From Enchytraeus crypticus (taxonomy: Eukaryota > Annelida > Clitellata > Enchytraeida > Enchytraeidae): a stretch of DNA of 64,000 bases. Position 1 is the stretch's first letter; each line of letters opens with the position of its first letter. Of the stretch, positions 1 to 64,000 are shown piece by piece. The DNA is taken from positions 505,501 to 569,500 of the forward strand of contig CAJHZI010000241.1 of the NCBI GenBank assembly GCA_905160935.1, given 5' to 3'. Made by a program: the position numbers and the translations under genes. The notes under the pieces are model-generated. The model did no database searches. It worked only from the letters and a program-made list of their open reading frames with translations, and was not told where the DNA came from.

Positions 1-2
1 TC

Positions 3-521
3 GTAACTGTTTCACCTATCTTTTATTACGAAGAAAATGATCCTGATACTGTAAAATTTGGTAACTACAATGTTCTATTCAAAGATAACAAAATTAAAAT
101 TGCAGACAAAGAATATATTCTTACACAAGGTTTAGAGTTATTGCTGAATAGAGTTAATCCCAATTTAGATGAAAGAATATTAGATAAAGATTTAAGTAAT
201 TATTTAACAATATGCATTGATTCGGGATTAGATTACAGGCAACATCAAACAATAGGTAAAAAGTTACACAGCGTGCTTAAAAAACTAAATAGATTGAATG
301 AATTGGATAAAGATGTTCAAGTGATTGGTAATGGACTAAATACAATAATTCTATCAGATAATGTAGATACCTTAAAAGAAAGATTAAATCTATTGATTGG
401 GGAATATTGGGCAGGAAATAAAAGTATGTTTAATGAAATTAATGCTATTTTAGATATTTTATTCAATAAAGGAATAATAACTAAGAAACAACTAAGAAAC
501 ATTATACGCAAAATTAAATAA
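3..521 (+). CDS. Polinton ORF of unknown function (5'-truncated by window edge)
   Basis: The frame is open from base 3 to the TAA at 519-521, so the protein continues left of the window and no start is shown. The N-terminal visible part has alternating charged and aromatic residues with a DNKIKIADKEYILT stretch near residues 26-39; I have an impression of a recurrent Polinton protein with an I.I.DKEY..T motif, but this is from memory and uncertain. The C-terminal half is helical and lysine rich (ends RNIIRKIK), compatible with a nucleic-acid-binding or core role. It is followed by the penton gene after 6 bases. Confidence 0.6.
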   Translation, partial: VTVSPIFYYEENDPDTVKFGNYNVLFKDNKIKIADKEYILTQGLELLLNRVNPNLDERILDKDLSNYLTICIDSGLDYRQHQTIGKKLHSVLKKLNRLNELDKDVQVIGNGLNTIILSDNVDTLKERLNLLIGEYWAGNKSMFNEINAILDILFNKGIITKKQLRNIIRKIK

Positions 522-527
522 TAATAA

Positions 528-1322
528 ATGGAACAGAAAATAATTAGTCTCCTTGAACCCATTTCTGCTTACTTTCAGAAAAAATCTATATCTAAATCTA
601 TTCTGATATCCTATGATAATTCAGCCGAAGTTTATACTATTAAATTTCCTAATCCTATTATTCTTAATGATTATGATCTAGAAATTGCACTTGTAAATTT
701 AGAGACATGGTATAGTTTTGCAAATATTACACTAGCAAATAATAATTTTAAGTATTCAGTAGATGGTGGAAATACTTGGAAATTAATAACTATTGAAATT
801 GGAGCATATCAAATTGAAGCAATAAATGATGAGATTCAAAGGTTGATGAAACTAAATGGAGATTGGGATTCTGCTAGTAATGCTTATTACATAACTTTAT
901 CACCTAATACTTCAACTATGAAATCGATTATTGATATAACAAATTCACACTATAAAGTTGATTTCACAATACCTAATTCACTGAGAAGTATATTAGGTTT
1001 TGATGATATAATTTTATCAGAAGGACGCAATGAATCACAATATATTGTTAACATTATCGAGTTCAACAGTATATTTGTTAATTGCGATTGTATAACTGAA
1101 TCGTTTGTTAACGGAATATCATCTCCAGTTTTATATTCATTTGGACCTAAGGTGCAGCCAGGTTTTAGAATTGTAGAATCTCCAGTTAATCTTGTTTATT
1201 TACCATTGAATAGAAAAACATTGAGTGAATTTAGTATTTGGATAACAGATCAAGATGGAAGACCTATAGATTTTAGAGGAGAGAATATTACATGTAGATT
1301 TCATATTAGAAGCGTAAAATAA
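528..1322 (+). CDS. Penton-like minor capsid protein
   Basis: A 264-residue protein with features of Polinton penton (single jelly-roll vertex) proteins: GAYQIEAINDEI (about residues 92-103), NSLRSILGF (about 151-159), a VNCD block (about 185-188), and the C-terminal stretch around LVYLPLNR.TLSEFSIWITDQDGRPIDFRGE with RFHIR at the end. Family knowledge says pentons sit at the fivefold vertices of the capsid. The start overlaps a TAAATG motif (525-530). It sits directly before a small ORF and the major capsid gene, as expected for a virion module. No frame breaks are seen. Confidence 0.85.
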   Translation: MEQKIISLLEPISAYFQKKSISKSILISYDNSAEVYTIKFPNPIILNDYDLEIALVNLETWYSFANITLANNNFKYSVDGGNTWKLITIEIGAYQIEAINDEIQRLMKLNGDWDSASNAYYITLSPNTSTMKSIIDITNSHYKVDFTIPNSLRSILGFDDIILSEGRNESQYIVNIIEFNSIFVNCDCITESFVNGISSPVLYSFGPKVQPGFRIVESPVNLVYLPLNRKTLSEFSIWITDQDGRPIDFRGENITCRFHIRSVK

Positions 1323-1391
1323 GGTTATTACTCAGGATGTACAAAATTAAGCGAAAATATATATATATAATTTTAAATTAATGATTAATAA

Positions 1392-1691
1392 ATGGGTCTC
1401 AAGCTAAAGAGGAGAGAAAGTAGAAAAGTAATATGTGGAAAGGGTTATTGTCATTGTAGAAATAGAGAATATGTAAGTGGTAAAGGTTTTGTAGATATTT
1501 TAAAAGTTTTATCTTTACCTAAAGACATTGGTATTAACTCTCCAACAGAAGCAATAGCAAATACTGTAAAGTTTGCTGATTCAACAAAAGCAATTGTTCA
1601 AGAGATAAGGAATAAAAGAAAACCTGAGTTACAAAATATTGTTGATAGAATTAATCAATTTAAAATTGGAACTGGATTTGCTTACGTTTAG
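1392..1691 (+). CDS. Small basic Polinton ORF, unknown function
   Basis: A 99-residue protein between penton and major capsid genes. The first 30 residues are strongly basic and carry three cysteines and a histidine (KVICGKGYCHCRN), suggesting a small metal knuckle or nucleic-acid contact. The rest is predicted helical with a GKGFVDILKVL segment (about 31-40). I do not recognise the family; a virion core or packaging accessory role is only an inference from position. It has the same TAAATG start context (1389-1394) as its neighbours and begins 69 bases after the penton stop. Confidence 0.65.
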   Translation: MGLKLKRRESRKVICGKGYCHCRNREYVSGKGFVDILKVLSLPKDIGINSPTEAIANTVKFADSTKAIVQEIRNKRKPELQNIVDRINQFKIGTGFAYV

Positions 1692-1706
1692 TTTTTTCAT
1701 TAATAA

Positions 1707-3092
1707 ATGGAGAAAGTAAAGGAGTCTTATCTGGAGCTTGAAAAATCTTTTAATTATGATGAATCTGTAGAAAAGTTTCAATACAGAGTTTATGATCCAT
1801 CTCAAGGAACTGCACTTAATGCAAATGGACAAGAAATTAGAATTCAAATTTTAAGTGAAGATATCTGGTCATTACCTTGTAAGAGTTTTCTTTACATTGA
1901 AGGACAATTACAAGATTCTACTACTAATCAACCTTATGCTGCAAATAGTTTAGTAGCATTACAAAATAATGCTATGATGTATCTATTTAGCGAAGCAAGA
2001 TATCATATAGGAGATCATGAAGTTGAGAGATTTCAATATCCAGGTCATACTACAACAATAGATGCATTATTAACTAAAAGTAATAGTTTCAATGGAATGG
2101 ACCAATGTTGGAGCTTAGATTCTGGTAATGGAACACCTCAAACTTTGAGTGAAATTGTGAATTTAGTAGCAGGAGATATTCCAGGAAATACTGCTGCTAA
2201 TATATTAACAGCTTTACAAACAACTGTTACGAGATTAACAGATGGAATGATCAATCAAAATAAGGGATTTGAAGAAAGAAGAAATTATACATCTGGATCA
2301 TTTGCATTCAAAATTCCTTTAGAATTTATATTTAATTTCTGTAAACAATATAGAAAGATTATTTATGGATGTAAGCATTCAATTGTTTTTCCTAGACAAA
2401 CTGATACTCAGGCAATAATACGAAATGGTGGAGTTGCTAATGCTGGTAAGGTAAACTTAACTAAGATACAATGGCATATTCCAGTAGTTACAGTAAGTTT
2501 AGAAGAAAGAGGAATTTTAAATGATTACATTAAGAAAAAAGAATCGTTTCCGCTTTGTTTTATGAACAAGAAATCTGAGAACACTATTGTTCCCCAAGCT
2601 ACTGAATTTGCTTGGAGATTATCTATAGCTTCAGGTATCGAAAAACCTAGGTATATCGTTGTAGGCTTTCAATCTCCAGCAGCTAATCAAGCAGAAACTA
2701 ATTATGCTATATTCAATGCTAATGTGCAAGTAATTAATGCTTATGTTGAGTTGAATAGTGAAAGATATCCTAGCAATGATTATATAACTAATTATGACAG
2801 TAATCAGTATGCTCAATTTTATAATTCGTTTAAAGAATTTAAGAAAAGTTATTCTGAAGATGAAGAAGAGAATGATTGTATATCGTATCAAGCTTTTAAG
2901 AAGTTGTTTAGGTTATACGTATTTGATGTATCGAAACAGTCTGAGAGACTTAAAAATACTGTTGTAGATATCAGAGTAACTTTTAAGTTTAGTGCAAATG
3001 CTCCCGCAAATACTACAGCTTATGCAGTTGTATATCATGATAGAATTTGGTCGATAGAATCAGATGGTAGTAAACAATATATCAGATATTAA
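1707..3092 (+). CDS. Polinton major capsid protein (double jelly-roll type)
   Basis: A 461-residue protein, close to the usual length of Polinton major capsid proteins. Recognisable blocks are FLYIEGQL (61-68), a NNAMMYLFSEARYHIGDHEVE block (87-107) with the following PGH, and the C-terminal region ending in VVYHDRIW and an RY tail. In the family these form double jelly-roll subunits that trimerise into capsomers. The frame is intact. It starts at a TAAATG motif (1704-1709), 15 bases after the small basic ORF, and is followed after 16 bases by the membrane-active protein. Confidence 0.88.
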   Translation: MEKVKESYLELEKSFNYDESVEKFQYRVYDPSQGTALNANGQEIRIQILSEDIWSLPCKSFLYIEGQLQDSTTNQPYAANSLVALQNNAMMYLFSEARYHIGDHEVERFQYPGHTTTIDALLTKSNSFNGMDQCWSLDSGNGTPQTLSEIVNLVAGDIPGNTAANILTALQTTVTRLTDGMINQNKGFEERRNYTSGSFAFKIPLEFIFNFCKQYRKIIYGCKHSIVFPRQTDTQAIIRNGGVANAGKVNLTKIQWHIPVVTVSLEERGILNDYIKKKESFPLCFMNKKSENTIVPQATEFAWRLSIASGIEKPRYIVVGFQSPAANQAETNYAIFNANVQVINAYVELNSERYPSNDYITNYDSNQYAQFYNSFKEFKKSYSEDEEENDCISYQAFKKLFRLYVFDVSKQSERLKNTVVDIRVTFKFSANAPANTTAYAVVYHDRIWSIESDGSKQYIRY

Positions 3093-3108
3093 ATTTTTAT
3101 CTAAATAA

Positions 3109-3543
3109 ATGACTTATTATCAAACAAAGTTTACCTTGACTAAAAGCCAGATAGAGAAAATTGCTATTGCGATTAAAGGCAATACAGAAGTTACTTTGAG
3201 ATTAAGTAAAACAGATATGAACCAACATGGATATAATTTACCATTAACTGCAACTCAAATAAATAAATTGCATGATGGTAATGTTCATGATTTAAAGTTT
3301 TCTTCAGCACAATTAAAATTTATAAGTAATAAAATAAAGAAAGGGGGGCTTTTACCTTTAGCAGTATTAATTCCTATTATTGCTGCTGCTTTGGGAGGAG
3401 TAAGTACAGTTGCAGGAACTGTTGCATCAAGAGTTCAACAAAGTCAAGCTGATAAAGAAACTGCAAGACATAATAGAGCGCTTGAGGATCAATTAAAGAA
3501 GACTGGAACAGGTAGATCAAAGGGAAAAGGGTTAAGATTATAA
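3109..3543 (+). CDS. Membrane-active pVI/pX-like minor virion protein
   Basis: A 144-residue protein. Residues 1-75 are polar and mixed, then a glycine-led hydrophobic segment (about 79-98, starting GGLLPLAVLIP) is followed by an Ala/Gly/Ser/Val-rich stretch and a basic tail ending KGKGLRL. A single amphipathic or membrane-active segment in a small basic protein next to the protease resembles the cement or lytic proteins of adenovirus-like particles; this role is inferred from architecture and position, not from a clear family match. TAAATG motif at 3106-3111. Confidence 0.65.
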   Translation: MTYYQTKFTLTKSQIEKIAIAIKGNTEVTLRLSKTDMNQHGYNLPLTATQINKLHDGNVHDLKFSSAQLKFISNKIKKGGLLPLAVLIPIIAAALGGVSTVAGTVASRVQQSQADKETARHNRALEDQLKKTGTGRSKGKGLRL

Positions 3544-3550
3544 CCACTAA

Positions 3551-3952
3551 ATGGATAGTATTCCTGATAGGGCTCTTAGTAATATTGAAATTGAGAATTA
3601 TTCAAAAATGTTACAAATAAAAAATTTTAGGGGTTGTTATATGAGAGATGAATTGAAGAAATTGAAACGATATCAAATTGAATGTGGAATATTAAATTTA
3701 AATTTATCTAGTGAAAGTGGTAGTCATTGGACTTGTTGGTTTAAAATTAATAATGAAAAATATTATTTTAACAGTTTTGGTTTACCTCCACCAAAAGAAG
3801 TAATTGAGTATTTAGGATCACCTATTTTATACTCTACATTTCAATTGCAAGGATTGATAGATCAGAATTGCGGTAAATGGTGTCTGATTGTACTGAAACG
3901 TTTAAGTGAAGGATCCGATTATAAAGATTTAATTTTATCTTTAGTTAAATAG
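3551..3952 (+). CDS. Adenain-type cysteine protease (maturation protease)
   Basis: A 133-residue protein with the adenain catalytic pattern: His59 in SHWTCW, Asn74 in YYFNSFG at the acidic/amide position, Gln100 in FQLQ and Cys107 in CGKWC; the Gln-to-Cys spacing of seven equals that of adenovirus protease. Polinton proteases of this kind are thought to process virion proteins during assembly. It is shorter than adenain, which is normal for Polintons. All catalytic positions are present, so the gene looks functional. It starts at TAAATG (3548-3553), eight bases after the previous gene, and its stop is one base from the next ATG. Confidence 0.9.
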   Translation: MDSIPDRALSNIEIENYSKMLQIKNFRGCYMRDELKKLKRYQIECGILNLNLSSESGSHWTCWFKINNEKYYFNSFGLPPPKEVIEYLGSPILYSTFQLQGLIDQNCGKWCLIVLKRLSEGSDYKDLILSLVK

Positions 3953-3953
3953 A

Positions 3954-4340
3954 ATGACGAATAACGTAAAACAATTTTTGAGTGATAAGCTAGAAGATTG
4001 TGAAGCTAAAATCAAAAATTTGAAAAGAAAGAGAAAAATAGTTCAAGTAGCATATGGTATAACAATAGTTACATCATTAACTGTTTCAACAGTAACAACT
4101 ACAATATCAGGAGTATTTGCATTGCCATTACTTCCTACAGTAATCATTACTACATTATCAGCTGTTGGAGCCTTATCAACAGCTATATCAACTAAATTTA
4201 ATCTCAAAAGTAGGAAAGCAGAACTAAATAATATGATATCTAGGTTAGATAGATTGAAACAACAAATGAATTATGTGATGAAGTGTAATGGAGATTTAAC
4301 AGAAAAGGAATCAAATGATATTATAAAAGAATTTTTATAG
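3954..4340 (+). CDS. Two-TM small protein with coiled-coil tail
   Basis: A 128-residue protein: basic N-terminal helix (1-30), two adjacent hydrophobic Thr/Val-rich segments (about 31-53 and 55-78) separated by a Pro-containing turn, and a charged helical tail (about 83-110) with heptad-like spacing. It is probably a membrane protein of the virion or of assembly; no family is recognised. It is the only gene in the module whose start lacks TAAATG: the previous stop TAG is followed by one base and then ATG, so it may be translated from the protease message. Confidence 0.65.
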   Translation: MTNNVKQFLSDKLEDCEAKIKNLKRKRKIVQVAYGITIVTSLTVSTVTTTISGVFALPLLPTVIITTLSAVGALSTAISTKFNLKSRKAELNNMISRLDRLKQQMNYVMKCNGDLTEKESNDIIKEFL

Positions 4341-4346
4341 TAATAA

Positions 4347-5222
4347 ATGAACACTGTAGATCTATTTGGTAGACAATCTAAAAAGCTAGAATCTAATTTA
4401 AAACTGTTGTCATATGGAGGACTTAGTTCTAAAAACGATTCACTATCGGTAAAGCTAGATCCTAATATCAATAATATGCTAAGCCTATCTGCCAATGGTT
4501 TAATGGCTAATGGTCTTAAATTAACTGAGGGAGGTGAATTAAATATGAAAAGTAATAAGCTGATAAATGTTAAAAATCCCATAGATAGTCAAGACTGTGC
4601 TACGAAGGATTATGTAGATGCACAGGTTGGATTGAAGATGAACAAAACGGGTGATGGAAAACTTGATATGAATTTTAATAATATATCAAATATTCAATTT
4701 CCTGATAATAGTCTTGATGTAATTAATAAACTTTATTTAAAAGTTACAAGGAAACCTCACGAGATAAGTTTAGAAAATTTGGTGAAAATTGCAAATGTTG
4801 TATCGATTATAATAGGTAGAAATCCACATCTTCAGAAATATGCTGCATATTTTAACAGAATGTATACATTAGTTGTCAGCTTATCCGCTGTTCTTAATGA
4901 AGTTTATGAAGGAAAGGATGTTGCTAATGAATTTGAATATTTTACGCATATAAAAGACTTACAAGTTGTTATAATTAGAGTCATTGAAGAACTATTTGAG
5001 GATGAGTTTATTGATTTAAAGAGAAATCTTATGAAAGAAAATTTAGTTTTTACACCAGAGAAAGGAACTGTTCGTAGGAGATACAGGAAATTTGTAAACA
5101 GTGTAAGTCCTAAGATGAGGAATACCAATATGAGAGAATTATTAATTCAAAAGAATTTATTGCTTATCGATTTAGGGTTTCTATATTTGAGTGAAGAAAT
5201 ACTAAGAGAGCTTGTAGAGTAG
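4347..5222 (+). CDS. Fibre-like protein with tail-fibre repeat motif
   Basis: A 291-residue protein. Residues 70-91 carry the sequence NKLINVKNPIDSQDCATKD followed by YVD, the N.I.N...P....DAATK.YVD motif well known from bacteriophage tail and short-tail fibres. A second, degenerate unit follows at 104-132 (NNISNIQFPDNSLDVINKLY). Before them is a Gly/Asn/Leu-rich stretch. The C-terminal 160 residues are helical and charged and are not recognised. In virus-like elements such trimeric fibre modules are usually receptor- or vertex-attached; here that is inference. TAAATG at 4344-4349. Confidence 0.7.
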   Translation: MNTVDLFGRQSKKLESNLKLLSYGGLSSKNDSLSVKLDPNINNMLSLSANGLMANGLKLTEGGELNMKSNKLINVKNPIDSQDCATKDYVDAQVGLKMNKTGDGKLDMNFNNISNIQFPDNSLDVINKLYLKVTRKPHEISLENLVKIANVVSIIIGRNPHLQKYAAYFNRMYTLVVSLSAVLNEVYEGKDVANEFEYFTHIKDLQVVIIRVIEELFEDEFIDLKRNLMKENLVFTPEKGTVRRRYRKFVNSVSPKMRNTNMRELLIQKNLLLIDLGFLYLSEEILRELVE

Positions 5223-5319
5223 CTGACACACTCAAATAAGATATTATAAAATATTATCGATGTAATTATCTCATACACAGTTCCAATAATATATACATAT
5301 ATATAAATCATGAATAGAA

Positions 5320-5805
5320 CTATTTAAGTACAACACCTTGAGTATTTGGATACTATTAATTACTGAATATAATAATACAGTTCATAGTAGTATTGGTATG
5401 ACTCCTGTTAAATGTAGTAAATTGGAAAATAAAATCGATATTGTTAGCCCTACACCAGAAAAACTTAAGAAACCTAAATTTAAAGTTGGTGTTAAAGTAA
5501 GAATTAGCCGAATATAGGGTTCTTCGAGAAAGGGTATTTACCTAATTGGTCTAAGGCTGTATATGTTATACATGAAGTAAAGAGAACTAGGTCTATAACT
5601 TATGTTTTAAAAGATATGCTAGGTGAGGTTCTAGAAGGAGGGTTATATGAACAAGAATTACAAAACAACTAAACAAGAAATATATAGAATAGAGAAAGTA
5701 CTAAAGAAGAAAATTAATGGTATGGAACATGGTTTAGTTAAATGAATGGGTTACAGTGATAAGTTTAATGAATGGATACCTACTAAAAATCTAGATATAG
5801 TTTAA
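5320..5805 (+). pseudogene. Integrase C-terminal remnant with chromodomain (broken)
   Basis: Only the end of a retroviral-type integrase is left. The YNNTVHSSIGMTP motif, which follows the DDE core in Polinton and Ginger-type integrases, is readable from about 5365; the frame stops at 5515-5517, a second frame carries the C-terminal domain to about 5670, and a third frame holds a chromodomain with WIPTKNL (about 5772-5792) that is interrupted by an in-frame TGA near 5742. The catalytic core upstream is missing. The element could therefore not supply this integrase from this copy. Confidence 0.8.
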
Positions 5806-6545
5806 TCAAACAAGTGGCTGAAATTAGTAAAGTTTTAGTTGTCAATATCAATTCTGTGATACATTCTCCATATATGTAGTGACTGTTAGCAGTGAACTAA
5901 GTTCGCCGAAATATGTGAGGAATGTCAGTTGGTAATATTAACAACCAGGAAGTAACAAGCTTAATTAAATTAACGTTGGCTTTTCCAACAATCTGGAAGC
6001 AGATGTTACTTAATTCAATTAGTATAGAACGATTGTTAGTCTGAAGCTTTGAACTAAAGATTTTTCAGTTGAGCTTTTACACTTGTATGAGTCGTTAAAT
6101 ACAGTAAGTATACTTTTATTTTTAAAGGAATTTCGATGTGAGCTTAACGTCCGTTTCATCATCACTGCAATGCACACTGCAATGGGTATTTGAAGCACTA
6201 CAATTTATTTACTTCTATCCATACTTAGCAATTTTTAAAAAATCACACTTTTAAGATATAGACCTATAGATTGGATCCGGGAATCTCCAGAATAGACGAA
6301 AAACCTGCATATGTTTTCATAGAAGGGCCTAACACAGTCGATGAAAAAAGGCAACATGAATCCTAATTCCTTAAGCAAAGACTTGAGATCTGCTTGTTGG
6401 GTTGATCGATGGTGTGCTCATTAATGTGCGAGATTGTATACTGTATGCGAGTTTGTGCCCTGGATCTATCATCTGACAGAACACCGGATGGATAAGCCTG
6501 TATACAATCTGTATTTTTATTTTGTTTTTTTTTGTTGTTGTTTTT
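5806..6545. other. Polinton-to-gene interval, nothing firm recognised
   Basis: No ORF or known repeat is seen. It must contain the right end of the Polinton and the 5' flank of the gene at 6.6 kb. A pyrimidine-rich run ending in TTTTTAG at about 6541-6547 could be a 3' splice site of a 5'-UTR intron for that gene. Confidence 0.4.
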
Positions 6546-6601
6546 AGTAACTAACTATTGAATCTTTTCATAATCAACATTCTGAAGTTGAAGAATACAT
6601 A

Positions 6602-7603
6602 ATGGCTGAACTCGTTAAACAGCTCGGACAATTTTCAGTTGACGGGTTACATGTTGCAATAAATTCGACTTTGACCGACCCTGAGAAAGAGCTACTCAAA
6701 GAAATTCTAAAGAAACTGACTAAGACACTACCTGAAGCTTCATCAAAGGCTTTGTTAAAAAGAAAAGTGACAGCAGCAACTTTGCCAACTAGCAGCGATG
6801 TGTTTCAATCAAAGATACTACCAATGGTTAGAGAGCGTATAGCAGCCCATAGTAACGTGGAAACGCAAAGTGTCTTAACGATTGGCTCCGTCATGAATTT
6901 CAATGTTGAATACACCAACCTTGATTGGAATGAAATAATTAAAGAGCACTCCCTGATTTTAATGGCAGATGGAAAAGTGACGCAGATTCAATTGTTAGTT
7001 AGATTTCAAAGAGGAATGTTATATCTCGAAGTCGCTAGTAGATTTCCAGGAACTGGGCAGTTTAAAGACTGGATTTTTGGCAACCTGAAGATACCATATG
7101 ATGTCGCTCGCCGATATATGACAGTTGCTTTGTTAATAAGACGATGTCCTCGTTTGCTGATATGCGGGCTCAGCTTTGATCAACTTGCTAAACACAACCT
7201 GAACTTTGTTAAATTTTTTCAAACTGAGAAAGAAGGACTTCATGACAGTCTTGCGGTAACTTATGAGGTAAACATTGACGGGAAAACGCTAAGAATAATC
7301 CCAGGTGAAGTGCAAGTACCTATGATAGCATATAAAAATCTTGATCCTGATTCAAGTCTTTATTTAACCGAACAGAATGAAGATCCTTCGCTCGACATGT
7401 CGGAGGACTGGATACCTTCCGAAAAAAACAAAATGGCTAAACTATTATGGCCATCGGATGTTGATGATACTGAAATGGAAGCAATCATAGCAATGACTGC
7501 AGTGTGTAATATTGATTCAATTGTGAATGGCATGCAAAGCATTGCACGCATAGGAAGTGGAACTAGTTCAGTAAGAGCTTTGGAGTATAAAAAGGAAAAA
7601 TAA
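6602..7603 (+). CDS. Intronless 333-codon protein, family not recognised
   Basis: A complete single-exon ORF starting at ATG 6602 and ending with TAA 7601-7603. The first 75 residues are helical and Lys/Leu rich; the centre (about 150-205) has a basic, helix-turn-helix-like block with NLKIPYDVARRYMTVALLIR followed by RCPRLLICGLSF; the tail is acidic. The central block faintly resembles helix-turn-helix regions of phage DUF3102-like proteins, but this is a weak impression. Base composition is more balanced than in the Polinton ORFs, so it is probably not a Polinton gene. AATAAA occurs at 7782-7787, 180 bases after the stop. Possible explanations are a domesticated element gene or a retrogene. 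Confidence 0.6.
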   Translation: MAELVKQLGQFSVDGLHVAINSTLTDPEKELLKEILKKLTKTLPEASSKALLKRKVTAATLPTSSDVFQSKILPMVRERIAAHSNVETQSVLTIGSVMNFNVEYTNLDWNEIIKEHSLILMADGKVTQIQLLVRFQRGMLYLEVASRFPGTGQFKDWIFGNLKIPYDVARRYMTVALLIRRCPRLLICGLSFDQLAKHNLNFVKFFQTEKEGLHDSLAVTYEVNIDGKTLRIIPGEVQVPMIAYKNLDPDSSLYLTEQNEDPSLDMSEDWIPSEKNKMAKLLWPSDVDDTEMEAIIAMTAVCNIDSIVNGMQSIARIGSGTSSVRALEYKKEK

Positions 7604-7801
7604 CTTCTTTGTGTATATACATATATTATTCAAGGAGTAAAATGCTGACTATATTAGATACATGACGAATACTAAAAACTTTTCGATAAATATATCTATC
7701 TATACATATTTTGGCTTAGTATTAAAGAGTGATAATGACAATTATAAATATTATTTTTCGGTAATTATGAGAGTAACATATAATAAACAAATCCTGGAAT
7801 G

Positions 7802-7826
7802 ATTTTTTTTTTTTTTTTTTTTTTTC
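7802..7826. repeat. Poly(T) tract
   Basis: A run of about 24 T lies 15 bases after the AATAAA that follows the 333-codon gene. Confidence 0.9.
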
Positions 7827-7917
7827 CAAATTGACAAAAATGTAAGATAATGAGATTACTGAGAAGAAAGGTGATCCAGGAACAATTTAAACTATAATAG
7901 TGATAAAGTAATTGTAT

Positions 7918-8107
7918 ACATATATATATATATATATATATATATGCATGTTGTTTTTATTGGGAGTAAATAATAATGTATTAATCCAGGATTACATCGA
8001 ATACTCAGAGACCGAATGATAGGAAATTAGGGGACTAATGAAGCGAGATCCCAGAATGAAGTACTTTGAGTATTGGAGGTGGCCCAGGAACAGTACATTA
8101 TATATTA

Positions 8108-8167
<60 letters not shown>

Positions 8168-8205
8168 TATACATGTGTATATATATATATATATATAAAT
8201 ATATA
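7918..8205. repeat. (TA)n microsatellites
   Basis: Long TA-dinucleotide tracts at 7918-7945, 8109-8163 and 8176-8197 flank about 160 bases of unique sequence. ORFs running through them are low-complexity artefacts. Confidence 0.9.
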
Positions 8206-8224
8206 TTCTCTACTATGATATACC

Positions 8225-9545
8225 GTAACATTACATTTTAAGCTTTACTATGATGTAACATACCATTGTAGTCTATGCTCTATTATGATAAACCGTATCG
8301 CTGCATTCTATGCTATACTTTATGTCACACCGCTTCATTCTATGTTCTACTGTGACATAACGTACCGCTGGATTCTATGCTCTACTATGACTTAAGTGCC
8401 TCGCCTTTCTATGCTCTACTTCGATATACCGTACAGATGTAGTCTATGCTCTACTGTGATATAACTTACCACGATATTCTATGCTCTACTGTGATATAAC
8501 TTACCACTATATTCTATGCTCTACTGTGATATAACTTACCACTATATTCTATGCTCTACTGTGATATAACTTACCACTATATTCTATGCTCTACTGTGAT
8601 ATACCGTACTGTTGTATTCTATGCTTTACTGTGATATTAAGTACCGCTGCATTCTATGCTCTACCATGGTATACCATACCACAGCATTCTATGCTTTGCT
8701 ATGATACACCTTGCCGCTGTTTTCTTTACTCTACTGTGATATTACGTTCCGATGCATTCTATGCTCTACCATGGTATACTGTACCGCGCCATTCTATGCT
8801 ATAATATTATATACCGAACCGCTTTATTCAATGCTCTAGTGTGATATACCGTAACGCTGCATTGTACACTCTACTATGATATACCGTATCGTTGCATTCT
8901 ATGCTCTGTTATGATATAGCGTACCACTGAATTCTATGTACTACTGCGATACACCGTACCGCTATAAGCTATGTTCTACTATGATATAACGTACCGCTGC
9001 TTTCTATGCTCTACTATAATGTACCTTATCGCTGTATTCTAAGCTCTGCTATGATATACCTTACCGTTGCATTGTATGCTTTACTATGATATAGCATACC
9101 AGTGTCTTCTATGCTCTAGTGTGATTTCTCATACCGTTGTTGTCTATTCTCTATTAATGTATACAGTACTGCTGTATTCCATTCTCTACTATGTTATAAC
9201 TTACCATTATAGTTTACGCTCCAAGATTATATACCATACAGCTACATTCTTTACTCTTCTCTGATATAAATTTCCTCTGTCTTCTATGCTTTACCATGAC
9301 TTACCGTACCGCTACTTTCTGTGCTCTACAATGACATAGCGTACCGCTGTATTCTAAGCTCTGCTATGATAAACCGTACCGCTCCTTTCTATGCTATACT
9401 GTTATATACCGTACCTCTGCATTCTATGCTCTACTGTGACCTACCGTACCGCTCTTTTCTGTGCTCTACTATGGTATTCCGTACTGCTGCATTCTATGCT
9501 CTAGTGTGCTATACCGTACCGCTGCTTTCTATTCTCTACTATGAA
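8225..9545 (+). repeat. 35-bp minisatellite, about 38 units
   Basis: Units read approximately GTGATATAACTTACC then ACTATATTCTATGCTCTACT, period 35. Copies at 8456-8630 are almost identical, while those toward both ends are diverged by many point changes but keep the period. The array ends in a non-repetitive hydrophobic ORF tail at 9544-9671. Confidence 0.9.
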
Positions 9546-9671
9546 CGATTTAACCTACCGAATGATTATCTGCTCAACTCTGCTCTAGTGATTCTGATAT
9601 GGTTTCTTGTTACTTTCTTTATCAGCTTCTTAATATTAACGGGCGCTTTATACCATTTTTCAAGTTTGTAA
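9544..9671 (+). other. Non-repetitive ORF tail with hydrophobic helix
   Basis: Directly after the minisatellite a frame reads YERFNLPNDYLLNSALVILI followed by a long hydrophobic segment and a stop. It looks like real coding sequence of a membrane protein end, but no splice acceptor or partner exon is visible. It may be the end of an old gene or transposon. Confidence 0.25.
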
Positions 9672-10085
9672 TAGTCTAGACGCGACTCGAACAAGAAAAT
9701 AATTTCTTACGTCGTTAAGCGATATTCGAAGCGTAAATTTGAACACTCGAATACTCTGTTAGAATGCTATAAATAGATTAACAGTAGAGTGGTTAATGGC
9801 AGAGCATTAGATTTAGGTGGCATGATGCATGTTTAAAGTAGATTACTTGAATGAACCATACCATTTTTATTTACGGTGCTCATCGAAATCTTGAAATTTC
9901 GTACAATTAAACAAGTGTACAATTATACAATTCAAGTGAATCGTTTTGAAATAGCTCCACTTAGAATCCCTAGCCCAAACATATTCACTAAATCCATAAA
10001 ATATATCAGTATTAGCTATCTTGAAAAACTATTAATCGATTGATTGTTTCAGAGATTGATTTATTATTTTAAGATATTTGTTGAT

Positions 10086-10235
10086 GAATTTATTTATTTA
10101 TTGTTTGCTAGCTGACTGATTGACTGATCGATTGATTGATTGGTTGATTAATTGATTGAATAATTGATATATTAATTAATTGATTTATTGATTGATTGAT
10201 TTATTAATTGATTAATTAATTGATTGATTGATTGC
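10086..10235 (+). repeat. (ATTG/TTGA)n tract before MAP3K exon
   Basis: Degenerate TTGATTGATTGA repeats run up to the acceptor of the first recognised MAP3K exon. Similar tails end the SINE family with a CCGGACGTTAAA motif elsewhere in the window. Confidence 0.8.
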
Positions 10236-10240
10236 GGCAG

Positions 10241-10399
10241 GATAACTCGGACGACTTTCACATCTTCTTTCCATCAGAGGTCTTCAAGCAGAGGTTCTAC
10301 TCGATGGCGGTTAACATGCTCGAGGTGCTTCAGGAAAGAGACTCTGACCTTCTCGACCCCGTGCAGGGCGAAGTTGAGATTAGATCCACCGCCATTCGG
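10241..10399 (+). CDS. MAP3K5: MAP3K exon 1 of those visible (pre-kinase region)
   Basis: Phase 0 to 0, 53 codons ([15 protein letters not shown]... to STAIR), acceptor GCGGCAG, donor GTATTA. It joins directly in frame to the kinase start in the next exon. The family's central regulatory region should lie here; similarity is weaker than in the kinase exons. Confidence 0.8.
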
Positions 10400-13300
10400 G
10401 TATTAGTCGAGGATCTGACCATGTTCTCTCTCTCTCTCTCTTTGTCTTTCTCTCTATTTTTCTCTCTCTTTCATTTTCTCACTCTCTCTCTTTCTTTCTT
10501 TCTCTCTCTTCCTCTCTCTTTCTTTCTCTTTGTGTACTACCCAGTGGCAGGTCCATGGTACTGCCTACTGACAGGTCCACGGTACACTCTTTCTCTCTCT
10601 CTTTCTCTCTCTCTTTCGCTTTGTGTACTGACCAAAAGCAGGTCCATGGTACTGCCTACTGGCAGGTCCACGGTACACTCGTCTCTGTCTTCTATGTATC
10701 TCTTCACGGTCACATATGCGTGGATCTTTCAAGTATCCCTAGTCTCTAATCTCGTTTTGCCTCTGTTTCTCTTTCCTTCAATTCTGTCTTCTATGACCTC
10801 TTTTTGTAAGCTTAATAATTATATATTACTTTAAAGTAATTGTTTTAGTATTATAGCCCCTTTGATACATGTTAGATATTAAATTTCGTTGACTTCCATC
10901 TTCAAATGATTGCTTGTTGACATATTATTCTGGTTCTTTATTCAGTTTTTCTAGCTGGCATAAAACCAACAATTTTTGTAAATTTTGGTGACATTTGGCT
11001 AGAAGTTTTTTGCCTTTCATTACTGGTTTAAATTGTTAATTTTTTTGCTTGTCATTTTATTATTGCATTTAATTATATTATGCAAACTAATTTTTTTAAA
11101 TGAATCAATTTATTGCTGAAGCTCCCTACCCTAACTATTACGATAGATATCAATCAATAAGAATTTAACGTCCGGTTCCTCGCCATAAGGCAATGTCAGG
11201 GACGTCTCTTGCAGACACTAGACAAACAGGCGTCAAAGCACCACACGATGACGACTGAGTGCACAGAGACCACAAGAGAAAGCGAGATTAAAACAGTGCA
11301 AGTCCAAGATCCAAGGTAATAATCAATAAATGTGGATGGTAAAGTGTGAGAACCTGTTTGCAGTTTCACAATTTCTTACCAATGCAAGTCTATCAACCCT
11401 CTTACTTTGTTCGGGAAGGTTTACTTTCTTCGGGGATTGTAAAGGTCGTTGAACTATCAAAGCTGAAATCTAAAACTTTAAAATCGATCGTTTACTGCTG
11501 GAACAAGCACAGGTTATTTTACAGATGGAATCGATGCTGCGTAGTTTTTAAAATAAAAATTGTCACTTGTAAGCGGAAGAAGTTTTGTTTCGCCTGAAAT
11601 ACGTTGCCTTTACAATTAGAATAAAACCTGAACAGCTTGTTAAAATATATAAGCTGAAAATTGATGTAAGCTGAAAATTGATGTAGGCTGAAAATTTGAA
11701 TTTGTTTCCTTATTCGTAGAATAAATGTTTCAACTGTATAGGATTTTAAGAGCTTAATTGTACTTTTAGCGATTCGTTGTACTGTATTTATTCTGCTATT
11801 TATTCTATTCATATCGACACTGGCTGGAGCCAGTAAGGATATCGGTATGATATTCGACCGCGGGTCAGTATGCGCGGGTTCAAATCCTGACCTCGCCTGT
11901 CGCTGACATAGCTTTCGAGTGAGGAAACTGACGTTAATATCAGCTTTACCAGCTTTTTACTACGTATGTTATTTGCTTCTGTGTTATGCTCTAGTACGAG
12001 TACGAGACGGACGACAAGGGCAACAGAGTGATGCTTGGTAGAGGAACCTATGGTGTGGTGTTTGCTGCTCGTGACCTCGATACTCAGGTCAGGGTCGCTG
12101 TGAAAGAAATACCTGAAAAGAATGCCGAGTAAGTTATTTTTAAAAGTTTGTTCGAGATTAACCGTGCACTATAGTGTACATCCAGACTATCTATCACTTT
12201 CAATTCTCTCTCTCTCTCTATCTGTCTTTCTCTCTCTCTCTATCTGAGAGAGTGAGAGAGAGATAGAGAGAGAGAGAGAGAGACTATTTAGTCTCTCTCA
12301 TGTCTCTCTGTTTGTCTGTCTCTCTGTCAGTCTGTCTTTTCCCTCTGTCTCTTTCTCTCTCTTTCTCCTTCTCTCTCTCTATCTCTCTAGTGTACTGCCT
12401 AGTGGCAGGTCATATTCCTACTCGCTGCTTTCACGCCTCTTAAATAGCACTCGCTCTATTAACACTCAGTGTATTCCTTCAAAAATGACTGAATCTTATT
12501 CACATGCAGCTAATAGCTTGGAAATAAAATGACTTCTGGCATGATTGCCTTCCTCATACTGCTCAGTCACCTCTTACGACACATGCAGTTTAGGGTTGGT
12601 CTATTCTTCACTGGTTCGTGACACAACATTCTGACACAAGCTAGTGGTAATGTCAGTTTCCTGACTCGAAAGCGATGTCTCTGACGGGCTCAGGATTTGA
12701 ACTCCGCACATACTGATCCGCGATCGAATATCCAACCGAAATCCCTACTGGCTCCAGCGATAAAGCGTGTAAAGTTATGTCCCAGTTACGAAACCCTTGA
12801 ATGTCCGAGATATTCCTTGATAAGCTTTTCGATATTCGATTCCTCAAGAATAGCCACTTAGAATTTGAATGAAGTTTCTTGACACTCTACACATCGAGCT
12901 ATTTAACAGTTAACAATACTGGACACATTATCATTATGTAGAAATAGTTTACATGTAGATAGAAAAATATAACAAAATGGATTCGATTTAGCTTTTAATT
13001 TTTAATTAAGATTTTAATACAAATTAGTTGGTAAAATTAAATACTGATGAAGATTTTAATTTTTTTGATTTAGTAAAAATAAATATTCTAATAAAGTAAT
13101 AAAAGACGTAATTATATAGAATATCACTCCACAACGATATTAGCTAAAATCTCTCATTTTCTAAGCAGGTTTGTAGTGATATTTTAAGTATGTAATGTCA
13201 TAGACATGCAATATTATCATCATCTTCATCATCTTCTTTCCTTGAATCCAAATTTAACTTAGATTAGAAAACATCACATAAGGGATACGGTTTGTGAGAG

Positions 13301-16300
13301 CCTAGACTCCAGAAATTGCTCCCAGATTTTCTAATCCAGACCCTGTAATTTATGTAATGCAAATATAATATCATAATGAAGCTTAAGATTTGTGGAAATA
13401 TTGCTGAGCAATGTCAAAGATAAATAATAAACTAATTATAAACAGAATAACGTGTAAATGAATCATTTATTTAAGGAACCAGTCTAGTTTTTGAAAAGTG
13501 CTGTATTTGTAGTGCACGATTCGATCCACAACTATTACTTTTCATTTCATCGTATGCGTTTAATTTGAAAAATTGGGAAGTTTTAATAAATAAAAAATAA
13601 TAAATACAAGGAAGATTTAGATGATAATTGCTCATGTTGTTGTCAGGAGAAGCATATAGTTTTGTGCTTGTGTTTGAGCCGTTCCTAGTTCATGTTGTTG
13701 TTGTGGTCTAGGGTAGTGCTACAGTGCTGCCTGATCTTATAGCTTTGTGTTAGTGTTTGAGCCATTCCTAGTTCAAGTTGTTGTTGTTGTTATTGTCTAG
13801 GGAGGTGCAACCATTGCACGAGGAGATCGCGTTGCACTCTCGATTGAGTCATCCTAACATCGTTAAATACTTGGGCTCTGTCAGTGAGAATGGCTTCTTC
13901 AAGATCTTCATGGAACAGGTTCCTGGAGGTTTGTAGCAATCAATCAACTACAATAAATCAGTTAATATCGATCAATCAGCTACAATCAATCAGTTAATAT
14001 CGATCAATCAGCTACAATCATTCAGTTAATCAGGTTCCTGGAGGTTTGTGTCGATCAATCAGCTACATTTAAGCAGTTAATCTGGTCCCTTGAAATGTGT
14101 ATCAATCAATCAGCTACAATCAATCAGTAAATCAGGTTCCTGGAGGTTTGTATCAATCAATCAGCTACAATCAATCAGTTAATAAGGTTCCTGGAGGTTT
14201 GTATCAATCAATCAGCTACAATCAATCAGTTAATATCAATCAATCAGCTACAATCAATCAGTTAATATCAATCAATCAGCTACAATCAATCAGTTAATCA
14301 TGTTCCTAGAGGTTTGTATCAATCAATCAGCTACAATCAATCAGTTAATCAGCAAGCACAAGTTGTGTCCCTGATCTTGTATGCAATCAGCGTATGAGGT
14401 ATTAGATGGACATTAGAGGGTTAGATACTTAGTAATTTGTTATAAACCCTACGTTAGGGCTGTCTACGTCTTTAAAAATTTAACATTTGAGATGGCTAAA
14501 TGTCTGTAAGGTGGTTTTATTTATCACCTTGTTAAAAATCAGACGACAGAGAACTACATTAAAAAACATACAGAAAATAAATTGTGGTGTGCTTTATTTT
14601 AATTCCAAATTGTGTGTTGTACTAAAGATAGAGTACATTGCATGAATGGTCTTAGTTAGTAGTGCACTTGCTTCACTAGAACGAGAGCACGGTTCATATA
14701 TTAGCCTATCCGTCTCTGACTGTCAATTTCATTTCGAAGCATACGCTTTATCGTGAATTTTAAAATTAAAGTTTTCATCGGAAAATAAAAATTTAGGTTT
14801 AAAGTTTTTAACGTGTATTAAAGTTTTCCTTTTATTTCATGTTTCTGCCAATGATATACCTGCAGAATACTTTGATTATATACAGGTAGCTTGTCAGAGC
14901 TGTTGAGATCTAAGTGGGGTCCCTTGCAAGACAACGAGATGACGATAGCTTTCTATACTAGTCAAATACTGCGTGGTCTCAAATACCTCGTAAGTATTCT
15001 CTACTAGTCAAATACAGCGTGGTCTCAAATACCTCGTAAGTATTCTATACTAGTCAAATACTGCGTGGTCTCAAATACCTCGTAAGGATTCTATACTAGT
15101 CAAATACTGCGTGGTCTCAAATATCTCGTAAGTATTCTATACTAGTCAAGTACTGCGTGGTCTCAATTGGTCTCAAGTATCTCGTAAATATTCTAAACTA
15201 GCCAAATACTGCGTGGTTTCAAATACCTCGTAAGTATTCCATAAAAATAAAATACTGCGTATCTCGTTAAGTATTATACACTAGTCAAACACTGCTATCA
15301 AACACACTATCTCAAGTGTAGCAGAGTAACAAGGGCCACTAGTTCGAATCTCTGCCGGTTAACGTACGAGTATATTGAAGGAGACGTTAAACTTATCTAT
15401 ATAACTTTGTGCTTTGGACACCATTTCGTTCATTAATCTTTCGTGCATTGCGATGAGAAAACGTTACGCATCTGTCAAATAGCTTATTTGTTTTTAATGG
15501 CGTTTGTTATGAATTGGGTTCATCACTGTTAGTGATAATGCTAATAATAATATAAATAGTGGTTTATAATTCTTTTTGAGAAACCAGTTGTCTGAAGTTT
15601 GTACTACTAATCTTTCATCCAGTTTGGTTACCAGTGGCAACCAGTTTGGCTGCTATTGATCATATTTGATCTGAAGCGTCTCATTCTGGTGAGAAAATTG
15701 GCGCTAATTAGTTAACTGGTTGTTCCTGTGTTCAACGCAACACGACATATTTATACTATATTATTATATTATATTTATAAGTACAGACTGCGTCCAAAGA
15801 ATTGACCAAAAATAAATTTGGTCAATTTGACGTAGCTTTGATAGCACCAGCAAAAAATTGGGGTCAATTTGTTTTGGTGCAGTGAGTATATTTGTATCGT
15901 CTCGAATGTGTGCAAAAAATTACAAATTTGTAAATTTATTTTCTCATTTTGGTGAGAAAACTGGCGCTAATTAGTTAACCGGTTGTTGACGTGTTGAACG
16001 CAGCACGACAACAAGATTGTGCACAGAGATATCAAAGGAGACAACGTCCTCGTCAACACGTACAGTGGAATACTCAAGATATCTGACTTCGGAACATCTA
16101 AACGACTTGCCGGCATCAATCCAAAAACCGATTCTTTCACAGGTTGGATGGCCTAGTTGATGGGCTAGTTGATTTTTTAAGAAGAACAAAAATACGGATT
16201 TGATCAGAAATTACGGACTCACCGGACCGTCTATGACAGTGCACAAGGGGAACGGATGCAAAAAGCTAAACTTAGCTGTTTGATTTATTTGTAGCAAGTA

Positions 16301-19300
16301 ACTTTCACTGCTGTATGAGACTTTAGTCTACAAGTATAATTGTATATTGAGTTGAGATGTTGAACACAATTTGTGTCGCGTGAACTCTAAAAGAGTACTG
16401 TCGAGTTTAACGTCAGTTTTCTGTTTTAAAAGCTTGTCATTGACTGAACGTACACACTGGATTTAAACCCTGCACTAACTGAATACTTATCCGCAGTTGA
16501 ACAACTTAGCGATATGCTACCGATCTATGCTAGTTGATCTCGAATAGCATAGATCAGAGTATATCTGGGGAGGGTATACGGCGTATACAAGTGGCCTGGG
16601 TTCAAAGCCCTGGTCGGTCAAGTAATGATGGATAACCCCTTGGGCCCATGGAAGGTTAATCTTGTATCGGAGAGTACTGCCGATTGGTGCTATCAATAGC
16701 AAAGATATGATTAACATGGAAAGGATTAATAATAACCTGCCAGAAACCTGTAAAGCGGTCTCGAAGACCGGACACCGACCATGACACCGTTATAGAAATT
16801 GTCGGTTATTATTATTGTTATTATTATTGTTATTATTATGATTATTATCTGGAGAGAGTGTCTAGATCTATTTACTGTCTAAGTGGGAATGATTACTAGA
16901 AATAAGTTAGGTACCATACATAGAGTGATTAGGCAGAAATAGTATGAACAAAGAAGGCTTCGACATCAGATTCGTAGGGTGGGTCTACTGTAAGACTGAA
17001 GACTGGCGCATGGTTATCAAACCCTTTTGGCGTTCTAAATGAATAAATGATGAATATATAATGGTTTCATAGCACTGCAATCGTTATTTTGGAATTTTAG
17101 CTGTGTATGATTTCACTGCTGACATACTTTAGTTGTCACTAGATAATGGAGCGGATTAATGATTGCTCTTTGCTGATTGATGTCCAGGTTCAGTACCATA
17201 TATGGCGCCAGAAGTTATTGACAAGGGAATCAGAGGCTACGGTTCCGCTGTAAGTAGGCCATTTTATAATAATATGTAAGTAGGTCATTTTGTAATAGTA
17301 TATAAGTGGGTCATTTTATAATAATAATAAATAAATTAGATACATTAGAGTAAATGATCAACTATGTTGATATCTATCGCTTTTGATGCCACATGTTTAT
17401 ATCGTTACGAAATGGAGTCCATTTTCCATGTAACCAGTCCTGTGAATGTCTGAGATTTTACTCTCTTATCGGAGCCTCCGGGAATCGAAACCACGAGGGT
17501 TCAATTCACCTCAGGATCTGTCATTTAAAACTTCATGACGTTACCTGACGCATCTAACCACTGCGCTATATAGACATCCTAATGCATTAAATATTGTGTA
17601 ACAGTAATACTATTTGTAATAGGTCATCTTGTGTCATGTATGGTTATTTTCTAACTTCTATAATTAAAGCAGCATTGGCATTGATTTTAGCATCTTAGAA
17701 GCTAGCCAAAATTCAAATTAGATTCAGGCCTAAAACTATAGGTCTACAATGCATTTGTAGATGACCCTGGATCTATCGCATTAACACGTAATATCTACAT
17801 GTAGCATAGGTTCTATCATGTGCATATTTTGAGTTTCTAGTAATCTCAGTATGTACATGTCATAGCGTTAAGTAACGTTATGGAATTCTAAATGGCTGAT
17901 TCTGAGCTTCTGGGATCAATTCGAGGTAGAGCTGATTGGTGAGTAAAATCACGGACATTCACAAGACTGGTAACAGGGATAATAGACTGAGCTGACTTAA
18001 TGGTTAAACATGTGATATTAAGATCATAGGTATTATCGCATATGATAATTTCTATATGCTGTAATGTTTAGCTTTAAACCTACTTTTCTTCGTGTTATTA
18101 TTGTTGTATTTTCATGCAATCGTATACCATACTTTTTTGTTTAAAATTGTTAGCTCCTCAGCTCCTGCCTTATTCGCCTCTTACTTACACTCAGCAGATT
18201 GTTTGCGGTTGCCCTATTCTGCAGTGGTCCAACCACACCCGAGCACAACACGGGGGAAAATGCAAAATTAATAAATTCAAATTAATTTTGTTTTAAATTT
18301 AATTAATTTAATCATCTTTGATTTTGTGGTTCTTCATTAATGACCTTTATTTATTGCAGGCAGACATTTGGTCGTTAGGCAGCACAATGATTGAGATGGC
18401 TACAGGAAAACCTCCATTCAACGAGGTATGTATTTCTCAGTCTGTACAGAGACGTCCCTGACATTGCCTTATGGCGAGGAACCGGACTTTAAATTTATAT
18501 TGTTTGACTGATTGACTACACTTTGATCTTGATTTGTTAGTTAATGTTTTTAATTAACATACTCTTAAGGTCGAAATTAAATTTTTCATCAAGTAGTTTT
18601 TTATTGAGATAAAATTAGCTATCCTCATCTTTACGATTCTCAAGTACTCATTCTACTTTTTTACTTAGTTGTTTAATTCTAAGCATTATGATCTATTCGA
18701 GATCTATTTGAAATCTATAACACTGTAAACCTCTCTTCCTCTAGTGTTCTGTCAAATGGCAGGTCCACAGTACATATTCCTACCTAGAGATTGCTTTCAC
18801 TTTCAATATGGAGCACTTCATAGATCTGCATCTTAATCCTTTCAAAAAGACTATGCCTTTATCAGCGTCTTATGTAGCCTATAGTTTGGAAAAGTATAGT
18901 TTCTGAGGTGATTTCCCGTTGCGTTTCTCAGTCGTTGCCTAGTCGCTTCTTACGTCACGTGCAGTTAGTGGTTTGTTTATTCCTCAATGTCCCGGGTACA
19001 GCGCTAGTAACTATAAGATCAATGGCAAATCATTAGACATACTGTGTATCACATTATAGGATCTGTCAGGTAATTATCTATGTGAGGATCTAACGTCATT
19101 CTCAGACGTCTGTTAATGCTTCAAATAACTGACAGTATTTAGTTAGTAGTGGTTACTGTCAGTCTGGTTAAGCTGGTAAAGCTAAGGTTAACATCAGTTT
19201 CCTCACTCGTAGAGATATCAGTGACGGGCGAGAACAGGATTTGAACCCGAACATACTGATCCGGGGTCAAATATCTTGCCACTGGCTCCAGCCCGTCTCG

Positions 19301-22300
19301 AGATCTATAGCGCGTCACGTGGTCGTTCTAAAGCTGTGCCTAGCGGCCTTGTCATCGGAACAATGATAATTTTGATAACAGCTCTGTCAATCTGTGACCA
19401 TTGCATCGTATAGTTAGGATTCAGTTCTGAATTCAATGTTCAGTATTTAGCGTAACTGCTGTCTGTATGATAGACTTAATCAATGTACCCTGATCACGAT
19501 CACCAGACTTGCTTTCGTTTAGGACCTTATTTCTCCTCAGCACATTTCTTTTGCAGATTGCTTGGTCTGGGTGAATTGATCTGTAGTGATGTGTGCTGTG
19601 GGGACGTCCCTGACATCATCCCTGGATGAGGAAACGGCCGTTAAACCTTTGTTATTATTATTATTATTTATTATTATTATTATTTCTTTTTTTACCCCGA
19701 TGTAAAGAACCTGGGGTTTGATAAAAACGATTCAAGCAATACGTGCGAAATCGCCGCACAATTTTATTATTATAATTATGATATTATTATTATTATTATT
19801 ATTATTGTTATATCTACAGTTAGGCTGCCCAGAGGCGACCATATTTCAGGTCGGCTTTCACAAGATACATCCAGATATTCCTCCTAGTATGTCTGACGTC
19901 ATCAAAGACTTTCTGCTAAGGTTTTTCAAGATTTTTTATTTCGGATTTCACACTTCATTATCTGTTAGTTGCGCCTTCTCTCTCCCTCTTTGTCTGATTG
20001 TCAATCTGTCTGTGTTTATCTGTTTAGCGATGTCGGTAAGATATATGATTGCGAACCAGTGTGTGCGAGGTTCAAATCGTGTGGTCGCCCGTCACTGATA
20101 TCGCTTTTGAGAGATTCTCTAAATATCCTGAAAGGTTTAGTAAGATTATCATTTATTGGCAAAGTCTCAAATAGATGATTGGCTGGTGGTGTGGGGTAGG
20201 ACATAGAGGATTTGAGACAGTCTATTTGTATCCCGACCCTGGTTAAACTGGGATTCAAGGGAGAATGATGATGATAATGATGATCATTTATTGGCTTTTT
20301 AAAATAAACGGTTTGCTTCCTTTTACTAGTTTATTATATTACACAGATTATCTGGATAACGGCAGTGGATTAATTCTATATTTTATATCATTTGGAGGTT
20401 TACTATGTTACATAGATTATCTAGATATCGGGCAGTGGACGCTCTTAGTAGAGCTGTCTCAGAAATTCGAAATTGATTGATCGATTAATATATCTATCTA
20501 TTCTGAACCAGACTTATATAATTAATTGGCTGTTTGATTGGATAGTCTATTTATTGATTGAGTAGTTCGTTGGATGATTGATTGACCGATTGATTACGGC
20601 TATTATTTCTACTAGTAGCAATGATATTGAAATTGATAACTATTGATTGATGATAATGTTAGAAAACTATGATTGATTGATGTTAAACTATGATTGATTG
20701 ATGTTAGATGTTTTGAGCCAGATCCCAGCGAGAGAGCAACTGCTGGACAACTGTTACTTCATCCCTTCCTGGCGGAGTAAGTATCTGTCGAAAAGATATT
20801 TTAATATTTTAAAGATTTTTAAAGATTTGAATCGTCGATTGGGTACTTATATAATGTAGACGACCATATTAGTAATACTTTTTATCTTGAGTGCCGGTTG
20901 ATTGTTGTGATCCTTGAATTATGCAGAAATTATTGCAAGTGTGACCTGTTTGAGTTATGTATTTATTAGTTTTCTCAAATGTCATGATTGTCAAAGACTG
21001 CAAATCGTAGTAAATCGTAGTATGTGTCAAATGGTAGACTGTCTTTGCTGCTTTTCTTGCCAGTCTTTAGCCCTGTTTTGTTTATCGTAATTGGTGACTT
21101 TAACGTAATTGGAACCCTGAACTTCTTATTAAAATTCATACTAAGGTAGCAATTATTATACACTAAGTGTAAGCGAAATGTTAAATCTATTTTTGTATTG
21201 AATGTTACTTGCAAAATAGGAGTTGGTCTTTCTGTATGTGCATTTTAATTTCATAGGCCATCTCAATATCTTTCTGTTTATGTCTGGCTGGCCTTCTATC
21301 TGTGCTTTGTGTCTGTCCTCTTAAATGTCTGTTTAAACGTTTGATATTTCTGTTTTTCGATCACTTTTAATTGCTTGTCTATTTCTCCATTTTGCTAACT
21401 TTGTGTCCATCTATTTATTTACTATTGTCTGTCTCTCTGTGTGTTTTGAAGCCTGCGTAGTAAACGATTTCTTAGCATGTTAATGTAGGCGTCTGTGTCT
21501 GTCTGGATGTCTTTTTGGTGGTCTGTTTAAGTATCTACCTGTCTTTCTGCATGCTAGTTAAGAATGAACGACTGTATGACTGCACACTGCACAGTTTGTG
21601 TAACTGTAAGTCGACACTTAAAGGGAAGTTATATTGGGATCTCAGGCCACTCTAGAGAGTATATTCTCATAGATCTAGCCTGTTATAGTTTTATTGCTAA
21701 CTTACTATAAATTGCACAATGCACATTAAATTTAAATTTAACTATTACACTATTACTGTTTATCAATTAACTGTTAGTATCTGTATTAATTAGTAAGGCC
21801 TAAATTGTAAATTTATTAAGTAGAATAGGGTATAGGCGTAGGGTTGATTGGATTTAGCCACTGCTGTGAATTACTGTGCTTGTGTAAATATTTTTTACCT
21901 GACATGATTTTTCTCAAGTTCAGTTGACTTCTTAGCGGCTAATTTAATGCCTTTAGCTAATTTCTATATTTCTGATTGACGTGTATCTTAGTTTGCATGC
22001 GAATGTACTTTTTGTTAAACGTGCAACTGTTTATTAGTCGCCTCTTGCGAAGCTTAATAGATAGTTTCAGTTTGTCTATACTTTTCGAAGTGAATGACAA
22101 CATGGAGCACGCCTAGTGGCTACAATTAAGAACTGGTTGGGATGAATAATATATACGTATAGCATTCTGTTGTAGTGTAAGATAGTGGTTAGTGGGCTGT
22201 TGTGTATAGATAACACCGGGCTATTAGTAAGAATGAGATACAGATGATTAATGGTTTGAGCCTGTTGCATATGCAGACCCGCACGGATGCTATAGTCAGA

Positions 22301-25300
22301 GTTGGAAAGTTTAGAAGAGATACATGTATTTGTGGTTAGTATTTGAACGTATTTTATACATAGAACACCGGGATATTCTAGTCAGAGACATCGATCTGAG
22401 TCAAGCACAACTGGAGATGGGTATGTTTCTTTGGTACCACCCTGCATACATGTGTGTGTACTAGTTTTGCATTAACCATTGACAAATCCTATCTCCTAAT
22501 TAGAAACTTGCTGCATGGTTAGTTTAAAATGGTTAGTTTAAAACAGAATCTCTGGTTTATTTTCAAGGCTGCTTAAAATAAAAGCGTATAAGCCTGCTTA
22601 AATATGTACGCTTTGTGTAAGTTTTTATGTTTGGTGTATTATTTGGCAATTGGTCAAATTTTAGTACATTTCCTATAATTGCTAGATGCCATGTTGTGTC
22701 CGGGTTGCTGAAGAATAGATCAATCGTAGGCTGCGCACGTATTAAAAGGCGGCAAAACTGACGTAGCTTAACTTCGTTCATTGACGCGCATCTTAACCAA
22801 CTGTTCTAAATCCCGACTCCATGTGGCATTCATACACGTAAATGTTGTGTATTGGACTTTTATAAACAACAATTATCATGTGAATTAGGCTAAGCAATTT
22901 TTGACAATGCAGAATAAGCGCAAAAAATAGTAGTTTAGTTAGCTGCTATGTTTTAGTATATCTCTTTCTTATGCTTTGTTGTCTTCTTTTAATAATAATA
23001 ATAATAATAATAGTAATTCATAATAGTAGTAATAGTTAGTAGTAAGTCCCATTCAGAAATGTGAGCTAATTAGCTCTCGCTCTGACAGTAACTTTCCTGT
23101 CATCAACTCATTCACTCATGTGAAACCTGTTGATGCCAGCCTTCTTGGTTGAAATCCGTGCCTTTATCTTCCTGTGGCCTCCGCCTGGATGACGAAGCAA
23201 TCAGAGTAGCAGTCGGTCTTCGTCTGGGCTCTGCTCTTTGTGAGCCACACAACTGTGTGTGCGGAGCATCGGTCAATGCTCTTGGAACTCACGGCCTTGC
23301 GTGCATACGGAGCGCTGGCAGAATCGGCAGACACCAGTATCTGAATGATCTGGTATGGCGTGCTCTAACTCGCGCAAATATTCCAGCCATAAAAGAGCCC
23401 CAGGGATTGAGCCGCTCGGATGGGAAACGACCGGACGGTGTATCTCAAATTCCTTGGGCAGAAGGCAAGTGTATCAGCTGGGATGTCACTGTAACGGACA
23501 CATTCTCAACAAGCAATCTCGGCCTTTCATGCGCTGCTGCTGGCTCAGCTGCTGAAGCCGCTGACAATAGGAAGTCCCTTAAATATGCCGCAGTCTCTAG
23601 CAGCTACATCTGCCTGCTAATTGCTTTTGAGACCTTGGGCCCCATCAACTCTGCCGCGTCTGACTTCATAAACGAACTAGGCAGGAGAACCAGTGCCATT
23701 ACAGGCGACCAGCGTGAAAAAGCCTTTCTATGGCAGCGCCTATCTATTGCACTCCAGCGTTTTAATGCTGTATGCGTTCTTGGCATATTGACGAATGCGG
23801 CCTCCCAGAGCGCAGAGGAACTATTTTAAATATTTTTCATCTTTCTTTTAATTAAATAAAGTCTTTTTTATCTTATATTTTAGCCCAGGGAAATAAAAAA
23901 CTAAAATAGTATTAATAATATCTAATAATAGTAGCCTAATAATAAGAATAATGATAATTCCTTGGTGCAACAGTAAATGTGCCGTATGCGACGTCACGGT
24001 CATTGACACTCTGGCAAACTCCTACCTGAATACGACTTCAGTCACAGTCCACAGCCGGTGGAGCTGCTGTTCATGCCGCCTCTAGGAAGTTGGATAAATA
24101 CCGTGATCTGTCCTTAGGATATGAGGTTATTCCGGTGGCCATGGAAACCACGGGCCCCATGAATCTAGATGGAGTTGACTTCATTAATGGCATAGGCAGG
24201 CTAATTGCAGAGCGAACCGTCGATAAGCGAGAGACATCTTTTCTTTGGCAAAGGCTTTCTATGACTCTGCAAAGATTTAATGCAGTCTGCTTCAGCAATT
24301 CTTTTAAGCCGATTGATGACCTCGAGTAGCCGGGCAGCGATTCAACACGTATTGCTCGAATATTTTTTATCAAACCTCGGGTTCTTTACACCCGGGGTAA
24401 TAAATTTTTAAAAAATAAATAAATAATAATAATGATAATCCAATCTCATCATGCGGCCTCCGTCTGGACGACGAAGCAGTCAGAGTCGCGGCCGGTCTTC
24501 GTCTGGGCACTGCCTCATGTGAGCCACACAACTGCATTTGTGGTGTCTCAGTCAATGCGTTAGGCATTCACGGCCTGTCGTGCAAGCGTAGTGCCGGCAG
24601 AATCAGCAGACATCAGTTCATAAACGACTTGATCTGGCGCGCCCTGAGTCGAGCGAATATCCCAGCCATTAAAGAGCCCCTGGGATTGATCCGCACTGAT
24701 GGTAAACGTCCAGACGGTGTCTCTCAAATTCCATGGGCAGAGGGGAAGTGTGTTAGCTGGGACGTCACTGTTACGGACACTTTCTCAGTAAGCAATCTCG
24801 GCCTTTCTTGCGCCGCTGCTGGTGCTGCAGCAGAGGCCGCGGCTAATAGGAAAACTCTGAAGTATGCCGAAATCTCTGGCAACCATATCTTCATGCCTAT
24901 TGCCTTTGAGACCCTGGGGCCCATCAACTCTCTCGCATCAGACTTTATTGACGAAATAGGCAGGAGGACCAGCGCCATTACTGGTGATAAGCGCGAAAAA
25001 TCTTTTCTTTGGCAGCGACTGTCTATTGCTCTCCAGCGATTCAATGCAGTCTGCTTCAGTGGCACTTTGGCTAAAGCAGCTTCCCAGAGTGCAGAGGAAT
25101 TATTTTAATCGCTTTTTTTAAACTTTTAATTAAATAAAGTCTCTTTTATCTTATTTTTTAGCCCAGGGCCCTTTACAGCCCAGGGCAATTTAAAAAATAA
25201 AAATAAAATAAATAAAAATAATGATAATAATAATAATAATAATAATAATATATATGTTTAACCTCCATTTCCTCATCAATGGATGATATCAAGGATAATA

Positions 25301-28300
25301 TAGTTAGTAGTAGTTACTTTGTAGAATATTTCAATTTTCAAAATACCATTAGTCTATTTCGATTCACGCACTTAAGAAGCGTAGACTAGTACAGCTACAG
25401 TGGCTTTCATTGGAGAGCTTCTACTTTAGAGTAAGATCACAGGTGTCAAAGTTAAAATCATAAGTGTCTTTACAACATTCAGCATACATGTAGCCAATAA
25501 ACGTGTGTCACATCGAGCTTTGTGCGGTTGGAAATGTATTATATAATTGCTTACTGTTAAATCTTTTTATAAGTTAATTTACTTGTATGTCATAATTAAC
25601 TGAATTGTATATGTTTAGTTTATCTGAAATAGATAATTTCCGTCAAGTTAAATAAGACTATAGAGAGATTATATGTCGATGTAGTAATTAAAGTATGTTG
25701 ATAATTTTTTGTTTTTACTGCATGTGCTAATAATTCATCTATACATTTAACCTCATATTTGGATATAGGTCTATTTCTTTAGTTAAGCTTCTTAACATGG
25801 CAGGTTTCTCGTAACTTATGCATATATTAACACCTCACCACATCTTGACGTAGTTGCTTGATTATTATGAATAGCTTTTGGTATTGCTTTTATTGTTATC
25901 TGTTTATTTAAAAGTTGGGCCTCTATTTCTAGTATTAATACATCTTATATTAATTTGTTAGACCATCCAATATGTTGCAGATTTCTGAATTGGGGTAGTT
26001 CAGCATAGTTAACGAATGTATCTCGAGTTCAAAGTGTATAAGCTACTTATTAATTAATTAATAATTAATTAAGTTAATTTAGTTTAATAACACACACTCT
26101 CTCTACCTCTATCTATCGAGTGTTTTGTGTCTGGCCCAAGGTTCATATTCATATTCAGCTATCAGTATAAAATAATTAACATGCTTCGAAATTGTATTTT
26201 TAGGTATTAATTATATTTTATTTAGACGACTAAAAATGGTATTGCATTGCCTGTTAAACTGGAGGCCAAGAGTGTCCTATTTAAAATTGACTCTGTTACT
26301 AGGAAGCTATAATACTGTTAGATTGTTTATCATTTCTTGACCAACTGTTATGCTGCCATTGATTGTATTACAATGTCAATGTTATGACTGTAACTATCGT
26401 CTGTAGTGAAAATGTATGAATATAAAACTGTATTGAAAATTTTAACGTCTGTTTCCGTATCACAAGGGATATCGACAGAAACCTTCAGGCTAGGATTTGA
26501 ACCAGTGGCCTCGTGTTTATAACCAAATAGCGCAGTTATCTCGTCTATCCTACCGATATGGATTGTTTTGAATTGAATGCAAAACTGTAAAGATAAAATA
26601 ACTGGTGAATTAGTCCATCAGCTTTTTTAAGTCTACTCTGTGTTTAATTAAATCATCATCATCATCATCATCTTGCCTTGAATTCCAGTTTAACCAGGGT
26701 CGGAATGAGAAAATTTCGTACCAATTTCTGGAGCCTAGGCTCTCACCAGCCGAATGCCCTTTCTGACGGTGGTTTTGAGAAGAAGATAAAGATGATGATG
26801 GTGGTAGTGGTGGTGGTGGTGATGACGAGTTTTGTTGTTGTACTCCTATAAAGGTGATGATGATGGTGATGGTGATGATATTGTTGTTGTTCTTGTAGTA
26901 CTCCTATGAAGAAGAAGATGAAGATGATGATTGTGGTGGTGATGATATTGTTGTTGTTGTTGTTGCGGTACTCCTAGGAAAAAGAATAAGATAATGATGA
27001 TGGTGGTGGTGATAATGGTGATGATATTGTTGTTGTTGTTGCAGTACTCCTATGAAGAAGAGGAAGCAGAATCAGCCCTCGCTCAATATCTCACTGGCTG
27101 GTTCGTCACGTCCTGAGACTAATCGCAGTGTGTCAGGTAAATCAGAACCCTTATGTTTAAATAACTCTGTCAGGTAAATCAGGACCCCTATAATATAGAC
27201 CTTTCGTAAAACTTGTTTCCTTTAAAAAATCACTTTACTTTGAAAAAATCACCTTGTATATTTTCTTATTCGTAGGAGGACGCAATAAACGACGAAATAT
27301 CTAATAAATATATGGTTATGTACTAAACATTGCCTGCTGTCAATGTAAACAAAATCCCCTCCCTACTACCCCACCACTGCTCCACTTGGCTTTGTTTATA
27401 ATCTGTGCCAAGCTCCCACTACATATTGTGAAAGGTCTCTCTCTCTCCTCTCTCTCTCTCTTAGTGCACTGCCTACTGGCAGATCCATGGTATATAACGC
27501 CTCCACTCTTCTCTGTCTTCCGCCTTCCTGTTCATTTCTACATATGAGTGGGTCTTTAAATCATCTAACATACCTAATCTCGGCCTGCCCCTGTCTCTTT
27601 TTCCTTCCATTCTACCTTCTATGACCACTTTTAATAGACTTTCTCCCCTTAGAATGTGTCCTATCCATCTCTTCTTCCTATTTCTTAATACATTTATCAA
27701 CTGTCTATCTGTGCCACCTCTCTCCAGAACTTCCTCATTTGTAACCTTTTGAGTCCAGCTAATCCTCTCCATTCTTCTCCAAATCCACATTTCCAATGCC
27801 TCCAGTTTCCTAATATCTTCCTTCCTTAAGGTCCATGTTTCACATCCATACAATAGCGTGGTCCAGACCAAAGTTTTCACTACCTTTATCTTTGTGCCTT
27901 TCTTTAGACTTTTTGTTAATAGTTCTTTTCTACTACCAAAGGCCGCCTTTGCTTGTGCAATCCTACTGCATATTTCCGTCTCACATTTCGCATCATCGGT
28001 TATAGTATGACCCAAATATTTGAAACTCCTTACCTTTTCTAATTTCGTACCATTCATTGTGATATTAACTTCACCTTTATTATTGGACACTCTCATAACC
28101 TTGGTCTTTTTTATATTAATCTTCATGCCATATCTTAAAGCCGTATCATTCAGCCTATCCATTATCTTCTGCAATCCAATCTCGCTGCCTGCTACCATTC
28201 CTTGGTCATCTGCAAAACGTACATCTTGTAACAAATTCCCTCCTACTTTTATTCCTTCTTCCAAGTGTTCCATGGCTTCCTCCCTCATTGCCTCAGCGTA

Positions 28301-29658
28301 AATGTTAAACAGCAGCGGCGAAATGCTACAACCTTGTCTTACTCCAAGTCCTACGAAAGGTCTACAGGTATGTAACTGTGTTGTTTTGTGTTGTATCTAT
28401 TCGCTGGTTGTCCGGATAATGGTGTTTTGTGTTGTATCTATTCGCTAGTTGTACGGATAGTGGTGTTTTGTGTTGTATCTATTCGCTAGTTGTACGGATA
28501 GTGGTGTTTTGTGTTGCATCTATTCGCTGGTTGTACGGATAGTGGTGTTTTGTGTTGTATATATTCACTAGTTGTCCGGATAATGGTGTTTTGTGTTGTA
28601 TCTATTCGCTAGTTATACGAATAATGGTGTTTTTGTTATTAATTATTATTTACAACGAAAACTTAGCAGTGTCATGGCCGAACTCGGTCTTCGAGACTAC
28701 TTTACAGAAAGAATTCAATAATAATAGTCAGCTAAATAATAATTACATTTAAATTACTATCTAAACTAGTAAAAATTGTCTACGTTACGTTGTTATCCTT
28801 GTGTTGTTTTAGCTCCTGTAGCTACCGGTGTAATGATGCGCCCATCTCTTCATCATCACTACAGCGGTGTGAGCTGTGAGGTACCTGACACCCCCACTAG
28901 TGCTAACCCTCAGGAGCCTGCCACCCCCTCCTCCCAACAATCCTCCCTACTGGACAAGTCAGTACTTTTAAGCTATGACTGTTTGCTGAATATATATGGG
29001 TGTATTAGTACTTTGTAGTGATTACTTTCAGATGGAATCACGTTATAATACTTAAATAAATAGCACGCATGATAAACTATGCCAAAAAACGGGTAAAGCT
29101 AAGGTTAACGTCAGTTTTCTCTCTCGAAAGTAATGTCAGTGACGGGCGAGCCCAGGATTTGAACCCCGCATATACTGATCCGCGGTGGAATAACTACCGA
29201 CATCGCCACTTTCTCCAGCCGAATGTCTAACACATTGAATACTAGATGTTAAAACACTAGGATTTTTTATCCTATTTTGTATATGTATACCAGTCCTGTG
29301 AATATCAGAGTTTTTCCTCTCAAATCAGCGTGGCCGAGAATCGAACACACGAGAATTCAGTTATCTCAGGAACTGTCATTAAAATTTCATGACGCTACCT
29401 GACGTCTCTAACCACTAGGCATATTAAGTGCATAATATGCATTAGGCATATTATGCACTTATTTTTTTCTGCATATTTATGTGCACATTGCTTCTATTCT
29501 TTGAGTTGATTTGCTTTGTTCATTTTTAGTTTGCATATTCATTTTTTAGTTCGTACTTTTATGCATGCATGATGGGTTCACAACTAGATAGGTTTTTTAA
29601 ACCTCTTTGACGGCCTAGTTTGTGTGCATATTTGAGTGTATTTTTGAAATAAAACATA

Positions 29659-29714
<56 letters not shown>

Positions 29715-32700
29715 GGCTATTGAGTCATTGTATTCTAAAACATATAATTTTACTTATTGGTTTATTATCTGCTTGTTGTTGAATTTTATAGAAGATTCCA
29801 TTAATAACTTGTTCAGTAGCACATGTAGCTGTGTGTGTTGTATATTGTATGAGATACAGTAGAACATGTAGCTATGTGTGTTGTATGAGATATAGTAGCA
29901 CATGTAGCTGTGTGTGTTGTATGGTATGAGATACAGTAGCACATGTAGCTGTGTGTATTGTATGAGATACAGTAGAACATGTAGCTATGTATGTTGTATG
30001 AGATATAGTAGCACATGTAGCTGTGTGTGTTGTATTGTATGAGATACAGTAGCACATGTAGCTGTGTGTGTTGTGTTGTATGAGATAAAGTAGCACATGT
30101 AGCTGTGTGTATTGTATTGTATGAGATACAGTAGCACATGTAGCTGTGTGTGTTGTATGAGATACAGTAGCACATGTAGCTGTGCGTGTTGTGTTGTATG
30201 AGATACAGTAGCACATGCTAGCTGTGTGTGTTGTGTTGTATGAGATACAGTAGCACATATTAGCTGTGTGTGTTGTGTTGTATGAGATACAGTAGCACAT
30301 GTAGCTATGTGTGTGTTGTATTGTATGAGATACAGTGGCACATGTAGCTAAGTGTGTGTTGTATTGTATGAGATACAGTAGCACAAGTAGCTGTGTGTAT
30401 TGTATGAGATACAGTAGCACATGTAGCTGTGTGTGTTGTGTTATAGAGCTAAGCCTAAGAGACCTCGACCTGTTTCAGACACTGTGACCTGCAGAACTAT
30501 CGCTGAGCTACCATCAGATGACTCGTTCGACTCTCCCACTGTCAGGTCCTGTCACCTCGCTGCTGTGAAATTATATCAGTTTCATAATGTTGAATGGAAC
30601 CTTAGCTATTTAACTAGCTTCATAGCTACTTCAATAGCTAATGTTCTACCACTGTCATGTAGTGATGCGAAGCTGTCACCTCTCTGCTGTGAAATTATAT
30701 CAGTTTTATTATAGAGCAACTTCAATAGCTAAGGTTCTCCCACTCTCAGGCAGTGATATAGCGCTATCATGTCTGCTGTGAAATTCTATCATCGTCATCA
30801 TCATCATCCTCCCTTGAATCCCAGTTTAACTAGGGTCAGGATACGAATAGACTGTCTCAAATCCTCTCTGTCCGACATCATAACATCAGTCAATCCCCTA
30901 TTTGAGACTTTTCCATTCGTTTACATTTTTGTAGCAATTTCTCGAGCTTAGGCGCTCACCAACCGAATGTCCTATCTGACGTTGGTATGGATATTAATGC
31001 TTTAGTCGCCTTTTAAGACACGTCCAGTCACCGGTTGGTCAATTCTTCAAACAACCCGGATATAATTGCGCTATCATCTCTCTGCTGTGAAATTCTATCA
31101 TCATCATCATCGTCTTCTTCTCTTGAATCCCAGTTTAACTATGATATAAATTAATTTACATTTCAAATTTAATTTCTATCACTTCTATTATAAAGCTACT
31201 TCAATAACTAAGTTTCTACTCAACAAATTTTTACATCGATACTGAAGATGATGACTGTGATACTAAATAGATATATTTAAGTCAAATCGTTCCGTACACA
31301 TTCTACCAGGCAGTTATGGTGGTCGAGTTGTTAGCACGTCTGCCTGATGATCCTGACGCCATTAGTTGGTATCCACACCGGACCGTCTCTGGGTTCCTAG
31401 GGACTGAGCTGGTAGCATGTTAGTATGATGTCCTACTGCGGATCACTAGGCGCAGGAATCTAATCCAGTTTCCCCCCCCCCCCACTATTAATAAAACTGT
31501 CGTGCTTTCAAGACAGGAAATTGACGTTAAACATGGCTTTAGCATTTAGCTAACGTATATAGGTATTTGTTCCCCGTATTGTGTCCGAGTTGTTTGAGTT
31601 TGATGATGATGATAGTATAGGTATTTTGTGTACAGGATCTAAACCCCGCCCCTATGTAATATAAGTGTATATCACAGGTGTATTAATGTATCACACAGAT
31701 GTATCAATGTATCACACAGAGGTATTAATGTATTATGACATACTGCGACTCCGTGAGGGGCGGGGCTTGTGGTCAGTACGCCCAGCAGATGATGATCACC
31801 TCGATAAACCCGCCCCTATGTAATACAAGTGTATCGCACAGATGTATTCATGTATCACACAGATCTATTAATATTAGTGTATTGCATAGAAACAAGTGTA
31901 TCGCACAGATGTATTAATGTACCACACAGATGTATTAATGTACCACACAGATGTATTAATGTATCACACAGATGTATTAAAATATCACACAGATGTATTG
32001 ATGTATTCTGACATACAGTGACTCGGTGAGAGGCGGTCAGTATGCTCATCAGATGATGATCACCTCACCTGATGTTGGACTGTCCAAGGAAGGCTTCGTC
32101 TATCTCCTGCGTAAGGACTCCGAGAGGCGCAAGACTCTCGTCAAGATCATGGCTGATGATAGAGATGTGGTGCGTGTGGTCATCATGATCAATCAATCAA
32201 TTAACTGATGATAGAGATGTGGTGGGTGCGGTCATCATGATCAATCAATCAATCAATTTACTGATGATAGAGATGTGGTGGGTGCGGTCATCATGATCAA
32301 TCAATCAATCAATTAAATGATGATAGAGATGTGGTGGGTGTCGTCGTTATAATCAATCAATCAATCAATTAAATGATGATAGAGATGTGGTGTGTGTGGT
32401 CGTTATGATCAATCAATCAATCAATCAATTAACTGATGATAGAGATGTGGTGGGTGCTGGTCGTTATGATCAATCAATCAATTAACTGATGATAGAGATG
32501 TGGTGCGTGTGGTCTTTATGATCAGTCAATAAATTAAATGATGATAGAGATGTGGTGCGTGTGGTCTTTATGATCAGTCAATCAATTAAATGGTGATAGA
32601 GATATGGTGGGTGTGCTCGTTATGATCAATCAATCAATTAACTGATGATAGAGATGTGGTGGGTGCTGGTCGTTATGATCAATCAATCAATTAACTGATG

Positions 32701-34976
32701 ATAGAGATGTGGTGGGTGCTGGTCGTTATGATCAATCAATCAATTAACTGATGATAGAGATGTGGTGGGTGCTGGTCGTTATGATCAATCAATCAATTAA
32801 CTGATGATAGAGATGTGGTGGGTGCTGGTTGTTATGATCTAGGGCACTTCAATCAGTCAATCGATTATCTGAGAATTTAGTCTTTGGTGTCGAAGATTCT
32901 GCTTTTGAAATGATGTTCTAATATATGCCATTTAATTCTGTTCTTTATAGCAATATTATGTTGATGACTTCTATTGATATTTAATAATGAAAGTATAATA
33001 ATATTTGATGATGACAATGTTTTGAAGTTTTCATGTAATGTCCATTGATACACTCTGTGTGGTGTTGATAGAATGTTAAATTTTGTATTAATATTGGTCT
33101 TTATTTTTTATCTAGTCATTGGTTGAGCGTCTGTTTCGGTTTCATATAGTGCTCATTCTAATTCCAATCCTTATCTCCATGCTATGAAACTGACGTAAAA
33201 TTCAGTTTAGACTCTTTCTACGATTTATGATCTATGATTTTTTTTAGATTTGTGATAAGTGGATGCAGATGTTTCAAGGCCAAGGTCATAAACGTAAAAT
33301 CACAAAGGTATTTAATTAATATGCTTTGTGCTCATTTGGAAATCAATTAGATGAAATATTATTTTTGACATAGAGTATTTTCGGTTCCATTTTTAATACT
33401 GTACTGGGCGCCTTACAGTAACTTATTCAGTCGTCGTTTAGTGTGTTCTCGGTTTAATAGGTCTGAAGTTAGAGCTAAAATGTCAAAATAGACTTAATGA
33501 ATTTTGTTAATAATAAGTGAAAACATAATTGTTGTCCATGAAAAATTATTTAGCAGTGGAATGCAATTGTTTTTCGTAAGAGGATGACCGCATAGATTTA
33601 ATAGTAAAATACAAGGTGTAGTATATAATAGTATGTTTACTGCACAATGGACTATTCTGGAAATATCAGGACCACAACGAGTCACCTGTTTACGATCCGG
33701 TGCAAATCTCATATTTCGAATTCTGAGATTTCGAATCGACCACATACCTGGATGCTTGAGGCATTAGTTACGTGGCGCGGCTTATGAAAACGTGCATTTG
33801 ATTGATTGGTTGTAAACAAGCAGCTGATTGGTGCACATAGTTGAGCTTCCAGCGAAAGCTGCACTATTTAGGGCTTTAAGTCTCGGCCACTGTTGAAGTT
33901 ACCATACTGACGATTTTTTCACAATTTTCATTTTGAATACTAGTTAATTAATTTATAAAAATTGTGCACAGATTCTTTGCACATAGAGATTGAAAAGTAT
34001 TGTGCCATGGTGCACTCAAAACTAGTCAATAATTTATTAACTTTTAGTTATTTAATTATTAGTTTGTTCTTTTTTACCGACACTTGTACCGAGTTTCTGA
34101 ACAGATTTTTGAATTCTTTTAAATGATCCTTTAAAAACTGATAAACTCTTTTAAACTCTAGTAGGTTAGAGCTCTCTTAGTTTGATGTATTTGTACTTGT
34201 GTTTTATGAAAGTTTTATGTAGTATTTTTCTGTGATTTACTTAACTGTGTTCTGTGCAATGTGTTAGTAAAGATTTAATGTCCAATATCTCTTGCAAAGG
34301 GGATTTCAGGAACCACTCAAAAATTTGAAGCTAAGAGTCTAACAAGGAAGTCTACAACAAAGTCTACGTGACATTATATGTCAGCTTATTTATTGCCAAT
34401 TTCAATTGGCATAATTTTTTCTTATTGTTTTTGGCCTTCTGTATTTTTAGTTTGCTAAACTGTTTTTCTGCTCTCAAATTGTTTCTGACGTTACGTTAAG
34501 TGTAAACAATATGACATTTTTACTGATGAATTGATTGGTCTGCTGATGTGTTGATTTATATGTTGTTTGTATTTATGCATAGAATCAGATGATGGAGATG
34601 ATAAAAGGTTGCCAGGATTTCATAGGAGAGAAAAACGAGAAAGCTCTCAAGTCAAGCATTGGTTTGTAGCATTTCTCTACTTCCTCTATTTAGCATTCAT
34701 TCTGCTAAACGTGTGAAATTAGTAACCAGAATAGTATAATGAAGTTCCTTGGATAGTGTTTGTTTGAGAGTGATAGGTTATAAAAATTTTAACAAACTAT
34801 TTAGTTATTACTCTTATATAACCTTCAAATTGCACACTAACCAGGTGAAATAGGAAGGTTATTATGCTAATGTACCATTATTAATAACAGTCAATATTAG
34901 ACGGGTAAAACACTAAAATATACTTATGCTGATAAATATACCTACTTTCTAATGACAATTTTTATATAAGCACTGT

Positions 34977-35042
<66 letters not shown>

Positions 35043-38000
35043 AATGCACTGCTCACTGGCAGGTCCATGATATATAACGCCATGGTATGCATGCATATAC
35101 ACTGCATTCAGTGCATTCTAAACGATTTTTTGGAATCTGTAAGTAGTTTAATGTTTTAAATTATTTCTAAAATTAATCTTTTATAGTAGGAAACAACTAT
35201 AGTTATATTGCATCTATTATGTTAAATACTCTTCTTGCTCAAGGAGCGCTGCCGTATTAATAAGTTGAAGAGGTTCAGTTAGCAAAATTTATTATTTGTA
35301 TTAAATTGTTGTATTGGGATATGTCTTTGATTAGCAAATGCTTGTGCTCATTTTTAACTGCTTGAATGCATTATTTGTGTTATGTGTTATGCATTATGTG
35401 TTATTGCGGTGTGGGATAAAGAGGAGTGAAAAGGTGTATTCGGATCGTACTCTAGCAAAATTGGGATTCAGTGGAAGATAATGATGATAATGTTGTTGTT
35501 TAGCGTTATTATTATTTTATGAATGTTTTGATTTAGGCTGTTTCTGTGGTGACAGGTTGTGGTTTGTTGTACAATTGTTTTGATTTAGGCTGTTTTTGGA
35601 CTGACTGGTTGTGATTTATTTTAGAACTGTTTGATTTAGGCAGTTTTTGGAGTGACTGGTTGTGGTTTGTTGTACAACTGTTTTGATTTGGGCTGTTTCT
35701 GTCTTGATTGGTGGTGGTTTATTTAAGAACTGTTTTGATTTAGGCTGTTTCTATGATAAAGAGCTGATAAAGCTATAAGGTTAACGTCAGTTTCCTCACT
35801 GGAATACCATTTTGACTGGTTGTGGTTTGTTTTAGAATTGTTCTGCATTGAGACTGAGAATGATCCGGACATAATCAATGAACTGCAGCTCGCTTTCTAT
35901 GTCTTCCAGGAGGCGGTGAGTATTACGTAGTTCTCTCTTACGTATCTACTTATTCAGTCGTCGTGCTGTCCGTTCTCGGGTTTCATATTGGTTGTTTGAT
36001 AGATTTTTAGTGTGTTAATTAGTGTGTTACTTAGTCTATTATTTAATAACATTTACGGTTTACCCTGATGCTACCGTATAACATATACTTTCTATGTTGA
36101 TACGTGGTATACTGTAATTAGCAAATCGCACTATCAAAATAAAATGCAGTAGGCAAATAATGCAAGAACTGAGGAAGGCATTGGAAACCACCTCGTACAC
36201 CATATTATTCCCATGCTATAGGCTATATTAATGTGTGCATAAGGCATAACATTTGTGAAGGGATTAACTCATTCTTCCATGGACTGCTATTTATGGAGCG
36301 TTATAAGCAGCATGTGAGTAGGAATTAGTACCTTCGACCTGCCGCTTTTCATCATAGAATTATAAATCAGTACATTGAACTGACTCCAGTTAAGCGTCCT
36401 AGTATTAGCTCTTCTGTGTCTTTCCTGTCGATGTCTTCAGTAAGATTGTGCGTTTGTAGGTGAGCGAGATAGTGCGACAACACAAGATACAGCCACACTG
36501 GATGTTTGCTCTGGATAACTTACTACGTGGCGCAGTGCAGGCCGCCATCACTATTCTCTGTCCTGGTAAGACTCTCTAAACTGTCGAGATTTAATTATCA
36601 TCATCATCGTCAGCATCATCTTCCCTAAATACTAAACATTTAATAAACGCTGAAATACATCACTTATATTCTCTGTCCTGGTGAGACTGTAGCTAAACTG
36701 TCGAGATTTAATCATCATCATCATCGTCAGTATCATCTTCCCTAAACACTAAACATTGAACATACACTAAAAGTTTTAAGATGATGATGACGATGATTAA
36801 ATCTCGACAGTTTAGCAAGAGTCTCACTTGGTCAGAGAAAATTTAGAGAAAATTTAGTCTAAGTTTTATACTACCTAACTTTAATTTTCTCGGAATTTTC
36901 TCTGAGCTGGTGAGACTCTTGCTAAACTTTCGAGATTTAACCATTGTCATCTTCATCTTCCCTAAATACTAAACCTTTAATAAACGTTGAAATACAACAC
37001 GTATATTCTCTGACCTGGTGAAACTCTCGTTAAACTGTCGAGATTTAATGAACACTGATATACGACAATTAATACAACCTGTCCTGGTATTACGGTCCTG
37101 GAGAGAGTTGGCACAGATGGACAGTTGATAAATGTATTAAGAAATAGGAAGAAGAGATGGATAGGACACATTCTAAGGGGGGAAGGTCTATTAAAAGAGG
37201 TCATAGAAGGTAGAATGGAAGGAAAAAGAGGCAAGGGCAGGCTGAGATTGGGTATGTTAGGTGATTTAAAGACCCACTCATATGTGGAAATGAACTGGAA
37301 GGCGGAAGACAGAAAAGAGTGGAGGCGTTATGTACCATGGACCTGCCAGTAGGCAGTGCACTAAGAGAGAGTCATGGTATTGACTACAATCAAGAAGTAA
37401 TAACCACTAGTATAAAATTAATTATACTCTTTCATCTTATTATTAATTATATTCTATATCCTGGAAAGACTATTAGAACTATTGAAACATTGAGATGTAA
37501 TAGACACTGATTTACAACTCGATGTTTCAATGCCCTGCTCCTTTCTGACATTATTCTCTAGAAACCTTTGAGATACTGTAAACGCTCTTTTACAACTCTT
37601 TAATAATAATAATAATAATAATAATATTAATAAAGGTTTCATGTCCGTTTCTTCATACAAGGGTTATGTCAGGGACGTCCAACTTTTACAGCTCTTTATA
37701 GTCGTATATTATAAGACTATAATAATCAATCGACGTCCCTGACATTGCCTTATGGCATGGAACCTGTTGTCGTGAATGTTGCTAGAGTTGGGAGCAAATC
37801 TGTTGGGAGGTGAAGCACCGGCAGCTGAGAATGGAGAGGAAGAGTCGACCTCGGGAGTGTCTTCAGTGGAGTCAAACATTCGACCTGACCTTCATCTCGG
37901 CGCCATGCAGCCTCTTGTCCATAGAACAGGTGATACAGGCTGTCTGAGAATTATAACTTTCTCTTCATCGTCATCATCATCCTCCCTTGAATCCCAGTTT

Positions 38001-41000
38001 TACTAGGGTCGGAATACGGATAGACTGTCACAAATCCTCTCTGTCCTACATCATATCATCAGTCATCCCCTATTTGAGACTTTTCCATTCGTTTAAATTT
38101 TTGTAGCAATATCTTCAATTTCAATTTCTCAAGTTTTTAGAATTTCAACCATATCTTGTCCAGGTCTTCATTCACTAGTTTTGTTGCTCCAGCAAAGACT
38201 TTGAGATTTTATCTAAATAGTCAAGATAAATTCCGTTGAAACATTCGATGTGCTATCCTCACTTTTTCTGATATATAGGCCGAGATTTCAGAAAATTTTA
38301 TATATCCGAACTTATACAAAAGCGACGAGAGAGAGAGAGAACTGTTTTATTTCAAAAATAAACTCAAATATGCACACACACTAGGCCGTCAAAGAGGTTA
38401 AAAACCTATCTAGTTGATCATACATAAAGAATATATAAAAAAGATCATATATACAGATCACACATAAAGCATGCATAAAAATACAAACTAAAAAATTAAT
38501 ATGCAAACTAAAAATGAACAAAGCAAATCAAAATTATATCAACTCAAAGAATAGAAGCAATGCACACATAAATGCACATAAACATGCACATACATGTAAG
38601 TATACATATGTACATAAACATAAACAGATGCATATACAAATAATCTCATTTGTACCTAGTACTAAGTAGAACTTTTCGTATACTCAAAAGATATACGTTT
38701 AAGCATGAAATTGCAAGACATACCAACAAAGATATGTAAAAATCAAAGTTATCGACAACAGACACTACTCAAGCAATAAACTAAGTTAAATAAACACTGA
38801 CATGCTGTCGAGCAGGAAACTGACCTTAAATTTATCTTTGTCTTATATTCAACAGTCTATTAATATATTAGTCTACTAATTAGTCCAAATAGGTCCAAAT
38901 TGTCTATAAATAGTTTATAGTTTGGATGTGGGCATTTGCCAAATGTAACCTGTGCGGTTAAATACCTTTGATATTTATATGCTTATGATATATTTTTGAA
39001 GTGCAGTCTATTGTTGTTGTCCTTTGGTGCACAGTTTTTCATTTTTGTGTTCTCTGTTTGTTTTTGGTTCTCTAAGTAGCGTAATGTCTTGCCGACATCA
39101 CCAAGGATTGGAGCTATTGCAGATGTTGGTAAGATATTCGACCGAGGATCAGTATTGCGGGGGTTCAAATTCTGGGCTCTCCCGTCACCGACATCGCTTT
39201 CGAGTGAAGAAACTGACGTTAACATTATCATTAGCTTTTTACTTTTAATTTAAAAAAAATATTTTTATGCTTTAGGTATGACGGGTGATAGACAGGCGGA
39301 GGTGAGGGAATTGTACAATCACATTGAGAGACTGGAGGAAGAAAATAAAAGGTAAGCATACGTTCCTTCAATATTTTTTAAAAATTTTATTCCGTATAGT
39401 TACACATATGACATACCGCATGTGCTGCATGGTTTCCTTTCTTGGTTGCTGTTTTTGTAGTTTTCGTTATTTCCTCTTTTTGATCTCCATGGTTATTAGT
39501 AATCGTTGCGTTTTGTTGGCGCCCCAATAGCAGCCGGATTTAAGAATAACCTCCAACACCATGGAGATTATTTACATTCAAAGCTGTCGACACTTCGGTC
39601 TTCCAAAGTGGTCGCCCATAATTTACTAACCGTGTACAACATAGCTTAACTGAGTGCGCTAAATCCCCTCCCCTAAAATTGCTAGTTGCTATAATATTTG
39701 CCTGTTATGCTGATAGTGCCGAGTTTGATTCCTATATGAGTCTTTGATGATCGCATCCTTCAGTATAAAATGGGTCCTAACTTTTCCCAAGAATAAATTA
39801 TGTCTGATCTCTAGCAGTATTGAGCAAATATTTGATTAGTTGATTATTTTCGTTAGAAAGTTATTTACCTATAATTGATTGATTAATTTGTTGTCAGTAC
39901 TTGGATTGATTTATAATTTGATTGATCGATTGCTTTTTGTGAATACTGAATCAATATCATACCATCCATTGATTAAATATCTAGCTGAATGATCGACTAA
40001 TAAATATTAAATGATAGTAAACAATAAATATTATACTTATTGTTATATTTCTTTATATTTATTATTTATTAATGATAATAAATATTATTATGATATTACT
40101 GATGATTAAATATTGATCGACTGATTTGATTAATGAATTGATTGATTGATCAGGTTATTAACAAAACTGATAGATGTAGAGAGATGTTACCAGGATCAGA
40201 TAAAAAGCAGCATAGAGAGCAGAAAACTCCAGATTGAACTTATAAGGTCTGCTATCTCTCTCTCTCTCTCTCTCTCACTCTCACTATTGCTCTCTTTAGT
40301 GTTCTGCCTAGTGTTCAAATCCAAGGTACTATTTTTAAGCAAATTTCTCAGTGTCAACACTCAATTATCCAACAAGCTTAACCTTCGCATAGGCTAAGTT
40401 TTCTTCAAACTCATAATGTAGTGTGCGAAGATAAGCTTAGGTGGTGTGTCATTGCCTTCCTTAGTTTTTGCTTAATTTCACTTGCTGTACAGTTTATGGT
40501 TAGTTATTCTTTAGTGCTCCTGGCAAAAAGCAGAGTTACTGAGTTATATCTCCTTTCAGTATTAAGATAAATAGTAGATATTTATATTGCTCATGAAATG
40601 ATGATATTTCTTAGATTTCTTTGTGAACTTTTAACTTCAGAATCATAGACCAGTTTGTAGTTTCGCTAAAATACCGCAGCAGCAACAACTGCAACAATAG
40701 TTAGAGTTTTACAGTCATCCATGAAAACATTGAGTACTATATGAAACCAAAACCTAGCCGACGAGCAAGACAGAAATAATCCAACAAATCCTGAAAACCA
40801 GTTCTAATGATAATTATGGTACAAATACTTAATCAAAACCGCTGTAACTTTCTTGCATTCAAAGAATCAATCTGTCAGTCAAGTAAAAAAGGCTAATGTT
40901 AACGTCAGTTTCCTCACTCGAAAGCGATGTCAGTGACGGTCAGTCAATCAGTCAATCCGCCAAGAGTTCACTCGTTATTTTTCCAGTCACATTGTTGTAA

Positions 41001-44000
41001 AGTTTTCGTGTTAAGTCTGATACTTCATGTTCTGTTGAGTGGAAGTCATATGTTTTGTTATGTTTACTTTTATGTTAGATTTCTTTTGCAGCTCTGTTCG
41101 TAGAAATTTCATCTAAAGTTTGTTGCTTTCTCAAAGCTATAGATGTTGTGATATTTAAGTTTTTACTTTGTGCCACGAACTAAATTCAAATATTAAAAGT
41201 GCCAATTATAACTTGTGAGTATAATTTCTAGTGCAGCGTTGGCTTCTACACTGCAATATACACTTTGCACTTTTACACTGCACTTTACACTTTGCACTTT
41301 TACACTGCACTTTACACTTTTCACTTTGCACTTTTACAGTGTACATTATACTTATATCATTGTTCGTATCTCTAGGAGTACGTTTGGTACGCACGGTACG
41401 TTACCCGGCATCTCGCTGAGTTCATTAGGGTCAAACCTTTCACCGGAAGTATTCGCTCTGCCCTCTGCCGGCAGCGCTCTAGTCTGCGCGGCCCCTACAC
41501 AGCCTTCAACATCTCCTGCTCATACACGTACGCTTAGCTTACTTCTAAAAAATTTAAAAAAGTAAACACGCATTATAGTGAATAATCAACTATGTTGATA
41601 TCTATCACTTTTTAATACCACATGTTTAAACCGTTAGGCAATTTAGACCATTTTCCGTATAACCAGTCCAGTGAATGTCCGAGATTTTATTCTCGGATCA
41701 GCGCGGCCGGGATTCGAATCCACGAGGGTTCAATTCACCTCAGGATATGTCATTTAGAACTTCATGACGATACTCCTACGTTATTAAGACATTCCATTTT
41801 TGAACATTCCATTTTAGACCTTTCATTGTATAAAAGTAAAGCCGATGTTAACGTCATTTTCATTTGTTGAAAGTGATAATAGTGACGGGCGAATCCATGA
41901 TTTTAACGCCTCACTTACTGATCCTGTTTTTATTATATTTCCAATATTAGCTTCTATGGTGTAGTGGTAACGGAGTGGCTTCTGAAATCATAGGTCACTA
42001 GTTTAATACGAACTAGTTACTAGTTTAATACTCTACCGTTCCCTCCCTGACTTTGGCATATGGCGAGAAACCGGACGTTAAATTCTTATTGATTGATTGA
42101 TTGACTGATTGATTGATTGATTGATTAACGTAATCGTCAGCGAACTGCTATATATTTTTCCGAGGTATAGCCCGCATGTTGTTGTTGGTTTTATTATAAG
42201 ATCGAGTAGCAGTTCTAAAACGAATGCAAAAGAAGGTCTATTCATATCCCAACCCCTGTTAAAATGGGATTCAAGGGAAGATTATAATGATGATGATAAG
42301 TAGTAGATCCTCTTGTTTTCAAATGGACGTTCTTAATTCTATTACTTCAACAGGCTGAATTTTATATTAAAAATGCTTCAGTCAAGCTATAAATCGGTGA
42401 TTGCCTTTCTTTCTTGATTGACTGAATTATTACTTATTATTATTATTTATGATTGATTTAATTAATTAATTATTGTTAATTTTAGCATCGAGAGAAGAAT
42501 TAGAGCTGCGTGATTGGCTGAAATCTCTTTGTGTTCACGAGGACACTGTTAACAGAGTCAGTACAATGATTTGATATTTAATTCATCTCTTGAAAAACTG
42601 CAAAATTTAAAGCTTAACGTCCGTTTCCATGTCTCCTGGACCTAACTATTGTCTCTAGGCCTATTAGGCAAATGTTCTGTGGACTCGTCCGTCCAACCGA
42701 TATTAAAATGTGGCACGTTGACGTCTGTTGGTGCAGAGTCTACATAAGCTTATGTTCTTATGTGATACAAATAATAATAACAACAATAGAGTGCTACAGT
42801 CATCAATAACAACATCGAGCACCATTGAGACAAAATCAATCCGACGAGCAAAAAGAAGGTCCAAAAACGGTGAAAAATCATGATATCATAACATCGTAAC
42901 TTAAAAAAGAGTTTCATGATGAACCTGACAGTAGTTAACTCTGTTGTTAAGCTGACAGTCAACCGTTGTGTTAGTTTGTTATCAATCTACATCTGTTATT
43001 TGAATAACTGCTGAGAGATCGAGTCATTACTCGCCTGTAGCACAAATGAATGTGACGACACACAATGTTTGCTGCTGTCAAGGCTTTTGTGCTTGTTTAA
43101 AATCATTAATGGTTGGTATAAGTCTGCCTAAGGAAGTACCGTGGAAGCTGTTGTATGCATTGATGTATATTCAGCTGTTCAATGTAAATACGCATTGAAG
43201 TGAAATGATCAACTATGTTGCTATCTATCACTTTTAACACAACATGTTTAAACCGTTAGGCAATTTAGACCATTTTCCGTATAACCAGTCCAATGAATGT
43301 CCGAGATTTTACTCTCAGATTGGCGGGACTGGGATTAGAACCCACGAGGGTTCAATGCACCTCAGGACCTGTCATTTAAAACATCATGACGTTACCCCTA
43401 CACTATTGAGACATTCTATAATGGATATTTAATGGATTTGTTTGTGTGCAGATAATTGCTGAACATTACACTGTGTATCACCTGCTCAACGTCTCAACCA
43501 GAGATGACCTAGTTAGACTTCAAATTAGGTCAGTATTGTACTGTAAAAGGATGGTGAGTTACTTATTTGTTAATAAATAAATAACTACTGTTATGCTTGT
43601 TATTAGTGCCAAAAATTCGTGCCAATTCGAAACGCGAAGGTTCTGCTTAGACTGACTCTAAGCAATGGGTAGGTCCTTCTTGGGGGTAGTTTGGGAGCTA
43701 ATAGATATGGTATAGTTAATATAAAATAACTCAGACACCGATAACAATATAAGAAACTTGTTACAACAACAATCACACATATACAATAAATCTATCTACT
43801 TAAGGTTTCGTGTACCCGTTACAGCAAGTCACAAATACAAATTATGTTACAGAAGCTTGAGTATTACCGTCTTCTTATATAGTTCCTAATTTAATAAAAC
43901 ATTGTTACTAAGTTACTTTACGTTTAAGTAAGAGTCTTTAGACGTTAAATGCCAAGTGTGTCTGTCTCGAGTGACAGTTCCGTGTCAACTGTTCCGTCAG

Positions 44001-45198
44001 ACAGTTCCGTGTCCACTGTTTCGTGTCACTCCCTCGAGAAACTCATGTTAACTAATTCTAACTAATTCCAGTTTATAGTTCAATAAATATGAATTTCAAA
44101 CTGGCCACACAATCGTTCAGAAGTTCTCAAATAAAGTAATTAACAACTGGACGATAGAAGTCGTCACAGTACAGTATCACATCATTGACCTAGTTAAAAT
44201 TCTGATTAGATCAGTGTCATATTGTTGACCTAGTTAAGTAGTTAGATTTAAAAACTGGATCAGTTTCTTCTCATTGACACAGTTAAAATTTCTAATAGAT
44301 CAGTGTGCTATTGTTGACTTAGTTAGATTTTAAATTAGGTCAGTATCATTGATGTGCTTCAACAGTCTCTTCAACATATCATCATAATATGATATGTTGA
44401 AAGGCTATGATATAACATATCATAGCCTTTTCTACATATTAGACTCTTACACATATAACTTTGCAAGTCAGTCTGGGAAAATCGGTCTTTGGTGAACTCT
44501 GAAGATGTCCCAAACGCCATCCTTAGATGATGAAAAAGACGTTCATCAATTTCTGAGACCCTGCTGTGATGTACCTAATCTGATATACAGTTTAAGTTAA
44601 CTGTAAACTAAGAATTATATTCAAGGCATCTGACTTGTCAGATGAGTCATCTGATAAGAGCTGATGAGTCATGTGATAAGAGCTGATGAGTTATGTGATA
44701 AGGGCTGATGAGTCATCTGATAAGAGCTGATGAGTCACGTGATAAGAGCTGATGAGTCATCTGATAAGAGCTGATGAGTCATGTGATAAGGGTTGATGAG
44801 TCATGTGATAAGGGTTGATGAGTCATCTGATAAAAGCTGATGAGTCATGTGATAAGAGCTGATGAGTCATCTGATAAGAGCTGATGAGTCATCTGAAAAG
44901 AGCTGATGAGTCATCTGATAAAAGATGATGAGTCATGTGATAAGAGCTGATGAGTCATGTGACACGAGCTGATGAGCCATTTGATAAGAGCTGACGAGTC
45001 ATTTGATAGGAGCTGATGAGTCATGTGATAGGGGTTGATGAGTCATCTGATAAGGGTTGATGAGTCATTTGATAGGAGCTGATGAGTCATTTGGTAAGAG
45101 TTGACGAGTCATCTGATAAGTGTTTTTTGTATTGCAGAGGCGGCGATACGTGTAGAATATGGGAATCAATACAGTCTCACCGAGCCAAAAATCAGTAG
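10241..45198 (+). CDS. MAP3K5: ASK1-type MAP3K (MAP3K5/6/15 group), 24 exons, 5' incomplete
   Basis: This gene encodes an apoptosis-signal-regulating kinase, the stress MAP3K that phosphorylates MKK4/7 and MKK3/6 to activate JNK and p38 in the cytosol. Exons: 10241-10399, 11995-12128, 13801-13928, 14886-14989, 16004-16142, 17188-17249, 18360-18425, 19820-19920, 20708-20776, 27045-27136, 28813-28957, 30447-30545, 32019-32169, 33248-33307, 34583-34661, 35836-35915, 36460-36565, 37786-37929, 39276-39351, 40154-40246, 41376-41527, 42486-42556, 43452-43528, 45138-45198. All have AG/GT borders, phases agree throughout, and the total is 2448 nt (815 codons plus stop). It has a complete kinase domain, RSVSAP 14-3-3 motif, ASK helical region ([15 protein letters not shown]), coiled coil and SAM-like C-terminus. 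The N-terminal thioredoxin-binding and central region exons are not in the window. The symbol marks the family; which vertebrate paralogue it corresponds to cannot be said. Confidence 0.95.
10430..10800 (-). mobile_element. LINE 3' end, degraded, with internal (TC)n
   Basis: The minus strand contains the CCTGCC...GGCAGT hairpin end twice (10543-10575 and 10640-10675), flanked by TC tracts, then the complement of the [10 protein letters not shown]...HSYVE coding end seen in the longer copy at 27.5 kb. Confidence 0.75.
11146..11225 (-). mobile_element. SINE/LINE 3' tail (CCGGACGTTAAA family)
   Basis: On the minus strand this reads GACGTCCCTGACATTGCC... GGAACCGGACGTTAAA followed by ATTGATTG. 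Same segment recurs at 18447, 42030, 51290 and 62365. Confidence 0.7.
11820..11958 (+). mobile_element. SINE family A, full-length copy
   Basis: Starts GGCTGGAGCCAG, has a tRNA-like B box GGTTCAAATCC, conserved CACTGACATCGCTTTCGAGT-like body and ends ACGTTAA...CTTTACCAGCTTTTT. It lies 37 bp upstream of MAP3K exon 2. Confidence 0.85.
11995..12128 (+). CDS. MAP3K5: MAP3K exon 2: glycine loop and catalytic lysine
   Basis: Encodes [20 protein letters not shown] (ATP-binding loop) and VAVKEIPEK with the catalytic Lys. Acceptor CTCTAG, donor GTAAGT, ends in phase 2. Confidence 0.95.
12190..12390. repeat. (TC)n / (GA)n inverted microsatellites
   Basis: A CT tract (12205-12240) is followed by a GA tract (12244-12282) and again CT tracts to 12390, so it can fold back on itself. 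Confidence 0.85.
12391..12625 (-). mobile_element. LINE 3' end, second subfamily
   Basis: Begins at the CTGCCTAGTGGCAG hairpin next to the TC tract and continues with the complement of a GTCGTAAGAGGTGACT segment, shared with 18735-18990, 59920-60265 and 62515-62870. Confidence 0.7.
12639..12760 (-). mobile_element. SINE family A
   Basis: Complement of the family A consensus, from AGCTAGTGG... to CTACTGGCTCCAGC, with B box complement GGATTTGAACTCC. Confidence 0.85.
13212..13350 (-). mobile_element. Repeat family C with (ATC)n tail
   Basis: (ATC)n followed by CTTGAATCCAAATTTAACTT and GTGAGAGCCTAGACTC; same family as 20165, 26653, 30790, 37970, 42225, 48232 and 52376. Confidence 0.7.
13801..13928 (+). 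CDS. MAP3K5: MAP3K exon 3: helix C and hinge
   Basis: Encodes [20 protein letters not shown] (helix C Glu) through IFMEQVPG (hinge). The donor GGAG|GTTTGT is copied several times in the following intron. Confidence 0.95.
13929..14362 (+). repeat. Tandem copies of exon 3 donor in intron
   Basis: The segment CAGGTTCCTGGAGGTTTGT, which spans the exon 3/intron border, recurs at 14031, 14133, about 14184 and (diverged) 14299 with ATCAATCAGCTACAATCAGT filler between. Confidence 0.92.
14886..14989 (+). CDS. MAP3K5: MAP3K exon 4: kinase helices D-E
   Basis: Encodes [18 protein letters not shown] through ILRGLKYL, ends phase 0 at CTC|GTAAGT. The last 40 bases and the donor are tandemly repeated downstream. 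Confidence 0.95.
14950..15285 (+). repeat. 46-bp tandem repeat of exon 4 end plus donor
   Basis: The last 40 bases of exon 4 with GTAAGTA are repeated about six times with period near 46; each early copy keeps CTCGTAAGTA, a good donor. Confidence 0.95.
15680..16012 (+). repeat. Duplicated exon 5 acceptor
   Basis: About 68 bases around GGTGAGAAAA, GGCGCTAATTAGTTAAC and AACGCA|CACGACA occur at 15687-15751 and again at the real acceptor (15950-16012). The upstream copy has AACGCAACACGACA and has lost the AG. Confidence 0.9.
16004..16142 (+). CDS. MAP3K5: MAP3K exon 5: HRD and DFG motifs
   Basis: Encodes [35 protein letters not shown] and the start of the activation loop (KTDSFTG). Catalytic Asp and Mg-binding Asp are present. 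Acceptor AACGCAG; ends phase 1. Confidence 0.95.
17188..17249 (+). CDS. MAP3K5: MAP3K exon 6: APE motif
   Basis: Encodes [20 protein letters not shown], the P+1 loop and APE motif. Donor GCT|GTAAGTAGG is repeated in the next 75 bases. Confidence 0.95.
17245..17330 (+). repeat. Triplicated exon 6 donor
   Basis: GTAAGTAGGTCATTTTATAA-like units start at 17250, 17277 and 17303 (third with TATAAGTGGG). Confidence 0.85.
17346..17580 (-). mobile_element. SINE family B
   Basis: Complement of a tRNA-like SINE: reading minus, an A-box-like head, B box GGTTTCGATTCCC, then a body ending TGATAGATATCAACATAGTT. Other copies: 29289, 41572, 43195, 46728, 49212. Confidence 0.8.
18360..18425 (+). CDS. MAP3K5: MAP3K exon 7: kinase helix F
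   Basis: Encodes [20 protein letters not shown] then NE; phase 0 both ends; acceptor TTATTGCAG, donor GTATGT. Confidence 0.95.
18447..18500 (+). mobile_element. CCGGACGTTAAA-family 3' tail
   Basis: GACGTCCCTGACATTGCCTT ATGGCGAGGAACCGGAC..., immediately downstream of exon 7 donor. Confidence 0.65.
18735..18990 (-). mobile_element. LINE 3' end, second subfamily
   Basis: CTCTAGTGTTCTGTCAAATGGCAG then complement of the CGTAAGAAGCGACTA segment; about 250 bp of a 5'-truncated copy. Confidence 0.65.
19170..19292 (-). mobile_element. SINE family A
   Basis: AGCTGGTAAAGCTAAGGTTA through B box complement GGATTTGAACCC to CACTGGCTCCAGCC. Confidence 0.85.
19590..19800. mobile_element. Fragment of RLE-type retroelement 3' end with (ATT)n
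   Basis: 19690-19760 repeats the ACCCCGATGTAAAGAACCTGG end found at 47.09 kb, flanked by (TTA)n tracts; a CGGCCGTTAAACC tail precedes it. Confidence 0.65.
19820..19920 (+). CDS. MAP3K5: MAP3K exon 8: kinase helices G-H
   Basis: Encodes [20 protein letters not shown] to DFLLR; the GEP of vertebrate ASK1 is GCP here. Donor AAG|GTTTTT is weak by consensus. Confidence 0.92.
20026..20115 (+). mobile_element. SINE family A, truncated
   Basis: AGCGATGTCGGTAAGATA, B box GGTTCAAATCG and CGTCACTGATATCGCTTTTG, lacking the ends. Confidence 0.7.
20165..20285 (+). mobile_element. Repeat family C with (GAT)n tail
   Basis: GGATTTGAGACAGTCTATT, CCGACCCTGGTTAAACTGG GATTCAAGG and then (ATG)n. Confidence 0.75.
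20575..20707 (+). repeat. Repeats at exon 9 acceptor
   Basis: ATTGATTGATGTTAGAAAAC, ATTGATTGATGTTAAACTAT and ATTGATTGATGTTAG|ATG follow each other; the third is the functional acceptor. Confidence 0.8.
20708..20776 (+). CDS. MAP3K5: MAP3K exon 9: end of kinase domain
   Basis: Encodes [20 protein letters not shown], the conserved Arg of subdomain XI. Acceptor GATGTTAG lies at the end of ATTGATTGATGTTA repeats. A 6.3-kb intron follows. Confidence 0.93.
23146..23829 (+). CDS. Retroelement C-terminal restriction-like endonuclease module (intact ORF)
   Basis: A 228-codon open frame in the 6.3-kb MAP3K intron. It has a Cys/His cluster (CEPHNCVCG...HGLAC...GRIGRHQ, about residues 40-75) and a nuclease-like core with KRPDG (about 105-109) and W-DVTV (about 121-125), a PD...D layout of restriction-like endonucleases from site-specific non-LTR elements. 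The end is SQSAEELF, followed by a 3' UTR with ATTAAATAAAG and CCCAGGG. No reverse transcriptase lies upstream, so this is either a 5'-truncated copy or a non-autonomous unit. No ATG is evident at the start. Confidence 0.75.
   Translation, partial: WLKSVPLSSCGLRLDDEAIRVAVGLRLGSALCEPHNCVCGASVNALGTHGLACIRSAGRIGRHQYLNDLVWRALTRANIPAIKEPQGLSRSDGKRPDGVSQIPWAEGKCISWDVTVTDTFSTSNLGLSCAAAGSAAEAADNRKSLKYAAVSSSYICLLIAFETLGPINSAASDFINELGRRTSAITGDQREKAFLWQRLSIALQRFNAVCVLGILTNAASQSAEELF
24000..24410 (+). pseudogene. Second RLE-type copy, frameshifted
   Basis: [20 protein letters not shown] is followed by a frameshift and stops, then [20 protein letters not shown] through [18 protein letters not shown] and a stop at about 24327. 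It differs from its two neighbours and matches the copy at 47.1-47.75 kb. Ends with CACCCGGGGTAATAAA. Confidence 0.8.
24440..25108 (+). CDS. Retroelement restriction-like endonuclease module (intact ORF)
   Basis: Open frame of 222 codons plus stop, beginning [19 protein letters not shown], with CEPHNCICG...HGLSCKR...RISRHQ cluster, GKRPDG and SWDVTV core and the end SQSAEELF. It is about 80% similar by eye to the copy at 23.1 kb and shares its 3' UTR (TTAATTAAATAAAGTCTC, CCCAGGGC) and an (AAT)n tail at 25195-25250. No RT domain upstream. Confidence 0.78.
   Translation, partial: PISSCGLRLDDEAVRVAAGLRLGTASCEPHNCICGVSVNALGIHGLSCKRSAGRISRHQFINDLIWRALSRANIPAIKEPLGLIRTDGKRPDGVSQIPWAEGKCVSWDVTVTDTFSVSNLGLSCAAAGAAAEAAANRKTLKYAEISGNHIFMPIAFETLGPINSLASDFIDEIGRRTSAITGDKREKSFLWQRLSIALQRFNAVCFSGTLAKAASQSAEELF
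25260..26640. other. MAP3K intron, mostly unique AT-rich sequence
   Basis: No gene seen. A SINE-like segment on the minus strand lies at 26440-26545 (TTTAACGTCTGTTTCCG to AGCGCAG, B-box complement GGATTTGAACC). Confidence 0.5.
26653..26780 (-). mobile_element. Repeat family C with (ATC)n tail
   Basis: (ATC)n, CTTGAATTCCAGTTTAACC, GGGTCGGAATGAG and GAGCCTAGGCTCTCACCAGC. Confidence 0.75.
26790..27060 (+). repeat. Four tandem copies of exon 10 acceptor
   Basis: TTGTTGTTGCAG|TACTCCTATGAAG-like blocks occur near 26830, 26897, 26957 and the real site 27041, separated by GATGATGGTGGT filler. The copies read TTGTACTCCTATAAAGG, TGTAGTACTCCTATGAAG and GCGGTACTCCTAGGAAA. Confidence 0.9.
27045..27136 (+). 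CDS. MAP3K5: MAP3K exon 10: post-kinase linker with 14-3-3 motif
   Basis: Encodes a basic [20 protein letters not shown] stretch ending NRSVS. With the first residues of the next exon it forms RSVSAP, matching the mode-1 14-3-3 pattern that vertebrate ASK1 has at the same place (RSISLP). Confidence 0.9.
27130..27200 (+). repeat. Duplicated exon 10 donor
   Basis: TGTCAGGTAAATCAGAACCC (27131) and TGTCAGGTAAATCAGGACCC (27168). Confidence 0.9.
27415..28368 (-). mobile_element. 5'-truncated non-LTR retrotransposon (RT fragment)
   Basis: The element ends at the TGCACTGCCTACTGGCAG hairpin and a (TC)n tract at 27438-27460 (GA tail on its own strand), and is cut at its 5' side near 28368 where a 41-bp minisatellite begins. 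Confidence 0.88.
27473..28365 (-). CDS. Reverse transcriptase C-terminal half (LINE)
   Basis: The frame is open from about 28365 and includes [16 protein letters not shown], the catalytic FADD in [11 protein letters not shown], the thumb-side FKYLGHTI block, [10 protein letters not shown] and the end [29 protein letters not shown] and [19 protein letters not shown]. These are the ordered motifs of endonuclease-type LINEs. The N-terminal endonuclease and fingers are missing, so the copy is dead, but the remaining frame has no stop. An internal ATG at 28288 is not a biological start. Confidence 0.88.
28380..28635 (+). repeat. 41-bp minisatellite, six units
   Basis: Units of TATTCGCTAGTTGTACGGAT followed by AGTGGTGTTTTGTGTTGTATC. 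It lies 180 bp upstream of exon 11 acceptor (GTGTTGTTTTAG), which weakly resembles the unit. Confidence 0.9.
28813..28957 (+). CDS. MAP3K5: MAP3K exon 11: Ser/Pro-rich linker
   Basis: Encodes a low-complexity linker ([32 protein letters not shown]). Recognised by frame, splice sites and phase rather than by similarity. Confidence 0.85.
29091..29220 (-). mobile_element. SINE family A
   Basis: GGTAAAGCTAAGGTTAACGT to TTTCTCCAGCC with B box complement GGATTTGAACCCC. Confidence 0.85.
29285..29425 (-). mobile_element. SINE family B, truncated
   Basis: ACCAGTCCTGTGAATATCAG, CCGAGAATCGAACACACGAG and CATGACGCTACCTGACGTCT. Confidence 0.75.
29455..29713 (+). mobile_element. Repeat family G, 3' end with (TC)n
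   Basis: About 200 bp including GACGGCCTAGTTTGTGTGCA and TTTTGAAATAAAACATAGTT before a (TC)n tract at 29669-29713. An inverted copy is at 38330-38600. Confidence 0.8.
29815..30445 (+). repeat. Minisatellite flush with exon 12 acceptor, about 16 units
   Basis: Units of about 36-43 bp such as GATACAGTAGCACATGTAGC then TGTGTGTGTTGTATTGTATGA. The last unit runs into GTTGTGTTATAG|AGCT, the acceptor. Long ORFs on the minus strand here are repeat artefacts. Confidence 0.92.
30447..30545 (+). CDS. MAP3K5: MAP3K exon 12: linker
   Basis: Encodes [20 protein letters not shown] and [10 protein letters not shown]. Acceptor GTTATAG ends a 0.6-kb minisatellite; donor GTCAG|GTCCTG is copied downstream. Confidence 0.85.
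30540..31095 (+). repeat. Diverged copies of exon 12 donor region
   Basis: CTCCCACTGTCAG|GTCCTGTCACCTCGCTGCTGTGAAATT is echoed near 30646, 30735 and 31068 (CACTGTCATG..., CACTCTCAGGC..., CTCTCTGCTGTGAAATTC). Confidence 0.75.
30790..31050 (-). mobile_element. Repeat family C, longest copy
   Basis: (ATC)n, CTTGAATCCCAGTTTAACTA, AGACTGTCTCAAATCC, CCCTATTTGAGACTTTTCC, GCTCACCAACCGAATGTCC and ending TTTTAAGACACGTCCAG. A short second copy lies at 31096-31142. Confidence 0.78.
31310..31545 (+). mobile_element. tRNA-derived SINE-like copy
   Basis: TGGTGGTCGAGTTGTTAGCACGTCTGCC resembles a tRNA A-box head, and the end GGAAATTGACGTTAAACATG is shared with other SINE tails; a C run lies at 31474-31483. 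Confidence 0.5.
31637..32030 (+). repeat. Duplicated start of exon 13 plus minisatellite
   Basis: The exon start region is present twice: a decayed copy at 31736-31804 (CGACTCCGTGAGGGGCGGGG ... CAGATGATGATCACCTCG) and the real one at 32012-32073. Between them are CACACAGATGTATTAATGTA units, and AAACCCCGCCCCTATGTAAT is duplicated at 31640 and 31807. Confidence 0.9.
32019..32169 (+). CDS. MAP3K5: MAP3K exon 13: RKDSERR region
   Basis: Encodes [29 protein letters not shown], matching the [14 protein letters not shown] block after the linker of ASK1. Ends phase 0 at GATGTG|GTGCGT, which is repeated 12 more times downstream. Confidence 0.93.
32150..32840 (+). repeat. 13 tandem copies of exon 13 donor
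   Basis: Period about 50-58 bp. Each unit contains GATGATAGAGATGTG|GTGNGTG, the exon end with its donor, then GTCRTTATGATCAATCAATC filler. Copies start near 32155, 32205, 32263, 32320, 32374, 32434, 32486, 32539, 32592, 32643, 32696, 32749 and 32802. Confidence 0.95.
33248..33307 (+). CDS. MAP3K5: MAP3K exon 14
   Basis: A 20-codon phase-0 exon ([20 protein letters not shown]) in the ASK helical region; acceptor TTTTTTAG. Confidence 0.88.
34583..34661 (+). CDS. MAP3K5: MAP3K exon 15
   Basis: Encodes [26 protein letters not shown]; acceptor GCATAG, ends phase 1. Confidence 0.9.
34979..35090 (-). mobile_element. LINE 3' terminus with (TC)n
   Basis: (TC)30 at 34979-35039 joined to TAATGCACTGCTCACTGGCAGGTCC and ATATATAACGCC, the LINE end seen at 27.47 kb. 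Confidence 0.8.
35403..35490 (+). mobile_element. Repeat family C, diverged
   Basis: GTGTGGGATAAAGAGGAG to AAATTGGGATTCAGTGGAAG and (ATG)n. Confidence 0.55.
35510..35835 (+). repeat. Tandem copies of exon 16 acceptor region
   Basis: About five units of GACTGGTTGTGGTTTGTTTTAGAA then CTGTTTTGATTTAGGCTG. The functional acceptor is the last GTTTGTTTTAG|AATTG; earlier units keep TATTTTAGAACTG at 35615 or have lost the AG. Confidence 0.85.
35836..35915 (+). CDS. MAP3K5: MAP3K exon 16
   Basis: Encodes [27 protein letters not shown], aligned to the VLFGFQDAV block of ASK1. Acceptor GTTTTAG lies in a repeat containing further copies. Confidence 0.9.
36165..36365 (+). mobile_element. LINE 3' end, second subfamily
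   Basis: Shares GTGAAGGGATTAACTC, TATGGAGCG and TACCTTCGACCTGCCGC with 60100-60262 and 62720-62870. Confidence 0.65.
36460..36565 (+). CDS. MAP3K5: MAP3K exon 17: PHWMFALD motif
   Basis: Encodes [35 protein letters not shown], near identical to the ASK1 signature after the helical region. The donor GTCCTG|GTAAGA is repeated downstream, once inverted. Confidence 0.95.
36550..37080 (+). repeat. Tandem and inverted copies of exon 17 donor
   Basis: CTCTGTCCTG|GTAAGACTCTCTAAACTGTCGAGATTTAA recurs at 36669, 36905 and 37010, with TAAACATTTAATAAACGCTG after it. A copy at 36778-36838 is inverted (AAATCTCGACAGTTTAGC...GTCTCAC). Confidence 0.9.
37085..37375 (+). mobile_element. 5'-truncated LINE 3' end
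   Basis: Encodes [40 protein letters not shown] and ends in CCTGCCAGTAGGCAGTGCAC TAAGAGAGAG. It is about 85-90% similar to the coding end at 27.5 kb and in opposite orientation. Its 5' side joins the exon 17 donor repeats at a GTCCTGG sequence. Confidence 0.88.
37786..37929 (+). CDS. MAP3K5: MAP3K exon 18: acidic linker
   Basis: Encodes [20 protein letters not shown] then [11 protein letters not shown]; acidic and Ser rich as in the region after PHWMFALD in ASK1. Confidence 0.88.
37970..38115 (-). mobile_element. Repeat family C
   Basis: (ATC)n, CTTGAATCCCAGTTTTACTA and CCCTATTTGAGACTTTTCC, 40 bases after exon 18 donor. Confidence 0.75.
38325..38600 (-). mobile_element. Repeat family G, inverted copy
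   Basis: GA tract followed by the complement of the 29455-29713 repeat, with shared AAACTCAAATATGCACACAC and CTAGGCCGTCAAAGAGGTTA. Confidence 0.8.
39101..39240 (+). mobile_element. SINE family A
   Basis: GTTGGTAAGATATTCGACCG, B box GGTTCAAATTC and CATCGCTTTCGAGTGAAGAA, ending 35 bases before exon 19 acceptor. Confidence 0.8.
39276..39351 (+). CDS. MAP3K5: MAP3K exon 19: coiled coil start
   Basis: Encodes [21 protein letters not shown] with leucines at heptad spacing; ends phase 2. Confidence 0.9.
40154..40246 (+). CDS. MAP3K5: MAP3K exon 20: coiled coil end
   Basis: Encodes [30 protein letters not shown], continuing the coiled coil. Confidence 0.9.
40253..40510 (-). mobile_element. LINE 3' end with (TC)n, degraded
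   Basis: TC tract at 40254-40285 and TTAGTGTTCTGCCTAGTG directly after the exon 20 donor; the remainder is diverged. Confidence 0.55.
40676..40815. mobile_element. Repeat family F with (CAA)n
   Basis: AGCAACAACTGCAACAATAG, TACAGTCATCCATGAAAACA and CCGACGAGCAAGA; related copies at 42768-42890 and 61808-61925. A short SINE A piece lies at 40888-40940 (minus). Confidence 0.6.
41245..41350 (+). repeat. Minisatellite near exon 21 acceptor
   Basis: Repeats of ACACTTTGCACTTTTACACTGC, ending 25 bases before the acceptor. Confidence 0.85.
41376..41527 (+). CDS. MAP3K5: MAP3K exon 21: Ser/Gly/Pro linker
   Basis: Encodes [20 protein letters not shown] and [11 protein letters not shown]; placed by splice sites and phase. 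Confidence 0.85.
41572..41820 (-). mobile_element. SINE family B, full-length
   Basis: CAACTATGTTGATATCTATC to GACATTCC with CCGGGATTCGAATCCACG (B box). A diverged SINE A copy (minus) follows at 41834-41930. Confidence 0.82.
41945..42125 (+). mobile_element. tRNA-headed SINE with (ATTG)n tail
   Basis: TGGTGTAGTGGTAACGGAGTGGCTTC is a clear tRNA-like A box; the body has CTTTGGCATATGGCGAGAAA, CCGGACGTTAAATTC and ends in (TTGA)n. Confidence 0.7.
42225..42300 (+). mobile_element. Repeat family C 3' end
   Basis: AAGGTCTATTCATATCCCAACC, TGGGATTCAAGGGAAG and (ATG)n. Confidence 0.65.
42486..42556 (+). CDS. MAP3K5: MAP3K exon 22: SAM-like domain start
   Basis: Encodes [22 protein letters not shown], matching ELTDWLRVNGADEDTISR of ASK1. 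Confidence 0.93.
42768..42890. mobile_element. Repeat family F with (AAC)n
   Basis: AATAATAACAACAATAGAGTGCTACAG, GAGCACCATTGAG and CCGACGAGCAAAAAG. Confidence 0.6.
43195..43430 (-). mobile_element. SINE family B, full-length
   Basis: Nearly collinear with 41572-41820; ends 20 bases before exon 23 acceptor. Confidence 0.82.
43452..43528 (+). CDS. MAP3K5: MAP3K exon 23: SAM-like domain
   Basis: Encodes [25 protein letters not shown]. Four diverged copies of its 3' end and donor lie 650-820 bp downstream. Confidence 0.93.
44185..44355 (+). repeat. Four distant copies of exon 23 end plus donor
   Basis: Exon 23 ends GACCTAGTTAGACTTCAAATTAG|GTCAGTATTG. Copies: GACCTAGTTAAAATTCTGATTAGATCAGTG, GACCTAGTTAAGTAGTTAG..., ACACAGTTAAAATTTCTAAT AGATCAGTG and GACTTAGTTAGATTTTAAATTAGGTCAGTATC. 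Confidence 0.85.
44371..44430. repeat. Two adjacent perfect hairpins
   Basis: TCAACATATCAT (44371-44382) pairs with 44389-44400; AAGGCTATGATAT (44401-44413) pairs with 44417-44429. Confidence 0.9.
44630..45125 (+). repeat. 22-bp array with AP-1 and GATA-like motifs
   Basis: About 22 units of GAGCTGATGAGTCATCTGATAA. By eye 18 units contain a perfect TGAGTCA (AP-1/TRE core) and most contain TGATAA (GATA-like). The array ends about 12 bases before the acceptor of the last MAP3K exon. Confidence 0.92.
45138..45198 (+). CDS. MAP3K5: MAP3K exon 24: C-terminus and stop
   Basis: Encodes [20 protein letters not shown] and TAG at 45196-45198; aligns to LRGGMLCTLWKAI at the end of ASK1. Confidence 0.93.
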
Positions 45199-45279
45199 AT
45201 GTTTGTGTGAAGATTTTCAACATGGAAGTTTTTCAATGCAAAACTGTCGAGTTAAATAAGCAACTTGTCATGCTCTTCT

Positions 45280-45285
45280 AATAAA
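45280..45285 (+). terminator. Polyadenylation signal AATAAA of MAP3K
   Basis: AATAAA lies 82 bases after the stop codon, giving a very short 3' UTR. Confidence 0.6.
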
Positions 45286-45307
45286 TAATATGTTAAGTGT
45301 CGTACCT

Positions 45308-45530
45308 CTTCTTCTCTCTCGCTCTCTCTCTCTCGCTTACTCTATCTTCTCTAATTCTCTCTCTCTCTTTCTCTTCTCTACTTCTCTCTCCCTCTCTCTA
45401 TCTCTTTTCTTATTCTATCTCCCATTCTATCTCTTTTCTTATTCTCTCTCCCTCTCTCTCTCTCTCTCTATCTTTCTTTCTGTGTATATGTGTATTGCCA
45501 AGCGGCAGGTCTATCGAATAGTAGCATTGA
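45308..45530 (-). mobile_element. LINE 3' terminus with long (TC)n
   Basis: TC-rich tract 45308-45480 joined to TGTATTGCCAAGCGGCAGGTC, the terminal hairpin. Confidence 0.65.
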
Positions 45531-45594
45531 CTATGCAGCACAGTTTGCATACTTATACAAATGTATTGAGTGCGACATAGTTTCTTTGGATATA

Positions 45595-45730
45595 CCGGCT
45601 AATGATCGAGTTGATAACACGCTTGTACGATAAGCAAGTTGATTAGCAAGTGGCTATGGGTTCAAAATTTCTCCAGACAGCCTCTAATAGTGGACTTGTT
45701 ATGTGGAAGCTGACGCTAAACTTAGGTTTA
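45595..45730 (+). mobile_element. tRNA-like SINE
   Basis: GATCGAGTTGATAACACGCTTG head, B box GGGTTCAAAATTT, end AAGCTGACGCTAAACTTAGG. Confidence 0.55.
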
Positions 45731-46727
45731 TAGCTTTTGTATGGAAATACAGTATATATTCATATATGTAGTTTTATGCACTAATTCAAGTTTTGGTACA
45801 TAACGATTGTCATAAAGCTATTGATCCAGTATACTTGTTATAACATACTTAGCATATGCAGAGCTCAATATTCTTCTATTGTTTATATAAATTAGTATCT
45901 GATATAGACATATTTGAATCAAACAGGAAATAAAATATTTTTTTTGTAAGTTGTTGAATGTAATATGTGTGCACTGCATTTATTTCAGTCTTAAATATTA
46001 TACATGTAACTAACTATACACTTGTATCTATATTCATGTATCAATACACTTGTATCTATATACATGAATCTATACACTTGTATCTATATACATGGATCTC
46101 TACACTTTTATCTTTACACTTCTATCTATTCTATCTATATACTTCCATCTATTTAAATGAGACTTTCACAGAATGTTTCCTTTAATGCCGTGAAATCTAA
46201 ACATTTGGGTTATATTTAATAAATCAATCAATAGAAATACTTGTAAAGCGCCAATCCTGGCTACCGCAGCATTAAATGAACCAATTTAAATCGAGTAGTG
46301 CAGGAACCATAGACCACATCCACTGCGGCTGTCTAGAACTTATATTTGTGTATCTACCTCGTACAATTCAGATCCTTACATAGATCTTGGGTTCTCTAAA
46401 TTGCATGGTCTCTGCCAGTGCTACTGTGCACGGCTCTTACGAAACAGTTTCTGTTTCAGTTTGGTTTTTTTTTCAATCGTCCCACACATAATAATATTTA
46501 TATCTGTGTTTTACGGGCCCTTGACACGCACTGTGGATATTATTAAACTGTTTTGACTCGAGAAACAAGAGCAAGTGCAATATTTTGTATGATATTGATA
46601 TGATAAGCAATTAAACTTGCATATATGTAAAGCGTATTTTAGCTGAATTGGTAGAACTGCTGCATAACGTTGTGTGTGTTTGTAGATTTTCGGTAGTAGG
46701 TTAAAGATTAAGACCCATTATTATAAA
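45731..46727. other. Intergenic, mostly unrecognised
   Basis: Contains ACACTTGTATCTATATACAT repeats at 46018-46140; no gene seen. Confidence 0.5.
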
Positions 46728-46925
46728 ATGATTATTCATGATGATATCTATCACTTTTTACCGTTTGTTTAAAACGTTAATCAGCTGGTATATTCATTTA
46801 TCGGTCCCATCCGAGAATTAAATTTAATAGAGTTCAATTCACTTCAAGATCGGTCATTGGTCATTTAAACTTTCATGATTTTACTTGTCGCTCTGCACAT
46901 GGAGCTATTTAGACATTCTTAACTA
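46728..46925 (-). mobile_element. SINE family B, diverged
   Basis: GATGATATCTATCACTTTTTA to CTGCACATGGAGCTATTTAG; many changes. Confidence 0.65.
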
Positions 46926-47049
46926 TGATACCATACGGAACTTTAACGAGAGAGGAAGTATCGATCAACTTTTAGGCCTGTTGATGACATACGAGCTATC
47001 AAACATCCCTAACATCATCCTTCTTGAGTAAACGGACGTTAAACCTTTA

Positions 47050-47765
47050 TTGTTATTATTTATTTATTTATTTTTTGTAGAATTTTTTTTACCCCGGTGT
47101 AAAGAACCTGGGGTTTGATAAAAACGATTCAAGCAATACGTGCTGAATCGCCGCCCGGCTACTCGAGGTCATCAATCGGCTTAAAAGAATTGTTGAAGCA
47201 GACTGCATTATATCTTTGCAAAGTCATGGAAAGCCTTTGCCAAAGAAAGGATGTCTCTCGCTTATCGGTTTGCTCTGCAATACGTCTGCCTATGCCATTA
47301 ATAAAGTCAGCTCCTTCGGGATTCATCGGGCCCATGGTTTCAATGGCCACCGGAACAACTTCATATCCTAAGGACAGATCATGGTATTTATTCAACTTCC
47401 CAGAGGCGGCATGAACAGTAGCTCCACCGGCTGTGAGTGACTGAAGTCGTATTCAGGTAGGAGTTTGCCATAGTGTCAATGACCAGGAGTTTGCTATAGT
47501 GTCAATGACCGTGTCGTCCTATACGGCACATTTACCGTTGTACCAGGGCACTAAAGTCATGCCGTCCGGACGCTTGCCGTCTGATCTGGACAACCCACTT
47601 GGTTCCTTAGAGGAAGAGATGCCTGCTCTTGAAAGTGCTCGCCATATTAAGTCATTTAAATTGTGATGACGAGACATTCTACCTGAGCTTCGTTTGCAGG
47701 AGAGAGCGTGGAGACCTAAAGCGTCGATTTCATGACCGCAGGGGCACATGTGAGGCTCGCAAGTT
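47050..47765 (-). pseudogene. RLE-type retroelement copy, frameshifted
   Basis: Minus strand: [59 protein letters not shown], then a disrupted DxVIDT segment with a 30-base duplication (47455-47515), and [20 protein letters not shown] to [18 protein letters not shown] and a stop. Tail toward 47050 has ACACCGGGGTAAAAAA and (TTAT)n. Same subfamily as 24000-24410. Confidence 0.85.
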
Positions 47766-47779
47766 TTCGCCCCTAAACG

Positions 47780-47782
47780 GAA

Positions 47783-47813
<31 letters not shown>

Positions 47814-47820
47814 TATTATC
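47780..47820. repeat. (ATT)n microsatellite
   Basis: Borders the 5' side of the retroelement copy. Confidence 0.85.
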
Positions 47821-47944
47821 TGAAGTAAACTGTTGTCATTCTGCTATCTAAGGTATATCTCTTCTGTGGAGATGGCTTATATGCTGTCGGATTTATTAAA
47901 ATTAAGCATCAGCAGTGTATGTTAAGCCCTACCCTAACTATTTA

Positions 47945-48050
47945 TTTTTTACTTCTATATTCCGTATAGTTACACACATGACAACCGCATGTGTTTACAA
48001 AGTTTCCTTTCTTGGATGTATTATCGAAGTCATGGTATGCTGTTTAAAAA
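47945..48050. mobile_element. Interspersed repeat shared with 39385-39480
   Basis: TATTCCGTATAGTTACACACATGAC and TTTCCTTTCTTGG match 39390-39445 (TATTCCGTATAGTTACACATATGAC). A family C fragment follows at 48232-48300 (minus). Confidence 0.6.
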
Positions 48051-48714
48051 TTCGTGATCTTGTATTACTTTATTTTATTTTAATAATTAATAACTTGTCT
48101 AATAATGTTTTAAATGTTAATTCCTAATCTACATGTAAGTCTGAGTGGCATGTCTTGACAGTAGGTCTACAGTGTCTTCAATTGCGGTTTCGAGTTGTTA
48201 ATCAAAAATAGAATATCTACAGCTCTATATTCATCATCATCATCTTCTTCTTCCCTTAAATCCTAGTTTAACTAGGGTAGGGATACATAACTACATATGG
48301 TCGGGATCTATAGCTCTATATTTATACTCTGTAGGCGTAGAATTTGAAAATGACTAATAATTCTCCAAAATTTAGTTGTTTGTAATTGTTGGTATTTTTG
48401 AGATTGGCTGGAGTTAATGTCGTTGATTTGTAATCGTCCTGTAAGCAGCTGATGTAGGCGTCCTTGACAACTCACTTGACATCTGGGCACGTATATTACA
48501 CATTCTTTGTTCTTTCGTTGATTAACTGATTGATAGATTGATTTGATGTTATTCGATATGAAGGCGCACTAATTATTGAAGCAATCTAATGGCTTACATT
48601 TGACTGTTGATTGATGGACCTCTTATGGGGTCATATTCGTTCTTGGTTTAAGCGTAGTAGATTATATGTGTATATTCACGCTTGTAAATAGCTCCAATTT
48701 GCCTGCTGTATCTC

Positions 48715-48801
48715 TGAGTGCGTGTGTGTGCATGAGTGTGTGTATGTATTTGTATGTGTGTATATATGTATACGTATGTGTATGTGTTTTCATGTGTGTG
48801 T

Positions 48802-48857
<56 letters not shown>

Positions 48858-48862
48858 GTATC

Positions 48863-48905
<43 letters not shown>

Positions 48906-48930
48906 ATGCATGTGTGTCTGTGTGTTGGAT
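48715..48930. repeat. (TG)n and (TC)n microsatellites
   Basis: TGTGTATG-rich, (TC)n at 48806-48850 and (TG)n at 48868-48901. ORFs here are repeat artefacts. Confidence 0.92.
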
Positions 48931-49027
48931 TAAGAATTCAACCAATGCTTGCTGTATTTGCTTGTACAGATGATACTCTTGCGATAGTCACAGTTAATCG
49001 TTTAAAATAGCGTTTTAGTTCACCAAG

Positions 49028-49095
49028 TTGAAGAGTGGAGGCGTTATATACCATGGACCTGCCAGTACGCAGTATACTAAGAGAGAGTTCACCAG
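49028..49095 (+). mobile_element. LINE 3' terminus
   Basis: GAGTGGAGGCGTTATATACC ATGGACCTGCCAGTACGCAG and AAGAGAGAG. Confidence 0.8.
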
Positions 49096-49211
49096 GCGCA
49101 TTTCACCTCTATTTGTATGTCTATGTTGTGTTGCTGCTTGCATGCACGAGTGATTTATCACTAGTACTCTGCAAGGTTTGTTTAATAAGGTATGCACAAT
49201 CGTCTTTGTAA

Positions 49212-49470
49212 ATTACATGTGTTTGAATGTCTCAATAGCGCAAAGGTTAGAGGTGTAGATAACGTCATGAAGTTTAAAATGACAGACCTTGAGGTGAATT
49301 GAACCATCGAGGGTTCGAATCCCAGCCGCGTTGATCTGAGAGTAAAATTTCGGACATTCACTGGACTGGCTAACGGAAAATGGACAAAATTGCCTAACGG
49401 ATTTAACATGTGGTATTAAAAGTGATAGATATCAACGTATTTGGTCATTTCACTATAATGTGTGTTATTA
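49212..49470 (+). mobile_element. SINE family B, full-length, + orientation
   Basis: AATGTCTCAATAGCGCAAAGG head, B box GGGTTCGAATCCC, body to GTGATAGATATCAACGTATT and (ATT)n tail. Confidence 0.85.
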
Positions 49471-49904
49471 TTATTATTAAATAACATGTGTTCAAGTTTA
49501 TTGGTTAATCGTATTATAGAGAATGGACTTTAAAAAGTATTAGTGGTTATTTGTGTACTCTTTCTCGTAGTTCATCACACACTCTTCGAGTTAATAATAT
49601 CTTAATTAATTAATCTCTGTCCCATTTTCTTATTTTCAATAACTAAAGAGTTAATCTTATTATCTTGTCTGCAATGATCAATGAGTTAATTAATCAATAC
49701 CTTATTGTCTTATATTCACTAGTTAATTAAGTTATATCTTACTTTCTTATCATCGGTGTGGAGTCGATTAAACGCCATCTTATTTGTTTTCTATTTCATG
49801 CTATGATTTGTACACCAGATTAGGCTTGCACTGGATCTGATTTTATTTTTCTTATAAGCCTATTGTATCTGATTTGCATCCAGTAACATGGCTATAAATT
49901 GTCC

Positions 49905-50005
49905 TACTGCAGAACAGTAAAAGTAAGGTTCAAACCCAGTGCTGGCCTCGTCGCTGACTTGCCTTCTAGATTGGAAACTGACGTTAAACTTGACTTTTCA
50001 TTTAA
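49905..50005 (+). mobile_element. SINE A-like fragment
   Basis: GTAAGGTTCAAACCCAG, CGTCGCTGACTTGCC and GGAAACTGACGTTAAACTTG. Confidence 0.6.
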
Positions 50006-50009
50006 GTGA

Positions 50010-51280
50010 AGTTTTAAATTAAACTTAATTACTGAAAAGCTTCAATTTAAATGTAAGCTTGTGTGTTTCTTGAACCGGTTATATGGATGTGTAATAGTTG
50101 GTCGCTTAAACTACAAATTATTTCCTAAAATATTAGGCCTATATATATTTCTCAATTATAACAATCCTCTATTATATATATATTTTTATACTATTTCTTT
50201 ATCAGATATCTAAGTTACTGCTTGCTTTGACTCGCATATGAGATTTACCCGAGAAGAATTATTTTGTGGTCTTACGGGTTTTCATATTTAAACCTTGTTA
50301 TGCACTTATTCGTCCATTTTCAACTATGCAAAGTTTAAGAACGAAAATTTTAATTTTTTTCTTCTACCGCACATTTGAAATATGATTTTTAGTTCAGCAA
50401 CTATACAATATAGTATATAAGTCTTAACAATGCACATCTAATTAACTGATGACTTTTCGATAAATAAAGCCTTGATTTATATTACTTGGGTTAACTATAC
50501 TGTATCTTTTCTAACTGATACCCCAGATTGGTTTTACAGTGATGTCCTAACGAGCTGACCGATGTTCCTAAAATTTACTGGATTTAAAAGCCGACGTTTC
50601 TTCCAAACAAATTTCGTTTGAATATCTTTCATAAAACTCTAGAAGAGGAATCTTGAAGTGCTCGGCAAAACGAGGCAAAATACTTTAATTATTAAAGTAT
50701 TAAAAAATACTTTAATTATTAAAGTATTAAAAAATACTTTCTTATTTAATCGGTTAGCTCATTACGATTTTGTTGTAAAAACAATTTGCGGTATCATTTA
50801 TAAAGACAGTGTAGCTAACACAAGTAGCAGTCCATAAACTCAATTTATGCGTAGAATATCAACTACACTATAAGAGAAAAGAATAGGGAAATTTATTTTT
50901 AGAACTAAAATAACTTTTATTTGAAGATCCATATGTTAATCGAGTGTATGCTCATGAATGAGCATGGTAGTCGATGCTAGACCCTTTTGTGCCTTGGACT
51001 TGATCATAACAGTCACTAGAGAGAAAGAATAATGTAATTAATTATGATATTACTTAGGGAACAATTCTGAAGCTTTATAAACAGGATTATTCGCGAGTGT
51101 TATTTCTAAGCAGCTATTGTGAATTGTTGTACTTGAATTACGCGCAGCACTTGTTTTCCTTAATCATGTCAGTAATTAGCAGTTTAAAACTCACTTGATG
51201 TAATTACTTGTGCTTACTAACAATGTATATGATGTAAATGTCGAACGTTTTCACACTAAAATCGCTGAGATTCTAGACTT
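50010..51280. other. Intergenic AT-rich sequence
   Basis: No gene seen. Two tandem copies of the palindrome AATACTTTAATTATTAAAGTATT lie at about 50680-50730. A CCGGACGTTAAACTC tail with (TTGA)n is at 51295-51330. Confidence 0.5.
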
Positions 51281-51774
51281 GCCTTTTGTCGAGGAACCGG
51301 ACGTTAAACTCTTATTGATTGATTGATTGAGATGATATAAAAGTGCATTAAAATAACAAGAGCAAAATTTAGTCTTAATTTTTGCTAGAAATTGTACGTG
51401 AGATTTAAATCAATTCCTACAAGTGTATTATCTACTGCTATGCAATACCTCGTACAGTATTTCAAGTGTTTTATAAATAAACTACTGTGTGCACGTTAAT
51501 AAAGAGTTTTTGCTTTGCAATTAAACTATTGCCTTTTTACATTTTCATTTTATTTTTGTGGTTCCGAGCATTATATCAAACAAGCCGAATAATTGGAATT
51601 TGCGCCTTACTAATTTAAATTTAATTTAAACCCAAATTCAAATTATTGAAACGTTGGTATTAAAAAAGTAAACAAGAGCTAGTTATTTTAAACAGCCAAA
51701 GTATCTGAAAATTAATAAAGCACACTACAAATCAGTCCATTATTGATCATTATAGTACATAGTTACGTATTAAG

Positions 51775-51907
51775 GCTAAGGCCAAGTTTAACGTCAGTTT
51801 CCTACTCGAATAGCATATCAGTGACGGGGAGAGCCCTGGATTTGGATCTTGCACCTACTTAGCCGCTGTCGAACAACTTGCCAACAAGCCACCGGCTCAG
51901 CCCGTAT
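51775..51907 (-). mobile_element. SINE family A
   Basis: GGCTAAGGCCAAGTTTAACG to CCACCGGCTCAGCCC. Confidence 0.75.
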
Positions 51908-51909
51908 CT

Positions 51910-53050
51910 CATCCTGAAGTTATCTTATTAGTGTTACATCAATTGTGGACTCTATAGATAATCCATCTGTTGCTTATTTGAAAATTATTACGGCCTTTCA
52001 GATTTGGCAGTGATATATGCACAATTTGACTGATTACATGCACCTACCGATGGATTGAATAAAATAAATTACACCAACAGAGGCATGATATTATCATCTG
52101 TGTTAGTCAAATAAGAACATCAAAAAGCTCTTAACTAAACGTTCATACCAATGACTTGTTATTTCTTAGACTAAGCACAAGTTTCCTTCAGACAAAACAA
52201 CAAACTCTTACTAAAGTCTTTACACTAATAGACAGTTATTAACTTATTCACATTATTATATCCTCTATAACAAACATACCAACGCTCATAACAGATTCTT
52301 TACACTATTGGCTAGTTTAAACATTTTGTACATTAATCACACTAATAATCTCTCACATAAGATATTAACATTTTCAAAGGTCCAAACCAACGTCAGAAAT
52401 GTCATTTGGTTTGTAAGAGCTCAGACTCTATAAATTACTACAATTTTTTTAATCCCGACCCTAGTTAAACTAGGATTCAAGAGAAGATGATGAAGAATAT
52501 GATGCTACTTCAAATTATAGCCAAATAGATGGGAACAGATCTATCGTCTAACAAGACTCAAACATTTAGCATTGTAATGATTGATTTACGTTTATTAGAC
52601 ATACAAATCAAAGCAGCACTAGTTACATTTAAGGATAAGTCATGATAATTCTCCACGGAATGATTATTAAGTTCAATGATTAAACTGTGTATAACCAGAT
52701 AAATATAACCTTAACTAAATATTTGCATAATTTAAGGGACTGCAATTCTAAAGTAATACTGCATTTAAAATATCTGGTTTAAACTGCACTCACGTTGAAA
52801 AAGTACAAATATTTACATAAGACAGAAAAATCTATGAATGACAATCCATTAAAATCTTTAGGTTTACAAATACAGACATTCTTACACACATCCCTGTGAA
52901 TTATTGGTCTTTTTCTTTTTCTTTTGGTCAAATTATAATCTTTTCCGTTATGAAAATTTCCCAATTTTCTCTAAATTATAAGTACAGATAACAGCATCCA
53001 CAAACCGAATTTAAAAAGTTCTCAATTTTCTTATGAGAATAGTGTAAATT
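51910..53050. other. Intergenic sequence downstream of MYCBP
   Basis: No gene seen; a family C copy (+) lies at 52376-52500 (CCGACCCTAGTTAAACTAGG, GATGATGAAG). Confidence 0.5.
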
Positions 53051-53053
53051 GAC

Positions 53054-53059
53054 TTTATT
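53054..53059 (-). terminator. Candidate polyadenylation signal of MYCBP
   Basis: AATAAA on the minus strand, about 770 bases after the stop; it would place the 53.2-53.8 kb repeat inside the 3' UTR. Confidence 0.4.
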
Positions 53060-53234
53060 ACCGCACAACACCAGAGGCCAACTAACCTGTACAAAAAGTA
53101 TATAATCCTAAACAAAAGAAGCATCGTTTAATATTGAATACAGGAATACAGAAATCAGAACAAGAGTGAAGGAATAGCAGCAATAGTAAAAAATATATAA
53201 ACTAATTTGGTAATAGTAATTACTGTATCAGTCA

Positions 53235-53850
53235 GTTCAGTGCAAGAGATCCAATCTAGCTGCTGGTTGGCTTCATCTGCTGGTTAGCTGCAGCTGCTGG
53301 TTAGCTGCAGCTGCTGGCTAGCTGCAGCTGCTGGCTAGCTGCAGCTGCTGGCTAGCTGCTTGCAATAGCAACCACTAGTAACAGCTAAAAGTTATCAATT
53401 AATTACTAATCAGTGCTTCAATTCAGCAACCAGTTTTCTTATACCTAGCTAATTTTTAACTAGCTGAATACTACTCTTACAGGGCTACTTAATTCAGGAG
53501 ACTGAGGCCTCAGCAGCTAGGTACACAGCAGCAGAGCAGCTGGGTAGTTCTCAGTAGCTAGATACACAGCAGCTGATAGCAGAGCAGCTGGGTAGTTCTC
53601 AGGGGCAGCTAAATACAGCAGCTAGATACACAGCAGCTGATAGCAGAGCAGCTGGGTAGTTCTCAGGGGCAGCTAGATACAGCAGCTAGATACACAGCAG
53701 CTGATAGCAGAGCAGCTGGGCAGTTCTCAACAGCTAGATCAGCTAGATCAGCTAGATACACAGCAGCTGAACAGCTGGTTAGTTCTCAGCAGCTAGATAC
53801 ACAGCAGCTGTTAGAAGAGCAGCTGGTTAGTTTTCAGCAGCTGGTGGTGG
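53235..53850 (-). repeat. Tandem repeats copied from the end of MYCBP exon 5
   Basis: On the plus strand, GAGCAGCTGGTTAGTTTTCAGCAGCTGG at the stop codon is echoed by units GAGCAGCTGGGTAGTTCTCAG with AGCTAGATACACAGCAGCTGATAGCA between (53533-53815), and a 17-bp AGCTGCTGGCTAGCTGC array at 53270-53350. Confidence 0.88.
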
Positions 53851-53907
53851 CTGCTGTTCAGCTGCACTAGACGCTGAAGCAGCTGCTTGCTGCTCATATT
53901 CTGCTAA
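53827..53907 (-). CDS. MYCBP: MYCBP exon 5 and stop
   Basis: LAEYEQQAAASASSAAEQQP PPAAEN then TAA; acceptor TGTTTTAG. The Ala/Gln/Pro tail is an extension relative to vertebrates. Confidence 0.9.
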   Translation of the reverse strand, partial: LAEYEQQAAASASSAAEQQPPPAAEN

Positions 53908-56900
53908 CTAAAACATAAAATTACAACACATTTTAAAAATAAAATTAATCTACTTTAATTATACTCTTGAAGATAATTTATTTATGTTGCACTTTTGCAC
54001 ACCATTTTGCATGAATTGTCTTGTAGTGATAAGCTATGCAGTGATGTACCTGGATTTATTCTTTGAAAGAGGAAACGAATAGTAAACCTTTACTATTGTT
54101 ATTACCATTCTTATTATTATTATCACTTTTACAATGAGTAAAGACTGCTTAATGATTTCAATCACAAGAGGAAATAGCAAATTATAAAACATTTAAATCG
54201 AAAAGATATAACCTAAGCGTTTGCATCACGCTTTACAAAACTTACCAGAATGTACAATGAAACGTAACTGAGTCTACTAAACCTAGACAAAGAACTTCTT
54301 ATACAAATTTCAAACATCACAGAGGTGAACAGTAGCCCCTCTAGATGCGCTAATTGAAGACTATACATTATGGATCTGCATACTGTAATCTACCATGACA
54401 ACCAAAACGCACTGTTAAGAACTACTACTACTTTTAAATAGTATCTATCTGATATTATCTGGTAGTAGTCTATCTGATATGAGAGGTTGCTAGTCGGTGA
54501 ACGGATACTGCAATTGATTCAAAGTAGTTCTCGCTCAAGTCACTGAGTGAGGCAATTTCCTGCTAAACGAACAGGGCCAAGTTGGCTAAGCCGACAGCAA
54601 CTAGATTAGTTGTCGAAGGCGGATCAGTAACCAATTCAAATCCACTGCTCGCCTGTCACTAATATGCTTTCAAAGACAAGAAGTTAAAGTTAAACTCGGC
54701 TTTACCCAATTAACAATAATTCTGCACTTAGCATTTCATCAAATACAACGGAATATTACTCCAGGAAGGCACATAAAGCTGGTAAAGCTAAGGTTAACGT
54801 CACTCGAAAGCGATGCCAGTGACGGACGAGCCCAGGATTTGAACCCCGCACATATTGATCCACGGTCGACTATCTTACCGACTTCGCCACTGGCTCCAGC
54901 CAGACATAGACTCGTTATAAGCATGGGGATAGTTGAAAAAATTAGAATCAAAACAGCGGTACTATCACTTACTTTCAGCTTGAGTTCAGAGTTCTCCTCG
55001 GTCGCTCGCTCCAGCCTCTCCCTCAGGTCACTGACCTCCAGCCTCAGGGCCTCCACGTCAGCAGCCTCAGGGGCCTCCACCCCCAGGTGCGTCTTCAGAA
55101 AACTATCAGAGCTCAGATAAAGAAAGTATTGGACGATAGGAACAGATAGGGAAACTATTTGAGGATAAGATCAGATAGGAAAACGATTAGAGCCTCTAAT
55201 AGTTTTCTTGTCTGATCTTATCCTTTAATTTAGAAGATAAGATCAGACAGATATTCTATTAGAGGATAAGATCAGAAGGAAATCTATTAGAGTTAGGATC
55301 AGATAGGAAATCTATTAGAGGATAAGATCAGATAGGAAATCTATTGGAGGATAAGATCAGATAGGAAATCTATTAGAGCACAAGAACACATAGGAAAACT
55401 ATCTGAGGATTATAAGATCAGATTACTAGAGAACACGACTGACACAATACACACATGCGTATTTCATTGTTTCTCCTCCCATAATTAACATATTTCGTCA
55501 CTGAGCTATTCATAAAAGCCAGATTCATAAATATTTTTAAAATCAGACAGGATAAAATCACATTACAGGTACTTTAATAAATTTAAATAGATAACTAATA
55601 CTGAACCGAGAAACAGAAAATACAATTATATCAGTAACAAAACAGTAAAAATACCTTCGAATGTGCCAGATCGGGCCATTAGCAACAATTACAAATGCTT
55701 CAAATGATTAAAATTATTGGATCAAATCCAAAGTATATAAACTAATACATAAAAAGACTAGAGCAGAGAGCAGTCAGAAGAACAATATTAGTTCAACAGT
55801 CAATAATGCAATAGACTATCAACATTAAAGCTTCAAAAAGGACTTGAGATTATATATAACTTTACTTCACCATACAATATGGTAGCATAGCTACAATAAG
55901 TACACAATATAAAGTACATTACACAAAGTGACATCATGTTCGGTGAAACAGGGCAAAGAGATAGTGTTCATAACAATGAAACATCACACATATGTACTCG
56001 AAAAGTGTGCAATAAACAAATTAATTTAATTAAATTAGAGAAAATTACAATCTTTTCCTTTTATTAAACACTGTCATACTCATTGCAGAGCAGTTGTAAG
56101 AAAGATGCTACTAGACTGTGCTATAGATAATACAGTGACAATAATCTAAAGATGAGTCTGATATTGCAAATCTGCAAAAATCTGCGCTGAAGAATTTTCA
56201 TTCTAAATCAGCCTCGTAGTACTAAATGTTACCTATAAATGTTTCATATTTGCTTCCTAGTCCAGTTATCTGATAATAATATTAAATAGCTAAGTTGCTA
56301 TTTCCTAATATTTGCTTGCAAATAATTGTGCAGTGCTCAGTTATGTTTAAGTCTGACATGCTTGTAATATTTATTTTTATATTTCCTCTTGGTTTTGTAT
56401 GTTCATTTTTTGCTATCTGTATGAATGTTTCTAGCTGCCATTTGTAGTCTCCTTGTAAATAAAATGAAATAAAGCATATTTCCCTCTCTCTCTCTTTAAC
56501 ATCACAACTAGGGCATGAAAATCTTGAAAATATGTGATGATGAGAAATTTACATGTTTTGTCAAATCACTTATTTCAGTGAAATAAACTTAGATTATTGA
56601 GAATATGTGAAGCTACATAGTGATGTGTTTTAGCAGATCTTGAAGGATACTCGATGGCGTTGTTAGGCTTCTCCGGTTCTTCATACAAACCAACCAACAC
56701 TGAAACACGTTTAACACATCTACAATTCATTACTAACGTCTCTAGTGTTCTGAAGAATAACAGTTCTATAGAATATATCCCTGCTTAATATTTCTTTAGA
56801 TGCTTTTAAATAAAAACTCATCAACAAGTAAATTGTTCCTATGAAATAAGTAAATAAATATCTAATATGAAATGTATAAATAACTGGCTTGAGCCAGTGG

Positions 56901-59335
56901 CGATATCGGTAAGATACTCAACTGCAGATCAGTATGTGCGGGGTTCAAATCTTGGGCTTGCCCGTCACTGACATCGCTTTCAAGTGAGGAAACTGACGTT
57001 AACCTTAGCTTTACCAGCTTTTAGGGCTCTGAAGAATGACAGTTCCATATATCCCTGCTCAATATTTCCTTACATGCTTGACATAACTGCAAAAGATAGC
57101 ACTTAACCATTAAACTGATATCATTTTACAGCATTTGACTATTTAACTTGGTATAACTGATATGGATATTCATGTCCATTACAGAAATCATTTCATTCTT
57201 TTTTTTACCTTCAGCCATTTCATTTGTTTATCATATATTTTTCTTAAAACGTCAGAAAGACAATTAATGGCTAGTATGCTTTGATATTCGAGTAAGAAGC
57301 TGGATTGAACTTTAAATTCTTATGGCCTGAATATTGCAGCTATCAAGGTTTTCTTATGCAGCACCCACAATCTGTAACAAATGGATTGAACTTTAAATTC
57401 TTATGGCCTGAATATTGCAAGCTATCAAGGTTACTACCTTTCGTAAGAACATCCATGACGCCAGCTTTCTCCAGGTACTTCCTGAACTCTTCACGCTTGG
57501 AATCGGCAGCCTAAAACATTAATAAGTTATATAAATAATGGCGCAAACAGACCTCTCACTGCAATACCTTTCAGTGCACTCAGTACCTAGTGAAAGGTTG
57601 TTAGAACCCCGGTCAATCGATTTCTCCAATCTCAGTGATCTATTGTAAATTAGTAGGAAATTAATTTAATTATAAATTAATTCAAAACTGACAGAGGTAC
57701 TTAAACTTCTACCCCAGTCTTAATATTATATTCAATCATATTCAGTAATTAGCTAGTCCAAGGTTGGCTGCATAATTCTACCCATAGTATGCTTCGAAGT
57801 TGCTGAAAATAGCATCTTATAGAAGAGCAAGTTGATCCAAACAATAAACACTATGCTTAATCAAGTCCTTTTCTTCTACTTAAAGGAACAGTTTGGTTTC
57901 CAAGCTGGCTTCTTTTACCTTCCTCAATTCTTGCTTAGTCCCCTCTAACAACACAAATGAAGTTGAAGGTTTGTCTATTCTTAAGTAGCCTTAAGTGGCA
58001 AAATATGGCCACCAGCTTAATCTTAAGACTAAAATAATATAATATGTACGCAACTGTAAACTGCACGAGTCATAATCTTGAGGCAGTTAAGTAATAACTG
58101 AAGAAAATAAAGGGATGCTACCTAGGAAGCCATCTTATTGTCTTGATAATAATGTAGCCTTTATTAATATAGCCACTTTAATGTAGCCTATAGATAGCTT
58201 GAAAGCTATCTATAAGCTACATTAAAGTGCTGATAGGGTCTAGACTTAGGTGAAGGGATATTGTTATTATTGACTTGCTATTAAATGAAGTCCTTTTCAA
58301 AGGCCTGACTGTGAGAAGGAATACGCACCATAGACCAGCAAAATTCACAGAAAGCTAGTGACAGAGAAGAGAGTTAATGAAATTAACTATATACTAAACA
58401 ATATTCACACAGGTTCATCTTCAATATTTATATCTGTTAGCGTTAAAGTTAGAAATATAGTAAGATTAGCTGTACTCGCGCCTCAATGTCACTGGCTTGT
58501 TTATATCACCAAAATGTTACTACTGATGATATAACACCAGTCTTTCTATTTTCTTAAATAGTTTAGTGTGAAGAACTATTGATTTCTATAAATATTAATG
58601 AAAAAATATATAAAGCTAAAGCTAAAGCTAATGTTAGCATCAGTTTCCTCACTCAAAAGCGATGTCAGTGATGGACGAGCTCAGAATTTGAACCAAGCAC
58701 ACACTGATCCGTGGTCGATTATCTTAACCAACATCGAGCCAGTGGCAATATCAGCCGATGTAGCTAAATCCAATTATTATATAAATCGTATTCCTTAAAG
58801 AAATGAATGGGAAACCAAATAATGGTCTATGGTCTACACATGTCAAAATTTTCTAATCTTATACCACAAAGCAAATCAAAGCAATTTTGTGCAATTGTCG
58901 TCAATGAGTACACCACTAAAGCTATAGCCAACAAGCAAAAATTTAATCTCAGAAACTAATAAAAAGTTGCAATTTTAAGATTTATATGATGAGATTTGTG
59001 CTAATATCGACGCTACAGAAATTAGACCGTAAAAACCACGGGGCTCATGCGATAACGCCCCTCTCTATGATTCCGTCCTATTATTTTCGATACAATTTCA
59101 ATTTCTTTCTACGATTACTACGATATTATTTCGATTCCTAAATTTCGATATAACTAGGGGCGTTTTCATATGAGCCCCAAAGCCACTACGTACAGCTGAT
59201 CTCTCCAAAAAGCCACCAATTCGGCTACAAACAACACACAGAAGTTGACGTTAAAGTGGTCAAAACCCTTCTAGCTTCACAGTTGCATGAAGAAAATTTA
59301 TTTTCAATATTTAAACAAATTACCTTATAAGACAT
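53827..59335 (-). CDS. MYCBP: MYCBP (AMY-1) orthologue, five exons, complete
   Basis: Encodes a small helical protein known in vertebrates to bind the MYC N-terminus and AKAP-type scaffolds and linked to cilia and flagella. Coding exons on the minus strand: 59335-59324, 57510-57438, 56699-56651, 55102-54973, 53907-53827; all borders are AG/GT and phases agree, 345 nt, 114 codons plus stop. Residues 5-27 read AADSKREEFRKYLEKAGVMD then VLT, followed by VLVGLYEEPEKPNNAIDFLK and THLG, then a coiled coil (about 60-88) and LAEYEQQ. This matches vertebrate MYCBP (about 103 residues) along its length, with a longer Ala/Gln/Pro tail. It looks functional. Confidence 0.93.
54586..54710 (+). mobile_element. 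SINE family A, diverged
   Basis: CTAAGCCGACAGCAACTAG, AATTCAAATCC, CCTGTCACTAATATGC and AACTCGGCTTTACCC. Confidence 0.6.
54776..54903 (-). mobile_element. SINE family A
   Basis: AGCTGGTAAAGCTAAGGTTA to CACTGGCTCCAGCC, 70 bases from the exon 4 donor of MYCBP. Confidence 0.85.
54973..55102 (-). CDS. MYCBP: MYCBP exon 4 (coiled coil)
   Basis: FLKTHLGVEAPEAADVEALR LEVSDLRERLERATEENSEL. Acceptor CTGATAG|TTTTCTG, chosen because it restores the conserved DFLK..LG join; donor GTAAGT. GC-rich compared with its surroundings. Confidence 0.92.
55103..55430 (-). repeat. Repeats echoing MYCBP exon 4 acceptor
   Basis: On the minus strand, units such as CTGATCTTATCCTCTAATAG ATTTCC recur every 29-40 bp upstream of the real CTCTGATAG|TTTTCTG acceptor; one at about 55197 reads CTCTAATAGTTTTC on the plus strand, making an inverted pair. 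Confidence 0.75.
55431..56640. other. MYCBP intron 3, no further gene seen
   Basis: AT-rich. A segment at 56380-56490 ending AAATAAAATGAAATAAAGCATA and then (TC)n looks like the 3' end of another retroelement. Confidence 0.5.
56651..56699 (-). CDS. MYCBP: MYCBP exon 3
   Basis: VLVGLYEEPEKPNNAI plus split Asp codon; acceptor GTTTCAG, donor GA|GTATCC. Confidence 0.93.
56884..57022 (+). mobile_element. SINE family A, full-length
   Basis: GGCTTGAGCCAGTGGCGATA to CTTTACCAGCTTTT with B box GGTTCAAATCT. Confidence 0.88.
57303..57437 (-). repeat. Two-copy tandem duplication at MYCBP exon 2 donor
   Basis: TTGAACTTTAAATTCTTATGG CCTGAATATTGCA(A)GCTATCAAGGTT occurs at 57305-57353 and 57385-57432; the second abuts the donor. 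Confidence 0.9.
57438..57510 (-). CDS. MYCBP: MYCBP exon 2
   Basis: AADSKREEFRKYLEKAGVMD VLTK; acceptor TGTTTTAG, donor GTAGTA, ends phase 1. Confidence 0.93.
58174..58229. repeat. 27-bp inverted repeat, 2-base spacer
   Basis: CACTTTAATGTAGCCTATAG ATAGCTT pairs with 58203-58229 with a single mismatch; in MYCBP intron 1. Confidence 0.9.
58600..58760 (-). mobile_element. SINE family A
   Basis: AAAGCTAATGTTAGCATCAG to CATCGAGCCAGTGGC. Confidence 0.78.
59324..59335 (-). CDS. MYCBP: MYCBP exon 1 (start codon)
   Basis: ATGTCTTATAAG (MSYK) then GTAATT. Chosen because it matches the MxxYK start of MYCBP and phase 0 of exon 2. Confidence 0.8.
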
Positions 59336-59639
59336 TTTGTACACAAGCAGGAAGGGGTAGTAATCCTAAATATGATTTATACAAAATTGAAATATTTAAT
59401 AATTGGAAGATTTTTGAAGCATGAAGTTTTTACGAATCCCTTGTGAGCGATTTTATAACGACCAAGCTGCATAGCAACCAGTGCTTCCAGTGCAGAGGAA
59501 AATTAGTTGTTGCAAAAAATGGACGTAACAACAACAACTACAAATAACCAGTTACAGACAGAAGACATATATTTTTAATTATCCCTTTTCAACTTTCAAC
59601 TGATAGATATGTGTAATTTCTTGAAACGAGCGAACAAGT

Positions 59640-59697
59640 GGTATTAAAAGTGATAGATATCAACAAAGTTGATCATTTAACTATAATATGTGTTATT
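59640..59697 (+). mobile_element. SINE family B 3' part, host of hAT insertion
   Basis: GTGGTATTAAAAGTGATAGA TATCAAC...GTGTTATT, matching 49410-49460; broken at 59706 by the hAT element. Confidence 0.75.
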
Positions 59698-59919
59698 ATT
59701 GAGCACATAGGCGTAACCACGACCGAAAATCTGGGGGGACACAATCATTGGCGTATCCACGGGGGGCGGGAATCTGCCCCCCCCCCCCTAGGCCCGCCGA
59801 TAAAAAATGTAAACTATATTTTCATTGTTTTAATGACAATTTATATGTGTAAATATGTATGTAAGAGCAGTGGTAAGGGGGGGGGGGGAAGGGAACTTAG
59901 TTTCACTAACATACACTGT

Positions 59920-60265
59920 ACAATCCCCGTGTTGTGCTCGGGTGTGGTTGGACCACTGCAGAATTGGGCAACCGCAAACAATCTGCCGCGTATACGTAAG
60001 AGGCGACTAAAGGCAGGAGCTAAGGATGGCAAGAGGAGACCCACCTCACCATGAAATATTTTCCCCAGGATTAAATGGCAATTAACCACCTCAGAAGCCA
60101 TATTTTCCCAAACTATAGGTTACATAAGGTATGGATAAGGCACAGACTTTGTGAAGGGATTAACTTGTTGATCTAAGGAGTGCTCTTATGGAGCGAGAAA
60201 ATAGACTTTGAGTATGAATATGTACCTTGAACCTGCCACTTGGCAGTGCACTGAAGAAGAAGGCA
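59920..60265 (+). mobile_element. LINE 3' end, second subfamily
   Basis: GTGTTGTGCTCGGGTGTGGTT, AAGAGGCGACTAAAGGCAGG, CATGAAATATTTTCCCCAGG, then CCTGCCACTTGGCAGTGCAC and GAAGAAG. Nested in the hAT element. Confidence 0.82.
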
Positions 60266-60280
60266 CTGTACAACTATACT

Positions 60281-60426
60281 GGCTGGAGCCAGTGGCGATA
60301 TCGGTAAGGTACTCGACCGCGGATCAGTGTGTGAGGGGTGAGGGGTTCAAATCCTGTGCTAGCCCGTCAATGACATCGCTTTAGAGTGAGGAAACTGACA
60401 TTAACATTAGCTTTACCAGCTTTTAC
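60281..60426 (+). mobile_element. SINE family A, full-length
   Basis: GGCTGGAGCCAGTGGCGATA, B box GGTTCAAATCC with a small GTGAGGGGTGAGGGG duplication before it, end CTTTACCAGCTTTTA. Confidence 0.88.
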
Positions 60427-60592
60427 CTTTCAAAAATCGATCCACTGACAGTGGCCATGCCCTGCACGGTAGAAGCAGCGCCGTGCGCAAATTCCTCGAG
60501 ATTTTCTAACAAAACTCTGAATGATACTATGAAATTGCATTTACAACTTTCAGAATTCAAAATCGAAATTAATATATTGTATTAATACTTAC

Positions 60593-60631
60593 CAGACGTG
60601 ATTTCTTGGTCTTTAACAGAAATTTATCCAT
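60593..60631 (-). CDS. Transposase-like first coding exon (hAT)
   Basis: ATG then codons for MDKFLLKTKKSRL and a perfect donor GTAAGTAT. MD(K/R)FL starts are frequent in hAT-type transposases. No following exon is seen. It would also be in phase 0 with MYCBP exon 2, but the transposon context makes that less likely. Confidence 0.45.
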
Positions 60632-61274
60632 GATGCAATTATGCAGAACTTGGTTTACTGTTTATGAATTTATGTTGTTACAAACTCCGTAAGCTAAACA
60701 TTTATGCACATTTTTCAGAGCATCTACCGATGGTTGATAAGTTGACCTCTCAAGATACAATAGGCCTATGCAGCCGCAAACTCTAGATAGGCCAATATAG
60801 TTTCATCCCGCTTAGCTCGGCAAGTTGGCAATCTCCCACACTCACTTAATATCGGTAGCTCAGCTCTATAGTCTCCTATATAGGCCTACTAGTAAAGTAT
60901 GTGACAGTATATTAGAGTCTATGGCCAAGCGTACACAGTACAACTACAGATGCCAATAGTTTATATCATGTAAGCGTAGCAGTTTACCACTCGATCTACA
61001 GCATTGCTCAATAAATGCTAGTAATACTTACACATGCAGTTATTGAGCGACATTGAAAATACGCACAATTTCTTACATAAAGTATATACATTTGAGCCTA
61101 ACTTATGGAGGGACATTTGTATGCATGTCCCCCAGTCTAAATTCTGGGGGGACGTGTCCCCCTGTCCCCCCCCGGTGTTTACGCCAATGATTGAGCATAA
61201 AAATTTCGTTAAGTCCATCACTACCCCAGGACAAACTTGTAAGTCTCATTTGATTAAAGTGATGCAGCCAGCTG

Positions 61275-61919
61275 TTACTCGGTCTTATAAATTACTCTTG
61301 TGAGACATAGCTTACTTTCACGCTGTAAGCTATCTAATCGTTCCTTCCAGCATGCTGCAAGGCAGATCTGATATTCTCTTTCATCCAATCTTCGGAAGTC
61401 TTCGTTTGAATCACATCGGCATTTCGTCTCATGGACCGTTCCATTGACAGTTGAAGACCCACCTTTACCATCTCTCTTTTCCATCCAGTGTCCATGAGTT
61501 GCGACCAGCGCGTAAACCTCCTTTTCTTTAATGCCCTTAATTTTATCTGTGGGCCGATTTTCTGGATTTTGGAATTTGCACTGTTTTTGCACCTTCTTTT
61601 TGTTCGCCGGCTTGATTTTTGTCTCAATAGTGCTCGATGTTGTCGTTGATGATTTTAGTGATTTTAGCACTCTGATTGTTGTTGTTGTTATAAAAAGATT
61701 TTGGATATAATTAGGCCTAAGCTTAATTAGGGTTTGAGGCGAGGCATGGACGTACTCGAAACTGCGACCGAACCTATGATCGAGTGTAAGAGTAATAGTA
61801 ATGGTGAGTAACAACAACAACAACAGAATTAGAATGCTACTATAGTCCGTGATAACATTGAGCACTATGGTACATAATCGAATCCGATGAGCAAAGTGCG
61901 GGGTCAAAAAACGGTGCAA
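61275..61919 (-). CDS. Hypothetical 214-codon ORF, doubtful
   Basis: An uninterrupted minus-strand frame. The N-terminal part is a hydrophobic Leu-rich stretch caused by repeat family F; the last 110 residues (KEKEVYALVATHGHWMEKRD, CRCDSNEDFRRLDEREYQIC) have protein-like composition. I do not recognise it; it may be an exon or an element remnant. Confidence 0.25.
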   Translation of the reverse strand: MHRFLTPHFAHRIRLCTIVLNVITDYSSILILLLLLLLTITITLTLDHRFGRSFEYVHASPQTLIKLRPNYIQNLFITTTTIRVLKSLKSSTTTSSTIETKIKPANKKKVQKQCKFQNPENRPTDKIKGIKEKEVYALVATHGHWMEKRDGKGGSSTVNGTVHETKCRCDSNEDFRRLDEREYQICLAACWKERLDSLQRESKLCLTRVIYKTE

Positions 61920-61925
61920 GCCAAA
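61808..61925. mobile_element. Repeat family F with (AAC)n
   Basis: AACAACAACAACAGAATTAGAATGCTAC, GAGCACTATGG and CGATGAGCAAAG. Confidence 0.6.
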
Positions 61926-62364
61926 ATCCGGGAGTTCGGCCCGAGGAAGGTTACTGTTGGAATGGAGGTTAAGTATAGGAGTAATAGTAAGTGTAGGAGC
62001 AATGTTGAGTAGGCTATATGAGTAAATTCTGGAATTGATCCCAGAACCTCATGCAAGGACAACCTTTTAAATTGGACGACTCTACCAAACGCATTTAATT
62101 GCACACCGATCGAGCTATTTTTCGACACTCTAAAAATTACAGTGAAAAAAATCATGATAGTTAACACCTCCATTATCTGGCATTAACGCTTTATACTTCC
62201 TCAGACAGGCTTATGACACATCTCTTCTTATCCCAGATATACTTTATCAATCCTGACCACTTTTTGATCAATGGACCTGCATCGTTTAGGACCTCATTTA
62301 TCTTCAGCGTATATCTTTTGCAGATCGATTTGGGTGAATAGATCTAAAGTGATAGGCCTATCAA

Positions 62365-62430
62365 TCAATAATCAATAAGAATTTAACGACCGGTTCCTCG
62401 CCATAAGGCAATGTCAGGGACGTCCCTTGC
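62365..62430 (-). mobile_element. CCGGACGTTAAA-family 3' tail
   Basis: Complement of GACGTCCCTGACATTGCCTT ATGGCGAGGAACCGG, with ATTGATTATTG tail. Confidence 0.65.
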
Positions 62431-62514
62431 AGACTCTACACGATAAGCGCTGAGGGGACACCCCTCACTTCAATCTTGGATGAGGAAACGAGTGTTAAAC
62501 TTGTAATACTACCA

Positions 62515-62872
62515 TAAGTGTATATCCACGTGTTGTGCTCGGGTGTGATTGGACCACTGCAGAATAGGGCAACCGCAAACAATCTGCCGCGTGTACGTAA
62601 GAGGCGACCAAAGGCAGGAGCTGAGGATGGCAAGAGGGGATCCGCCTCACCATGAAATATTTTTCCCCAGGATTAAACGATAATTAATCCACCTAACTTT
62701 GGAAGGCATATTTTTTCAAAGCTATAGGGTACGTAAGGTATGAATAAGGCATAGACTTTGTGAAGGGATTAACATGTTGATCTAAGGAGTGCTCTTATGG
62801 AGCGAGAAAGCAGACTTTTAGTATGAATATGTACCTTGAACCTGCCACTCGGCAGTGCACTGAAGAGAGACT
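62515..62872 (+). mobile_element. LINE 3' end, second subfamily
   Basis: About 90% similar by eye to 59920-60265: CGTGTTGTGCTCGGGTGTGA, AAGAGGCGACCAAAGGCAGG and CCTGCCACTCGGCAGTGCAC TGAAGAGAGA. Confidence 0.82.
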
Positions 62873-63089
62873 ACCATAAGCTTAAACTTTTATTCATGGT
62901 TCATTCAGTTACAGAGATTTGAAATTCTATTCCATCCACTCTTCCTAAATAAGTCTACTTGTCATTACATCATCGCTTCATTACATAAGCTCTCTTACGA
63001 AGCGCATAATTTACACTTCGTATATTAATGGGGGGCCCATCCCGTCATAAGCGCAATTCCCCAAGAATAATGGCATGTCAAAAGGAATG

Positions 63090-63232
63090 TTATAGATGAT
63101 TTTAAGATTCACTCGTATGTGGACGTGAAGAGGAAAACGGAAGATAGAACGGAAGATTGAGTTGAGTAGAGGCGTTATATACCATGGACCTACCAGCAGG
63201 CAGTGCACTAAGAGAGAGAAAGAGAGAGAGAG
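63090..63232 (+). mobile_element. LINE 3' terminus, first subfamily, (GA)n tail
   Basis: TTAAGATTCACTCGTATGTGG, AGGCGTTATATACCATGGACC, CAGCAGGCAGTGCACTAAGAG and (AGAG)n. Confidence 0.82.
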
Positions 63233-63239
63233 GTATTAA

Positions 63240-64000
63240 CTCTCTATATACTATATGATACACTCTATAAACAGTTAAAGACGTACCTTTCTCAAATCGA
63301 ATTAGCTCGCTAGGAAAATTCAAAGATATTAACTATAGTAATTCTTTATCCTATGAGAAAAATATCACATCCAATTTTCTATCCTGTGAATAAGCAAGAA
63401 TTAACTTTTAGATTAGCTATTGAATTCATTATTCCAGAAATTGAATTCATGACAGTAATGTTAACTTGAGGAGCTGCTACCTAAACCTTCAAGAAACTAC
63501 CTGCCTCTTTATGCAGTGAGATATCCAAACATTCTAAAGGCAAAAGTGAATTTCATCAAATAGCCTATCACCAATATATCTACACCGCTAAAAAAACCAC
63601 AGCCAGCAGATAAGAAAAACTTAAAGTTTGTAGTCTTCAACACAATAGCATTCATTTATTAAATTTGCATAACAAACGTTCAAAATATTCATCGACTCTC
63701 TGAAGCAGAAACTACACTCTATAAATTCAAATAATCGACACTTATATATCAGCTGTTAAAAGACGCAAATACTACAGCCATTGCAACGTAAACACATACA
63801 GCAACTACTACCACAGCATACTGCCAGAGACACAAGTCAAATAAGTTTTAACGTTTGCTAGGACTCATAACAATCAATGAAAAAGAGAACAACATGATTA
63901 GCATCTACCTATAAAAATATTTATTGGGTTGTCGTTAACCTTTATATCATCATCTGACATTTCAGTGCAGAATTAATTGTCAGATGTAAAATATTGGGCT
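63240..64000. other. Unrecognised AT-rich sequence
   Basis: No gene, repeat family or RNA gene recognised. Confidence 0.5.

Follow-up and report, generated by a model that had tools for sequence, protein, structure and literature searches.

Local tandem repeats across exon-intron junctions in Enchytraeus crypticus, with a partly supported preference for intron 3' ends

Tandem repeats spanning exon-intron boundaries have been described in amphioxus as 'mirage' minisatellites, in Adh3 and in the globin genes BflGb6 and BflGb9 (PMC3087553, PMC3902484), with PGBD5 and troponin C cited as further mirage genes (PMC3902484). According to the passages of these papers that deal with them, the units measure from tens of bp to about 160 bp (10-72 and 150-160 bp), many contain AG/GT, both boundaries are affected, and splicing is suggested to be undisturbed (PMC3087553, PMC3902484). 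The word 'mirage' also occurs in a paper on Caenorhabditis genome size (PMC10015627). Finally, intron gain by the tandem duplication of AG/GT-bearing segments is described for potato RdRp (PMC4974935).

The repeats considered here were recognized in a 64,000-nucleotide stretch of the annelid Enchytraeus crypticus (the window; contig C159, 505501-569500; the genome assembly has 802 contigs totalling 524 Mb). They resemble the amphioxus mirages in three respects: the repeat spans the exon-intron boundary, both in a MAP3K gene of the window and in CCT chaperonin genes; many units carry splice signals (AG in 53/61 and GT in 28/29 copies); and the spacings of most arrays, 26-115 bp, lie within the published range, outside which fall only a few copies that are 263-264 bp or farther apart. 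Unlike the published passages on mirages, which concern single genes and do not speak of polarity, we find many junctions affected per gene and, in the CCT genes, acceptors far in excess of donors. In the potato case, as in ours, splice signals are copied by tandem duplication on a local scale, but there an intron gain is described, whereas the copies here sit within existing introns. A further likeness is found in human CFTR, whose TG and T tract is a simple repeat at an acceptor. Here, too, a simple repeat lies directly upstream of acceptors, but it is a branch-site-like tetranucleotide, strand-specific and present at 22 of 101 acceptors. Junction-spanning repeats are already known from amphioxus, while their 3' polarity and the acceptor-anchored (TTGA)n seem to be new; among the titles and abstract openings listed by searches of a largely open-access literature, none dealt with either subject.

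Genes of the window and repeats at their exon edges

The joined frame of the MAP3K model is open, with phases and GT/AG consistent through exon 24. When exon 3 and those after it are translated together, the protein has Pfam matches to Pkinase and a HisK-N-like ASK domain, and its kinase part matches MAP3K5 structures in the PDB (E 1.9e-113); the gene is of ASK1 type. The minus-strand gene downstream is presumably MYCBP, a name given by similarity. Its intron 3 begins with GTATCCTT (56643-56650, minus strand), which we take to be the consensus of U12-type introns, and has a 29-bp array on its acceptor side. A second ASK-type gene lies on contig C729, where 5,000 of 60,000 bases are N; exons 1, 10-12, 14, 15, 18, 21 and 22 of this gene are without a junction, and exons 13 and 19 contribute only their 3' ends. 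The ASK-type kinase is present as tandem gene copies in one genome (window and C729); for the window itself, the one assembly yielded no second allele. All modelled genes and repeat-bearing edges are listed in Table 1.

Table 1. Modelled genes and repeat-bearing exon edges (window positions unless a contig is named)
Feature	Position	Strand	Description
ASK1-type MAP3K	10241..45198	+	24 exons modelled; exons further upstream lie outside the window
Exon 3 3' end and donor	13916..14349	+	6 units, 51 or 115 bp apart
Exon 4 3' end and donor	14951..15295	+	46-bp units; GT kept in 5/5 copies
Exon 5 acceptor side	15679..16010	+	copies 15679-15747 and 15942-16010; one copy 263 bp upstream
Exon 6 donor	17249..17326	+	3 units of 26 bp; unit begins at donor, with about 1 exon base
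Exon 9 acceptor	20664..20707	+	2 units of 21 bp; unit ends at acceptor AG, sole copy has AA
Exon 10 acceptor and exon start	26848..27061	+	units of about 70 bp
Exon 10 donor	27129..27189	+	second copy 37 bp downstream
Exon 12 5' side	29814..30452	+	41-bp array reaching the acceptor; 0/13 listed upstream units have AG at the corresponding position
Exon 13 acceptor side	31660..32066	+	copies 31660-31802 and 31933-32066; spacing 264 bp
Exon 13 3' end and donor	32154..32839	+	13 units spaced 52-60 bp, largest array; GT kept in 12/12 copies
Exon 16 acceptor	35512..35856	+	repeat unit of about 52 bp; the real junction is at 35836
Exon 17 3' end and donor	36546..37049	+	copies 36546-36593, 36658-36710 and 37004-37049
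Exon 23 3' end and donor	43505..44346	+	copies 43505-43536, 44186-44215 and 44315-44346; 681 and 810 bp away
Presumed MYCBP	53827..59335	-	5 exons modelled
MYCBP exon 5 end with stop codon	53552..53844	-	TRF array 53552-53810; stop-codon copies by eye
MYCBP exon 4	55114..55410	-	29-bp array, its start 12 bp from the acceptor on the upstream side; partial match only
MYCBP exon 2	57301..57450	-	intron start in two copies; exon portion matched only partly
Second ASK-type gene	C729:203000-262999 (L003-L008)	-	exon positions match the window gene where both are modelled

A preliminary description of the window had placed exon borders of both genes in tandem repeats whose units include the exon edge. 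Reading and repeat scans bear this out at MAP3K exons 3, 4, 5, 10, 13, 16, 17 and 23, where the edge is copied together with its splice site; exons 6, 9 and 12 are weaker cases, and at the 3' side of exon 12 clear similarity begins only about 10 bp within the intron. MYCBP is likewise a weaker case, in that the stop-codon copies of exon 5 can be recognized and exons 2 and 4 offer partial matches only. Between the direct copies of the exon 17 donor region, a further copy in inverted orientation can be seen by eye at 36740-36850.

The same description had read a graded decay into the copies, and this was not confirmed: in the arrays that could be tested, at exons 13, 4 and 3, identity followed no significant order along the array (Spearman P 0.49, 0.23 and 0.28). 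Compared with their consensus, the 12 intronic copies of the exon 13 array are changed at 2/192 places of the exon-derived part and 29/424 of the intron-derived part, a pattern that could be due to conversion by the exon or to a spread in recent times. The exon 3 array shows the opposite trend (5/55 exon-derived against 13/200 intron-derived places).

Several other features of the window were noted. Positions 1-5222 are AT-rich (an island with a GC of about 0.28-0.30) and carry a series of plus-strand frames, which we take to resemble a Polinton or adintovirus-type element; an intronless frame of 333 aa lies beside it (6602-7603), and a 35-bp satellite of about 38 copies occupies 8204-9544. 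Minus-strand frames at 23149-23829, 24629-25108 and 27473-28288, the first two being mutual copies, lie inside MAP3K introns and are presumably retroelement fragments. Viral contigs contained no relative of exon 1 and no match to a SINE-like pattern.

Junctions against chance in the two kinase genes

For the spanning test, the window was compared with itself by blastn, counting copies within 1500 bp and masking simple repeats of period 6 or less, which hides some cases (5' of exon 10 in the window, 5' of exon 2 in the C729 gene). Local repeats span 9 of the 55 junctions in the window, against a rotation-null mean of 9.1 (P 0.58); with copies restricted to 700 bp the null is 7.3, again without an excess (P 0.32). 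An ungapped score gives the same 9/55 at thresholds 12-18, set against 0.13-0.15 of 904 intron points, and among 27 window introns 4 acceptors and 5 donors are spanned with 4.06 expected, so that acceptors show no excess. The spanned fraction is 0.048 in exon interiors and 0.176 in introns. Repeats deeper in introns had been called few, which is not confirmed: where window introns lie over 200 bp away from any exon, repeats span 11.6% of positions as well.

The second ASK-type gene behaves similarly. With the ungapped score, 4/27 junctions are reached at 14-18 and 5 at 12, against 0.15-0.17 of 821 control points. Its repeats lie 5' of exons 3, 5, 20 and 23 and 3' of exon 13, and the two genes have repeats in common only 5' of exon 5 (spacings 263 and 80 bp) and 3' of exon 13 (52 and 83 bp). 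Because so few sites are shared and the spacings differ, the arrays evidently turn over. In the 37 introns of both genes together, TRF arrays touch (within 5 bp) 8/74 intron ends, where 12.2 are expected. Their density is, however, higher close to exons, up to a distance of 300 bp (0.205 vs 0.155, P 0.0075); for 36 introns up to 2500 bp and a distance of 200 bp or less, the values are 0.202 and 0.163 (P 0.08).

A junction preference drawn from the window alone was therefore rejected, as neither of the two scoring methods nor the TRF placement test (window and C729) supports it. The original observation is real but over-read for the window, and is to this extent partly confirmed. The window counts, those of the C729 gene and the placement of TRF arrays all agree with a duplication process that is blind to position, in which local duplications arise everywhere and some hit junctions by chance. 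As an account of the whole material, we regard such a process as possible but unlikely, owing to the chaperonin genes.

Intron 3' ends in the chaperonin genes

The PF00118 profile has 57 matches in the genome, which lead to nine chaperonin genes (CCT loci L009-L025). Introns were first placed by HMM continuity and splice sites, with 4/25 models dropped for a deviation of more than 3 residues; one of the resulting 21 introns belongs to an HSP60-like gene that was excluded from later analyses. For the remaining 20, in eight CCT genes, segments of solved CCT structures served as references to refine the models. A further 44 introns of the same CCT genes come from exons found in gaps, and their junctions are placed with less certainty than in the first 20; in the combined set of 64, seven exon gaps yielded no intron. 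One pair of PF00118 matches, C259:219813-222410 and C400:245545-248142, has equal scores and spacing and an 894-aa open frame, and perhaps represents two haplotypes or a recent copy.

In the first chaperonin set, 10/42 junctions had a score of at least 16, and by blastn 9/21 acceptors but 0/21 donors were spanned. This split was noticed on these 21 introns and had not been predicted in advance. After refinement, the 20 CCT introns have nine spanned acceptors and no spanned donor against 2.7 expected (P 0.0002), or six and none against 1.2 when repeats are required to be at least 90% identical. With single edges added, the counts are 13/47 acceptors and 1/42 donors, compared with 117/1125 far points, 55/394 decoy AG sites and 19/163 decoy GT sites. 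The 44 later introns contribute seven acceptors and one donor with 5.4 expected: the donor deficit recurs (P 0.012), the acceptor excess alone is not significant in this set (P 0.27), and the comparison of acceptors with donors gives P 0.058. For all 64 introns of the eight genes, 16 acceptors (P 0.0005) and one donor (P 0.001) are spanned, where 8.1 are expected at random intron points, and across all 101 introns (window, C729 and CCT) the totals are 23 acceptors and seven donors (Fisher P 0.0025). The 16-to-1 division, and acceptors exceeding far points and decoy AG sites, speak against duplication blind to position.

The excess is not confined to the splice site. Towards the acceptor, repeat coverage reaches 0.25-0.28 in the final 150 bp of the intron, against 0.20-0.21 out to 300 bp and 0.11 beyond, and the acceptor itself is no higher than the last 100 bp (0.27 vs 0.28); on the donor side coverage is 0.02-0.10, and 0.02-0.08 over the first 150 bp. 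In the CCT genes it is thus the whole 3' end of the intron, not the acceptor point, that is repeat-rich, and the repeats continue into the exon. A repeat preference for intron 3' ends, as opposed to junctions in general, is partly supported, for the sampled CCT genes and by an acceptor excess noticed after the fact.

These results divide the explanations first offered for the window. Splice junctions as preferred sites of duplication find no support in the window or at CCT donors (1/64), but the idea holds for CCT acceptors (16/64). The idea that introns grow outward from their ends fits the CCT 3' end only, where growth would account for the coverage, and not the 5' end. Finally, plain slippage that is visible only beside a conserved copy is weakened: an intron has conserved exon on either side, so that a donor/acceptor split is not to be expected from visibility alone, and repeats at least 90% identical are biased alike in the 64 introns (10 acceptors, one donor, 3.2 expected).

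A second feature of intron 3' ends is a tetranucleotide repeat. Counting at least 3 perfect units in the 50 bp ending 3 bp before the acceptor, (TTGA)n is present at 22/101 acceptors (2/27, 3/10, 5/20 and 12/44 by gene set), in 0/101 windows just inside donors and in 16/1174 deep windows (P 5e-16). Its counterpart on the opposite strand, TCAA, is found at 0/101 acceptors, 1/101 donors and in 9/1174 deep windows; for any simple repeat the counts are 31/101, 10/101 and 66/1174. Since the preference is confined to one strand, it argues for a signal and against a mutation hot spot that is blind to strand. The sequence TTGAT fits the branch-site consensus yUnAy, and positions 5-35 bp upstream of 88 acceptors are rich in T (0.44) and poor in C (0.10). 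Genome-wide, (TTGA)4T N5 YAG has 638 + 769 matches. We do not take this count as evidence because, in 243,508 bases examined, YAG exceeds YAC not only after TTGA (92 vs 30) but also after TCAA (75 vs 31).

Explanations and their meaning for intron evolution

We propose, at about even confidence, that these are mirage-type local duplications, that intron 3' ends are slippage-prone, and that upstream copies are tolerated as decoys. Segments straddling a junction, mostly spaced about 25-265 bp, would be duplicated, and their copies duplicated again, local duplication being apparently common in this genome. Copies may be tolerated because the one adjoining the exon body retains the whole splice signal, the others presumably being ignored by splicing; exons joined at the copy next to the exon body do give open frames. 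In the sampled CCT genes, junction repeats gather at intron 3' ends, in our view most likely because such ends, T-rich, C-poor and often made of simple repeats, (TTGA)n, (TTG)n and (TGTAT)n among them, are prone to slip. TTGAT could serve as a branch site, together with a U-rich tract, at any length of the array, and slipping simple-repeat tracts may supply the homology that seeds larger duplications across the AG into the exon. The mechanism itself we infer; a comparison of the simple-repeat index between spanned acceptors (0.485, n=13) and others (0.548, n=33) gave it no support (P 0.72), in a test biased by the masking of simple repeats.

A more far-reaching version, which we put forward only tentatively, is that in this lineage tandem repetition both creates and renews intron 3' ends: (TTGA)n would be an elastic branch site and uridine tract, the acceptor would be re-duplicated together with exon starts, introns would lengthen from their 3' ends, and upstream copies would be silent decoy acceptors. 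Both the CCT 3' bias and the strand-specific (TTGA)n at acceptors are observed and, together with the mirages published for amphioxus, speak for our preferred explanation, against which stand the window gene, with 4/27 acceptors and 5/27 donors, the lack of a significant acceptor excess in the later 44 introns, the repeat index, and the acceptor being no richer than the intron end beside it.

Alternatively, duplication could be even, with selection purging donor copies more than acceptor copies because an extra downstream donor would be used more readily than an extra upstream acceptor. This would explain why CCT donors fall below the random-point expectation, but window donors are not depleted (5/27, 4.06 expected), and GT is intact in 28/29 donor copies of both ASK genes (0.72 expected from flank identity, in a count where copies of one array are not independent and matches close to the boundary are favoured), so we consider it improbable. 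That extra acceptor copies are themselves useful, as added branch sites or alternative acceptors, and selected for is more improbable still: AG is intact in 53/61 acceptor copies where flank identity predicts 0.73, and among 29 copies found by exon bases alone A (0.90) and G (0.93) are more often identical than the 15 intronic neighbours (about 0.78), but array copies are not independent, the search favours matches near the junction, AG is intact in only 4/8 acceptor copies of the window, and GT is retained in donor copies too.

Exon-edge copies within introns, which in the sampled genes lie mostly at the downstream end, offer a handle on intron growth and on how splicing deals with duplicate signals. 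With about one fifth of sampled acceptors following a branch-site-like microsatellite, the minimal 3' splice-site signal would become directly testable by lariat sequencing. If acceptors are indeed hot spots of local duplication, natural series of arrays could serve to study intron length, intron gain and how the spliceosome chooses among near-identical acceptors.
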